This document shows positions 1-64,000 of a stretch of DNA of 64,000 bases, piece by piece. The notes under the pieces are model-generated. The model was given only the letters and a program-made list of their open reading frames with translations, had not been told where the DNA came from and ran no database searches. The DNA comes from Rhynchonema sp. JSB1_4 (lineage: Eukaryota > Nematoda > Chromadorea > Monhysterida > Xyalidae). The stretch spans positions 29,665 to 93,664 of the forward strand of contig JASAMV010004233.1 in assembly GCA_030248065.1 (NCBI GenBank), written 5' to 3'. A program made the position numbers and the translations under genes. Positions within the stretch are counted from its first letter, which is position 1; every line of letters begins with the position of its first letter.

Positions 1-246
1 TTGGCACCCAGAGACCTCATTGGTCTGGCACCTGAGACCTCACAGTGCAGGGTTGGATATGTTACGTGGGTATTGTAAAGAGGAAGACATAACATATACA
101 TACTGTACGTCCAGCGACCACCCGCCCACAGCACATGACATCACTTGACGTGCGTATGTACACTCCAGACAATCTCTCATGGTGACACAAATATGAAAAA
201 AAAAAAACAAAACCCCCCACAAAAAAAAAAAACAACTCGTGCAAGC

Positions 247-329
247 TTACACCGAACTTTCTGACACCGAGCTTGCTAACCGAACTTTACACCCAACTGA
301 CCTTTACACCGTTTCGAAAATATCACCCA
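247..329. repeat. Partial copy of hairpin MITE family B (one arm)
   Basis: This stretch matches the right arm of the hairpin element seen complete at 11961-12186 and 14852-15077, ending in the typical GTTTCGAAAATATCACCC. The left arm is missing, so this is a truncated copy. Confidence 0.7.
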
Positions 330-1096
330 TGTCTCTGTACATATACAAAAATATACGTAATCATGATTATCTTTCTCTTTCTCTCTTATTAGTAAACAGC
401 ACGCGCTTTGCAAATGACGTATTATAAGCAAGTCTCACGAGAACGTTGCTATGTTTTTCTGGGATTCAGCTGTGTGGGCGGTTATTTGTCGTTTATGCAT
501 CAGGAGTTCTGGTTTAGTACCTGTGGTTTCATTCAGATACAAGACGGTCTCAAAATGGAACTCATGTCGTCAGTCTCTCATATAGTTAACCTGACTCCTT
601 GCATCCGAACATTCGTGAACGAGACAATATGGAACGCCAAAATACCGATATTGCGCTCAACAGCTTGACCGTGCGGAAATGATAGCCAAAAATGGGGTTT
701 ATCCGAAATAGAGGTGTGATACGTAATACGGATTTGCACGAAATACAAACCATTCAAAAGATTAAAAATATTGCTTGTCCACTGATCATGTTGTGCTCAA
801 AATTTTCCACATTCAAGCACTCATACAATGTTAGAAAATTCCAAGATTTTGTACTTCCTTCAGATCTCCGGTAATAAATGAGCCCATTTTGCGGGAACCT
901 TGAAAATCAAGAGTTACGACATGTCATCGTCACCGGAATATTTGGTGCAGGAATCAAGAACCAAACTAAGATGTGAGCCACCTTGGCTATAGTACTTTGA
1001 GTGGAACTGCCCTTCTACTATAAAGGTGCATCGCCATTTGATGTTTTTCGTCAGTGTTATGGGATCATAGGCATTGCATGTAAGGCGGCCAGAGCT
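330..1096. other. No recognised gene
   Basis: I see short open frames but no splice-consistent exon chain, no family similarity and no repeat shared with the rest of the window. Confidence 0.5.
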
Positions 1097-1104
1097 GCTG
1101 CATG

Positions 1105-1872
1105 CAGGGTTGGATTTAAAAAACATTATTATCGAACTTTTTTTTTGAAAAAAAGTACTTTTTAAATTTTTTTTAAAATCACTTTTTTATTCCGGATCCC
1201 CAAAAAATTGGTTTCTGGAAGAATGAAATTGCCGAAATCATGTCAGTTAGGTGTGTTTTGAGGAACACAAAAGAGAACTTTTCCACTGACCTGCATGTTC
1301 GCGCCGATCAGTCGCGGTCTAACCCCTTCGGTTATGACTTTGTTAATCTCGAAGGTACCTTTGTGGGTACACAGTATATGACAAAAGGAAGCACAGTCTT
1401 CTGTTTGTGAATTGGTGGATAGATTTTAAGAGAGATAAAGACGTCCAACATACTCATTTTGTGTCACAAAAAGACAATGACTGTTCCACGACCGCTGCAA
1501 CCAAGCGAGCAACGTGGAGTCTGTCGGTAGCTTTACGACACGCTCAATAACGGCACAGTATACGGTATGGGGTGTCCTATATTATACATGCAGCGGTTGT
1601 TGGGATGTCTGGGAACTGTATGAGTCCATCACAACAGCATTTCAAACTGAAATATAAGCGCCGCAGGCAATTTTTTGAGAATCGTGAGTGAAAACACATG
1701 AAAACATGCCTTTTTTCCTCAAAAAAAGTCAGAAAATAACGAAAAAAAGTGAAAAAATTATTAAAAAATGGGCTTACTTTTTAAAATTTTAAAATAAAAA
1801 AAAGTGGCCAACTTTAAAAAAAAAATTTTTTTTTTACAAAAATTTTTTTACTTTTATTTAAATCCAACCCTA
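1105..1872. mobile_element. hAT-like non-autonomous element, 8-bp target duplication
   Basis: Starts CAGGGTTGG and ends CCAACCCTA, flanked on both sides by the same 8 bases, GCTGCATG (1097-1104 and 1873-1880). The inner ends are A/T-rich inverted repeats. An 8-bp duplication with CAGGG-type termini is typical of hAT transposons. There is no transposase frame, so it must move in trans, if at all. Related copies lie at 13791, 17597, 18675, 22022, 22898, 23961, 28489, 43969 and 59253. Confidence 0.85.
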
Positions 1873-2787
1873 GCTGCATGAGCTGTTTCTCAACGGGGCT
1901 TCAATGCGCTGTGAAGGTCACCAGGCTAGTCAGGCAGACCCAGTCAAGCCGTATTGTTACCCAGTATACTGTTGGTTATCTAAAAATAAAACGCATTTGG
2001 CGCAAAAAATCAGCGGTGAAAAAAACAGAGGGCAAAGGCGCGGTTCTCTAGCAACGCCCTTCACTGAAAGACCTGCTACAAATTGAGCAAAAGTGTACGT
2101 CTCAGCCCAAGCCCAAACCAAGCCCAAGTTTTACATCTGAGCCAACTTGCCTCACAAAAAACAACTTAACTGTTTAGCTGTTTTTTCACTGCTGCTCTGA
2201 AAGTTCCCCGCATGAGTAACGACCCAAGACTTAAAAAATAGAGCTATGTATGTATGTATATGTTATGTGCAAGGTCTGGAGAACAGGAGCTTTTCCGCAG
2301 ATATGACTATCTATGATCAATAAGATTATTTAATGACGCAAACGCAAACCGGAATTATACGTACAACGTATCATGGAGCTCATTCTAGTCATGCATTGCT
2401 TACTATATCTTGATATAATCTGATTTTTGCCCGCCTGCCGTTAGCCCCTTCTGTTTTTAGCCATCTTTCAGGGGGCTTCAACTAGAAGAGGATCTGTCAG
2501 CAGGGGGCTTCTATTAATTAGAGGAAGGAAATAAGGAGAGGGCTTCTTTTTGAGAAAATACGGTAATTCAGTTTGCAGAGAGTGATAGTTCAATATTTAA
2601 GTCGTTTATCTGTGTTAATTAGGTTTCTTCATAATTGGTGCTGACTTCCGTTCCGTTAACCATTAGTCCCCGGATGTACAAAAAACAAAGTAACACCTGA
2701 ACGTAATCCAAACTCAGACATTAAATTATCTAACATCTGTATTTCATAATTTTAGAGGTCAAAAATAGATCATTGTGCTGTTCCAAG
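1873..2787. other. No recognised gene
   Basis: Intergenic sequence with a short GTAT-type simple repeat near 2248-2262. It lies upstream of the two-exon gene that starts at 2788 and may contain its promoter, but no motif could be fixed. Confidence 0.4.
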
Positions 2788-3749
2788 ATGGTGACTTTGT
2801 TTGGTACCATGGCCATGTTGGTCATGCTCGGTGTTGACTGCCACACACAACCGGACCAAAGAATCGCAGCACTCTCATCGCAGCTGAGGGAATTTTTCCG
2901 TGAGTGGCAGGCTGGATGATTATCACTTTTTGAATCGCGGATATTTTTGTTGTTATGGTTTGATGTGGAGCCACAGCGAAAGCGCGTACAATGTACTAAG
3001 TATTTTCGGTTGCTAGAAATTTAGAATATTCACCAATAACGTGCTGGGGCCTTCGACAGCAGATGGGATACCAAATTGTTCGTCGTTGTATGAAAAGTTC
3101 TTCTGTGAATGGTCACTTGAAACAGGATAGTCTATTTGGGGTGCACAACAATTCTATGAGTTCAGTAGGCCGTGTGCATGGTGTTGACTGCCTGGGCTGC
3201 GATTAGATAAATGCGGAATGGCAAATGTCTGCATTCCGCATTCCACGTTTATCTGCTCTCCTTTGCGGAATTTCGAATTTCTGGAAGTAAATTTATGCTT
3301 TTGGTTTTTGGTCAAGCATCTCAGTTGCTGTTTGCGTTAACACGCAACATTTGAGGTCAGCACGCTGGAAGTCGTCACTCAAGCACGCACTATTCCCCAA
3401 TGATGAGCAGATAAACTCTAAGTGCGGAATGCAGAAATTTACCATTCCGCATTTATCTGCTCATCAATTTCCGCATTCCGCATTTATCTTATCGCAGCCC
3501 TAACGTTTTTAATGCAAGCAATTTACCCAACAAACTTTAGGGTCGCGTCCCGATGATTGGGCCGGGCTGTCGGCAACCTTTACCAGGAGCGCGGATTCGG
3601 GTGGCAATCAACTGCTGTTCCGAAAGTTGCTCGCCAAACACCGCGGCAACTATCAGCGGGCACTAGTTGACCTGCTGAAATATTTGCACCATTTGGAACA
3701 GCTTATTGCGCACATCTTGGTGCCTCTGCAGATGAATGCTGCATATTGA
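2788..3749 (+). CDS. Two-exon small secreted-protein candidate
   Basis: Exon 1 (2788-2899) and exon 2 (3541-3749) join phase 1 to phase 1 across a GTGAGT donor and a TTTAG acceptor, giving exactly 107 codons including the stop (106 residues). The N-terminus (MVTLFGTMAMLVMLGVDC) looks like a signal peptide. The rest is hydrophilic, then an amphipathic helix-like C-terminus (LVDLLKYLHHLEQLIAHIL). There is only one Cys, so it is not a disulfide-rich peptide. The single intron contains a 305-bp foldback element (3195-3499). I do not recognise the family. Support is the signal-like start, good splice sites and consistent phase. It could also be a chance chain or a leucine-zipper-like peptide. No expression evidence is visible. 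Confidence 0.5.
3195..3499. mobile_element. 305-bp foldback element (family G), copy 1
   Basis: Inverted ends GGCTGCGATTAGATAAATGC and its complement, with several internal repeats of GCGGAATGC in both orientations. It has the same length and plan as 27305-27609. It lies in the intron of the gene at 2788-3749. Confidence 0.75.
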
Positions 3750-4407
3750 GCTGTGATAGGTTAATTGAGTGATACATTTATTTACCTTGTAGGTACAGGG
3801 CTCATATCTCCGCCCAGTTATGTGCTAATGGCAGTGTGATTTTAACACACGAGCGAATTGCAATTTACAAGACTGCTATTTACGACCGCCTAATGTATCT
3901 TGGTTGATTCTGGCTAGTGTGTCCGGCGAGATGATATAAAACAACGTTGCAGATGCAGATAAACTGTCAATTGCATGAAAATGACGGCAAACCCGCTTTC
4001 TTGGCCTCTTGTCAACATCATTGGTATTCGAAAGTACACATTCGTTGGTTGAAAAGTAAACGCGATTTATTAAGTGGGTAAAATGTTTGAGACAAAAGTT
4101 TGGTGAAGGTAGATTTTCAAACATTTCTGAGTTGAGTCCCGGGAATTTTTGTGCGGAAAACTGCGGTAACAACGAATGTGCCAGAGCACAAGGAATCAGT
4201 TCAGATGCATGTTCTGATTGGCCCCGTTCGCCCCACAAAGAAATTCGATTAAATTACGAACAGCCATTTCAGTGGAATGCATGCACGCTCATAATGCAAT
4301 TTTCACTGTATTCCGTTCATTACTTTCTCATGTTCCGAGAACATGACTATCGAATTGTGACTGCACAGCATAAATGTTCAAGTTGTTCATTACCCACATT
4401 TTATTAA
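3750..4407. other. No recognised gene
   Basis: Two overlapping open frames of about 110-120 codons on opposite strands exist here, but neither has a signal, domain or splice partner. The region separates the 3' ends of two convergent genes. Confidence 0.4.
4398..4405 (-). terminator. Poly(A) signal of the minus-strand gene
   Basis: On the minus strand the TGA stop is followed within a few bases by TTAATAAAATG, which contains the canonical AATAAA hexamer. Confidence 0.5.
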
Positions 4408-6692
4408 TCAGACTTCAATCACCACAATCGTAATCAATTTCTCATCTTTGCTGTCTATCTGAATCTTTGCCTCTCCATTCGCGAATCTCTCAATGCGCCC
4501 AGTGCCCGGCCAGGTGCGTCTCACAAAATCCTCCAGATTCGACTGATGTTTCACAAACAGATTTCCAACTCGGATCTGAGGTTCCTCCAAATTGGCGCTT
4601 GCGTCGGTCCATCGCTCAATGATGGTTTGCAGTTGAGGCTCGATGATCGGTTTCCAGTTTCTCTCCCGCCGACCGCTGCTGACGAGGTCGCATTTGTGCA
4701 ACGATGTGAAGTGTTGTGGGATGTCGGACCACTGGTCGGCTGTAAGAGGAAGGCTGAGTGCTGCGTGGATATGATATTGGTCGCACAATGACCATATGAG
4801 AATCCATCCAAAACCACCTTGATTTTCAGGATTCCAAAGATGAGCCACGCTTAACCACTACGCTATTTGTATTTCTTACAAAACATTTTCATCTAAAAAT
4901 AAACCAGCCAGTCAACCACGTTTTTGATCCCTGAAACATTTCGCTTGCTGCATACTTTATGTGTGATTACACGTTGGCGCGCAATGTTAATTTGAATTTT
5001 CTGGCTTGTCAATTCAGAAAAATTTTTGGATGGATTCTCATATAGTCATTGTGCGACCAATAGATATGAGTTCTGCAATCACGTTTTACTACACAATGTG
5101 AATTGTACAGCAATGTGCCTTTGGTTGCTCGTTTCAACCGTAGGAACTGATGATCTATTTAAAAAAACAAAATATTTTTAAGCAAGCACGTACATTAGTA
5201 CCATGCAGAATAACCAGCATCGCTTCTGGAGTCACGTGGCCATTTCGTGCCTTCGCACTGACGGTGACCTGATATTGTTGGCCCCCGGCCTGGACAGCCA
5301 GTTGCTCTACCAACTAAGCTATAATAGGTGCGGGAACGGTGTCTGGCTGTGGCTCAGAATCACTCATAAGCCCAACGCACGCACGTTCAAATGCATCTGT
5401 GCACAACTCTGGATTGCCAGACAATTCACAAGCTAAGCGACGTGCCAATTTTACACACACGAAGACAAAAATATTGGGCGCACCCAAAATCGCATTGTCG
5501 CATTGTTACCGACCAACCAGTGATTCTAACAAACGGCGCCTCAATCAGTAACTCTTTGAGTCCAGCCTTGACCGGTGCGGAGGCGAAGCACGCTGTTTCC
5601 ACCTGACTCCATTCGATCGACTGCGCGTGCAACAACAGATGGACACGTTGCAACGAGACAAGGTTGGTGCGAAGGCGATTGAACAGTTTGCCGATCGCCG
5701 ATAGAGTGTCCGGCGAATCGATGTTCGACAGGGAGATGGCGGATAGCGTTCGGTTGGCTGTGGATTTTTTTAACTTTCTGGCATTGAACCTTAAAATTTA
5801 CATGACGAATGAACCAGAACAAGTAATCGCTGATGTGATATACATTATTCCGCAACTTTTCGGGCCCGGAAGTTCAGGCCCGACCTTTTAAGGCCCAGTT
5901 TTTCAGGCCCGTCCGATTCAGGCCCAGCATGTTTGACCTATTATAGGCTTAAGGTTTAAGGCTTAAGGCTTAAGCTCCAGCCGGGCCTGAATGGCCGGGG
6001 ATGAACCTGTGTCCCGGGACTGAATCGTCGTAGAATAGATCTAATGTACATACTGCATGTGTCTCTTTTCTCGCCACGTAGGTCGACCATCCGATTCGAA
6101 TCGGTTCAAGTTTGATCCGATGTTGGGTACATCACCCTTTGCTGAATGAATTCCGACCCCAGACTTGTCGCAAAAGACCGGCACCCGCACCAAGCGACCT
6201 TATTCGGGGCGAAATTAGTGCCGCCGTCCGTAAATCTTAGTGCACCTATATACTTCAGACATGTGCGATTCTCGCGCTCCCATTTTTCAGTTAGTGCGAT
6301 TCACCGATCAAAACACAAACCCCCCCCCCCAACCCCCCCCCCCCCCCTCTTCCTCCCCCCCTTCTTTTTTCACAAATCCGGCTACAACTTTTGGATCAGT
6401 CTTTCGGAGCAGAACGGTGGGGTCTATAGCTGCGTCGATATGGTTGGTAGTTGGGTATATTGGGTTTGGTGAGATTAGGTGCTGGCTTTTATGGAGCTCT
6501 TCGGAGCGACGGGTGGGTGATTGCGAAGTATGTGTTGTCAGGTGGTGGGATATAGGTTTGGGTCGTTAGGTGCTGCTTTATCGCCTCGGAGCGAGGGGGG
6601 TGGTTATCAAGCACAAAGTATTACATTATTACAACACTTTCCCGTCTGTCCCTCGCAAAAACACCATACAAGATTGTTACTCCCCAAAAAAA

Positions 6693-6724
<32 letters not shown>

Positions 6725-6751
6725 AAAAAACAAAAAAAAAAAAAAAAAAAA

Positions 6752-6788
<37 letters not shown>

Positions 6789-8765
6789 AAAAAAAAATAA
6801 TTAAAAGCATACGCCAAGTAAAAATATCCCAACTGTGCGATCGAATTTGGTCACATAATGAGCCTGACTTTCCTCATTACCTAACGCAGATGTAAGTCCG
6901 TTGATCAACTTTGAGTCCACGAGCACATTGTGAACGGCGAGTGAGTGCAACTGAGCGCGTTGTGCTGCCTTGGTGACCAGGCGCGGCACCAACTGGGTGT
7001 GTTCCTCTTGTAGTCGACCCGACCGACAACTGTCAGCGACGAATCTGTAAATTTATGCGCTGGACTTTGTCGCACCTGTCGCAACATCATATCAGCGATT
7101 GCAGTTTGACAACCAAACGGAATTTGATCCATAAGCCAGGCACGAGCGCTGATGAATTTTGTGGGTTTGCACAAAATTAGCCTACGGAAGAAACAGCTCT
7201 TATGGCAACCGTATACAGCGATGTGCTTCTTTTGGTTGCCCTTCGTTATGGGCGGTGTACCAGATCATCATCAGTGCAACACAGCTCTACAACCAACTCC
7301 ATGTCGACTTTGGTGTGACCCTGCAGGCACACACAGCCAGTCAGCAGTGCCATTGCGTCGTGCAACAGTTGTGCGTCGCAAACATCCAACTGCAGTCCGA
7401 TTTGGTCACAAGCACGCGTCGGCGCCACGCGTGTGGTCAACGTACGGTGCACACATTGGAACACGTGCTTTTGCAGAATGGACAGGTTGAGTGACTTGTT
7501 GCGCGGACCGAAATGCAGCGACAGCCGACCGACACCATCTGTATTGGGGGGGGCGGGGTAAAATGGACTTTACTATTTTTTTAGTTTGTGATTTTTGGGC
7601 ATTGCCTGTATATGTGTACTACAGGTCCTCTATCAAGCGTGCCGATGACAGCCATAGTTAAATGAGCGGTAAATGAGCGTGACAACAAATTGACAGCTCA
7701 CGGGGCAGCCGCACTGACATAGCCCGGGTTAAATCCGGACTGACCACCGCTATACGAGTTGTTTGACGAAGTGATGCAATTGTAAAGCATTAAATCTGTG
7801 CACAAGCCTTCTGTAACCTGTTCAAAGCATGGGCATAGTAACTCGCCATCACCCCGTGTTACAACGAAAACAACAACAGAGAGGCAATCACTACTTTTTA
7901 GCTCAACTGGATATTTAGCCCTGATTCTTTTTGTTATTTATCCGCGTGTGTGTCAAAAAGAAATTCAGAACACTTTCAACAAGAATCGTTTTACCAATTG
8001 ACTGCAGGAACCAGACGAGGAAACGACAGTCATCCACGGTCACCGTGGTCTTGGTCGAGCACAAAAGAGCCACCGAACTGTGAATGTCGAGCGACGTGTG
8101 GTCGAGGTCGATTTTGTCGACCTGCATATCGCATATCACACATGTAGAGCGGTATACATATCTTCAAACTTGGCGAGCCGCATTGGGCACCCAAATTTTT
8201 TTTTGGAATCAATGGTGCTACAGCGCCTGTAATCGTTCAAAGAATTATTCACCTAGGACCACTATGAAGAGGGTACAATGCACTGTAGGTACACTAATTA
8301 CTACATGGCGACTAATTTCGACCAGCCTAAAAATTGTTTTATCAAGATCAAGAGAAGTCACGTCCTGAAGGCGAACGCATCGACTGGACTGCTTTGATCT
8401 TCTCTGTTTTTAAAACTAATCCCTCTCTTTTTATTCCGCGACTTTTCAAGCGCGGAAGTTTCAGGCCCGACCTTTTCAGGACCAGTTTTTCAGGCCCGGC
8501 CGATTCAGGCACAGCATATTTCACCCATTTATAGGCTTAGGCTCCAGCCGGGCCTGAAATGGCCGGGCCTGAACCTGTGTCCCGGGACTGAACCGTCCCA
8601 CAATACTCTTTGTTTGCAACAACATAAGTTCACCGTGTTCCAATCCCGCGACAGTTGTGTAGCAGCTCGGAAAGTCGGATTGACTTGCGACAATGCAAAC
8701 TTTGTCTGCCAACCCAGACCACAACAGTCGAAGATCACACCCAGCTGTCCGGCGTCCGACAGCAT
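4408..8765 (-). CDS. Multi-exon gene, possibly F-box-like
   Basis: Minus-strand exons read 8634-8765, 7995-8121, 7261-7538, an uncertain exon near 7080-7198, 6881-7044, 5461-5757 and 4408-4760. Phases agree across 1-2-3 (0, 1) and 5-6-7 (1, 1). Only the exon 3-5 join is unsettled; an exon starting at 7198 in the right phase is one option. Exon 1 (44 codons) has a motif like the end of an F-box (ALSQVNPTFRAATQLSRDW). The middle exons have leucine-rich stretches, and the last exon ends with a charged, β-rich segment (AKIQIDSKDEKLITIVVIEV). The layout recalls nematode F-box proteins with a C-terminal substrate-binding domain, which would make it an SCF ubiquitin-ligase adaptor. That role is inference. 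An AATAAA follows the stop. Introns carry a MITE (4778-5059), two GGCCC-iterated repeats, and C- and A-tracts. Confidence 0.6.
4778..5059. mobile_element. MITE family A, copy 1
   Basis: Ends TGGTCGCACAATGACC and GTCATTGTGCGACCA form the inverted termini, and the adjoining GGATGGATTCTCATAT is also inverted. The centre shares CTTAACCAC, ACAAAACATTTTCAT and CTGAAACATTT with the copies at 57057 and 62724. It lies in the last intron of the minus-strand gene. Confidence 0.8.
5281..5340 (-). repeat. tRNA D-arm-like fragment, likely SINE or pseudogene
   Basis: The minus strand reads TAGCTTAGTTGGTAGAGCAA, very close to the D-arm/A-box of many tRNAs, followed by a short CTGG/CCAG stem. I find no GGTTCGANNCC B-box at the proper distance, so it is not called as a tRNA gene. 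Confidence 0.35.
5848..6033. repeat. GGCCC-iterated repeat (family K), copy 1
   Basis: Contains several TTCAGGCCCG units, a TTAAGGC tandem (5944-5974) and inverted CGGGCCTGAA near the right end. The copy at 8434-8608 matches over most of its length, including CTGTGTCCCGGGACTGAA. Confidence 0.75.
6320..6357. repeat. C-rich tract
   Basis: Runs of 10 and 14 C interrupted by AA and TCTT. Length may be unreliable in the assembly. Confidence 0.8.
6685..6798. repeat. Poly(A) tract of about 100 bases
   Basis: Nearly pure A with a few G and C interruptions, inside an intron of the minus-strand gene. The polylysine frames it yields are not coding. Confidence 0.9.
8434..8608. repeat. GGCCC-iterated repeat (family K), copy 2
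   Basis: Direct repeat of 5848-6033 without the TTAAGGC expansion. It sits about 25 bases from the splice donor of exon 1 of the minus-strand gene. Confidence 0.75.
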
Positions 8766-9236
8766 GATATTTTCGAATTTATGTCAATTTTGATTCAAGT
8801 AAAAATTTTATGTGTGATTTTTTAACTCAAACGGCTGAGAAACAGTTCGCGCCACTCAAATAGTACGACCACAACAAAACTGACGCAAGCGCCGCCGCCC
8901 CAACCAGCTGGTTACGTTTTTTTACCTGTTGTCCGCCTGTGTTGCAACGTGTGCACTAACATTGAGGTATACATAAGTCATGCATAAAGCTTGTTGTTAA
9001 TATTTCATGAGACCATCCTAGCTCGTTTGCTGAGAGAATCAGGCTAGATGTATGCACGTAACCCCGGTTTTTTCACTTAGCCCCCTTCCACATGAGAGCC
9101 TCCAGAACCGGGAGTCGTACTTTTTGTCGAAAAATTTCATTACCAATGCCGATTCCCGCGATTTTCTACTTTACCGTGCAGTCCAAAGCCATCCGCAAGC
9201 CCTTCGGGTCTGACAGCGGAAAGCACCGAAACTTCG

Positions 9237-9706
9237 GGTGGTATAGTAAATTTCTAAATTCGTTGCCTCATGCATTTTTACAGATGCAGGGAAACTCCCG
9301 TTCGAAGTCGAGGCAGGCAACAAGCTCAACACACAGTCAACAAGCCACGTAAAGGCAAACTACACCAAAATGAGCTCGATTTCGCAGCTGGCAGAATAGT
9401 GAAACATTCTGACGTGGCTGCTGATTTGGGAAACGCTACACGTTGAAGAATACAAAGTGGAGCATGATGATTTTCTCTTTCTATTTGTTTTGAAAACATA
9501 ACACCTTCGAAATCGGGCTCGTGTTGGTGTAGTTTGCCTTTAGCTGGCTGGCGTGCGTTTCGAATGTTTCAATCACTCCAACTGTGTGTCAGCTGCGTGG
9601 CTTGTTGACTGTGTGTTGAGCTTGTTGCCTGCTTCGACTTCGAACGGGAGTTTCCCTGCGTCTGTAAAAATGCATGAGGCAACGAAATGAGAAACTTACT
9701 ATATAC
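9237..9706. mobile_element. Inverted-repeat element (family Q) carrying a nested MITE
   Basis: The left arm (about 9237-9350) begins GTATAGTAAATTTCTAAATT and includes GCCTCATGCATTTTTACAG. The right arm (about 9590-9706) is its complement. The shared terminus TATAGTAAATTTCCAAATTC also bounds the element at 42298-42526. Family M is inserted between the arms. Confidence 0.75.
9351..9541. mobile_element. MITE family M, copy 1
   Basis: Inverted termini AAAGGCAAACTACACCAA and TTGGTGTAGTTTGCCTTT, flanked by TA on both sides. Inside are GAGCTCGATTTCGCAGCTGG and AAATCGGGCTCGTG. Copies also lie in each unit of the 17.6-25.7 kb triplication. Confidence 0.8.
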
Positions 9707-10546
9707 ATAAGTGCAAAACTATCATACACTGCGGTGAGACCGTTATCGTATTCGGGCGTGTTATTCGCTGGGTTCGAATGTTTCAATCTCCAACAAGAGA
9801 AGGTGGCTGCAGTCAAGACAGCCCAAAACAATAGACATAAAAATAACATAGCCAGCAATAGAAAGGCTTGGCTGCTTATACATACACTGTACATACACAT
9901 TCCGAAAACAAACACGACGGCAAACATTTTTTTTATATTTGGGAGCAAGAAACGCTAAAAGCAAAATGTGATGCCATCTAAAGAAAGGCAGATGCTTTTA
10001 AAATTTCACATGCCTCTGCCACGGGGGAATCTTTCGGTAACAACAGACTTTCATCGGTATACACATGCATTTGCTGATGTCACATATTACTTCATTCCTG
10101 TTTTATTCTGCCGCGGATCGCACCTAAAAGACCGACACACACTATAAGCTGCCACTAATGCCGTCGACACAATGCAGCCCCAAATGAGTGCACGAATTGC
10201 GCATCGCGTAGACTTGCGCACTGACGACATTGGTATAAGTCTCAATGTGGACCGAAGGTTCTATGCATAGTGTTCGCGGGTAATTCTCACAGGACGGAAC
10301 ATTTGCAAACGACAATTGCACTCACATATTTTGTCAAACACATGCAAAATTATTTATTTTCTTTAATTGCAACATTTTCCGAAAGCATTTTTTTCTTTTC
10401 TTGGTGCACAGAAAGTCGCCGAATAACAATCCCCTTCATTTTCATTTTTTTTCTCCGTTTACTGTTGCACCAGCACCTAGCAGTCAACTTGCCACTCAGG
10501 ACCGCTGACAACTTACAGTATATTCCTATGGTCAACTCACACATCG
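9707..10546. other. No recognised gene
   Basis: Overlapping short open frames on both strands with no splice-consistent chain. Nothing is shared with the repeat families listed here. Confidence 0.4.
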
Positions 10547-10798
10547 TCAACGTTGGTCATCAACACAGCCCAATATCATGTTTTGTCTCTCGCTCATACG
10601 CCTCTGCCGGTCTGGCTGCGTCGAGAACCAGCATTGACCATTTGCGTTGCCTACAATTGGCCCAGCCTGCTGGCTGCTCAGTAATCGTCTCATAGCTTGT
10701 TTCAGTCCTTTTTGGCACTCGGAAGGGTACTGGATGGCTTGAACAGAGCTCAACAGCGCAAGCGCTGTCAACACTCTGTCTAAAATAAGAAATGTCAT
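10547..10798 (-). CDS. Small secreted-protein candidate
   Basis: A single 83-codon frame whose first 21 residues (MTFLILDRVLTALALLSSVQ, then A) have the charged start, hydrophobic core and small-residue end of a signal peptide. The predicted mature part is about 62 residues, basic, with three Cys and a cluster of Arg/Gln near the C-terminus. No family is recognised. The frame may be exon 1 of a longer gene, since GT dinucleotides near the end could serve as donors. A plus-strand frame of 141 codons overlaps but is not signal-like and is less credible. Confidence 0.35.
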   Translation of the reverse strand: MTFLILDRVLTALALLSSVQAIQYPSECQKGLKQAMRRLLSSQQAGPIVGNANGQCWFSTQPDRQRRMSERQNMILGCVDDQR

Positions 10799-11957
10799 GA
10801 AATACGAAAACCGGGCTCAAAGCACAGTGGTCAAATCAAGTCGTGGCTTGACCAAAACGTCCTCTTCCAGACAGCGTCCTTTTTGCTTGTAGACGACTGC
10901 CTCAGAATATGAAGCAAATTACGGGCTTCACTTGTTATTGTCGTTCATTCATTGGTTGCCCATATATGACTATTCGTGGCTCTTATACGTGTTATTTTTA
11001 TGGCAGGAAGAAAGGTCGCTATCAAGGAAGTTTTCCCCGTAACTAGCTTCGTTAGACAGCGCAGCGCATTTGGAAGCCTTTCTCCCTCAAGCTAATATGT
11101 TCACTGTCATGTAATAAATTTGTTTTTCTTTTGCCGTCCCATACAGTATCTCGTTTTATACATACTGTATATGCCTGTATGTACTTCAGGCTGTGCACCG
11201 GAGTGGTTGTTGGGTATTGAAAATGTAATTTTCTTGTTTAGCACTAGAATGTCATAGTTAGCACTGATAGCACTGAACTTTGGTTCTGACGCCAACACGC
11301 CAACATTTTATTGTTTGAACATGCCCTTCGCTTGTTTAGCCAATAGATAGGCAGGCGTGGTTCCTCTTCTGTGGAATGGGTGATCCTATCCAACATGCTT
11401 GTAGAAGGTTCTGTTGTTGGTTAGCTAATATAATGACATCTGCTGTGAAATGTTGATAGCGCGGAAAAGTATTCATTCATGAATTCAAGATCGTCGCTAA
11501 AACTCTGCCCAAATTTCATCGTACAAAATGGCCAATTTGACATCGTCGCTTCATCATCCCGTTTCTAATTTATCTCCCACACACTTCTTTCGCAGCTGGA
11601 GCAGCGGTGACTGCATATATTGAAAAACACATTCAACAATAATGCGCGTTGACATCTGTAACAAAGCATGGTTCCCATTCCAGTGCTGAACAAAAAAAGT
11701 CGGGTGCGCGGACAAAGCAGCCGAAGAAAAAGCAGCGGCGAAAAAACAGCGGCAGCAGCTTTTCATTAAGCTTGTTTTTGAAAAACCGCTGTTTTTGCTC
11801 CCGCTGTGTTTTCCACCGCTGTTTTGTCCGCTCATTAATTGCATATTTTGAGGGTTTGTCTGAGCTCCTTTTTGGAAATCTCTTCAAGCGTTCTATGTGG
11901 TTTGTCGCAAAACATTTGCAAGCAATATTGTCCAAGAAATAGGCTCATGTTCATGTC
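10799..11957. other. No recognised gene
   Basis: No exon chain, no repeat shared with the rest of the window and no RNA gene seen. Confidence 0.4.
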
Positions 11958-11960
11958 CAT

Positions 11961-12186
11961 GGGTGATATTTTCGAAACGGTGTAAAGGTCAGTTGGGTGT
12001 AAAGGTCGGTCGAAAGCTCGGTCGACAGCTCAGTGTGATAGACCTCGGTGTAAACTTGAAACATTCCACGTTAATAACAGGCAATGTTTCACGTTTGCGC
12101 CGAGCTACGCCGACCGAGCTTTCGACCGAACTTTACGCCGACCTTTACGCCCAACTGACCTTTACACAGTTTCGAAAATTCCACCC
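11961..12186. mobile_element. Hairpin MITE family B, copy 2 (complete)
   Basis: A 226-bp near-perfect hairpin: GGGTGATATTTTCGAAAC...GTTTCGAAAATTCCACCC, with CAT on both sides as a 3-bp duplication. The arms contain iterated GTAAAGGTC and AGCTCGGT. It ends 166 bases before the predicted start codon of receptor copy A. Confidence 0.85.
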
Positions 12187-12352
12187 CATGTCGCCAACTA
12201 TAGCATGGTCAACTCTTGTCTTAAAATCAGCCTCAATTCCATTTCTCGGGCTCATTGAAGCCTATACTTTCATTGACGACTTGCGCTGGCCCAAAATTTA
12301 GAGCATGTTTTTCGTTTCTCGTGGCCAAAAACGAGCAACCAAGCTGTGAATT

Positions 12353-15300
12353 ATGGCCAACATCACCCGGGAAGGAGCGCATGTCGAGCGTGACCAACAT
12401 TTGGTGCGCGATGATGTGGTGCGCACGCAGCCGACGCCACTGTGCATTGATATGGGATCGATCATGGAAGTGCTCTTCACAAGTAAACGTTCATTGTTGT
12501 TTTGGACAGTATATAATGCACTTTTATCTGTAGCATTCGCATCGACGTCACCTGAGTGCACCCCTTTGTGACAACACAGCTTGATGAAGGCGTAACAACA
12601 CTGTGTATAGGCAATCCATCGGCTCATGGCACTTTTTACACGCACAGCGCATGCAGCAGCACACGCCATTTTCTAAACAAGACAGCACTTTGGGCGAGTG
12701 TCATACTTTGATGACCGCTTTTTAATTTGTTCAGTTTTTATTTGCTGCTTGATACAACACTTCTCTGCACTGTTGCAAAATTTGGGGATGTTTCAACTCA
12801 TGACTGCAGAGAAGAGAGACATTCATTGATGGCAGTAATGTAGCGTGCAGCCTGTGTGTGTTGAGTGCCATGAGCTGGCGGATTGCCTATACAATTCACA
12901 TTGTGGGTACAACTTTGCACGACACAATTCTCAGATTACGCACGGTTTATATACGCGGTCAATGTGTTTGTGTATCCAGCGATCTACGCGTTTGGTCTGA
13001 TTGGATACATTCTGGTGGGCAGATGGATGCTTTCCAAGAGCGTGCTGGGCAAACGCATGATCAGGTACGTAGGGATAGCTAGTCTCTAATGGTACTAGTG
13101 TCTATAGGGTTGATCTCAGGCCTAGGCTTACAATTAGGCCCATTATTTCTGGGGTTGGATCAAGCATTGCTGGAAAAGTACAGTGAGACTCTGAGCGTTC
13201 CGTTGATCCAAGGCCTATAGGTCAGCGTCTCTGGTTTTGAGCTATGGACTACCGTACTAGCGAGAGAAGGAGTTCGACAATAAAAAAGTCTCATCGTAAT
13301 TTTGTTCAGTAAACCAATCCAGTGACCATTTTAATTGCGCAGCCATTTCCGCGCACAAGCATTCTGCGACTGCCTGCTGCTACTATCGACCATGGTGTCT
13401 ACCCTGCCCTCCTACGCCCTGTATGGTAACATTCGACAATACGGTGTATTTGGGCAGATCGTGTATTTGCTACTGCCCGTCCAACACACGGCCGCGACCA
13501 CATCGCAATGGCAACTCATACTCTTCTCGGCTGAGCGGTGGGTGTGATCGGGCTTTTATTCGGAGGTTTATTTTAATTTCGAGTTGAAATTCCCCAAATA
13601 ATTGTTGATAGCGAAACGTGATGACATGGGATTTCTGTTCGACATCAGTGAGATAACATTGTTTGTCTGAAATGTCAATTCGAGATTACAATTAATTGGC
13701 CGCAACTCGCAATCCTGCTCCGGCGACTTTTAATAACGATTAAATCCCGATCCGGCAATCTCATCGGGATTGATGGAGTCGAGTTGTAACCAGGGTTGGG
13801 CAAAAAACGTTTTTTTCCAAAAAATCGTTTTTTTTAAAAAAAACGTTTTTTTTAAAAAAACGTTTTTTTTTAAAATGCCCAGATGACCAAAATATGCCCC
13901 CAAAAAAATTGGAAAACGCTCATGTTGGGAAGAAAACGTGGTTAAATGAAGTAATTCTATGTGTTCTGGGGCAAAATAAACGGGTTTCAACCCTTTTCTA
14001 GCGAGTTGCTAAGATCCCATATCAGACCCGCATCGTGGGACCAACTTTGGCCGGGGTCATCACTGAAAGTCAAACTCCGTATATCGACGTATCTCGACAA
14101 AGTAAAAATTGGTCGAAAATTTTTTGAAAAAAATGGGACAAAAAATTGATTTTCCTTGATAATCAGGGTACTTTCCCTGAAAAATCAGGGAAAATCAAGG
14201 AAATTCAGGATTTAAAAAAAACGAAAAACGACCCAGGCGTTTTTTTTAAAAAAAAACGTCGTTTTTTTTTAAGAAAAAACGCCGTCGTTTTTTTTGCCCA
14301 ACCCTGGTTGTAACCCTGGCGGAAGAATTTTCCCCTTTTGCACTCGCCATCCCAAATGAGTGTACATTCGATGGAAGTGTGTTTGAGTGAAAATTCGGCA
14401 ATTTAAGCGTATTTTTCCTTCGTCCAAAGCGTGTCGAGAAGCAGGCGTGGTCCCCATAGATGCTCCCTTGCCTTCCAGTCTGTACTTCATCAGTCGTCCA
14501 CTCTCGTCACACACAAACATCGATCGAATGCCATCCGTGTTGGCCATGTTCAGTGTCAATCTGGGTGTGTCGGCTGTGATTCACGTGTTGCGTGACTTCA
14601 CGGCCACGTCGTTGGTCAAATGTGTGGCGCCCGACACAGGCGCACTCACCGGACAACAACAGGTCGCACCCGTCGCGCTACACCCTGTCCTGTCTGTTGG
14701 TTAGCCTGTGTTGTGTTGGCGTTATTTGGGTTCAAACCGGGGGGGGGGGGGTGGTTTTTTGAGCGCCCGATTCTGAACGCCTGTCTCGTCCTGAACATTG
14801 CATAACTGAAATCACGTTCCCTCAAACTGCCAGGGACAGATTTGGTTTAATGGGTGGAATTTTCGAAACGGTGTAAAGGTCAGTTGGGCGTAAAGGTCGG
14901 CGTAAAGTTCGGTCGAAAGCTCGGTCGGCGTAGCTCGGCGTAAACGTGAAACATTGCCTGTTATTAACGTGGAATGTTTCAAGTTTACACCGAGGTCTAT
15001 CACACTGAGCTGTCGACCGAGCTTTCCACCGACCTTTACACCCAACTGACCTTTACACCGTTTCGAAAATATCGCCCAATGTATCTGATCAGTTTACAAT
15101 TTTCTGGCATGGGTTTGCGAGATTCGAGAGTTTCGACTGAGATATTGTTCAGGTGAAAATATCTTTGCTGATATGTTATTGAGAATAATTTCATCAATTT
15201 AAAGTTGTTTAATATTGGTCGGCTAACAACTTTATAGCTCCTGGTTGAATTCCTGCAAAATTTTGAAAAATACCCAAATTCTCGTATCACATTGCGCACA

Positions 15301-16740
15301 TGGTCGGGGGTCAGAGTCTGTTTTGGTCAAAGGGCATAAATCGGTCCCCAGAAATATAGCCAAGTGATACGGCTGTTATGCGCACACTTTCGCCTTCAGC
15401 TATCAACGTAATACCGAATCTGGTGTTGTTCTGCCCGGTACCGTTTGTTTTGATGCTCATCATTGCTGCCCTTACCGTCTACCACGTGAACAAGTCAGCA
15501 TCGAAGACAAATCAGCCGAGCTCATCACGACGACGGCATCACGGGTCGCACAAACGACCGCAGTTACTGTTGTTGGCTAGTTTGAGATCATCGCGTAAAC
15601 GTTTATTTCGTCAACTACTGCACATGTATGGGTTTCCGATGAAACGTTCTAACGACATATGTATCTTTTGATGAGGTGGACGACATGATTGTCTAAATCT
15701 TGCGAGTTCCGCCCAAAACTTACACAAAACACCATCAAGTTCTTCGAGAATCTTTCCAGCTGACGATCTTCAAATACCTGCTGAGCAACACGGCCATGCT
15801 GGCGCGCACGACGCTGCGCTATTACAACATGTATGCGAATGCCAGTCAGGTAACGTTGCAATATTTGTCAGTTAACTTTGTCAGTTAAAATTGCCCAGTC
15901 ATTGTCAAAAATGTCCCAGGCGAAACAATGGCGATCTGTATTGTACGTCGACGAAGTGGCTGTCATGCTGTTGTTGTTGCACAGTGCCACAAATTGGTGT
16001 GTGTTTGGTGTGTGGTCGAAGACAGATCCAACAATCAAACAGAACTCGACCATTGAGGTGAGTCAACGTGGAAAAGCAGCGTGTTTTTTGGGTGATTGTT
16101 TCGAACTCAGAATCACACCACGTGGTGTACCAGGTCGTCGTCAGTGGCCAGAATGTAGGTATAATACTAGATGGCCGTACGTGGAACAACGCCAGGAACC
16201 ATTTTCGATGCGGATTATCGTTTCAGCTGGAGTACATAGCTTGTCCATTTTCGGGTCGTGGACCAATTTTGTTTGAATCATTATTTGCAACAGCGCTGGA
16301 ACACTAATAGTTGTTCATTTTGGCATAGGAGAACAACTTTTGCGCTGTGGTCGAACTTGGTGCTCCGAGGCCATCACAAAACAAAAATGTTGTCTCTACA
16401 AGCCAAAAAATCGACAAATACAACTGCGCGTTTACAGCAAGCGCGCACGTTGCTATCCGGCGGCTCGAAGACCGCGGTCAAATATTCAATTGCCGCGGCG
16501 AAAAACTCGATCGTCAGCGAGAAACCGTGCATGAGTGCGGAAGAGGCGGGCGTTTTGCGACAGAGTTGGACAAACCGCAGCAGCAATTGTTGTTGGACGA
16601 TGAAGATGTTGCTCTTGTGCAACAGCAGCGCTGCTCCAACAGCAATCTATTGGGCACTCGGACTACGGCCGTGTAAGAGAGAATTATGGTTGCCGTCGGA
16701 AACCGACCCGCTGACATGTACATTATATACCTATACATAG
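12353..16740 (+). CDS. Receptor copy A: 7TM protein with decayed globin start
   Basis: Exons 12353-12482, 12935-13064, 13343-13537, 14479-14699, 15400-15575, 15760-15849, 15920-16057 and 16438-16740 read in phase as about 460 residues. The first three exons equal copy C in length (130, 130, 195). Conserved features are an N-terminal NIT glycosylation site, TM1 (NVFVYPAIYAFGLIGYIL), TM3 ending SAER, TM5 (NLVLFCPVPFVLMLIIAAL) and TM7 (HSATNWCVFGVW). The final exon starts like the B/C globin (VSEKPCMSAEEAGVLRQSW), then diverges. No exon for the proximal-His helix or the H helix follows. Oddities: exon 5 ends in a GC rather than a GT donor, and an extra 70-bp intron splits the TM6-TM7 exon. A different acceptor (exon start 16329) gives a Gln-rich tail stopping at 16676. 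It may be a plain receptor or a decaying paralog. Confidence 0.7.
13791..14306. mobile_element. hAT-like element in intron 3 of copy A
   Basis: Termini CAGGGTTGGG/CCCAACCCTG with an exact 8-bp duplication, GTTGTAAC (13783-13790 and 14307-14314). The interior shares a 200-bp block with the element at 59253-59779, including CAAACTCCGTAT and repeated AAAATCAGGGTACTTTCCCT. Confidence 0.88.
14742..14752. repeat. G11 homopolymer
   Basis: Eleven or more G in a row in intron 4 of copy A. Its length may be unreliable. Confidence 0.7.
14852..15077. mobile_element. Hairpin MITE family B, copy 3, in intron 4 of copy A
   Basis: A 226-bp hairpin, GGGTGGAATTTTCGAAAC...GTTTCGAAAATATCGCCC, with AAT on both sides. 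It is the same length as the copy at 11961-12186 and in inverted orientation relative to it. Confidence 0.87.
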
Positions 16741-16840
16741 CCAAGCACCGATTTTCTCTCATCACCATGAGTGTCGATTAACTATCATTCCAGTTACAAA
16801 TGAGAAAATGAATGGTGGTGATTTATGGTATACTACATGC

Positions 16841-17115
16841 ATTGGTCGCACAATGACTATATAAGAATCCATCCAAAAAATTTTCCTGAATGGTAAGGCA
16901 CGTCTCGATGCAGATCACAAGCTCCCTATTTATATTTTTTACATAACATTTCCGGTTATATTGCAGTGAAGCTGTTTGAACACAGTGAGCGTGATATCGG
17001 CAGAAATGTTTTGGAAAAAATATAAATAGAACGCTTGTGATCTGCAGCGAGACGTGCCTTACCATTCAGGAAAATTTTTGGATGGATTCTTATATATAGT
17101 CATTGTGCGACCAAT
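16841..17115. mobile_element. MITE family A, copy 2 (near-perfect palindrome)
   Basis: Termini TGGTCGCACAATGACTATAT and the complement. The inversion continues through GGATGGATTCTTATAT, CCTGAATGGTAAGGCACGTC and GATCACAAGC almost to the centre. It lies about 100 bases past the end of copy A, where the lost globin exons would be expected to begin. Confidence 0.85.
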
Positions 17116-17596
17116 ATTACGCATCAATGTGAATAAATTTCTACAATATCGAAAAACTTTTTCGCATTTCCCAAAGAGCCCCGCGTCAATGTTGTCAAAG
17201 CATCGGCTTGGAAGATGTGCAACGGTGGCGTAAACAAAAACATGAGCTCTTTTTCCATGCGAGGCAAGCGTGATTGACGTTGAGTGACGTGTTCAGAACT
17301 GTAATCCCGTCTCGGCCATTATTATAGTATCAAAGGTTTTGGCCGGCTAGGTAATTTGCCTTGACGTCAAAGCCAGATTTAAACCGATCGGCTAGGCATT
17401 TTAGCCTATTTCCAACACAGCGCAACACGTTATTTAACTGAGGCTAAGGGCATCTGCTTTTTCCTTTTTCTCGCCAGTAATTGGTTAATTTTTACATATA
17501 TACGGTAGTACATGTGTTACGGTCGATCAAAGGCGGCCAGGTCGATGATTTATGTACAGTATAAGCAAGGCAGCCCCTATGTACAGTAGTTTTGAG
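17116..17596. other. No recognised gene
   Basis: Short spacer between copy A's trailing MITE and the triplicated repeat block. I see neither exon-like nor shared repeat sequence. Confidence 0.4.
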
Positions 17597-18244
17597 CAGG
17601 GTTGGAAAAAAGATTTCTAACAAGGTTCTGTAAAAAAATTTTTTTAATGAACTTACATTTTTTAAAAAGTCTCAGATTCCGGGAAATTTGACTAAATTTG
17701 CCGAGCGCGCGTAAAAACGTGAAAAAATGCAACTTTAATTGACAAGCCATTTTTGTGATTTCGTTCGCATAAATTATGAAGGGTGTTTACGTCATATCGG
17801 TGCGATCCAACAGTTTGTGCTTGATATGGACCGATGATTGTTGCTCTATGGTAACAGACACAATAGTTTATGGCCGGATAAGCAAGATTTACTCATAAGC
17901 CATGGAGACAATCGGCTGCAGAACCACTCGTCGGGTCGCTGAATCAGTGTATCTGACCGCCTGATGGGGTATGTCATTGAAGTACCACGTACATATTATG
18001 TCTCTCATGTATCACTGGAGGGTGTAATAACATCATTTAGGGCATCTTGGGTTCCAAATACATGCCCCAAAAGTAATTTTGTGAAGCAAATTTTTCGACC
18101 CTTGAGAAAAAATGACAGAAAAACAACCCCCAAAAATTTTCAGACGTTTTAGAACATTTTGTTCCCCCGAAAAACTGAGCAATTTTTTTTAAAAAAAAGC
18201 TTTTTTAAAAAAGAATTTTAAAAAATTTTTTTTGTCCAACCCTG
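17597..18244. mobile_element. hAT-like element
   Basis: CAGGGTTGG...CCAACCCTG. The flanks GTTTTGAG and ATTTTTAG agree at 6 of 8 positions, consistent with an old 8-bp duplication. Confidence 0.75.
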
Positions 18245-18674
18245 ATTTTTAGCGTTTGAAAGGAAATTAAGCTTCTTCTTGATCCAAACTGTTATCTCAC
18301 GCTTTCCGCTGGACTCCAGCGTAATTACGTAGCTTCTATTCGTCCGGAAAATTCTGGAAAATTCGTCTGTTTGTGAAAACGCCGTAGTTAATTAAAGGGG
18401 CTGACCAGAGCAATGATAATGGTCTTTGCGTGAGCGTGCGTAATAAATTGAATTTTGAAGCGTGTATAGCTATTTTTGGCGGTGGAGGAAGACAGTAATC
18501 AGCTTTGTGAATTATTATGAATGACCACCAATTAATCAACCTACCTACGTGTGCAGATTTGCATTTATACTGCGTGCGCACACAGTTCAGCAACTATGTA
18601 ATTGGTGATTTCCCGAGCAAAAATCACGTGTGTATCTTCTACACAGGGTTCGCGGGCCAACAGTGCCCGGAAGC

Positions 18675-19154
18675 CAGGGTTGAAAAAAAAGAAAAAAAAT
18701 TTTTGTGAAAATTGTTTTAAAAAGTTGTCCGCTTTTATATTTTAAGGTTTTAAGAAGTAAGTCCTCTTTTTAATTATTTTTTTTTACTTCGTTCGCCATA
18801 TTTTTCTTACTTTTTTAAGGTAAAAAGGCATGTTTTTATGCCTTTTATGCCTTTATCAAAAAATCGCATGCGGCACTTAGATTTCAGTTTGAAATGGTGT
18901 TGTAATGGACTCATAAGGTTCCTAAGGATCCCAACAAGCGTCACATGTACAAACACCCCATACTGTAAACTGTGCAGTCACTTGAGCGTGACGTAAACTG
19001 TGGACACGCTCGACGGTGTTACTCGCCTGTTTGCAGAGGTCGTGGATTAGTCATTTGTTGTTTTTGTGATTTTTAAAAAGAGCGATTTTTAAAAAAGTAT
19101 TGAAAAGATTTTTTTAAAAAGTTCAGTAATAAAAATTTTTTTTATCCAACCCTG
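18675..19154. mobile_element. hAT-like element
   Basis: CAGGGTTG...CCAACCCTG with A/T-rich inverted inner ends. Copies at 22022-22495 (inverted) and 23961-24439 (forward) belong to the triplicated unit. Confidence 0.75.
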
Positions 19155-20394
19155 CCGAGGCCTGGTGGTAGTTATTGGCCGTCATTGTGTTGCCCAATCG
19201 TGCAGCCATGCTTTTATTATATTTGTTGTGTGTGTCGAGATGTTTAAAAATGTTTTTTAAAAGTTTCTTTTTGCTATCTCTAAACTGCGTGCATCTCTTA
19301 TTTACAGTACGTTGGTTTTTCACTGATTGAGGTAATTTTCGTCTAGACGCATAATGGTTCATCACTTTAATGCCAAAAATTTTGTTACGTATGTGTATAC
19401 TCTATGACGTAAAGTTGGAAACTTTTAAAGACCGTTCAAAAAAAATTAAATTTGATGAGACACTTCTTTACATCTCTGGTTGTGTGCGCTCGCCATGATT
19501 GGTGAAACATTAATGAGAACTGAGACATCCAAGCATTATATGACAATTACTGTAAAGTTAAGCTACGCAGACACAATAACGTTTCAAGCTGGCTTTCAAG
19601 TTGATATCGCAGCCAAAATACAGCTTGCTTCACACGATTTGCAATATGGTCGAAAAGGATTATGTAGCTGGTTTCACCTGACTGTGATAGGCTAGACATG
19701 CGCGATGCCCTTGAGTTTAGTGGAGAATCAACTGTAATAAAACACATGATCGCAATCACAAATCAATCACAAAATATTGATCGGAAAGAGTCAGTGAACT
19801 GCGAATCCCATCCATCTGGAGCTGAGGATTGACTGTTGTTTTGTAATCGACCAGTTGTGAAAGGTTGTGCTGAATGCTAATCGCAGCTTCAGGTGCTGAC
19901 CACTGTTCACCATATACTGTATAGCTGTCCTCAACGTTGACGAAACTGTTCTATTATCAATCCTGATCATCATCTACACCTCTCGATCCAAACTTTCCAC
20001 TGGCTCACTAAACACTTGTAAACGCAAACTACGCCAACACGAGCCCGATTTCGAAGGTGGTGTGTATTCAAAATGAATAGAAAGAGAAAATCATCATCCT
20101 CCATTTTGTATGCTTCAACGTGTAACATTTCCCAAATCAGCAGCCACGTCGGAATGTTTCACTATTCTGCCAGCTGCGAAATCGAGCTCATGTTGGTGTA
20201 GCTTACCTATAATGACTTATGGTTTCGTCATTAATGTCCAGCTATGCGTGTTGATGACGTTACCATGTAGCTTCTGATGCAATGAAAACCTTGCACTTGA
20301 ACTTGCTGCTGTACGTGTGTTCATATCCTCTTGCGTACCGGGCGTATTTTGCTCATATCCTCTTGCTTGCTGTTGTACACTTTGCCCCCAACCT

Positions 20395-20720
20395 TTTCCC
20401 CCCGCCCCCCCCCCCCCCCCCCCAACCCCACCCCCCAACTTACTAGCCCCCTTTCCCTCCTCTCTCTCTCCCCCATACTCCACCCCCCCCAAAATAAACG
20501 TTGCAAAATGACAGTTGCAATTTGAGCAAAATGCACCAACAAGAAGTTGTTGTGCCCCCAACACCCCCCCAAACCACCCCCCCCCCACCACCCCCCCCCC
20601 CCTCTCCACCAAACAAACACACAAAAAAAAAACACAAAAAATAGAAACACCACACCCAACCCACCACAACAATAAAAACACACAAAAATAACAACACACA
20701 AAAATACCCCCCCCCCCCCC
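20395..20720. repeat. C-rich low-complexity spacer between inverted units
   Basis: Repeated runs of 8-16 C broken by A and T, followed by CACAAAAA-type sequence. It separates the forward copy from the inverted copy and could form i-motif or G-quadruplex structures. Run lengths are doubtful. Confidence 0.85.
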
Positions 20721-22897
20721 ACAACAAGCAAAAGGTCATGAGCAAAGTACAACAGCAAGCAAGAGGATATGAGCAAAATACCCCGCCCGGTACGCAAGAG
20801 GATATGAACACACGTACAGCAGCAAGTTCAAGTGCAAGACTTCCATTCATCAGAAGCCTCATGTTACACATCAACAACCACAACTGACAATAATTACCAA
20901 AACACCATAAATTATAATATAAGCTACACCAACATGAGCTCGATTTCGCAGCTGGCAGAATAGTGAAACATTCCGACGTGGCTGCTGATTTGGGAAATGT
21001 TACACGTTGAAGCATACAAAATGGAGGATGATGATTTTCTCTTTCTATTACCATTCCCCTTCGAATATACACACCACCTTCGAAATCGGGCTTTTTTGCT
21101 AGTTTTCTTTACAAGTGTTTAGTGAGCCAGTGGAAAGTTTGGATCGAGAGGTGTAGATGATGATCAGGATTGATAATGGAACAGTTTCGTCAACGTTGAG
21201 GACAGCTATACAGTATATGGTGAACAGTGGTCAGCACCTGAAGCCGCGATCAGCATTCAGCACAACTCTTCACAACTGACTATGGTCGATTACCGAACAA
21301 CAGTCAATCCTCGTACATACGTATGTCTACATTCGACAACAGTATGAAAGGCTGCAGATGGATGGGACTCGTAGTTCATTTGACTCTTTCCGATCAATAT
21401 TTTGTGATTGATTTGTGATTGTGATCATGTGTTTTATTACAGTTGATTCTCCACTAAACTCAAGGGCATCGCGCATGTCTAGCCTATCACAGTCAGGTGA
21501 AACCAGCTACATACATAATCCTTTTCGACCATATTGCAAATCGTGTGAAGCAAGCTGTATTTTGGCTGCGATATCAACTTGAAAGCCAGCTTGAAACGTT
21601 ATTGTGTCTGCGTAGCTGAACTTTACAGTAATTGTCATATAATGCTTGGATGTCTCAGTTCTCATTAATGTTTCACCAATCACGGCGAGCGCACACAACC
21701 AGAGATGTAAAGAAGTGTCTCATCAAATTTAATTTTTTGAACGGTCTTTAAAAGTTTCCAACTTTACGTCATAGAGTACCCACATACGTAACAAAACTTT
21801 TCGCATTAAAGTGATGAACCATTATGCGTCTAGACGAAAATTACCTCAATCAGTGAAAAACCAACGTACTGTAAATAAGAGATGCACGCAGTTTAGAGAT
21901 AGCAAAAAGAAACTTTTAAAAAACATTTTTAAACATCTCGACACACACAACAAATATAATAAAAGCATGGCTGTACGATTGGGCAACACAATGACGGCCA
22001 ATAAGTACCACCAGGCCTCGGCAGGGTTGGATAAAAAAAATTTTTATTACTGAACTTTTTAAAAAAATCTTTTCAATACTTCTTTAAAAATCGCTCTTTT
22101 TAAAAATCACAAAAACAACAAATGACTAATCCACGACCTCTGCAAACAGGCGAGTAACACCGTCGAGCGTGTCCACAGTTTACGTCACGCTCAAGTGACT
22201 GCACAGTTTACAGTATGGGGTATTTGTACATGTGACGCTTGTTGGGATCCTTAGGAACCTTATGAGTCCATTACAACACCATTTCAAACTGAAATCTAAG
22301 TGCCGCATGCGATTTTTTGATAAAGGCATAAAAGGCATAAAAACATGCCTTTTTACATTAAAAAAGTAAGAAAAATATGGCGAACGAAGTGAAAAAAATA
22401 ATTAAAAAGAGGACTTACTTCTAAACCTTAAAATATAAAAGCGGCAACTTTTTAAAACAATTTTCACAAAAATTTTTTCTTTTTTTCCAACCCTGCTTCC
22501 GGGCACTGTTGGCCCGCGAACCCTGTGTAGAAGATACCACGTGATTTTTGCTGGGGAAATCACCAATTTGCTGAACTGTTGCGCACGCAGTATAAATGCA
22601 AATCTCACACGTAGGTAATAGGTTGATTAATTGGTGGTCATTCATAATAATTCACAAAGACTGTCTTCCTCCCGCCAAAAAAGTATACGCTTCAAATTCA
22701 ATTTATTCGACGCTCACGCAAAGCCATTATCATTGCTCTGTCACTCCTTAATTAACTACGCGTTTTCACAAACAGACGAATTTTCCAGAATTTTCCGGAC
22801 GAATAGAAGCTACGTAATTACGCTGGAGTCCAGCGGAAAGCGTGAGATAACAGTTTGGATAATAAAGAAGTTTAATTTCCTTTCAAACGCTAAAAAT
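20720..22897 (-). repeat. Triplicated unit, copy 2 (inverted)
   Basis: Reverse complement of most of copy 1. With copy 3 it forms a palindrome with arms of about 2.2 kb around a 635-bp hAT-like element (22898-23532). The base order reading outward from the centre (ATTTTTAGCGTTTGAAAGG) is the same on both sides. Confidence 0.85.
22022..22495. mobile_element. hAT-like element (inverted copy)
   Basis: CAGGGTTGG...CCAACCCTG. It is the reverse-complement counterpart of 18675-19154. Confidence 0.75.
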
Positions 22898-23532
22898 CAG
22901 GGTTAGGACAAAAAAATTTTTTAATGAACTTACATTTTTTAAAAAGTTTCAGATTCTGGGAAATTTGACTAAATTTGACTAAATGCCGAGCGCGCGTAAA
23001 AACGTGAAAAAATGCAACTTTAATTGACAAGCCATTTTTGTGATTTCGTTCGCATAAATTATGAACGGTGTTTACGTCATATCGGTGCGATCCAACAGTT
23101 TGTGCTTGATATGGACCGATGATTGTTGCTCTATATGGTAACAGACACAATAGTTTATGGCCGGATAAGCAAGATTTACTCATAAGCCATGGAGACAATC
23201 GGCTGCAGAACCACTCGTCGGGTCGCTGAATCAGTGTATCTGAGCACCTGATGGGGTATGTCATTGAAGTACCACGTACATATACGTATGTCTCTCATGT
23301 ATCAATGGAGGATGTAATAACATCATTTAGGGCATCTTGGGTTCCAAATACATGCTCCAAAAGTGATTTTGTGAAGCAAATTTTTCGACCCTTGAGAAAA
23401 AATGACAGAAAAACAACCCCCAAAAATTTTCAGACGTTTTACAACATTTTGTTCCCCCGAAAAGCTGAGAAATTTTTAAAAAAGAAGCCTTTTTTAAAAA
23501 GAATTTTTAAAAATTTTTTTTGTCCAACCCTG
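22898..23532. mobile_element. hAT-like element at the palindrome centre
   Basis: CAGGGTTAGG...CCAACCCTG. Its flanks are CTAAAAAT and ATTTTTAG, which are reverse complements rather than a direct duplication, so the element sits exactly at an inverted junction. Confidence 0.78.
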
Positions 23533-25735
23533 ATTTTTAGCGTTTGAAAGGAAATTAAGCTTCTTCTTGATCCAAACTGTTATCTCACGCTTTCCGCTGG
23601 ACTCCGTCGGTAATTACGTAGCTTCTATTCGTCCGGAAAATTCTGGAAAATTCGTCTGTTTGTGAAAACGCCGTAGTTAATTAAAGGAGCTGACCAGAGC
23701 AATGATAATGGTCTTTGCGTGAGCGTGCGTAATAAATTGAAATTTGAAGCGTGTATAGCTATTTTTGGCGGTGGAGGAAGACAGTAATCAGCTTTGTGAA
23801 TTATTATGAATGACCACCAATTAATCAACCTATGTACCTACGTGTGCAGATTTGCATTTATACTGCGTGCGCACACAGTTCAGCAAATTGGTGATTTCCC
23901 CAGCAAAAATCACGTGCGTATCTTCTACACAGGGTTCGCGGGCCAACAGTGCCCGGAAGCCAGGGTTGGAAAAAAAGTAAAAAATTTTTTGTGAAAATTG
24001 TTTTAAAAAGTTGTCCGCTTTTATATTTTAAGGTTTTGAGAAGTAAGTCCTCTTTTTAATTATTTTTTTCACTTCGTTCGCCATATTTTTCTTACTTTTT
24101 TAATGTAAAAAGGCATGTTTTTATGCCTTTTATGCCTTTATCAAAAAATCGCATGCGGCGCTTAGATTTCAGTTTGAAATGGTGTTGTAATGGACTCATA
24201 AGGTTCCTAAGGATCTCAACAACCGTCACATGTACAAACACCCCATACTGTAAACTGTGCAGTCACTTGAGCGTGCCGTAAGCTGTGGACACGCTCGACG
24301 GTGTTACTCGCCTGTTTGCAGAGGTCGTGGATTAGTCATTTGTTGTTTTTGTGATTTTTAAAAAGAGCGATTTTTAAAGAAGTATTGAAAAGATTTTTTT
24401 AAAAAGTTCAGTAATAAAAATTTTTTTTATCCAACCCTGCCGAGGCCTGGTGGTACTTATTGGCCGTCATTGTGTTGCCCAATCGTACAGCCATGCTTTT
24501 ATTATATTTGTTGTGTGCCGAGATGTTTAAAAATGTTTTTTAAAAGTTTCTTTTTTCTATCTCTAAACTGCGTGCATCTCTTATTTACAGTACGTTGGTT
24601 TTTCACTGCATTGAGGTAATTTTCGTCTAGACGCATAATGGTTCATCACTTTAATGCCAAAAGTTTTGTTACGTATGTGGGTACTCTATGACGTAAAGTT
24701 GGAAACTTTTAAAGACCGTTCAAAAAATTAAATTTGATGAGACACTTCTTTACATCTCTGGTTGTGTGCGCTCGCCGTGATTGGTGAAACATTAATGAGA
24801 ACTGAGACATCCAAGCATTATATGACAATTACTGTAAAGTTCAGCTACGCAGACACAATAACGTTTCAAGCTGGCTTTCAAGTTGATATCGCAGCCAAAA
24901 TACAGCTTGCTTCACACGATTTGCAATATGGTCGAAAAGGATTATGTATGTAGCTGGTTTCACCTGACTGTGATAGGCTAGACATGCGCGATGCCCTTGA
25001 GTTTAGTGGAGAATCAACTGTAATAAAACACATGATCACAATCACAAATCAATCACAAAATATTGATCGGAAAGAGTCAAATGAACTACGAGTCCCATCC
25101 ATCTGCAGCCTTCTACTGCTGTGAAGAGACATACGATGCGAGGATTGACTGTTGTTTTGTAATCGACTGCAGTTGTGAAGAGTTGTGCTGAATGCTGATC
25201 GCGGCTTCAGGTGCTGACCACTGTTCACCATATACTGTATAGCTGTCCTCAACGTTGACGAAACTGTTCCATTATCAATCCTGATCATCATCTACACCTC
25301 TCGATCCAAACTTTCCACTGGCTCACTAAACACTTGTAAACGCAAACTACGCCAACACGAGCCCGATTTCGAAGGTGGTGTGTATTCAAAACGAATAGAA
25401 AGAGAAAATCATCATCCTCCATTTTGTATGCTTCAACGTGTAACATTTCCCAAATCAGCAGCCACGTCGGAATGTTTCACTATTCTGCCAGCTGCGAAAT
25501 CGAGCTCATGTTGGTGTAGCTTACCTATAATGACTTATGGTTTCGTCATTAATGTCCAGCTATGCGTGTTGATGACGTTACCATGTAGCTTCTGATGCAA
25601 TGAAAGACTTGCACTTGAACTTGCTGCTGTACGTGTGTTCATATCCTCTTGCGTACCGGGCGTATTTTGCTCATATCCTCTTGCTTGCTGTTGTACTTTG
25701 CTCATGACCTTTTGCTTGTTGTGTATTTTGCTCAT
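22898..25735 (+). repeat. Triplicated unit, copy 3 (forward)
   Basis: Direct copy of 17597-20395 with small differences. It carries a further hAT-like element at 23961-24439, a family M MITE at 25338-25530 and the non-LTR 3' tail at 25535-25620, and runs into the minisatellite. Confidence 0.85.
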
Positions 25736-26030
25736 ATCCTCCTGCTCGCTGGTGTGTTATGCTCATATCCTCTTCCTTTGTAAGTGCATTTTCTCATATC
25801 CTTTTGCTTTGCATTGTGTTAGCTCGTGCCCTCTTCCTTGCTGGTGCATTTCGCTGACGCCCTCTTCCTTGCTGGTGCATTTGCTCACACCATCTTCCTT
25901 GCTGGTGCATTTTGCTCATATCCTCTTACTTTGCAACTGTATTTTGTTCATATCCTATACTTTGCAACTTATTTTGCTAGTATCCGCTTGCTTTGCAACT
26001 TATTTTGCTAGTATCCGCTTACTTTCGTGC
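25634..26030 (+). repeat. Degenerate minisatellite
   Basis: About a dozen units of roughly 30-35 bases around TTTGCTCATATCCTCTTGCTTG and TTGCTGGTGCA, with progressive divergence. Single units also occur at 20317-20390 and 20745-20815. Confidence 0.8.
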
Positions 26031-26399
26031 TTTCTTTCTCTCTCGCACTAATAACACGTAGAAAAGTTTCGTTGATACATCGATCAAAATTGTACTGCCG
26101 TTGCCAATTTGGCATCAAACAAAAGTTTAGCCTTTGTTGCGCATTCCGTCAGAATATGAATAAAATTGAGAGTGGACAATTCAGACATGGGCGGGTTGCA
26201 CGAACACCGAAATTACAGTGACAAAATAGCTCGCTTTGAAGTACTGCAGTAGCAGTCGATAGGCTTGCCCCTCCAAGTGCTTTTTCAGCTGCGCACAACA
26301 TGCTGATGCAGCGACAGTTTTGGAATGGCGATGGTTGCTGCTTCTCTGGCGCTGGGGACACAAAGCAAAACATGGGTTAAAAATGGCCAGGGTATTGTG

Positions 26400-26870
26400 A
26401 TGGATCTACGCTCCGACTGTGGTTTACTCAGTACGACAATCTGTGCAACGGTTAAAAGAAGACTATCCTATCTCACGGTCACGAGGGCGTTTAGCGGAAG
26501 TGGTTGTGTCCATTGTCTGAAACTGTTTGTTAAATTGTCTGTTACTCTATGGCTGTGAACTATCGTAATCGTTGTAAATTAGAAAAATGTCACAAATTTG
26601 CTGCACGCTGTATTCTTAAACTTGTGGAATCATGATGTTTCATATTCTGATCGTTTGTCACGTTTAAATTGGCGCCCGTTTGCCGCACAGATTTCGCTTG
26701 TAAACCTGACATTGTTTTTACGTACGTACGTAAGTTTTTCGTCATCACATTACATCACATCACATCACATTACATTACACGTCACAGTTCCCGTATTAAT
26801 CATGAAAAGTGTGTTGTTATACCGCCAGCTAAGACTGCCTGGAGATAATCTCGTGCTGACTATCTTCTGA
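26400..26870 (+). pseudogene. Non-LTR retrotransposon RT C-terminus (fragment)
   Basis: In shifting frames this reads LLYGCEL, then LEKCHKFAARCILKLV, then SYSDRLSRLNWRPFAAQISL, the order expected at the end of a CR1- or L2-type reverse transcriptase. It ends in a CACATCACATTACA simple repeat (26746-26779). Stops and frameshifts break it, and the 5' part is missing. Confidence 0.65.
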
Positions 26871-26976
26871 TGTCTGTCGTCAATTGTTCGTCATTTAATT
26901 CCTTGCTCAACAACACCCCGAAACAGTTTAAGAAACATGCTTTGTTGCCAACCACATTTAATCATGTTATCAGTAA

Positions 26977-27154
26977 GGGCGAGCTTAGGTTGAATCCGGA
27001 AATAGTTCCGGAAAACGCATTATTTTTGCATGTAAAGTTTTGCGTTTTCCGGAAATATTTCCGGAGCCCAAAAATGTTTTGTATTTTTGCATGCAAATTT
27101 GCATGCAAATTTCCGGGTTCCGGATTCCGGATTTGACCTTAGTTCGCCTCGCCC
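26977..27154. mobile_element. Foldback element family F, TAA duplication, copy 1
   Basis: Begins GGGCGAGCTTAGGTTGAA and ends AGTTCGCCTCGCCC, with TAA immediately on both sides (26974-26976 and 27155-27157). Iterated TTCCGGAA and TTTGCATGCAAATT palindromes fill it. A TAA duplication with GGG/CCC ends is typical of PIF/Harbinger-type MITEs. Confidence 0.82.
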
Positions 27155-27304
27155 TAAGCTGCAAAATCAACGTTGTTGTACTGTTGTAATCAGAACTGGA
27201 TGTTTAAAAATGTTTCGTTCTTTATTTCTTCTGCGTCTGACTGTGGTTAACGTGGTGTAATTTTTAGTTCCTTCATACCTTCAGCTTCAGATGTTGTTTT
27301 CTAA

Positions 27305-27609
27305 GGCTGTGAGCAGATAAACGCGGAATGGCAGATTTCTGCATTCCGCATTCCGCGTTTATCTGCTAACCTTTGCGGAATTCTGCATTTCTGCAAGTAA
27401 ATTTATGCTTTTGGTCAAACCTCTCAGTTGCTGTTTGCGTTAACACGCAACATTTTGAGGTCAGCACGCTGGAAGTTGTCATCGTCACCCAAGCTCGCAC
27501 CATTCCGCAAAGGTTAGCAGATAAACGCGGAATGCGGAATGCAGAAATCTGCTATTCCGCGTTTATCTGCTAACCAATTTCCGCATTCCGCGTTTATCTG
27601 CTCACAGCC
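27305..27609. mobile_element. 305-bp foldback element (family G), copy 2
   Basis: GGCTGTGAGCAGATAAACGC...inverted complement, with reiterated GCGGAATGCGGAATG in both orientations. It has the same 305-bp length and interior (TTAACACGCAACATTT, GCACGCTGGAAGT) as 3195-3499. Confidence 0.8.
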
Positions 27610-27838
27610 TTACATGCGTCTTACACACCTTTGCTGTGGCAGCATTGGCCCGATTTCGCGATCGCGCAATCGCAATTGCGCGATCAATTGAAGAAGCCCG
27701 TGTATTTGATGCATCGCGCGCTCTCCACCTCGGTGCGTAAATTTCCTTTTGACCTCCAAATACAGTACATTTCCAGGAAAGGGCTAGCTGCACTAGTGCG
27801 CACGCGTGTGTACGATTAATTTGCGTGCACGTGCTTAA

Positions 27839-30095
27839 AGCGGCCCCGCCGCTATTGTTTTTTGGTTTTCGACCTCGGTTTTTTCATCTATATCGTTTGT
27901 TGGCATCGAGATCAAGAACATTAGTTTTGACGAACTTCACCAAACTGGCGATTACCCACCGAAATTGATCCGCCAAGACGGTATATCGGGAACAAAACTG
28001 TCCGATATTGACGCACATTTGCACATGATGATTACGAATGACAAGAGAAATTCAAAATCACTGGGGCGTGATATAGGCGGCGGGTTACGGTAGCCCGAAT
28101 AAACATTAACTCTTTTGTAAATGATAAATGTTTGACGATGTTGTTGACCGACACAAAGACACATGACCGACACAGGATTTACCTGAAATTTCAAGGGCGG
28201 CAATTTGAAAAAGAAGTTAAAAAATTATCAAGCGGAGGAAGTGGGTGAAAGTTGGAAATTTAAGATTTAATGCACATTATCGCGGTGGGCAGGGATGGTG
28301 GACATTCAGCAACTGTTTCGAAAATGGTGGAGTTTGGATTGGACAGAAATGGTGGACATTCAACAACTTTTGCGAATGGTCGACGGAGATGGCGCCTCAA
28401 AAGTTTATACCCAGTCCACACCGTCGCCATGTTGGCCAACTGTCTCCAACAGCTTTTCACCAAAACAAGTTTTAAGAATGGTGGACGGCAGGGTTGTTTA
28501 AAAAACAGTGGTAAAATTTAAAAAAAGTTTTTTTTGAAGAGCCAGATATTCTGTTTTTTTTTAAATTAAAAACACGAGTTTTTCGGAAAAATAAAATCGC
28601 CTAATTCTTCCGAAAATGGCTTTTTTGAGGCATAAATTTTTGAAAATTGTTTCTAAGTTGGGTCAAATTTCCCAAAATCGCGCCTGCGGCGCTTAGTTTG
28701 ACCGCCAAAATGACTCATAAAGAAGTGATGGACCTCAGTTTTTCTAAATGATAAGTCAGTGCATGCTTCTTCGGCACCATAGTTTTCTATATTGTAGCCC
28801 CACCAATCTGTGAAACGGTTATACAGGACGTATGGTAACTAACTAATAGGCACCATGTGTACATGGAAGCGTACGTATACTGGAGCAGGATCATGAACGG
28901 AAACTTTTCATTTCATTCAGTGTCTTAAGAGCATCATTCACAGGGGCTCTATTTAGAGAATTCAGGTACCGAGAACGCCAAGTACGTCCCCTGGGGGATC
29001 ATCTTAGGATTCACATCGAATATGAGGTTTCAATCAATTTCCCAAGTATGCCCGCACTTTGTATAAGCATGTGACACATGAATTGAAATTTCTGCGGATG
29101 CGGCGCGCTTAATCAAAACAACTAATTTGTTTCCAGTGGCTGCTTTTTGGAGGAGCATATTTGGCATTCTCCGGTACATCACTCCTTTGATCAGAACTTT
29201 ACCAGCTACAATACATCAACGGTAATCGTTTCCTATCGTCGTTGAATCATTATCATCTATATTCGGCATGTGAAATTTAGCATTTTGCGACAATCTACGC
29301 AGTTAGTCGCCACCACGTCCGCGTGATATTTATACTACCGACCAACACCGATAAATAAATACTCGTGTCTAGTGCACGTCACGTTCAGATCCTGCTAGAA
29401 TAACCGAATCGCCTTCGTACATGCGTTGATGATCCCCACGTGAGGGGTCATGTGACGAAAAATTTAGAGTTTTCCAAAATTTTTGTGTAGCGCCTCCATT
29501 TCACCTGAAACGACGTTTACGCTACTTTTTCTAATTAAAAAAATTTTTTCAAAAAAATAATTTTTTTTGTGTTTTTTAAAAAAAACAGTGCTCTAAAAAA
29601 TTTTTTTTCAACCCTGGTGGACGGAGATACAAGTTTCGAGAATGTTGGACGGAGACAGTTGACATTCGAAAACTTTACCGCTAACCTGATGATTCACTCG
29701 TTCCGTGCCACTCGGGTACAACCCAACTTGAAACAACCTGAATCTGAGTGGAGGAACGTACTTCGAAATTTTTCGAAAATGTGTCCGGTCCAGCACGTGT
29801 CGGTCAACAACAGCACGCTAAATGTTTTGTCAACCTACCGTAACGCGACGCCTATACCACACCTCAGTAATTTGAGTTTTCCTCTGGAAATCCTGATTTC
29901 CATGCACAGATAGTGCGTCAATATTGGGATGGTTTGTTCCCGTACCGCCATGTTCTTGGATCGATTTCGGTGGGTAAACGTCAGTTTGATGAACTTCTTA
30001 AAGGTTAATGTTCTTTATCCCAGTACCAACTAACGATTAAAATAAAAAACCTGGGTCCGAAACCCAAAAAACAATAGCAGCGGGCCCGGAACTAT
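27839..30095. mobile_element. TTAA-flanked element family H, long copy, interrupted
   Basis: Starts after TTAA (27835-27838) with AGCGGCCCCGCCGCTATTG. The opposite end near 30095 is CAATAGCAGCGGGCCC. It shares TTACGGTAG, GATCGATTTCGGTG and ACCTCGGTTTTTT with 51451-52150. Removing the hAT-like insertion (28489-29616) leaves about 1.1 kb. Confidence 0.75.
28489..29616. mobile_element. hAT-like element nested in family H
   Basis: CAGGGTTGTTTAA...TTCAACCCTG with an exact 8-bp duplication, GTGGACGG (28481-28488 and 29617-29624). At 1128 bp it is the longest hAT-like copy here, but it has no transposase frame. Confidence 0.87.
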
Positions 30096-30259
30096 CGACT
30101 TCTTGCTTAACTATCGCACGCACCCGCACGCGTGTGACCTAGTGCGACGCTTGGGCGTGGGAAAGTCATAAAATGCAGCCTGTTAACTACTGCACGCAAA
30201 TTAATCGTACACACGCGTGCGCACTAGTGCAGCTACCCCTTTCCTGCGAATGTACTGTA

Positions 30260-31313
30260 AGCATTTGCGCTTTCGAACAATGCTGATGTTCGTGTAAACA
30301 CGCAACAATTTGAGGTCAGACAGCTGCTACATACCATAGTTATCATCATCGCTTTTAATTCCACCGTGAATTGATTGCGATTGTGCGATCGAGAATTCGG
30401 GCCATTGTCACATGAGTGTTTGGTCCTGGCCTGGGTGAAAAGTGAATAAACCGAACTGAACTGTTGTTCACTGCGCTGTTCAGATCCAGTTCTGTTATTC
30501 TGTATTCAAAAATGCGATTCTGTTTGAAACGCGTGCGTGTTCGATGGTGAACTGCTCGAACGAACGCAAGTTTGTGTGTGACGCAGCGTACCAGGACCAC
30601 AATGCGTGTCGTAGCGACGCGGTGCCCTATTGAATGGGTTTCAATTGATCGAAATGCATGCTTCTAATACGTTAATTATCCGCGTGGTCGGCACGGGGGA
30701 CCTGCGTAGAATCTAATTTATACATTGATGACTTTTTTCGAAGTCCAGTAACAATTTGCAAGTCAGAATCGCTTATCCGATATAGAACGTGGATACAATT
30801 GAAAAATATTTCTGGTCCGTAGCGCAATCGTGAGGATAAATGGTTGTCGTCATTTTATCAGATGAAACTAGATGGGCTTTGTTATTCTGAAACGGAAAGC
30901 GTTGATTCGATTGAGCAGCGAAAAAGCTTAAAAAGTCAAATGTCTTCAACGCCATAAGCCAGCGCAGAAAGGAAGTAAATTGCAGTAACATTGTGGCTTC
31001 GTTGAACATATTTAGCTGGTAGATGATCGAACTCCGGCGGGATTAACTTCGCAATGTGGCTCTTTTCAGCAGTCTTGGCAAGTTCTTTTCTCTCCGGAGA
31101 CACGGAAACGTTTGCCGTTCCAGAGCCGAAAACAATCTGTGTTTTATATCCCTCCGATATGATGACGACGAACATACCTTCAGCTGCGCAAAGCATGCAT
31201 TCTTCTTCATGTGGAATTATACCTATCTTAAATTGTTGGCTGACTTGATGTGATCGGCAGTTGCCAGCCTGACACACAAAGTTACCGTCAACACCATTTT
31301 GATAAGACTTATC
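30260..31313. other. No recognised gene; upstream region of receptor copy B
   Basis: Contains sequence near 30370-30402 inverted relative to 27648-27690. A 175-codon minus-strand frame (30936-31463) overlaps copy B's first exon and is not called. Any promoter for copy B should lie here, but no motif could be fixed. Confidence 0.4.
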
Positions 31314-31353
31314 TTGAAGAATGGTGGTGGAAATAACCCAAAGAGGAACAACA
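31314..31353 (+). promoter_or_regulatory. Conserved 40-base 5' leader of copy B
   Basis: TTGAAGAATGGTGGTGGAAA and the next 20 bases match the 40 bases before the copy C start with no length change, sharing TTGAAGA, GAAA/GAAAG, TAACCC and AG.AG.A. The aligned position supports the ATG at 31354 over the upstream in-frame ATG at 31321. Confidence 0.6.
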
Positions 31354-34300
31354 ATGCCTCCGTACGCTTTAACACCAGACACTGTGCTCGACGAGCCTGA
31401 AGAGTACGTCAACGTATTTAAAAACCCGAGTTGGCCGTTTTGTACCGATGTGCTGCGGTTCAAGGCAGCTATATCACCAGGTTCGTTAAGGCCTCTTTTT
31501 AATTTTTGTTAATTATTTGGTGCGAAATCAAAAGTCAAACTATCCTAATGTCATCAAAGTGCATATACAGTAGGTTATATACGTCAAGCGCATCGCTTGT
31601 TATAGCCTCTTTTAAATTTTTGGAACAATTTGATGCTAAGTCAAAAGTCAAACCAAGCCCTGACCGTGATGCCACCAAAGTGAATACCGTTCGGTCAGGT
31701 TACCTCCATTTCACCTACGCCGCCAACGTGTTCGTGTACCCGATTATCTACACGTTTGGTATGATTGGCTACGCACTGGTCTGTTATTGGCTTGCAAATC
31801 AATCAGCCGTACGCAAACGGATGTGCGCGTTAGTGATTGACTGAGTTTTTTTGACCGCGTTTTGTACGCTACGTCTATGAGTGTAAACGTATTTTGGCAA
31901 AAACTCCAGTGCCCAAAGTTTAATACCGGCCGGTAAATATTTTCTCATTTCCAGCCACATTCGTGTCCAAGCGTTTTGCGATTGTCTACTGCTTGTGTCA
32001 ACGATGGGTGCGACATTTCCTTCATTTTTCCGCTACGGCTACATGCGGCAGTACGGTCTTGTTGGTTACATCACTTATTTCTTGACACCCATACAACACG
32101 TAGCGGTTACGACATCACAATGGCAGTTGATCATGTTCTCGGCCGAACGGTGGGTACTGTATATCTGAAATTTCATTCGAGAGCCCCCGGGGTTCTTTCC
32201 ATTCATCAAAATTTGAAAAATTACACGTTTTAGATAAAATGCCCTATTCAACGTGTATCTCAGGACAGTATCGGTATGACATGAAATGAAATGAAACCTC
32301 CAATGCTTTGTTTTCAGTCAAAACTTTTGACTGAAAATGTTATGCTGCTGCTGCGTGGGCGATTATAGGTCCAGAAAATCTAAGAACAACCAAGACTTTG
32401 TCTGCTCTGATCAAGAAACTCTTATGTTACTTGTATTCTTGTATTCATTGTTGTATTCTTATTCTTCATAAGTTTACTTACTTCAATTTCATAAAATACA
32501 TAGCCATTTTGGCAGAGCTTTCAGCACTGGAGCAATAACAAACGATAAAATGTAATTGTAGCGACGCGCAACCAACCTTGCAGCCTGTTCTTCATCAGTC
32601 GTCCACTATCGAGTCACACCAACGTGCACCGTTTGCCGAGTGTCTTCTTGATTTCCATTGTCAACGTGGGTGTGGCCATCCTAATCCATCTGATGCGTGA
32701 TTTCACCACATCATCCATGGCTGAATGCATTGACCCAAATACGGGTGCGTCTAGCGCCCAAGTACAGCATGCTGCCGTTCATCCGGCCTTGTCGCATGGT
32801 GAGCCAGATTCTGCCTTGCAACCTAACTTTTTTAGCGCTCAGGAATTATTAAAATAGTTCTGCTGCATTTACAGTCTGTCAGTCCGGTTTGGCGGCCATG
32901 CTTGTCAGTCACACGGTTGGGCGTTTCACGCTCAACTGCAGGCAGAAATGTAGGCACTCGACTATTTTGTTCACTTTTCAGAATAATCGCTATGTGGAGC
33001 ATAACATAGGAGCATGACATAAACTACACTAAACCACCGCCGCTCTGCTAAACCAGCTTATGTGTTTGTAATCTTTCCATGTGCCAGTCAATTGTGTCAG
33101 TTTGCTTTCGCCGTAACATCGAGAGTAAACGTAATCGAGCCACACACGATTGATGCTTATGTTCGTATTTTCGACAATTGCTGCCAATTTCAGTCATTCA
33201 CCTGCTGCCGAATCTCGTGTTGTTCTGCCCTGTACCATTCATAGTCATGTTGATCATTGGCATTCTCACCGTTTACCACGTACAAAAATCGCATCCGTCA
33301 CCCAAGGACGTGCTGCTAAAACGTCGAAACGTCATGTCGCCAAGGTCACGCAGACGAACCCAGCTGCTGTTACTGGTGGGTGGAAGTGGGTTCTATCTTT
33401 GATGATCCAGCCTTTGATTTGATCATTGAAGGCGCTTAGAATAAGAGATGGAATCGATATCATTATTATTGCGTTTTGATTGGAAACAGTGCACCACTGG
33501 TTTACTCCATCTTCAATCCGATGTGATTTAGATCCAGGTTCGAAGATTGCAATCGATCTTCGATCATTTTGATGTGCCGGGTGGCAATGCAGTGGAATAT
33601 CCATGCTTGCTGCTGTAATACGAATAAAACAATATACACAGTATATTGTTGAGTTTTTGGTGCTCAACAGTACCCTCATCAAGGACTGAACTACTGAGTT
33701 GAATTTTTGGTGCTGACCTGAACTGACCTCAGGAGGATGAGGATTTTCTATTTCTGTGCGTATTGCAAGTGCACTACCTCCGAAATCTGGCTCGTGTTGG
33801 CGTAGTTTACCTTTATGCGTACGCAGCGCAGCCTAGCAGCGGGTTTTGTCAATAACAATAATAACTGAACCTATCATACTGGACTTTCCCATCACGCCCG
33901 CCTCCTGCCCACACCGTTGCAGTGTCGAAAATGCGAACATGAGCATCAACCATTCGAAACTCTATACCATTTACTTTTGATGTTACAGAGAAAGCAAACT
34001 GACACAACAGACTAGTAGATGGAAGATTGCACAATATAAGCTGATGGGTTAGCAGTGCGCACACACATTCCAATTAAACATGCAACACAAGTCAAAACAT
34101 CACATGACTGCCTGGCTGTGAGGGGCAGTGTGTGGCAGACCACATCAAAAACACTAATGATGTGCACTCAGTATAAGACACATGCTCAATATAACAGTAA
34201 TTAAGTTTGCTATTTCAAAACTCAATATTTCCGCGAATCACGATTGTCCCAACCAGCTGGTGTCCGATTCCGACAAAGGGCAAAACGGCTTTGCCTTGAG

Positions 34301-37300
34301 ATTCAACAGGTTCGTTCATCGATGTAGCAGTTGTCCAAAGAACTATCGTTGTGACCGCTCACAGACGACAGCATGCGGCGATTTGAGATTGACCGAAGTT
34401 CTGATGTACCCGTTGCAGAGCAGAACGAAGGAAAATGAAAGTGCCACGCAGAGGCTGGTGGGTGGCGGCGAGTGTGTTTGTTGATCTTCGTTTGTGTGTC
34501 CGAGTAGTGGCCGGTGGTGAAGAGCTGTACTGAAGGTTGATCGGGCGTTCAGGAGTTGTTCAGCAGACTTCCTCCCCTTCGAACGGTGATGCCTGAGTCC
34601 GCGTTTCGGAGAAGAGGGGAATAGTGCCCGGATGGATTTCTGTCAAATTCGCTGGTCGCGGAATCGACGGTTGCCTAGGATGCCATGTCGAAAATGCGAA
34701 CATGAGCATCAACCGTCCGTAGCTCTATGACATTTACTTTTGATGTTTCGGAGAAAGCAAACTGACACAAATGACTAGTAGATGGAAGATTACACAATAT
34801 ATTGTATGTAAGCTGGGTTAGCAGTGCGCACACACATTCCAATGAAACGTGTAACACAAGTCAAAACATCACATGACTGCTTGGCTGTTCCGAAGTTACA
34901 GTTGGTGGATCTCATCCGCTACATGCAGCGCCAATGGCAAAAAACCCTGGCTCCACGCCAAATCAATGCTATCTAGCCGCTCCCTTCCTTCGTCCCATCA
35001 CCATCACCACTTTTTTCTCCTGCCCACCTCTTCTTCAAGCACCTGACCAAAGACTTCATCCATTCACTATAGTGTGGTAAAGTCATCCTGCTGGCCGCAA
35101 TTAAATGCTCACCCTAAAGATCAAAGATAGGGCCAAAGCAAATTTCTTGTTTCGATCCCTGATCGAAAATCTCGTCAAAAGCAAAATTTGAGATCGAACC
35201 GGTCTATCCAAGCATTTATTGTAGATTAAGAGCTGGAACCTGGATCAGCCGATTTCAATTTCGTCTAGATTCTACGCAATGACAGGATTTTTGACAGCAA
35301 AATTGTAAAATAAAGTTTTTTGTATAGCATTCCCTAAGGGCGGACTTAGGTTGAACACGGAAACCGGAACACGGAAATATTTCCGTGTTCCGTGTTCCGT
35401 GAATATTTTGGAGAATCACGGAACACGGAAATATTTCCGTGTTCCGTGTTCCGTGAATGTTTTGGAGAATCACGGAACACGGAAATATTTCCGTGCCACG
35501 GAACACGGCAATGGTTCAGGCACGCAAACGATGCTTTTGCAGTGATGACGACAAAAGCCAGCGTGCTGACGTCAAAAGCCCGCGTGTTGACGCAAACAGT
35601 AACAACTATTCACACGGAAATATTTCCGTGTTCCGTGAAAATAAAAAACACGGAACACGGAAACCGGAAATATTTCCGTGCCACGGAAATATTTCCGTGT
35701 ACGGAAATCCACGAAACTGGTTTGTATGTAAATTATTTCCGTGTTCCGGTTTCCGTGTTCAACCTAAGTTCGCCCTAAGCGGCAGGATTCGACCCGTTGA
35801 ACGGCTCTACTCATCTAGAAGCATTTTCTTGAAGCGTCAATAATTGTATGTGATGTAATGTATTTCTGTTGAAAATTCTGCTCCACAGTCTAATTTTGAA
35901 TCCACAGCGAGTTTAAACTGACTACAGGCGTCACACCATGCATACAAACACGTTGACGTTCGCAGGTGACCATCTTCAAATACCTGCTGAACAACACAGC
36001 ACTGTTGGTTCCAACGGTGTTGCGACTGTACAACAACTACGTTGATCCGACTAACGAACGACTTTGGCGTGTCATCTTGTATGTTGATGAAATCAGTGCA
36101 GCCATGTTATTGGCGCACAGTGCCACTAATTGGTGTGTGTTCGGTGTCTGGGGACGACACGAGTCGACGTTGAATACCATGCAGGTATGAGTACAGTCTA
36201 CTTTCATTAACCAGTGCCAGTGCGTGTGAGTTGGCTGATTTATAACTTACTTCACTATAAAATGACTTTTTCGTGGTCCATCATCTTACGTGTCGTCCTC
36301 AAAAATATTCACACCCCACGGAATCGTATCACGGGGTTAGCGGCAAACTGGAAATGAATCTATGAAAAAAGTAGCCACTATAGAGATGTGTTCTCAGAGG
36401 GTCACTATAGATGGGGTGTACTACCTACACATGCATACTTTTCAGCACACACGTTCACCGCAGAAAAAATCAACGACGTGTCAATCGAATTCCCGACTGA
36501 GAACGTCAATAGTGAGCGACGTGCCATGCATGAGCTTACGTGAAGCGCTGATCCTCAGAGATGCGTGGAGCAATGCGCACGAACGGGATGAATTTGGGTA
36601 CAGGCTTCTGAGCGCAGTCCAAAGAAAATGTCGAATCACAGTGGATGATAGAAGCTGTGTCGATGTCACCAATCGGTTGTCACACGTGGATCTTGTTCGA
36701 ATGGGAAGCGTGATCACCGACTGTCTTGGTATGACTGACATTTCTATTTAGAGTCATCATCACTCCTCACCCTAGAACATCCTAGATGGATAAGTGTTGG
36801 GTTTGACATTACCTTGGGATCAAAATGTTTACAGTCCATCGACCATCTTTATTGAGAACATCCATAATACATCTATAAATGTTCCACATACGGAGCAAGT
36901 TTTTGGTCTCAAATTTACGGATAGCCTCGTAATTACTGTTCTGTGTAGTGAATGCGTTCCATATCATGAACAAAAAAAGCTGGTCCCGATCGATTTCCTA
37001 TATAGAGTGTTGACTGTACATCCAGCTGTATTTCAGCCGGCTGTGGCCCTTGTGTCCATGCATAACACGAGCGCATTAGCGAGTCAGGAAGTGGGTGGCT
37101 GCTTCGTTACCGATAGTGTGTAACGGACAAAAATATTCCTGCCAAAGCCTTCTCGGACAAGGACGGTTGGCGAAGTGCATACCGGGAATCCCTTGCAGAC
37201 AAAACGATACATCAGCTGTGCGCCAAATCGTCCATTACGAGCGTACGTCGAACTCTGCGTGCCATTGGTCATGTGCATCAGGCAAAGTCAGTGCGCGTGC

Positions 37301-37710
37301 GAGCCGGTGACTGGCACACGTTCAAACAACAATTTGAGACAACGGTAGGACTGACGGTTGGTCGAAGTTTGTGTTTATAAACATCTATAGATTATGTGGA
37401 TGATCAAAACTGACTGGTTGCATCACCATTGAAGAGAACAACTGAGTTTCGCTCGTCTGAGCAAAACGTTGACGATGAACTGCTTCGCGTGGCTGTCGAC
37501 CGTTTCGTACAACTTGTGATCACTGAAATCAAATTGGGCGCGCACAGTGCTCGCGCCAAATCGTCACATGTCAGTTGTTTGCGACCATCGCTCAGTTTTG
37601 GACACTACTCGTCAATGACCAAGGTTAACTCTCTGTGTGAAACAGATAATAAGGAATCGGCCACCATTGCACGCTGTGCTGGTGCTGTTGAAACTCACAG
37701 CTTCGTGTAA
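31354..37710 (+). CDS. Receptor copy B: 7TM receptor–globin chimera
   Basis: Exons 31354-31480, 31699-31828, 31955-32149, 32584-32798, 33194-33375, 35966-36184, 36446-36728, 37199-37356 and 37435-37710 join with GT–AG borders and phases 1,2,2,1,0,0,1,0 into 594 residues. The outer N-terminus has NPSWPFCTD. TM1 is NVFVYPIIYTFGMIGYAL; TM3 ends QWQLIMFSAER (E-R in place of DRY); the second outer loop has CIDPNTG; TM5 is LVLFCPVPFIVMLIIGIL; TM7 is HSATNWCVFGVWG in place of NPxxY. A linker (about 357-385) leads to a globin domain: A-helix ALILRDAW (Trp397), F-helix LRAIGHVHQAKSV (proximal His477), H-helix RVAVDRFVQLVITEIKLG. Likely role: a plasma-membrane receptor with a cytosolic heme sensor or redox domain. 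The role is inferred; the domain order is read directly. Intron 5 (2.6 kb) holds a foldback element. Confidence 0.88.
33090..33180 (+). repeat. Intronic fragment repeated three times near copy B
   Basis: Just before exon 5, this reads CQFAFAVTSRVNVIEPHT then IDAYVRIFD in one frame. The reverse complement, with related translation, occurs at 33899-34110 and 34680-34885. Confidence 0.6.
33899..34110 (-). repeat. Repeat pair member 1 (about 205 bp)
   Basis: Direct repeat with 34680-34885, sharing TGTCGAAAATGCGAACATGA, GACTAGTAGATGGAAGATT and GTCAAAACATCACATGACTG. It lies in intron 5 of copy B. On the minus strand it reads LCQFAFSVTSKVNGIE and so resembles 33090-33180. Confidence 0.75.
34680..34885 (-). 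repeat. Repeat pair member 2 (about 205 bp)
   Basis: Second direct copy of the block at 33899-34110, about 780 bases downstream, with an extra TTGTATG. The minus-strand reading is LCQFAFSETSKVNVIELR. Confidence 0.75.
35338..35775. mobile_element. Foldback element family F, TAA duplication, copy 2
   Basis: GGGCGGACTTAGGTTGAACA...TGTTCAACCTAAGTTCGCCC with TAA on both sides (35335-35337 and 35776-35778). The inside is built from reiterated ACGGAAATATTTCCGTG palindromes and an approximately 70-base tandem that includes TTTTGGAGAATCACGG. It lies in intron 5 of copy B. Confidence 0.87.
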
Positions 37711-39850
37711 AACAATTTTTTGTTCTCCTATGGTATTCTATCATTTTTATTTTTTTGCATTACTCGTGAGGAAGTAGGTAATAGCAATTGGCTCTGATCA
37801 AGATCGAAATGCTTCAATTGGCTTCGTGATTCTATCGATTCGTGGCTTCTTGACATATGTATACAGTTTTCAATGAATCAATGAATTAATGAATGCTTTG
37901 GAGTCTTATGGTACTTTTGTTTAAAATGATCCGATGGTACCGATGGCATATTTACATTTCTCACGGTCATAGTCATGTCATAATTTTCGATTCAAAATAT
38001 TTCGTCAGTTATATCAGAATATTTTCCTTGTGTGACTTCCGGTTCCTGATTGACCTCGTCATCGGTGTCAAATTCGGTGCCACTTGCTGCTGCTGCTGGC
38101 AGTTGCATCAGGTCACGTTCAATTCCTATTGGTTCGATATCGGCTGACTAGGTTTGCATCAGCTGCGAAGCCGTTGGCAGCACGTCTGCAAGCACGAGCT
38201 CTTTTTTATTTGTATTCGACTTCACGCACCTCCGGTGCAGAACTGACGCTTTTTAAGGAATTGCTGATAAATTGAGCGTCGAAAAACATATTTTGAACTA
38301 GGTTTTCACACTTCGCATCGGTTATTTGTCTCTGTCTGTGGCTAAATCAGTGGATTATGCTTTATATTCACCACGCTACCAACGCGCTAACAACGCGCAA
38401 CATTTGATGAGGACAGACGACCTGCTCCAAATAATCACCCTTGGGTGTCATCGTCAACCGGACGTCAATCTTAAGAAACCACGCACTGTGCAAAAAAAAC
38501 AGTCAAAGACGGACGAGGAGGGTGCCACGTTTATAATATGATGACATGGATAATGAAAAAGCCGGTTTTTGTCCTGCTTTACATCTTCTTTTTTTCTCAT
38601 TCTTTTCGGAAACGCAACTTTTAAAAGTTTCAATGTCCACCAACAGCAAACTCATTCTTGGACTACGTGCTTTGCGCGATTGTGTCACGAAAACTAGCCT
38701 GTATGTTACAACCGGTCGGCGCAAATTAGATATTGCTTATGTCCGGTGCAAAATACAGAATGAAACACATGCAAAATCTATACATGTTTATGCACATACG
38801 TAGCCACTACAAAAGCCGCTGACAACCCTGTGTTTCTATGATGCATGACACCATATGACGAAAACGGTATGTACAGGGTGGCCTTTTTGGAAATCGTTTT
38901 TGATGAGACTGGCTCTTGGCGTTGTTATGCACTACCTATGAGATGTATTGTACCGCATTCGAAACCGTCGTTTATCTAATTTGTATGATAAGTTTGGTCA
39001 ACTGAAGGACTTTGACGGACGAGCTGCGGTCTCTGGTGATTGTCCCATGCATAATTCTCTGTCTGATGAAACTGCACTAATCTCACTAAATGCACCACCG
39101 CCACCGCGGGCGGTTGCGCAACCATGTATTTGATATATCTTACGCTGTTCACCTCGGTGCGTAAATTCCGTTTACTCCCAAAACATGCGTGCGATAAAAA
39201 AAACGCCCTGAAAGTCGTCATCATCCTGTTTGGGGCGCAACGGGCCGCGGTGGCTGTTGCGTCTACATTGTCTCTGCGTGTCTCAGATTATGACTGATTA
39301 GTGCTGAGTGTTTGTTTTTTTCACACTTAACAGGTTTTTATGCGTTTTTTTGCTGTTGCAACTTTCGTTTTTGAAAACTGGCCCAGTTGTAATTTCCTCA
39401 GATGGTGCATATCTGAGTCATAGTCTTCCATGTTTGTGCTGCCTGTTCTCGGTCTGCTGAGATAAAAGAAATAATAAGTCACTGTTTCGTGAGGTGCGTT
39501 AAGTACAGGCAAATCACACGCCGGAGGCTACGACGATCGAAGCTGACGGCACCACAACCGCGGGTCTGTGTTGACGATATCTGAGAGGTGACGACATGAA
39601 TGTAGGACAACTACGTGCATACGCGCAGTTATTTACGTGCGAGTTTTCCAGGATCTTTCCAGTATTCATGAAATTATTCATGCGTCTCGTCGCTTTCGTA
39701 ACACTCATTGCAACGCGTGTTTTATTTCTTTATAGTGTTTGTCGCGACGAACAGTTTATTTCATTACTTTGATTCGCACAAAATACATCGCATTAAATCT
39801 TTCGGCTCGCGCGACAATAATCGAATGAGCGATGTGGCTGCGAGGTTCAA
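37711..39850. other. No recognised gene between copies B and C
   Basis: Several open frames of 60-90 codons occur, with no splice-consistent chain or family match. Confidence 0.4.
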
Positions 39851-39859
39851 TTATACTTA

Positions 39860-40760
39860 TGTCACTTGATTGTCGAGCACTTCTCCAAACACAAACTTCT
39901 CTCCATTAATTCTACCAAAACAAAACTTCAACAATTTGCTCGCTCAAGTTCATGTCCCGCTGTCCCTGCTATTGTGATTGATGAATGTCTGATTGATGGT
40001 GTCGATGCAAACAAATATCTGGGTGCTGTTATTGATTCCAAGTTTGATTTTGGTCTGCATACTGCTGCAACGTCTGTGAAAGTGAAGAAAATTGCTGGTT
40101 CATTGTACCGTACCTTTCGTAATGATCTACCTGTGTCTGTCATGCGTTATCTGTATCAAATCTTGATTTGCTCTGTCATGTACTATTCGTGTGAGGTGAC
40201 CTATCCTATTCATGACTATTCGCGTAATTTGTTGGAAAGAACACAAAAATCCATTATTCGCATCTTCTCTGGCAATTATGATCGGTCTGTATCATATTCG
40301 CAGTTGTGTTCAATGTTTGGTGTTGATTATGTGGGTGTCACTGCTATTGTGCTAACACTCATATTCTCGCTACCAGTGCTATTGTTATCATGTCCCATCT
40401 TTACAATGCTTTACCTGATTTTGCTGTTTTCCTGCGAATGGGCACATTCAAAGGAGTCATTCGTTCGCAAAGCTTGATTGTTGAATTGTTGTACAAATTG
40501 CGATTGCTGCCAGTGAAATTTATTCCGTCCGTGTGTGAAATGTAATTGACCGATCATGCTGTGTTTCTGTGTTTTCTGTGTTTTTTGCTCCTTATCATCA
40601 TCTACATCTCTCGATCCGTAACTAACCACTGGCCCACTAATCACTTGTAATTATTTATGGTTTCGTCGTTACTGTCCAGCTTATGCGTGTTGTTGACGTT
40701 ACCATGTTGCTTCTGATGCAATAAAAAACTTGAACTTGAACTTGAACTTGATCTTGGTCA
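39860..40760 (+). pseudogene. 5'-truncated non-LTR retrotransposon with 3' tail
   Basis: A frame at 39866-40477 shows the C-terminal part of a reverse transcriptase: INSTKTKLQQF, then DANKYLGAVIDSKFDFGLHT, then LLERTQKSIIRIF. This is the order found in CR1/jockey-type elements. The 3' end is ACTTGAACTTGAACTTGAAC (from about 40727), a simple-repeat tail. The 3' region (TTATGGTTTCGTC..., CTTCTGATGCAAT) recurs in the 17.6-25.7 kb triplication. The catalytic YADD region and 5' end are missing. Confidence 0.72.
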
Positions 40761-41006
40761 AATTTTTGTGCTTATGTACAAATGTTTGTGCTTTTTTCTC
40801 TAATATGCACATACATAAATAGAGAACCGCCAAAACATCGCCGAAACTACGTTTTAAGATGCTTTTGTGACCAGTAAAGTGCGTCAAAGGTTGACTGATG
40901 TCTGCGTCAGAATCCTGATAAGTTTTCCGAAAGCACTACGAAAACATGCAAGTGTAATTAATGACTAATGAGCAATTATTCTGACATCACAGCCGCACTA
41001 ACAAGT

Positions 41007-41187
41007 ACAGATCTCCGCGTAAGTTTGGGGGTTGGGGCCAGCGAAAACCGATGCCCCGCGGGGCACGGGGGTGGTGCGGGTTACCTTTGCATGACATCCA
41101 GGTATGCGCCCCGCACCGTCCGGCGGTCCCCCCGCACCCAACCGCACCACTCGTGGGCCCCACCCCTAAACTTACTCGGAGATCTGT
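41007..41187. mobile_element. GC-rich foldback element
   Basis: ACAGATCTCCGCGTAAGTTT...AAACTTACTCGGAGATCTGT forms a 181-bp hairpin with G/C-rich arms (GGGGTTGGGGCC / GGCCCCACCCC) and a GC-rich loop. Confidence 0.75.
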
Positions 41188-42297
41188 ATGTCAGTTTCGG
41201 GATCAAACTAGCACAAGGTCGAAGCACAGTATCATCATGACCAAAACACAATTTAGCATGCATTCAATTAAGCATGTTGTATGCTGGACAGAATGACGCC
41301 GTTTACTCAGAAGCGAAAGTGAGACTTTGATTTGACAAAGCTATGTATAGTCTCTCGGCGGCCAGTTGACGTAATCAATTTCCCGGAACCAGCTGGCCAA
41401 GGCACTTGTTCTACACCACAAGGGTGCTCTTTTTTACAAGCACGTGTAGGAATTTGAACTCGTTCCATGGCCTCGCAATTTCTGATTTCTAGCGTTTCTA
41501 ACTTTTACTCACCTCTCAACAACATGGTTTATGCACTGCTCAAGATACTACTTCTTACCACTGACGTTGGTGATCACGCGTAAACTGTGGTGCGTCGCTC
41601 ATTTGAGTACGGATGGTGCTGTTATTGTTGTCAACACGCAACTGACTGTGTTTCGTGCAAATGCAGCTGGATGGGTGTCTGTCATACACCAGACATGGGC
41701 TGCGTTGACTGACTGCACAGTCCGTCCAAATGCACATGAGCCACTTTTTTTTAAGCTGGCTTGGCCAGAAACAATAATGTTCCGGTTCCAGGCATTTCTA
41801 AAATTGAAAGCAAGATAAACGCACGCATTTTGTAAAAACACGCTCGGACCCGGCCAAACCAACTTCTACAAGAGTCGTCTCATGAGAGGAGCTCGTGGTT
41901 GGACCATACGTTGACGATACAACCTATGCACTGCGTTTGCACGAAACCCAGGCGTTAACAACATTAAGAACAGGCATTTGCTACGTGTTTATGCGATGCG
42001 TTGCGTTGATAATATTAGTATAAAGCTACAGTATGCTGTGCTCAGCTGGGTTCTTTTCTCATCTGAACATTTATAATTTTCTCAAATACCAGGAATATCA
42101 TCTGCATGTTTTGGGCAAATCTGATAATCGCATTACTGAATATGCAAATGACTCTTTGCAGCGGGGGAGGACAGACAGACAGTTTTGATTATTCATGTGT
42201 GCCGCCACAAATTAATCAAGTATCGCATGCAGATTTGAATCTCATAAGCAACCATATTAAACTTTCTTTTAACTGCACCGTGTTGATAAGACTGCCA
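41188..42297. other. No recognised gene
   Basis: Short frames only. Nothing matches the repeat families identified elsewhere. Confidence 0.4.
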
Positions 42298-42526
42298 TAG
42301 TAAATTTCCAAATTCGCTGCCGCACAGCCAAGTTAATGTCAGGTTCTAAACCCGAAAATCAACTTGTGAAACATTCGGACAGCCAACACACACGCAGCTT
42401 GCCAGCCAGCCAGGCAGCTGCGCGCAATGTTTCAGAGCCGCGCATGGTTAGCGTTCGGGTTTATAACTTAATGTTAACTATGGGGCGTATTTGACTGTGC
42501 GGCAGCGAATTTGGAAATTTACTATA
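42298..42526. mobile_element. Inverted-repeat element family Q next to the copy C leader
   Basis: TAGTAAATTTCCAAATTCGC and CTGCCGCACAG at the left end recur inverted at the right end, with an inner CGAACGCTAACCATG-type inverted segment. It ends two bases before the conserved 40-base leader of copy C. Confidence 0.82.
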
Positions 42527-42528
42527 CC

Positions 42529-42568
42529 TTGAAGATTAAAAACGAAAGTAACCCGAGGAGAAGCAGCA
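42529..42568 (+). promoter_or_regulatory. Conserved 40-base 5' leader of copy C
   Basis: TTGAAGATTAAAAACGAAAG and the next 20 bases align without gaps to the leader of copy B. Similarity stops at the edge of the family Q element, so the original promoter of C seems to be displaced. Confidence 0.6.
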
Positions 42569-45500
42569 ATGCGCACGAACGCCACAACACCCGACTGGGT
42601 AATTGTTGAGCCTGAAGTCGTCATCAACATGTTGTTTCAAAACCCGAGCTGGCCCTTTTGCACCGACATGCTGAACTTCATGAAAGTGATATCACCAGGT
42701 GCGTATAGTTTTTTTAAAATTGTATAATCTTCGGAGCAATTTGATGCCGAGTACGTAACTGAAGTCGAACCACCAAACCCCCCCAGTAGCTTTACCAGAA
42801 ATGTTATTGTACAACGCTTTAGTAGTCAAAGGGAACTTTACGCACCGAGGTGGGTAGCGTGATTTCACCAAATACGTGCGTTTCTCTTTCTTTCGTTTTC
42901 GAAATACGTCGAACCGCAACATTATTGGGTCTGCTCAAGTAACCTCAAAAAAGGTCGTGTAATGAGCCCGTGGTTGGACATTAAACACAAGGGGGACCTC
43001 CCACTTGCTCATACCGTACTCTCAGGTTACGTCCATTTCACCTATGCCGTCAACGTGTTCGTGTACCCGATTATCTACGCATTTGGTGTGATCGGCTATG
43101 TACTGGTCTGTTATTGGCTTGTACATCAATCAGCCGTACGCAAACGCATGTGCACGTTAGTCATTTATTGAGTTTGTTTGCCAGCGTTTAGTTTGGAGAT
43201 GTGCATGAAGATACATACATGAATCCCCTATCAAACTGACCTTGCCGAAGACTATGGTTTTACACAGTGCACAACGTGTGTTACATACACAGCACGCAAC
43301 CATGAACACACATGGCCGGCCTGTTGATGTTGCCAGTATATGTGTGTGTACTGCATAAACACCAAAACAACAATCGGTTTTGGTCCGTGATGCAGTTTGT
43401 GCGCATCAGATCGAATTAATGCCGCATATCTTACTCAAGGCAAGTCCATGCCAAGCCTATGCCATGTCCATGCCAAGTCTATGGGTGGAATTTTCGAAAC
43501 GGTGTAAACGTCAGTTGGGCGTAAAGGTCGGTGTAAGCTCAGTTTAATCATGAAACCTGCTGTTAACGTGGAATGTTTCATGTTTAAACCGAACTTACGC
43601 CGATCAACCTTTCGATCAAGGTGACACAGACCTTTACACCGTTTCGAACATACCACCCGAAGCCAAATCTGTGCCATAGCGCTTGCTCGAAAGTTGATAC
43701 GGCCCCAAATGTTACACCGGCATCGGTTTAAAAAATACGCCAAGTATTTCCCACTTCCAGCCACATTCGTGCGCAAGCGTTTTGCGATTGTCTGCTGCTT
43801 GTCTCAACGATGGGTGCGACATTTCCGTCATTTTTTCGCCATGGGTACATGCGACTGTACGGTTTCGTTGGTTACACCACTTATTTCTTGACACCCATAC
43901 AACACGTAGCGATCACGACATCGCAATGGCAGTTGATTATCTTCTCGGCTGAACGGTTGGTTCGGAGGCAGGGTTGGGCAAAAAACGTTTTTTTTCTCAA
44001 AATATACGTTTTAAAACAACGTTTTTTTAATAAAAACGTTTCTTTCAAAAACGCCCAGATGTCTAAAACATGCCCCGAAAAAGTTGAAAAGGTGCGTTTT
44101 CGGAAGAAAGGATGGCTAAACAGTATGCTTTCGTGTGTTATAAAGCGTATAAATACAGCATCAATCCTTCTAGCAGTTCCAATCATTCCAGTTTGGTCCA
44201 CACCACATCATCTGACAAAATTTGTGTGCATCTTTTTATGCATGCCACTGCATACTCGTTAAAAAGTAAGCAAATAACGAAAAAACGTGAAAGAGTAAAA
44301 AATGGACTTACTTCTAAAATTTTGAGATAAAAACTGGCCTACCTTCTAGAGCAAATTAAAAAACAAATAAAAAAGTTTTTACTGTTTCAAATCGAACCCT
44401 GACTACAGCGAAGCGACACGCAACTCAGCCACTTGCAGGCTGTACTTCATCAGTCGTCCGCTATCGAGTCACACCAACGTGCACCGTCTGCCGAGTGTGT
44501 TCGCGATGTCCATTGTCAACGTGGCTGTGGCTACCCTGATCCATCTGATGCGTGATTTCACCACATCATCCATGGTTGAGTGCATTGACCCAAACACGGG
44601 CGTGATGAGTGCTCAACCACAAAACGCAATAGTACATCCAGCATTGTCATACGGTGAGCTACAGATTCGTCTCGATCTGATTTGCGACCTGCTCGTCGCC
44701 AAAGTTCGTTATTCGACTTCGTTGTAAAAGTTTAGAGCCGAAAGGAATAAGCGTCATATTTACCATTGGATTGTTGCGATGGTTGAAAGAGAAAATCAGC
44801 GTCTAAATTTACAGCGAAGTCTGACATCAAATCACATAGTAACCGTTGTTACCCTGGACAACAGGTTTCGTCCTGACAACGAGCACTTGAACTCGTTCGA
44901 CGATCTGATACGACGAGCTGTCCAACATCAGGCGACTGACTAACTAAAATCTGGCTGACAAAACTGACTTACTCACATATAACAATAAAATTACTGCTAA
45001 TTTCAGTCGTTCACCTGCTGCTGAACCTTGTGTTGTTCTGCCCGGTACCATTCATAGTCATGTCGGTCATTGGCACTCTCACCGTTTACCACGTGCACAA
45101 ATCGCGTCTGTCGCGCAATAATGCGGTGCAGCAACAACGGAGAAACGTCACGTCCGCAAAGTCACACCGGAGGGCACAGTTGTTGTTATTGGTGAGTTTG
45201 CTGACTAATCCGCATTTTTTATTGTTCGGTTTGATCTAAATGGTCGAAGGATCGCAGAATCAGTGATTGGGATCGATGCCATTTCGTATTGCATTTCGAT
45301 TTGAGAAAGTCCTCCACCTGGATTATGGTAGATTTCTTAAGCTGAAACTGGAATCGATTTCTGTTTCGTGCTGAAAGGAAAGTCTACCCCAGGATTTTCA
45401 GCAGCAAAAATTTCATATGAACCGAGTTATTGGTTAATACCAAAACCTGTTCTCGAAACGTAAATATCCACCAGAAACCTTTGCATTGAAAGTTCTGCTA

Positions 45501-47389
45501 CACTGTATAGAGACGACCAACAGGCGTCAAAACGAAGCACTAAATCACTGCGCGACTTTCACAGGTCACCATCTTCAAGTACCTGCTGAGCAACACAGCA
45601 CTGTTGGTTCCAACGGCGTTGCGTCTGTACAACAACTACGTTGATCTGACCAATCAACGACTTTGGCATGTCATCGTGTATGTTGATGAAATCAGTGCTG
45701 CCGCGATGCTGGTGCACAGCGCCACTAACTGGTGTGTGTTCGGCGTGTGGGGACGGCACGAGTCGACGTTGAACACCGGGAAGGTGGGTGTATTCATCTG
45801 TGGTGGCGCGCTGGCGCCCGTTAATATAAATGGAAGGTTGACGGCCACCGTGATGGCCACCTACATTCATGCATTTATACTGCACATTATGTAAGCCTAC
45901 TATTCAGCGTTCACTGCATGACCGATCAGCGCCGTCTCAATTAACTCCCCGACTCAAAATGTCAGTTGTGAGCGACTTGCCGTGCATGAGCCTACATGAA
46001 GCACTGATCCTTCGACAAGCCTGGGGAAACGCGAAACAACGGGATGAATTTGGGTACACGTTTCTCAGCGCGCTACACGCAAAGCGTCGCATCACAGCGA
46101 ATGATGCAAACTCAGGCGACCTTATCAATCGGTTGTCAAACGAGGATCTAGTGCAAATGGGCACCGTGATCACCAACTGTCTTGGTAACGGAGTTCTCCA
46201 TTTTCAGACCCGTTTAAGCGGGATGCTTTGTTGTCGAAGTTAACGATGAAGCACCCCTGCTTCCCATAATGTCCTCGAAGTCTCCACTTGGGCGAAATAA
46301 CTGTATGAGACTGATTTCTTGCTGTTTTCGCAGCAACAGATTCATGGGCCAATATAATGTTTTAATAGATAAAAGCCGATTGTTTCATTGGCCACTGGAA
46401 AAATCGTGCACTTCGCACAAGGAGATACCAAACTTGGTGAGCGGTCTAGATTTGCTTCCTTGTCTTTTTGTGACAAGGATATTCCGAGATTTACAAAAGG
46501 CACTGTTTTGAGCAGCGTAAAAGTTCATTGTTAGTCGTCTGGGCTGGGCGAGATCAGTGGCGTCAGTAAAACGTGAAAATGTCCTTAACACAAAAGTCAC
46601 GTGGCCAATGCGAAGATCAGAACAGACGAAACACTAAGTTTGATTTAACCGCCCATAATTGTCACCTACAGATGAAACGATAGATCAACTGTGCGCCAAA
46701 TCGTCCACAACGACCGCACGTCGGTGTCTACGCGACGTTGGTCATGTGCATCACGCAAAGTCGGTCCAAGTCCGTTCGAGTGACTGGCACACGTTCAAAC
46801 AACAGCTTGAGACAACGATAGGACTGACGGTTGGTTATTGTTCACGTTGATGAACAAGAGAAAATATGTGGGCTCCGCAAGGCAAAAGCTAGGATATGGT
46901 CGACGTGAGGTGAATGAAGGGTATAAAACTCTGATTCACGATGGCACTCTAGTCCTAAAGTCCTAAATTCAATCGTTAGCGAAGTGGAAACACACTTTCG
47001 AGCTACAGTATACAGCGTTGAATGATGACAAACCTACCGCATGGGGTTTGTGTGCGCCACCACGCATGCAACGACAATTTGTTTTGCAAACTGGCTGGTT
47101 ACATAACCTTTTTAAGACAGCCGAGTTTCGCTCGTCTGACGAAAGCGTTGATGATCAACTGCTTCGCGTGGCCGTCGACCGTTTCGTACAGCTTGTGATC
47201 ACCGAAATCAAATTGGGCGCGCACAGTGCTCGTGCTAGATCGTCACATGTGTGCAGCTCGAGACCATCGCTCAGTGTCGGATTCCATTCGTCAACCAACA
47301 AGCTTGATTCTCCATGTGAAACAGATCAACAAGAATCGACCACCAACGAACGCTGTGATGATGTAATCGAAATTCACAGCTTCCTGTGA
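42569..47389 (+). CDS. Receptor copy C: 7TM receptor–globin chimera
   Basis: Exons 42569-42698, 43026-43155, 43761-43955, 44439-44653, 45007-45191, 45565-45783, 45908-46184, 46672-46829 and 47117-47389 join in the phases of copy B to give 593 residues. The N-terminus has an NATT glycosylation site and NPSWPFCTD. The receptor includes NVFVYPIIYAFGVIGYVL (TM1), QWQLIIFSAER (TM3 end), MVECIDPNTG (outer loop) and HSATNWCVFGVWG (TM7). The globin includes EALILRQAW (Trp397), LRDVGHVHHAKSV (proximal His477), DWHTFKQQLETTIGL (G helix) and RVAVDRFVQLVITEIKLG (H helix). No Phe is evident at the CD corner, and the distal position is not His. It is very close to B, so the duplication is recent or under constraint. 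Introns 2 and 3 carry MITEs. Ligand and heme chemistry are unknown. Confidence 0.89.
43483..43658. mobile_element. Hairpin MITE family B, copy 4, in intron 2 of copy C
   Basis: GGGTGGAATTTTCGAAAC...GTTTCGAACATACCACCC. It is shorter (176 bp) than the 226-bp copies because of a central deletion. Confidence 0.82.
43969..44401. mobile_element. hAT-like element in intron 3 of copy C
   Basis: CAGGGTTGGGCAAAAAACG...CGAACCCTG, starting 13 bases past the splice donor of exon 3. The flanks do not show a clear 8-bp duplication. Confidence 0.75.
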
Positions 47390-47540
47390 AATAATTTTTG
47401 ACTATCTCATGCTACAGTATGTACATACGTTTCACGGGAAGGGGTATCATTAATCGTTAGTCGAGTGCATTCGATTATTTCCTGTCATGTACAGTTCGAT
47501 TAATTTTGCGTGGAGTAAATGCTCCGGACGCAACCGTGTA

Positions 47541-47871
47541 GGGCTCGCGCGGGAAATTTCCTTGAAGGACGGGAAAAGTTGGGGAAATTTCCCGGCTTCC
47601 CCATGGGGCCGGGAATTCTTGCGGGAAATCGAAGTTTGGGATTTTGAAGGACGGAAAATGTCGCGGGAAATGATTTTCAGAGTTTTGAAGGCTGGAAATT
47701 GCGGAAAAAGCCCCTTTTCCCGCGGGAAATGCGGGAAAACGGGTAATTTCCAGCGGGAAATGGTGATATTTCCCGCTCGAAATAGGAATTTCCCTTAAAT
47801 TTCCCGCTGAAAATAGAAATTTCCCTTGAATTTTTCGCGGAAAACAGATATTTCCCGTAAATTTGCCGCCC
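47541..47871. mobile_element. Foldback element of iterated GCGGGAAAT
   Basis: Begins GGGCTCGCGCGGGAAATTTC and ends AAATTTGCCGCCC. Most of the 331 bases are GCGGGAAAT and ATTTCCCGC units in both orientations. GTA and TAG flank it. Confidence 0.7.
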
Positions 47872-48690
47872 TAGTTTTTGGTTCGGGAAAGTACTAACGC
47901 AATAGCTGTCCGCTGTGAGCGTTCCTTTGATGTTTTTAAGAGTGGATGACAGATAAATCCGTGAATTTCTTGTTTGATCGGTTCAGTGCGAGCCGCTAAT
48001 TGTTAGTTGAAACTGTAGTCTAATGAGTCAATTGGGTCAATTGATCTGAGTCGTGATCTTTATGAACAGGTCTTCAACTTTTTATTTTGGCGCTCTCGCA
48101 AAAAGCTTAAACACAGACTAGGAATTACGAAAATGGAGATTTAAAAGAAATGAAACCGAAACATCAAGTGAATCGTCACGAGACGATCAGATACACGAAC
48201 ATGAACAAAATTAACCAACCTAGGCAATCGAACAACAATTTCACAACGCGACCAACGACACGGGTGTTGGTGACACCAGAACAGTAACAGCAACAGATTA
48301 GAACCGAAACAGCGACAACAGCGCGCAAATTGATAAGTTTGTGACAATATGCAGCAACGTTTTAATTTTTTGAATGTTGAAATGAGCTGAAAATGAAGCA
48401 GCATTTCAGCAGTTTCGCGTCAGTATAATCAGAAATATTTAATTAACAACGGCAAAAAATTTATTTTGAATGAAATCCCAAATTTTATCACAACAATGGG
48501 CGCGAAGAGTGGTTTTGAATTTGTGAGATGAGTGTACGGAAACGACATGCTCGGGCAGACCCTTGCTTCCATAGGTCAACGACGCGATGTCCCCAGAACC
48601 TGGACATGACCGGACCCGGTCCTCTAGCTCTATCTAATTGCAGGTGGTGGCCTCGAACCGGACGAGTGATGAGCTGAGTTGCGTTGGGAA
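47872..48690. other. No recognised gene
   Basis: A/T-rich sequence without exon or repeat evidence. Confidence 0.4.
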
Positions 48691-48696
48691 AAAGGT

Positions 48697-49135
48697 TTAC
48701 TTATTTAGACCAGGGACGAACCCGCAAACGATCTTGTGGGTGAGCACAAGATCGTTGACAAGTCGTCGATATATGAGAGGATCAATGTTTGTTAGGGAGC
48801 AGCGTTGTAAATAGGGGACGTTTTGCATGCCCGGCAGGTAGTAAGTGAAATGACGCTGGATTGATTCGATGCGTTTGCATCGTCCAACGTCCTGGGGGGG
48901 GCCAGACGGACATGCAAAACTCAAGCAGAGGCCGGACGTAGGCCAAGTATAGCCGGCGACGGAAGTCGGTGTCCCGAGTGTAAAAGTTTCGAGTGATAAC
49001 TCTGGTCATTTTGGAGGTGGCCTCAGTTGGTGCCTCAGTTGGTTGGAGGTGATCATTTTCGAGTGATAACGATATCGTCAAAGGTACAAACCGAGGAGTA
49101 CAAAATTTTCCGGACCAGCTACCCAAAAACGGCAT
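48697..49135 (-). pseudogene. Non-LTR retrotransposon RT C-terminus with a frameshift
   Basis: The minus strand reads RRRLYLAYVRPLLEFCMSVW, then after a shift RIESIQRHFTYYLPGM and DPLIYRRLVNDLVLTHKIV, a typical CR1-like reverse transcriptase end. The shift falls in a G run at 48895-48902, so it may be a real mutation or a base-calling error. Confidence 0.75.
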
Positions 49136-49919
49136 TCGTAGCGAACATATGAAGATGGGTCACCAATCGCTTTTTATTCGCTGGGTTACGGTAGCACGGC
49201 CCAAACCAGCGTGGTCATCAAGCGTTTTGTTCCCCAAATGTTGGTGAGCTTATCTACTGATGGTGAGTTGGCACGTCTGAAACATTTTTCTACCCAGTGC
49301 AGGTCTGAAACTATCGTAACCTAACGAATAGAAAAAGGAATTGCAGGTTCCGGTTCCAATCCTCACACGCTATAAATGGGACTGTATTCGGATTAATATC
49401 GACCAGAATCTGTGAAAAGTTGAACAAGTTTGGCGCAGTGTCCCCACTGCCTGGACCCCCGCTTGAACGATTGATAGACACTCCTGTTCCAGGCAATAGG
49501 CTTGCAAACACTCAAAGTGTCAACTTGAATAATCAGGCATCCTGCACTCAACCGGATTGGAACGTAGCCAGGCAGATCGTTGACTTGCGCACAAGTCAAA
49601 TGGTCCATCGGTCGGTTTGAACCGTACAAATCACCTGGACAGGATGACACATTGTCAGCGCTGCTGCAAAAAGGTTTGACTACGTACCGTACTCTGGGTC
49701 CATTACTTGAGCTTCGAGCAAGTTGTTTCAAAACAAGTGGTTAATTAAAAAATTTGAAAAAAAAAATGTTTTTTAAACTCAGATTTTGCTTTTTTTAATT
49801 AAAAAAAAGGTTGCCCAAAATGGGCTGAAATGTCCAAAAAATACATAGCCTTTTTCGGGGCAAAAAAATTGGCGCTTTTTCCTGTGGACGGGAGAATTTT
49901 TCCAAAATCGCGCCTGCGG

Positions 49920-50110
49920 CGCCCTGTATTGTCCGAATATCCGTACAGAGATGCACGGGGCTGGTCTTTTATAGTGATGTGGCACCGATAATGTACTACT
50001 GCATGCTACTACGCATGTATATATGCAGGTCTGGTGCAAAACCGGGCGCGCAAAGTCGACCTGACATGCAAGATTTGGGCTGTAATCGATATTTTGATGG
50101 TCGTTTACAG
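49920..50110. repeat. Dispersed repeat, inverted copy at window end
   Basis: Shares CATGCTACTACGCATGTATA-type sequence, GCAAAACCGGGCGCGCAAAG and CGATATTTTGATGGTCG with the reverse complement of 63825-64000. Confidence 0.75.
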
Positions 50111-50123
50111 TGATGTAGTTGGT

Positions 50124-50440
50124 CCGAGCAAGAAAGCTAGCTAGCTGGAGGGGTCCGGCGCAAGAAAGCTAGCTAGCTAGCCGGGTACCCCGATTTGGGG
50201 GGTATTGATCCAGATGTCAAAAACAGGGGTAAAAAAATTGGTCGAAATTATGCTAAAATAAGCCTTAAAATGCGTATTTTTGTGCACGTGTGAAAAAATT
50301 TGAACAAATGTGACCATTTTGGCCCATAAAATGGTCATTTTGGCACTAAAATCAAGACTTTTCTACTTGGTGACCGGAGCAAGAAAGCTAGCTAGCCAGT
50401 TTGGGGGTATGGGTTTCGGAGCAAGAAAGCTACCTAGCAG
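50124..50440 (+). repeat. Spaced GCAAGAAAGCTAGCTAG repeats
   Basis: Four copies of (GA)GCAAGAAAGCTAGCTAGC at about 50129, 50163, 50376 and 50419, each followed by G-rich sequence such as GGGGTA. Spacing is irregular. Confidence 0.75.
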
Positions 50441-50497
50441 TTGGGGTAATACCCCCATACCCTCCAACCACATCACTGGTCGTATATCAGATATACG

Positions 50498-50720
50498 CAG
50501 GGTTGGGTTAAAAAAAGTAAAAATTTTTTTTATAAAAAAACGTTTAAAAAAAGTTCGCCACTTTTTCGGTTTTTAAAAATAAGAAAAGTAAGTTCACTTT
50601 TTTTTTATTATTTCACAACTTTTTTTTATTATTTTCCCCTCTTTTTGTTGTGAAATGCATGTTTTTATGCATATTTCTGCTTGCTTTTCTCAAAAAATCG
50701 CCTGCGGCGCTTGTATTTCT
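50498..50720. mobile_element. Partial hAT-like element
   Basis: CAGGGTTGGGTTAAAAAAAG opens an A/T-rich segment that includes AAAAAATCGCCTGCGGCGCT, found in other hAT-like copies. No closing terminus was found. Confidence 0.55.
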
Positions 50721-50966
50721 CATCGGTACAATGTCATTACAACGTTAGACAGTCCGTGGCTCTACTAAACTACCTAAGCAGCCGTCATTATGTGCGCATT
50801 CAGCTCTTCCAGCAAGTCAAACCTGCTTGAAATCTAAAATTATCGTTCCAAAACCGCGGGTTATGCAGCTGGCTTCATGTAACTTTGCTAAAAAAGATGC
50901 GCCAATTGTTTAGCTTTCCCGTGACACGCCTTCACTTTTCATACTACAATCTACATAGTGTATATT

Positions 50967-51192
50967 GGGTGATATTTTCGAAACTGTGTAAAGGTCAGTT
51001 GGGTGTAAAGGTCGGTGGAAAGCTCGGTCGACAGCTCAGTGTGATAGACCTCGGTGTAAACTTGAAACATTGCACGTTAATAACAGGCAAAGTTTCACGT
51101 TTACACCGAGCTACGCCGACCGAGCTTTCGACCGAACTTTACACCGACCTTTACGCCCAACTGACCTTTACACCGTTTCGAAAATTCCACCC
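50967..51192. mobile_element. Hairpin MITE family B, copy 5
   Basis: GGGTGATATTTTCGAAACTG...GTTTCGAAAATTCCACCC, 226 bp, the same length as the copies at 11961 and 14852. Confidence 0.85.
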
Positions 51193-51450
51193 AGTGTTTC
51201 CTGTTTTTCTTGGCCCAACGAAACAAGCGGCCCCGTGTTATAACTGAACTTCTAGTTGTGGTCGAGATTACACTTTCGACTCAATCACGCAGCTTGCAAA
51301 AACGTGTCAACGTTTGCCTGTGGAATCTAACAACAACAATGTTTCACATGCTCGCTGTGAGCTTTGTTGGCGTGCGCTGCCAGCATGTCATTGAAACATT
51401 TCACTATGTTTGCTGCTGAGTGTCGTGGATTAACAAGGACACGTTCTTAA

Positions 51451-52150
51451 AGGGGGCCTGCCGCTATTGTTTTTTGGGTTTTGGACCTCGGTTTTTTTAT
51501 ATTAATCGTAAAGGCCGAACTATACTTCGTTCTCTCAGAGAACAAAGAACAAATTCTCGCGCGCTGATTGGCTTTGATCATACGTGGACCAATCAGCGCG
51601 CGAGAATTTGTTCTTTGTTCTCTGAGAGAACGAAGTATAGTTAGGCCTTAAGTTGGCACTGAGATGAAGAACATTAACCTTCAAGAACTTCACCAAACTG
51701 ACGTTTACCCACCGAAATCGATCAACCAACATGGCCGCACGGGAACAAACTATCCCAATATTGATGCACTATGTGTGCATGGAAATCAGGATTTCCAAAG
51801 CAAAATTTAAATCACAGAGGTGTGGTATAGGCGGCGCGTTACGGTAGGTTGACAAAACATTTGTTATTTACAAAAGAGCTAATGTTTTATCGGGCTACCG
51901 TAACCCGCCGCCTATATCACGCCCCAGTGATTTTGAATTTCTCTTGTCATGCCTGATCATCATGTGCAAAAGTGCATCAATATCGGACAGTTTTGTTCCC
52001 GATAGACCATCTTGGCGGATCGATTTCGGTGAGTAATCGCCATTTTGGTGAAGTTCGTCAAAACTAATGTTCTTGATCTCGATGCCAACAAACGATACAA
52101 GTGAAAAAACCGAGGTCGAAAACCAAAAAAACAATAGCGGCGGGGCCGCT
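51451..52150. mobile_element. TTAA-flanked element family H, nested in family P
   Basis: AGGGGGCCTGCCGCTATTG...CAATAGCGGCGGGGCCGCT with TTAA on both sides (51447-51450 and 52151-52154). The family P relative at 55 kb has a single TTAA at this point (TTCTTAATCTC), confirming the insertion. A TTAA duplication is typical of piggyBac-type elements. Confidence 0.88.
51512..51648. mobile_element. 137-bp palindromic MITE, nested in family H
   Basis: AGGCCGAACTATACTTCGTT...AACGAAGTATAGTTAGGCCT, nearly perfectly self-complementary through CGCGCGCTGATTGG, with TAA on both sides (51509-51511 and 51649-51651). A partial relative lies at 56938-56982. Confidence 0.87.
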
Positions 52151-52315
52151 TTAATCTCTATCATTAGTTTTCTGAAATCTCGACCCCAAACTGGAGTTGT
52201 TATAACGTGGGGTCGTTTTTTTCCTTTGCCTTGCATAAAAAACAATACTATAACAACCCTGTAGTTGTAACGTCGCCTATCCAGAAAAATGTTTCGCACC
52301 GGCCCGGCCCTGTCG

Positions 52316-52431
52316 GTGCGCCCATGTAGGCCAGGGCCGGGGCCGGGGCCAGGGCCTCTGACATAGATTATTTTTCATGGCCCTGGCCCCGGCCCCGGCA
52401 CTGGCTCTGGCCTACATGGCCGCGCCCAAAG
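52316..52431. mobile_element. GC-rich foldback with GGCC-iterated arms
   Basis: CCATGTAGGCCAGGGCCGGG...its complement, around the A/T core GACATAGATTATTTTTC. The right terminus read inward is GGGCGCGGCCATGTAGG, resembling the ends of the 60.1-kb element. Confidence 0.75.
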
Positions 52432-52948
52432 TGAAAAAATCGATACGCGTATGCGAAACACGGTGATCGGTTTTAATTTGAAAGTAAAGGAAACTCGATT
52501 GCAAAAAAGTACTGATTGAACCTGAATGAATGCTTTATTGGGGCATAACGGAAACCAAATATGCAGCTATTTGAGAGACCACTAAGGTGACCAACCAATT
52601 CAAAACATGATCTACACTACATGCCAAACCCGATCACATAATCTGTCGTGCACAGTAACTATAATTCCACTATAATTCGGATAACTATAACTCCACCTTA
52701 ACTGCAATGTATTCATGCGCAGAAATATGTTTATCCGAAAAAAACAACATCCGAAAACCTACAATAATTCGAAGACTGATAAGTAAATAAGCGTTTTATC
52801 CCAAGAACGTTGCTACTGTATAAACTATTCCTATGATTGGTTCCGTTGAACGTTAGGCAAAGAATTTTGTGATAGTGAATTGCAGCAACAGTGTGGCAAA
52901 CAGTTTATCCTCTCTACAGTGAAGTGACCCATCGCTACGTGTGTCCCA

Positions 52949-53159
52949 GGGTGGAATTTTCGAAATAGTGTAAACGTCAGTTGGGTGTAGAGGTCGGCGT
53001 AAGCTCGGTCGGTGAAAGCTCGGTGTAAACATGAAACATTGCCTGCTGGAATGTTTCATGTTTACCATCGGGCTTACACGGACCGAGCTATCGATCGTGC
53101 TTATACCGTCCTTTTACACCCAACTGACGTTTACAGCGTACACAATCGAATAGTACCCT
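52949..53159. mobile_element. Hairpin MITE family B, copy 6 (diverged)
   Basis: GGGTGGAATTTTCGAAAT at the left. The right arm is degraded near GTTTACAGCGTACACAATCG. Confidence 0.75.
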
Positions 53160-53690
53160 ATCCGGGTCATGTCAATAAACAGAACATAAACTGTAGCCAC
53201 CTAGAAGTGCTTAATGAAAGAAAAGATGATGACGATGTCGTCCTGTAGCCCCTCCCGTCAAGCACGCCAAATTGGGAGCGTACATCTTAGGCTTCGTGTC
53301 AGGGAACGTGTAATTGGGGTCACAGCACAGCGCTGCCGGAGCCCATGACTTTCCGTCGAAGTTCATGCAATACGGGTTCGTGCATGACGATGTGTCTGGC
53401 GCCTCTTTATATTTCGTCCCTTGAGCTGCAACAAATTTGGGTAGTTTTTCAGTGTTTCTCCGATTGATGGTTGGAATTCGCACGTAAACATATCGTTGTT
53501 AGCAGCGTTGCCGCTCAAGTTTAAATTTGCTAATTTTGCCCTATTTTTGGGCACTCTGGGTGCGAAATGTGAAAGTTGTGGATGCAATCTGCACCTAAAA
53601 ACCTGTCTGAACAACAGACAGCTCACACCGAACCAGCCTTTGAGTCAACTAGGCGGGACCCGTGCCTACGGCCCGGCTACAGCGCCGCGC
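53160..53690. other. No recognised gene
   Basis: Overlapping opposite-strand frames of 80-90 codons (near 53211-53626) without signal or domain. One contains CCDPNYTFPDTKP and might be a small-protein exon, but I cannot support it. Confidence 0.35.
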
Positions 53691-53699
53691 CCGTGCCGT

Positions 53700-54395
53700 G
53701 CCTGGCCTGAGAAGGACGGAAGAAAAAAAGAGGAGGGGAGGTCAAGAAGTTGAAAATAATCTCAGTTCATTGAAATCAAATCAGTGAGAAAATGAAAAGC
53801 GAAATGGATGGAAAGGAAAAACGATGGAAGGAAAAAGAGGGTTAAAAGAAGAAGAGGAGTAAAGGAAAGAAAAGAGTGAAGCGTGGTGGAAAAGAAACGG
53901 AAGATAACAAAAAGGAAACGGAGTTAAAAATAGGAGGGGAGAGTGGAAAATGGGCTTGAGAAAGGTGGGAGGGAAGGGAAAGAGGAGGGGAGGTCAAGAA
54001 GGGGGAAAGGGGAATTGGAAAAAAGAAGGAAAGAGAAGAGAAAAGGGAAGGAAGGGGGAAACGGAGTTAAATATAGGAGGGGGAGAGTGGAAAATGGGCT
54101 TGAGAAAGGTGGGAGGGAAGGGAAAGAGAAAAGACTGGCCTGAGAAGGACGGAAGAAAAAAGAGGAGGGGAGGTCAAGAAGGGGGAAAAGGGGAATTGGA
54201 AAAAAGAAGGAAAGAGAAGAGAAAAGGGAAGGAAGGGGAAGGGAAAGAAAAAGGGAGGGAAGGAAGGGAAAGAGAGGAGAGTGAAAATTGGAAAAAGAAG
54301 GAAAGAGAAGAGAAAAGGGAAGGAAGGGGAAAGGAAAGAAAAAAGGAGGGAGGGAAGGGAAAGAGAGGAGAGTGAAAAGAGAGGGAGGGGGGCCA
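53700..54395 (+). repeat. Polypurine tract with internal tandem copies
   Basis: About 690 bases of nearly pure A/G on this strand. Blocks such as GAAAGGTGGGAGGGAAGGGA and GGAATTGGAAAAAAGAAGG recur at roughly 110-170 base spacing. Long Lys/Glu/Arg frames here are a composition effect. Confidence 0.9.
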
Positions 54396-54432
54396 CAGAC
54401 ATACATACATACATACATACATACATACATAC
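54396..54432 (+). repeat. (CATA)n microsatellite
   Basis: About nine ACAT units directly after the polypurine tract. Confidence 0.9.
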
Positions 54433-54963
54433 GCCTTCCTGTTTTAGTAGTATAGATATGTGTGTTATCGTCTCTCTAAACAAATTTATGTATGAACACG
54501 AACTCAGGAGCAAATTTACCGTCTTCGGGGATCCTGCATGGCGACTGTCCATTCGGTTTCGCTTTTGCTGCCGGTGAGTTGGCTGTAAAACCACCAGACT
54601 TCAAAAGTTACAACTATTTAACTGTAATTTAAGTTGAAAAGGTTTCTACATTAAAAGGCTAAAATTTGAGAAATTCACGAACTGAATATCGGTGCACTTG
54701 AAACTCTGAATGAACTGAATAGTAGGAGAAAAGCGGAAATAAAGTGTGGTAGTACGGGTGGTTTTGGCTACATGTACGCTATGGTTCCCAGTGAGACGAC
54801 AACGGCAGCGGGTGGTTTTAGGTCCCTGTCCCTCGAGAGAGCACGGCATCGCATCACTGATTTTTTTTTGCAAAAGTGAAGTGCCGTAGATCAGTCGCGG
54901 TTGTCGAGTCCCAAACCCCCCGTACTTGAGGGTAATATGGTGTTTCCTTTTTATGCAACTCAA

Positions 54964-55265
54964 AGGAAACAAGCTACCCCACGTTATAACTCAACTCCAG
55001 TTTGGGGTCGAGATTTCAGAAACCAGTGAAAGAGATTAAGAATGTGTCCTTGTTAATCCAAGCACGACACTCAGCAGCAAACATGGTGAAATGTTTCATT
55101 GACATGCTGGCAGTGCACACGCACAAAGCTCACAGCTAACATGTGAAACATTGTTGTTGTTAGATTCCACAGGCAAACTTTGACACGTTTTTGGCAGCTG
55201 CCTGATTGAATCGAAATTGTAATCTCGACCTCAACTAGAAGTTCAGTTATAACACGTGCCCGCGC
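54964..55265. mobile_element. Inverted-repeat element family P, uninterrupted
   Basis: CCCCACGTTATAACTCAACT...AGTTCAGTTATAACACGTG. It is the reverse-complement relative of 51231-52215 without the 700-bp insertion. Confidence 0.82.
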
Positions 55266-55571
55266 GTTTCCTTGGACCAAGAAAACCAGGAAACACTATA
55301 ATTATCAACAACAAATGTGTTTTTTGCAAACTAAGGTGATTGCCAAGACGTAAGAAATCCTAACCTCAAGAATTTGGTATTTGCCGATTCGGAAACTGTG
55401 ACAAATGCACATCTGATGTCAACGCGGCTGCTCAAAACTGTCAATAACATACTCAATGCTCTTGAAATAGCAGCATTTTAGCTAAAAACTACCACCTACT
55501 CATCAATTTGCATAAAGTAACACAAAAATGTTTGAAAACCACCGCTGCGCCAAACTGGGACCAAGCCTTAA

Positions 55572-56116
55572 ACCTGGCCCGCCACTATTGATATTTGAAA
55601 ATTTTGTCTATTTTTATGATTTATCACTGTTGCCGTCAACGAGACGAACGAGGTTTGTATTCGTGACTTTACCGTTAAGTGCCGATTTAATACCGAAATT
55701 TATCCATAAACACCGGTTCTCGGGAACAGAATTCCAAAAAATAGATGGACCCCACTTATTGCATTTCAGGAAGAAAATAACAAATATTCAAGATGGCCGA
55801 CTGCTTCTTGTGGCAAGCGCGCGCACTGGCAGCACTGTAGTTGGAGCGTAAGTCCCTAATAGCACACTGTAGTCTATGATAGTTTGCGGAAATTCAAAAT
55901 TTTGTTCCTGGCTGACCTGACTGTCAAGAAATGAAGGGCTATCTATTTTTTTCAACTTTGTTCCCGATAACCGGTGTTTATCCACTGATTTCAGTATAAA
56001 ATCTGTTCTAAATCAAAAAGTCATGAACATTAACCTTATTCGCCTCGATCGGCAGCTAAATTAGAGCAAAAAAAAACAAATCAAAAATTTCAAGTATCAA
56101 TAGTGGCGGGCCAGGT
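55572..56116. mobile_element. TTAA-flanked element, 545 bp
   Basis: ACCTGGCCCGCCACTATTGA...TCAATAGTGGCGGGCCAGGT with TTAA on both sides (55568-55571 and 56117-56120). The termini resemble family H, so it is the same superfamily. Confidence 0.87.
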
Positions 56117-56139
56117 TTAAAATCATTTTCGAGCGTATT

Positions 56140-56320
56140 GTCCATCCACCAGCTCATGAGACGCCTGTTGCGTTTCCATGTGTGTTTTGAAACCAAAAGA
56201 AAGAGAAATTGGGTTATGTTTATGCATTGCCAATTTCTCTTTCTTTTATTTTCGAAAACTTTCGAAACATATGGAACCGAAACAGTTGCCTCATGAACTG
56301 GTGGTTGGACTATACACGTG
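56140..56320. mobile_element. Foldback element
   Basis: CATCCACCAGCTCATGAG...CTCATGAACTGGTGG, with an inner AAAAGAAAGAGAAATTGG / CCAATTTCTCTTTCTTTT hairpin. Confidence 0.72.
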
Positions 56321-56501
56321 TTTAAATTCTGGCCAAAAGTACTGTCGCCAAATGCTGTCGTCAACGAAGCAGCCCCTAATGAGCGCGATAAATAATACAT
56401 TGAGTTGACGATAAGATTTGACGGTATATGCCTATATTCTTGTACAATTTTGAACGCTCGAGCTGTTTTGAGTTTTTCAAAATGTGATCAGGAAAACGTT
56501 G

Positions 56502-58644
56502 TCATAAAACGTGTTTGGAGATGAAACTTGCGCGCAACGCACCGGCCACTTGCTGATGTGGTTGTTTCAGGGCCGCTGCCGTAATTTGGGCCGCATTCTT
56601 GCTCGCCAGTGCACCGTAGATCGTCGCTCCCACGCCGGCAACTCCGACCACCAGATTCGCAACCTGTCGTGTACATGGACTAGGTCGATTTATACTTCTG
56701 ACTTCCGGGAAGTAGAAGTCAAAATCCCGAGAAGTCACTGCCACGCAGAAATGTCCGGCAAGGCTATGATTGCTTGTAGTGATTGCCTGTTCCGCTCTGC
56801 CCGTTGACCGCTGCCTGCCGTCTACTGGTCTTGTTCTGTTAATGAACTGACCGAACGGGCAGTCACAAATTTCTGACTGCTACTGCCGGGCAGTCAGAGT
56901 ATAAACGGACCTTTAGAGCAAAAATACTGTACTTCGTTCTCTTAAAGAACATTATAGAACAAATTCTCACGCGCTGATAGGAGTCGTTCAATGACACTTT
57001 TCTCCGAGAATAGAAACAGCTGTATAATAATATATTCTCTGGTAGTACTCTGGTAGTGGTCGCACAATAACCATATAAGAATTCATCAAATCAATCCTGA
57101 TTTTCACGTTCAGTCACTCTTAACCACTTTGTGATTCTCACACAACATTTTCAACTGAAAATAATCTGGCAAAGCGAACACGTTGCTACGGTCTGAAACT
57201 GAAGCATGCTTTGTGTGCGATTGCGCAACGCAACGTCACTGCCCCGTCACTTTCCCGCTTCACGATTCACAAAAAAATTTGACCAATTCTTATAAAGTCA
57301 TTGTGCCACCAATAAATAGCATACACTCGTCAACGCATATCGTCGTGAACGCACTTATAATGCTGGCACTCATGTTGGGCATATGCGTTGAAGGTTACAC
57401 TAATAAGCCGCTAGCAGGCAGTTTCAGCACCCGATCAGTGCATTCCCTCAGTGGCGGATCCCAGCTTTTGGCCAAGGGAGGGGCCAAATCCACAAAGTCA
57501 TTTTTATCTAGTGCTTGTTCCATTTCGAAAAGTCGTTTTTATCTAGTGCTTGATTAGAATTTCGCGCTTTTTACGTCAAATATCACACGCGCGTAATTTT
57601 GACCTTTCTTGCGCGAAAGCCAAATTTCACTGAAAATGGGTACATATGACGCGCGAGGCGCGCGATTTTTGGACTTTTATAGTGTATCAGAGTAAAAAAT
57701 CCTGCGATTTAGGGGTCCTTTTTCCTTCTTCCTTCCGAAACGGTGCCCCCTTCAGGTGCCAAATGGGACAAAGGGGGGCATGGCCCCCTGGATCCGTGCA
57801 TGCCATCCCTGCTTAGAATCAGGGTTGTGCGTTTGCTACGAAACTTTCTACATCTGAGTTAACTCACCTCCAAACCGTGAGCCGCCAAAGAACCGCGCGA
57901 CTTGGGAGATGGGGGTTGTTTGAAAGCCTTGCCGGGAAGTTTCGGAACGGGTTTGAACGCGGGCTTTCCCGGAGGCCTAAATCGCCTTCCGGGCAATCTG
58001 ACTGGCCTGGGAAACCGTCTTCCGGGCAATCGCGGCATTCTTGACGGTCGCCCAAAGAATCGCCCGGGTCTCTTAAATCGCGTGAACAGTCTGCCCACGT
58101 TCCTTAACCATCCGAAACCCCAGTTGGTCTTGCGGTGGCCTGCAAAACAAACTGGTTCTCGCACAACCGTGCGTGTGACGAACATGGGGCACGCACCAGT
58201 GCTCTATGTTGGTCATTCTTTTCTTTCGGTGCGCATGTGGTGAATATTCAAGCCATACGCTATCAATACATAAAATTTTACGTATCTAACAAACGCCAAA
58301 AGTGCGGTGCGTTGAGTGATTGGAAAGATGGACTTCATCACAACTATGTTATCACGACTAAGTTATGTTCATCATGATGACGCATCATTCACCAAATATA
58401 CGCAACTTGATATGTCGTGGCCATTTAATGGCGCGTTCGACAGATTAGTTGTGGCTCAAGTAGTAACCACCAATTCAAAGAAACACCCGTAAGCAAGCGT
58501 GACCCTAGTCCCACACCGACGTTTTCTCTTAGAGAATTCGTCCATGTCATTTCCGTCCAGGTCATACCATTCGTCGTCGTCATCGTAGTAGTCGGAATCA
58601 CCGGCGTCACATTCGAACACGCATTCCTCGGACAGTGCTGGAAC
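56502..58644 (-). CDS. Candidate cationic Pro/Arg-rich secreted precursor
   Basis: Three minus-strand exons: 58515-58644, 57868-58139 and 56502-56663. Phases (1, 0) agree. The second exon is bounded by a strong acceptor (TTTGTTTTGCAG) and a consensus donor (GAG|GTGAGTT). Exon a is very acidic (DYYDDDDEWYDLDGNDMDEF) and ends in the basic KRKRR, a furin-like site. Exon b is strongly basic and Pro/Gly/Phe-rich with reiterated LPGRRF and RPGRFFGRP. Exon c is Ala/Gly-rich and hydrophobic (VANLVVGVAGVGATIYGALA), ending at TGA. An acidic pro-part followed by a cationic part is the usual layout of antimicrobial-peptide precursors, but that function is inference. The signal-peptide exon is not found; a phase-0 exon upstream is required. 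The exon a donor (CGGT|GTGGGA) is the weakest link. Intron 2 carries a family A MITE. Confidence 0.6.
57057..57311. mobile_element. MITE family A, copy 3
   Basis: TGGTCGCACAATAACCATAT...TCATTGTGCCACCA. The interior matches the copies at 4778 and 62724 (CAGTCACTCTTAACCAC). It is inserted in an intron of the Pro/Arg-rich gene. Confidence 0.8.
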
Positions 58645-58704
58645 CTGGCGTGCATTAATAAGGGGAATGCACATTCCTAATCGCTTTTCAAGTTTTCCAG
58701 GTGT

Positions 58705-59252
58705 TTAGACAGCAATGTGGGCATCACAAAAGTCAAATCATTCGGTATAAACTCTCAAACATGTACCCCCCAGGATTCCGTTTAAGACAAGCCACTGGGA
58801 ACAAAATTCGGCGCGGACCGGCCGAATTTCAACCTGCGCATTCAGGCAAAATGCCTGATCAAAAAGCTCTCAAGGCGACGGAATGTTTCGCATGATTTTT
58901 GAAACTCACTAACTATAGAATTGCGCTTTTCTTTACATTTCGAATTTCAGCGAATTGTTCCAGCGCGTCTGCTAAATGTTGCATGCTCTACTTGTCACGC
59001 TGGAACAATTCGTCGGAATTCGAAATATAAAGAAAAGCGAAATTCTATAGTAGTTAGTGAGTTTCAAGAATCATGCGAAACATTCTGTCGCCTTGACAGC
59101 TTTTTGATCAGGCAATTTGCCTGAATGCGCAGGTGGAAACTTGGCCGGTCCGCGTTGAAGTTTCTTCCCGATTGTTCCCTTTGAACTGCTTCTCCTGGGC
59201 ACATGCTTAAGAGTTTGCTCCAAGTGATTTGACTTTCATGATGCCCACACGG
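58705..59252. mobile_element. Long foldback element upstream of the Pro/Arg-rich gene
   Basis: Arms of about 240-260 bases run from AATGTGGGCATCACAAAAGT to its complement near 59248. Inner landmarks GCGACGGAATGTTTCGCATG and TATAGAATTGCGCTTTTC are both inverted. The loop contains CGCGTCTGCTAAATG. Confidence 0.82.
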
Positions 59253-59779
59253 CCGGGTTGGATTAAAAACAAATTTTATTATCGAACTTTTAAAACAAAA
59301 CTTTTAAACAAATGGTCATAACTCAGAAAATAAACTGAGATGGGCCGAAAAAATTTGTCAGCTTATCTAACTTACCAAGCACGTTAATTTGGTGACCCAA
59401 ACTCAGAAAACCCTATTTTGCCTCAACCCCGTGTGTATGGCGGTCGAACTCCTCAGGCAAACCGTCTTAACTGACAATTCAAAAAAATTGTTTTAAAAAT
59501 AAATTTTTTTAGTTACCCACTGTTTTTTCTGAAACAACCCACATCAGAGCCGCATCATGGGACCTACTTTGGCCGGAATCATCATTGAAAGTCAAACTCC
59601 GTATGTCGACGTATCTCGACACAGTAGAAAGTGGTATAAAATTTTTTGAAAAAATGGGACAAAAAACTTGATTTTCCTTGAAAATCAGGGTACTTTCCCT
59701 GAAAACTCAGGGAAAATCAAGGAAACTCAGGTTTAAAAAACGAAAAATGAAAAAAAACGTGTTTTTTTGCCCAACCTTG
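59253..59779. mobile_element. hAT-like element
   Basis: CCGGGTTGGATTAAAA...GCCCAACCTTG. It shares a long interior block with 13791-14306 (TTTGGCCGG, CAAACTCCGTAT, GGGTACTTTCCCTGAAAA). No 8-bp duplication is visible. Confidence 0.75.
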
Positions 59780-60137
59780 TTTAAAAGTGTGCTATGGATT
59801 ATATTTTAACCGAATTAGTTTTGCTTAAAATATTTACAGTTTAATCTGTGCAACTAAGAGCATCAGACCGGCCCAGGAACTAGACGGATGGGGGCTTTGG
59901 GGTGAGTTCTTCCCCTTGCCATGCTACTCTCACACATTGTCTGTCTACCGTCTTTGTTTTGTCGTACATTTATCGTGTTTTGCGGTAATTGTGTTAAATG
60001 CGCAGACGAAAATGGAGCGGAGGGGATCGTGTGCAGATGGGATTATGATGTGAATTCCTTATGTTTGGATGCCGTGGCAGCCAAAAATCGGTCTGTTGAG
60101 CATTTTTAGGGTTGAGTTGTTTAGGGTTGCTTCATTC

Positions 60138-60395
60138 TAAGGGCGCGGCCATGCAAACGCGGGCGCGGGTCGCGGGTCAGAAAAATATTCTATGTTTTAG
60201 ACCCGCTCCGTGTTTGCATGGCCGCACTTGCGGGCGCGGGTCGCGGGTCAGAAAAATATTCTATGTCCCAGACCCGCGCCCGCGTTTGCATGGCCGCACT
60301 TGCGGGCGCGGGTCGCGGGTCAGAAAAATATTCTATGTCCCAGACCCGCGCCCGCGTTTGCATGGCCGCACTTGCGGGCGCGGGTCGCGGGTCAC
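60138..60395. repeat. 72-base palindromic tandem repeat
   Basis: About three and a half units of 71-72 bases, each a G/C-rich inverted repeat (GCGGGCGCGGGTCGCGGGTC / GACCCGCGCCCGCG) around GAAAAATATTCTATG. It starts right after TAA with GGGCGCGGCCATGC, the same terminus as the other TAA-flanked foldbacks. Confidence 0.85.
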
Positions 60396-60699
60396 TCGAA
60401 ACATTTCTTTGGCTGGGCTTGTAGCGCGCGAAAACTGTAGAGTTTTAAAGCAGACGAACTATTCTTAGTCCAGTCGCCAGGAAATCAACTGTTTGTTTTT
60501 TTATATTGTAACAAAAACTCGTGAAGCGCACCTTGAACACTTTTTGTTTAATTGATTTTGTTGAATACAACAAGCAGTTATGAAGTAAGTGGTTGTGTGA
60601 ATTAATTTGACTGCATTTGGGTGGCTCGGGCCTGGTTGTGCACGTGCACTATGTGGGAACTAGAATGTATTGTAGCACGCAGAAGTGAACCAATCAGCG

Positions 60700-61053
60700 T
60701 CGTCGAGCCTACGTCGCATACATGCACTCGCAGTGGTCTATTTAATCAGCTGCATTTGTTTGTGTGTCAGCTGCCGGACGCCCATTTCCACGGTCGCAGT
60801 CTGCCCGTGTTCGTGCTCGATGACCGAATCCATCCATCATGACGAAATTGGCTTACAACGCCACCCGCTGCACAATCGTGCGCTTGTTGGACGTCTGCAC
60901 AACCGCAACTTCGATGACGACAGTGTGTGCCCTGAACCCTTGGACTTCCCCACTTTCCTCCCCGCCCTCTTCAGGCACCACCTCAAATCATTGTTTTATA
61001 GAATTATTGTGACATTTTCTCAAATTTTCTTTTTCGACTTAGTTTCAGTGTGA
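60700..61053 (+). other. Possible secreted-protein exon
   Basis: An open frame without its own ATG reads ALAVVYLISCICLCVSCRTP, which is signal-like, then His/Arg/Asp-rich sequence with two further Cys-containing stretches, ending at 61053. It could be an exon whose start lies upstream. No splice partner was identified. Confidence 0.2.
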
Positions 61054-61459
61054 TGTTCCTACCCTAGAGTTGAAGTTTTGCTGCGTTGGTGATGTTGTAT
61101 TTTTCTTTGTTTTCAATATTACCCCGAAACCCAAGAGCCCCAATAATAAACCCAAAACCACACGACGTTCACCAAAACACTTTTCCACAGCGGCTACAAA
61201 CCAATCACTTTGATTTATTCCCTTATTCTTCTTTTGCATTCATCTTCCAACTTATCACACAAAACACACACAATAACACGCGCACGTGGGAATGTTTCAT
61301 GATATTGGTGGCAGGCAACAGGGAAGGCTTAAACATCACTCTCTAGCCAACAGCCGGCATAATGCACTGCACTAAAGAACAGAATTTATTGTGGCGACTA
61401 GACTAAACAGTTAGTCTGCTTTAAACTGTAGTTTCCCCTACTCCCAAGATGTTTCCCCG

Positions 61460-61612
61460 CGCCGCGCCCGAAGGCCATGCAACGCGGGCGCGGGTCTGGG
61501 ACATAGATATTTTTCTGACCCGCGACCGCGCCGCAAGCCCATGCCGCGGAGCGGGTCTAAACATAGATTTTTTCTGACCCGCGCCCGCGTTTGCATGGCC
61601 GCCCTAACCTCG
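61460..61612. repeat. Inverted partner of the 60.1-kb tandem repeat
   Basis: Carries GCGGGTCTGGGACATAGATA and TTTTTTCTGACCCGCGCCCG and ends GCATGGCCGCCCTAA, the mirror image of the start at 60135. The two could be the ends of one 1.5-kb element or two separate insertions. Confidence 0.75.
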
Positions 61613-62723
61613 CCGTATCCAAAAGTAAAAGTTTCAACCAGGCTCTCAGTGACATTTGAAGCAGATGAGCTCAAGCAAAGCCCGGAAAGTCAAAATGTCT
61701 TGACTTCGTTCTTTCTATTCATCGGAACGTTTTTTTGTTCCTTGTCAATTGCGTCAGATCGTTCCGTGTGACGTGGCTAAACTTGTTTCCACTGTTCCTC
61801 GGCTGAGTATAACCACGTAGCGGAACTTTACCCGTTCGTTCTATTCCGCGGAAGAGTATAACGAGTAAAACCTTAAAAATATGACGGAAGCGAAAATTTG
61901 CCAAAATTATGAATTTTGTAAAATTCATTTATTGCTCGTACCTCCGTCCAAGGATTCTGATGAACCAACCTATGTACATTTGCACATAATTAACAACAAT
62001 TACAGCGAGTTTTGTCAAAACTTATCAGCTTTGGTAAATATGTCTTTGATCGCTTGAATAGCGTTAAGTGGGCTTTACGTACAGCTCTGTGCGCTTTCTA
62101 TGTGACCCAAAAATACAACGGAAATTTTTTTTCTAGAATGTACGAGGTTTTCGCAAAGTAGCACGAGCTGTGATAGTACCAAAAAATGAATATGGTCCTA
62201 AATTAGAGCCAATGCGTTTATGAAACATTTGTGACCGAACAGTACACTGAGCCATGCGACAGATCAAACGGAGGCAGGTTTTTTTTTACCTTTCAGCCCT
62301 CCGGGCTCAGACTGGGAGCTGATATGGGAACATTTTTTTGGCGAAGCCCAGTCCCGTGCCGAGTTTCACTGACATTGGTTAGTCAAAACTGTTACCCTTT
62401 ATAACCCACTTAACACATCCGGTTCTTGCATGTTAACGGTGTATGATATCGTTCAACTGACACTGAGCACGATGACTACAATAATAAAAGTCCAACCTTC
62501 GCTATCAATTCGAGGTTCCCGAACAGAGCCACCATATTTGGGCAAGTTTTGCCGCGAACACAGACATCTGGGGTACAAATAGATATTGATACATGGTGTC
62601 GGGTGTTATTTCATATTGCATGAGGCTCAGGCTAATATGTTTCCGTCGTCAACCTAAGTGACTCTACAATTGAATGTTGACCGCGTTTTTTCACAATTTT
62701 TTCAGAAATTGAAGACAAGGTAT
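61613..62723. other. No recognised gene
   Basis: No exon chain or shared repeat seen. Confidence 0.4.
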
Positions 62724-63180
62724 TGGTCGCACAATGTCATATAAGAACTCTCAAATAATTCCTGATTTTTAAGTTCAGTCACTCTTAACCACTGTGCTAT
62801 TTGTGATTCCCACAAAACATTTTCATCAGCAAATAATTTGACCACCCACGTTGCTGCGGGTCTGAAACATTTTACTGACTGCATTGTTTTGGGTGGAATT
62901 TCGAAAGGTGTAAAGGTCAGTTGGGCGTAAAGGTCGGTGTAAAGTTCGGTCGAAATCGGTTCGGCAGCTCGTTACTACATTGCCTGTTATTGACGTGGAA
63001 TGTTTCAAGTTTACACCGAGGTCTATCACCGAGCTGTCACCGAGCTTTCCACCACCTTTAACCCAACTGACCTTTACACCATTTTGAAATATCACCTTTT
63101 GTGTGTGATATAAAGGTAAAAATTTTGACTTTGCACCTTAAAATTAAAATATCATCTGTTTCGCATATTCATTGTGTGCA
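62724..63180. mobile_element. MITE family A, copy 4, interrupted by family B
   Basis: TGGTCGCACAATGTCATATA starts the element. Similarity to the 57057 and 4778 copies runs to TGCATTGTTTT, is interrupted by 62891-63096, and seems to resume with TTTTGTGTGTGAT. The far terminus was not found. Confidence 0.7.
62891..63096. mobile_element. Hairpin MITE family B, copy 7
   Basis: GGGTGGAATTTCGAAAGGTG...ATTTTGAAATATCACC, flanked by TTT on both sides, nested in a family A element. Confidence 0.8.
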
Positions 63181-63384
63181 GTTTGTTCACAAATTTTTCA
63201 TAAACCCTTGGGTCTAATTTAAACCATATTCACTTTTTTGGCAACCATAGCTCCCTATTTTGCCAAAACCAGAAAACTTTTCGAAAATTTTCCGTTTGTA
63301 TTTTTCGGTCACATAGAAAGACACAGAGCTTTTATATAAAGTAGGCAAGAAGCTTGTATATCATGCTATTCAGGCGATCATGAC

Positions 63385-63401
63385 TTTTTTTTTTTATTTT
63401 T

Positions 63402-63469
<68 letters not shown>

Positions 63470-63530
63470 TTTTTTTTTTTTTTTTTTGTTTTTTTTTTTT
63501 TTTTTTTTCTTGTGTTTCCTCTCCCTCTCC
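63385..63530. repeat. Poly(T) tract
   Basis: About 125 T with few interruptions, followed by CTCTCCCTCTCCAGGGTTG, which opens another A/T-rich hAT-like end. Length may be unreliable. Confidence 0.9.
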
Positions 63531-63824
63531 AGGGTTGAAAAAAAAATTTTTTATTAACGAGCTTTTTTTTTTAAAAAAAAATTTTTTTTTTTGATTTTTT
63601 TTTTGACGAAAATTTTTTTTATTAGAAAAGGTGTTGCAAGACGTTTCAGGACAAATGACATTCACATATTTTTCAAAATTGAAAATTTTCGCCTAGACCC
63701 AACTTGTGCGGTGACACCCGGTAGATTGTAATTCTATGGTCTTCTCCAGTCTGAGGTTGATGTTGACTAACGATGTTACTCTAATGTATTGTAGCATGCG
63801 TACAACGTATTTTAATGCATCTAT

Positions 63825-64000
63825 GCCGTATATCTGACATACGACCATCAAAATATCGATTACAGCCCAAATCTTGCGTGTAGATCGACTTTGCGCGCCC
63901 GGTTTTGCACAGACCTATGTATATACATGTGTAGTAGCATGCAGTAGTACATTATCGGTGCCACATCACTATAAAGACCAGCCCCGCGCATCCCTGTCGG
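63825..64000. repeat. Dispersed repeat, inverted copy of 49920-50110
   Basis: Reads CGACCATCAAAATATCGATT, CTTTGCGCGCCCGGTTTTGC and CACTATAAAGACCAGCCCCG, the reverse complement of the earlier copy. It continues past the window edge. Confidence 0.75.

Follow-up and report, generated by a model that had tools for sequence, protein, structure and literature searches.

Organization of the locus

The window analysed here, a 64,000-nucleotide stretch of a Rhynchonema sp. JSB1_4 contig, carries three related genes in tandem, hereafter named copies A, B and C. Each has a putative receptor part, followed in B and C by a domain with predicted remote homology to globins and in A by a stub of this domain.

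12353-12482, 12935-13064, 13343-13537, 14479-14699, 15400-15575, 15760-15849, 15920-16057 (+): copy A receptor exons, 360 codons open
16438-16672 (+): copy A globin stub; its start is one of five exon-7 candidates
31354-31480, 31699-31828, 31955-32149, 32584-32798, 33194-33375, 35966-36184 (+): copy B receptor exons 1-6, from the spliced frame; assigned to class A peptide GPCRs from the A+B+C profile and 79% identity to C
36446-36728, 37199-37356, 37435-37710 (+): copy B globin exons 7-9, from the spliced frame and profile alignment
36566-36568, 36701-36703, 37276-37278, 37708-37710 (+): copy B W397, E7 Met442, F8 His477 and stop
42569-42698, 43026-43155, 43761-43955, 44439-44653, 45007-45191, 45565-45783 (+): copy C receptor exons 1-6, from the spliced frame and PDB receptor matches
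45908-46184, 46672-46829, 47117-47389 (+): copy C globin exons 7-9, from the spliced frame, Pfam and profile alignment
46022-46024, 46157-46159, 46749-46751 (+): copy C W397, E7 Met442 and F8 His477

Once spliced, copies B (31354-37710) and C (42569-47389) each form a single open frame of nine exons, encoding 594 and 593 residues, respectively. At the base composition of copy A, the chance of 594 stop-free codons is ~2e-11. GT-AG borders are found in 16/16 introns of the two copies, and the eight introns of each share the phases 1,2,2,1,0,0,1,0; the final acceptor (TTGAAG in B, TTTAAG in C) is weaker than the remaining ones. The preliminary description of this DNA had proposed that both copies are spliced in constant phase from a seven-helix part into a domain with W397 and H477. 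The phases are indeed identical, and both residues, the His being the second of GHVH, are found at these positions in B and C. The B/C exon lengths that it gave (127/130, 130, 195, 215, 182/185, 219, 283/277, 158, 276/273) were all reproduced, as was its three-member cluster with two intact members: B and C are open throughout, and A consists of an open receptor and a globin stub.

The copy A receptor is 52-53% identical to those of B and C. Its exon 6 is split by an additional intron, and a GC donor follows exon 5. Its globin part is restricted to a helix-A stretch (16501-16575), with SIVSEKPCMSAEEAGVLRQSWTN at 16507-16575, beyond which the match of the frame to B and C ends; no exon 8 or 9 was detected within 12000-30000. 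Judging from this frame, copy A appears to have lost most of the globin part, with the receptor frame retained.

The receptor half

In a PDB sequence search, residues 54-295 of copy C match bombesin receptor subtype-3 (E=1.3e-6) and residues 41-349 are collinear with neuromedin-U receptor 2 (E=1.2e-5). A three-copy A+B+C profile retrieves the same receptor families with weaker E values (3.9e-4 and 0.0056, respectively). Hydropathy gives seven receptor peaks in B and six above threshold in C. Pfam lists no family for any of the three receptor halves, and the class A assignment comes from the collinear match with solved class A receptors, not from a Pfam receptor model. The likeness to class A peptide GPCRs (bombesin receptor subtype-3, neuromedin-U receptor 2, CCK-A receptor) is a collinear match that includes a D in helix 2, E-R after helix 3 and N-W-x-x-F in helix 7, which we take to be the class A motif positions. 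In contrast to these receptors, NWCVF replaces NPxxY, the top of helix 3 has no Cys whereas an N-terminal Cys and a loop-2 Cys are conserved instead, and the B/C receptor carries a globin. By sequence, the receptor half is of class A, peptide-receptor type.

Related loci in the genome

Outside the window, nine further loci show receptor then globin exons in order on one strand; one of them has the last receptor exon only, and two may be alleles. We count a putative family of 9-11 receptor-globin fusions in this genome, so the expanded receptor family put forward from the three-member cluster extends to these nine loci. On contig C3112, receptor exons are followed by globin exons 7-8 and then by a helix-H piece with a candidate splice donor after it. 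A second globin exon pair lies ~0.9 kb further on; the space before this pair is too small for another receptor. Two globin units at equally short spacing are also present on contigs C2539 and C1789. We tentatively consider that the whole forms a GPCR-globin receptor family of ~ten genes that fall into two or more sequence groups, with at least one member (C3112) carrying two serial globins behind one receptor, a proposal that is possible rather than probable.

The C-terminal domain

Aligned with globins by hhalign, a profile of 13 domains of this genome gives P=5.4e-5 and an end-to-end alignment. The P value improves with the number of members: it is 0.073 with 2 sequences, 5.2e-4 with 8 and 5.4e-5 with 13. 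The alignment is collinear from helix A to helix H, with myoglobin His93 in register with the family His. The score of the 13-row profile (34.5) exceeds all 300 column shuffles (maximum 16.7), and that of the 8-row profile (28.7) all 299 (maximum 19.3), the 8-row controls being 12.1 for the reversed profile and 12.9 for a 7TM control. On these profile alignments, the C-terminal domain is assigned a remote homology to globins. The 7TM-plus-globin reading is therefore supported by separate tests of its two halves.

In the alignment of this genome's domains, the helix-F His and the helix-G Asp-Trp are present in 13/13, and the helix-A Trp in the 11 domains, out of 11, that cover its position. Around the invariant proximal His, the residues vary (GHVH, GRVH, GRLH, GAVH, GAMH, GGVH, GSVH). 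All 12 domains that cover E7 have Met, Leu, Val or Asn there, never His or Gln; B and C have Met, and their CD1 is not Phe. A tail of ~54 residues follows the globin domain in both copies.

Comparison with known systems

Receptor-globin fusions are considered very rare, and in bacterial globin-coupled sensors of the HemAT type the globin stands N-terminal to methyl-accepting or enzymatic domains. These sensors (named in PMC2867796) likewise join a globin to a signalling protein, but the globin is not on a GPCR. Androglobin, as described in PMC13331133, is also an animal globin chimera; it differs by a calpain-like partner, a permuted globin and no receptor. The closest known system is nematode GLB-33, likened here by its published description. 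C. elegans GLB-33 (Y75B7AL.1) is presented as a 542-residue 7TM-globin chimera in which the globin follows 372 residues, with a proximal His, Val at CD1 and Ile at E7; neuronal expression and characteristics of a G-coupled sensor are described (PMC2228317, PMC2576238). These accounts agree with the layout for which GLB-33 had been invoked: an N-terminal seven-helix receptor, then a globin with a proximal His. Copies B and C share with GLB-33 a non-canonical E7 and CD1. On the other hand, C. elegans is described with one such chimera among 33 globins, as compared to the 9-11 of this genome, some of them in tandem; at E7, GLB-33 has Ile and the present domains have Met, Leu, Val or Asn; and the B/C tail is ~54 residues long, versus 8 in Y75B7AL.1 if the table value is read as the C-terminal extension. 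Among the literature matches listed, most subscription papers lying outside the search, none reports an expanded 7TM-globin family.

A heme-reporting receptor?

The best overall explanation, to which we give a probability of about two thirds, is that B and C are globin-coupled class A GPCRs with a heme-reporting globin. Such proteins would have an extracellular N terminus, seven helices, a cytosolic globin after helix 7 and the tail. An outside ligand, probably a peptide, would bind the receptor; the globin under helix 7 would report the redox or ligand state of the heme (O2, NO, nitrite, peroxide), and this state would change G-protein or arrestin coupling. The distal pocket has neither His nor Gln at E7, and B and C have no CD1 Phe; this speaks against a role in O2 storage and in favour of redox or NO/nitrite chemistry, or of a weakly bound heme. 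Taken by itself, the heme-dependent sensor has about even chances.

The same pocket residues would also suit a C-terminal domain that keeps the globin fold but binds no heme, and that acts under the receptor as a scaffold or coupling module; a heme-free globin fold is described for RsbR (PMC2867796). Nevertheless, a heme-free fold would not need a proximal His in 13/13 domains while its neighbours vary, and the GLB-33 globin domain, with its CD1 Val and E7 Ile, is reported to form hydroxo-ligated heme species. We therefore regard the loss of heme as unlikely, though a serious alternative.

The receptor-globin junction

In the globin-coupled receptor reading, both halves belong to one gene, and the junction lies in intron 6.

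36185-36445 (+): copy B intron 6, 261 bp, phase 0
45784-45907 (+): copy C intron 6, 124 bp, phase 0

Read through, copy B intron 6 meets a stop at the second codon. Phase-0 donor and acceptor candidates, phase 0 being the only one searched, are also present at C3222, C5614, C3494, C1010 and both C729 copies. Since intron positions and phases are identical in B and C while the introns themselves do not align, a single-gene fusion is favoured, and B and C are very probably receptor-globin fusions. Two distinct genes side by side, such as an operon pair with trans-splicing at exon 7, would be compatible with the 124 bp of copy C intron 6, an operon-like distance, with the Met conserved shortly before helix A in A, B and C, and with a 22-codon linker devoid of constraint (B-C dN/dS 1.7). 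However, over the eight codons before this exon-7 Met (S-I/V-V-S-E/D-x-P-C), A, B and C agree fully at two and vary only synonymously at three, the residue changing at the other three. With A-B synonymous sites saturated (dS 2.3), this makes it probable that the codons are translated. In addition, a phase-0 donor ends exon 6 in every settled copy examined (C5245 left unsettled), and intron 6 of B and C contains neither AATAAA nor ATTAAA. We rejected the operon pair on the coding-like codons, and consider separate genes improbable.

Searches with single domains

Pfam and NCBIfam scans of B and C are borderline. Pfam Globin is listed for two of 14 domains or domain pieces, copy C (E=0.0038) and C3494 (E=0.032), both below cut-off; the best score, 18.1 bits for copy C, lies under the gathering cut-off of 22 bits, which none of the 14 reaches. 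Pfam by itself leaves the globin half unsettled. The HMM search proposed earlier as a check held for the 13-domain profile, which aligns with globins, and stayed below cut-off for single domains. The Pfam match of copy B is a transposase HTH (E=0.0077 for the domain, 0.0044 for helices E-G), seen also at C3222 (E=0.029); we took it as chance, as it spans ~36 residues, is far below cut-off and is absent from C and ten other scanned domains. PDB searches with the globin half as single sequence, 2-sequence profile or 8-sequence profile (the latter up to E=10) returned no globin. With the 8-sequence profile, the top rows went to de novo TIM barrels (E=1.1e-6 as the sum of repeats with E>2 each), taken as repeated local resemblance. 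An 8-globin HMM scores C at 12.9, a segment of E. coli Aer at 12.2 and B at 10.2, and a profile built solely from the other globins of this genome places the Aer segment (10.0) above C (8.4) and B (8.0). Over helices E-G, a profile of seven reference globins does not separate B and C from shuffles (227/2770 and 251/2860 reach them).

The weak Pfam scores of single members, the HTH match, the Aer control and the globin-free PDB searches would fit another helical domain resembling globins by chance. Yet every set of relatives that was added raised the profile-profile score, which lies above all shuffles, and the domain aligns collinearly along its entire length, its His in register. This makes such a coincidence very improbable.

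Duplication and selection

Duplication, partly in tandem, would have made the 9-11-member family. Blastn (E<=1e-3) aligns B and C in nine blocks, one per exon, with 70-89% identity; the blocks exceed the exons by up to ~40 bases and none is intron-only. An assembly artefact with haplotypes placed end to end, of which C3222 and C5614 (90-95% identical including introns) may be an example, can hardly explain the array, as the failure of B and C introns to align rules these copies out as haplotypes, their dS is 0.42, and A is saturated against both. Between B and C, dN/dS amounts to 0.24 (0.17-0.37) in the receptor and to 0.37 (0.22-0.61) in the globin part; on these ratios, both halves are under purifying selection. 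The ~ten predicted fusions, two of them tested with both halves under selection, and their varied distal pocket would offer natural replicates for the effect of a globin on a receptor. In this family, a single molecule would connect neuropeptide-type signalling with redox or gas state.

Elsewhere in the window, Rfam (gathering scores) and ARAGORN scans gave nothing, nor did Pfam (E<=0.01) for ten other ORFs. About 2 kb upstream of the window, an exon matches alpha-7 nicotinic receptors.

Organization of the receptor–globin array

Three tandem copies of a 7TM receptor–globin gene, named A, B and C, lie on one strand of the window, which spans C2577:29665–93664 of a genome assembly of 204 Mb in 5747 contigs.

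From 12353: copy A, receptor open over 360 codons, globin reduced to its start
From 31354, same strand: copy B, nine exons
From 42569, same strand: copy C, nine exons

In B and C, the introns are GT-AG with the same phases in both copies, and the modelled nine-exon chains reproduce the exon lengths of the preliminary description. Its three-member cluster with two intact copies is also confirmed, A alone being without a full globin. The B and C proteins are 73% identical over 594/593 residues, and the A receptor is 52–53% identical to theirs. The frame of A leaves that of B and C at a one-base alignment gap past the helix-A Trp, and no exon 8 or 9 was found within 12000–30000. No additional copy was detected in the contig upstream of the window at E ≤ 0.1.

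Exon 6 of copy A is interrupted by an extra intron (15850–15919) and its exon 5 is followed by a GC splice donor (15576). By eye, an ORF at 39821–40477 looks like the terminal portion of a LINE reverse transcriptase; Pfam returned nothing for it at E ≤ 0.01. Near 27700 of contig C2577, some 2 kb before the window starts, lies an alpha-7-like nicotinic acetylcholine receptor exon (PDB alpha-7, E = 3.8e-20), which together with the ordinary globins of this assembly points to an animal.

An expanded family

The receptor plus globin layout is already known from C. elegans GLB-33, as described in passages of PMC2228317 and PMC2576238; the expansion of such fusions in this genome is new here. Genome searches with B, then with the first globin domain of contig C729, returned many relatives, of which only the best candidates were scored. 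At least nine loci beyond B and C carry receptor then globin exons, in order and on one strand.

C3222: model reaches a stop, open all through
C5614: model reaches a stop, open all through
C3494: last receptor exon alone seen within 5 kb upstream
C5245: ordered same-strand exons
C1010: ordered same-strand exons
C729: ordered same-strand exons, at two places
C2263: ordered same-strand exons
C3112, 24562–27267: receptor exons, globin exons 7–8, a helix-H piece, and a second exon 7–8 pair about 0.9 kb on

C3222 and C5614 are 90–95% identical, introns included, and may be alleles. Given this and the single receptor exon of C3494, the family amounts to 9–11 fusions. The count leaves out C3608, where receptor exons alone were seen; C2667, with just exon 9; C4658, whose globin-like exon lies far from its receptor exons; and C2539 and C1789, where the globin exons were the part covered. 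The helix-H piece of C3112 has a candidate splice donor, read by eye; receptors with two globin units, as putatively encoded there, would be new if confirmed. C2539 and C1789 also show two globin units, spaced about as closely.

A probable single gene across intron 6

The reading frame of B and C passes without a break, in phase 0, across the receptor–globin junction. We regard it as quite improbable that these are two neighbouring genes rather than the single gene that we favour. Phase-0 donor and acceptor candidates occur at C3222, C5614, C3494, C1010 and both C729 copies, in a search restricted to phase 0 that left the exon 7 acceptor of C5245 unsettled. A, B and C share two of the eight codons that lead up to the helix-A Met; three more vary by synonymous substitutions alone, and the remaining three in the encoded residue. 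Two polyadenylation hexamers were looked for in intron 6, which separates the two parts, and both are absent.

The globin half

The globin assignment is carried by family profiles. In profile-profile comparison, P against globins goes from 0.073 with two sequences to 5.2e-4 with eight and 5.4e-5 with 13 (13 domains from 12 loci, several partial). The alignment spans helices A to H and pairs the family Trp and His with Trp14 and His93 of myoglobin. The 8-row profile scores 28.7 (shuffle maximum 19.3, n = 299; reversed 12.1) and the 13-row profile 34.5 (shuffle maximum 16.7, n = 300), with a receptor control at 12.9. The helix-F His and a helix-G Asp-Trp are present in 13/13 domains and, as read from the alignment, the helix-A Trp in all 11 that reach that position. 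E7 is Met in 3, Leu in 1, Val in 2 and Asn in 6 of 12 domains. The C helix, also read from the alignment, is more usual in the C729/C3112/C1789/C2539 group (e.g. RPDLGKQLYG). The eight-sequence profile retrieved no globin from the PDB, which counts against a globin and is, in our judgement, outweighed by the profile-profile comparison.

Single-sequence evidence, taken alone, is suggestive only. Pfam Globin matched the C domain at E = 0.0038 (18.1 bits, below the cut-off of 22), and none of four shuffles of C; the B domain gave an HTH model instead (E = 0.0077). Globin was listed for 2 of 14 domains or pieces scanned, C and C3494; pieces of ordinary globins of this genome reached 50.5, 30.4 and 21 bits. 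With an eight-globin HMM, no scored column shuffle (1699 and 1645, from 2000 each) came up to C (12.9) or B (10.2); in a control set of 510 windows from 173 E. coli ORFs, genuine Hmp scored 76 and an Aer window 12.2. Removal of this genome's own globin lowered C to 5.7 and B to 3.8. A helix E–G profile gave 15.5 for C and 14.8 for B, values that none of the scored shuffles (2663 and 2825 out of 3000) reached; against the E. coli windows, C (13.6) and B (12.2) ranked above Aer (10.1). A reference-only version did not separate them (227/2770 and 251/2860 shuffles came up to their scores), and with this genome's globins only, Aer ranked above both. The globin match anticipated by the preliminary description holds at the profile-profile level, and neither at the Pfam cut-off nor in the PDB profile search.

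Two ordinary globin genes lie near one another on C1999 (about 2700–6800), the second apparently with Tyr at the helix-F His position.

The receptor half

The 7TM part found its matches among solved peptide receptors, and no family in Pfam. Residues 1–358 of C match bombesin receptor subtype-3 (E = 1.3e-6), neuromedin-U receptor 2 (1.2e-5) and CCK-A (2.2e-4) in the PDB. An A+B+C profile matches them more weakly (3.9e-4, 0.0056 and 0.047) and also the neuromedin-B receptor (8.1e-4). The top of helix 3 has no Cys; an N-terminal Cys (residues 30/31 of B/C) and a loop-2 Cys (199/200) are kept in all three copies, a pattern that suggests a different disulphide.

Duplication and selection

B and C align at the DNA level in nine blocks, one per exon (70–89% identity), overrunning into introns by at most some 40 bases. 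That they are haplotypes was rejected, as exons align and introns do not. Between them, dN/dS is 0.24 in the receptor (bootstrap 0.17–0.37, 313 codons), 0.37 in the globin (0.22–0.61, 159 codons) and 1.7 in the 22-codon linker; for the protein as a whole, dS is about 0.42. For A against B, dS is 2.3 and dN 0.39, so the receptor half of A has long been constrained too. At C3222, exon 6 is 97% identical to copy C in DNA and exon 5 about 94% identical to copy B in protein, as if pieces had been exchanged between copies.

Proposed mechanism

Beyond the architecture, homology and selection of B and C, known GPCR topology would place the globin in the cytosol under helix 7, where its heme state would tune receptor coupling. 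The distal Met of B and C might, at a guess, ligate the iron. Passages of PMC2228317 describe the GLB-33 distal pocket with Val at CD1 and Ile at E7, so that a pocket without His/Gln is common to the family and GLB-33 as described there; hydroxo-ligated heme species of the GLB-33 globin domain are cited in a passage of PMC8468270.

The proteins end in His-Ser-Phe-Val in B (37696–37707) and His-Ser-Phe-Leu in C (47375–47386). These ends resemble class I PDZ ligands; HSFA, the ending of the C3222 and C5614 copies, is a poorer fit.
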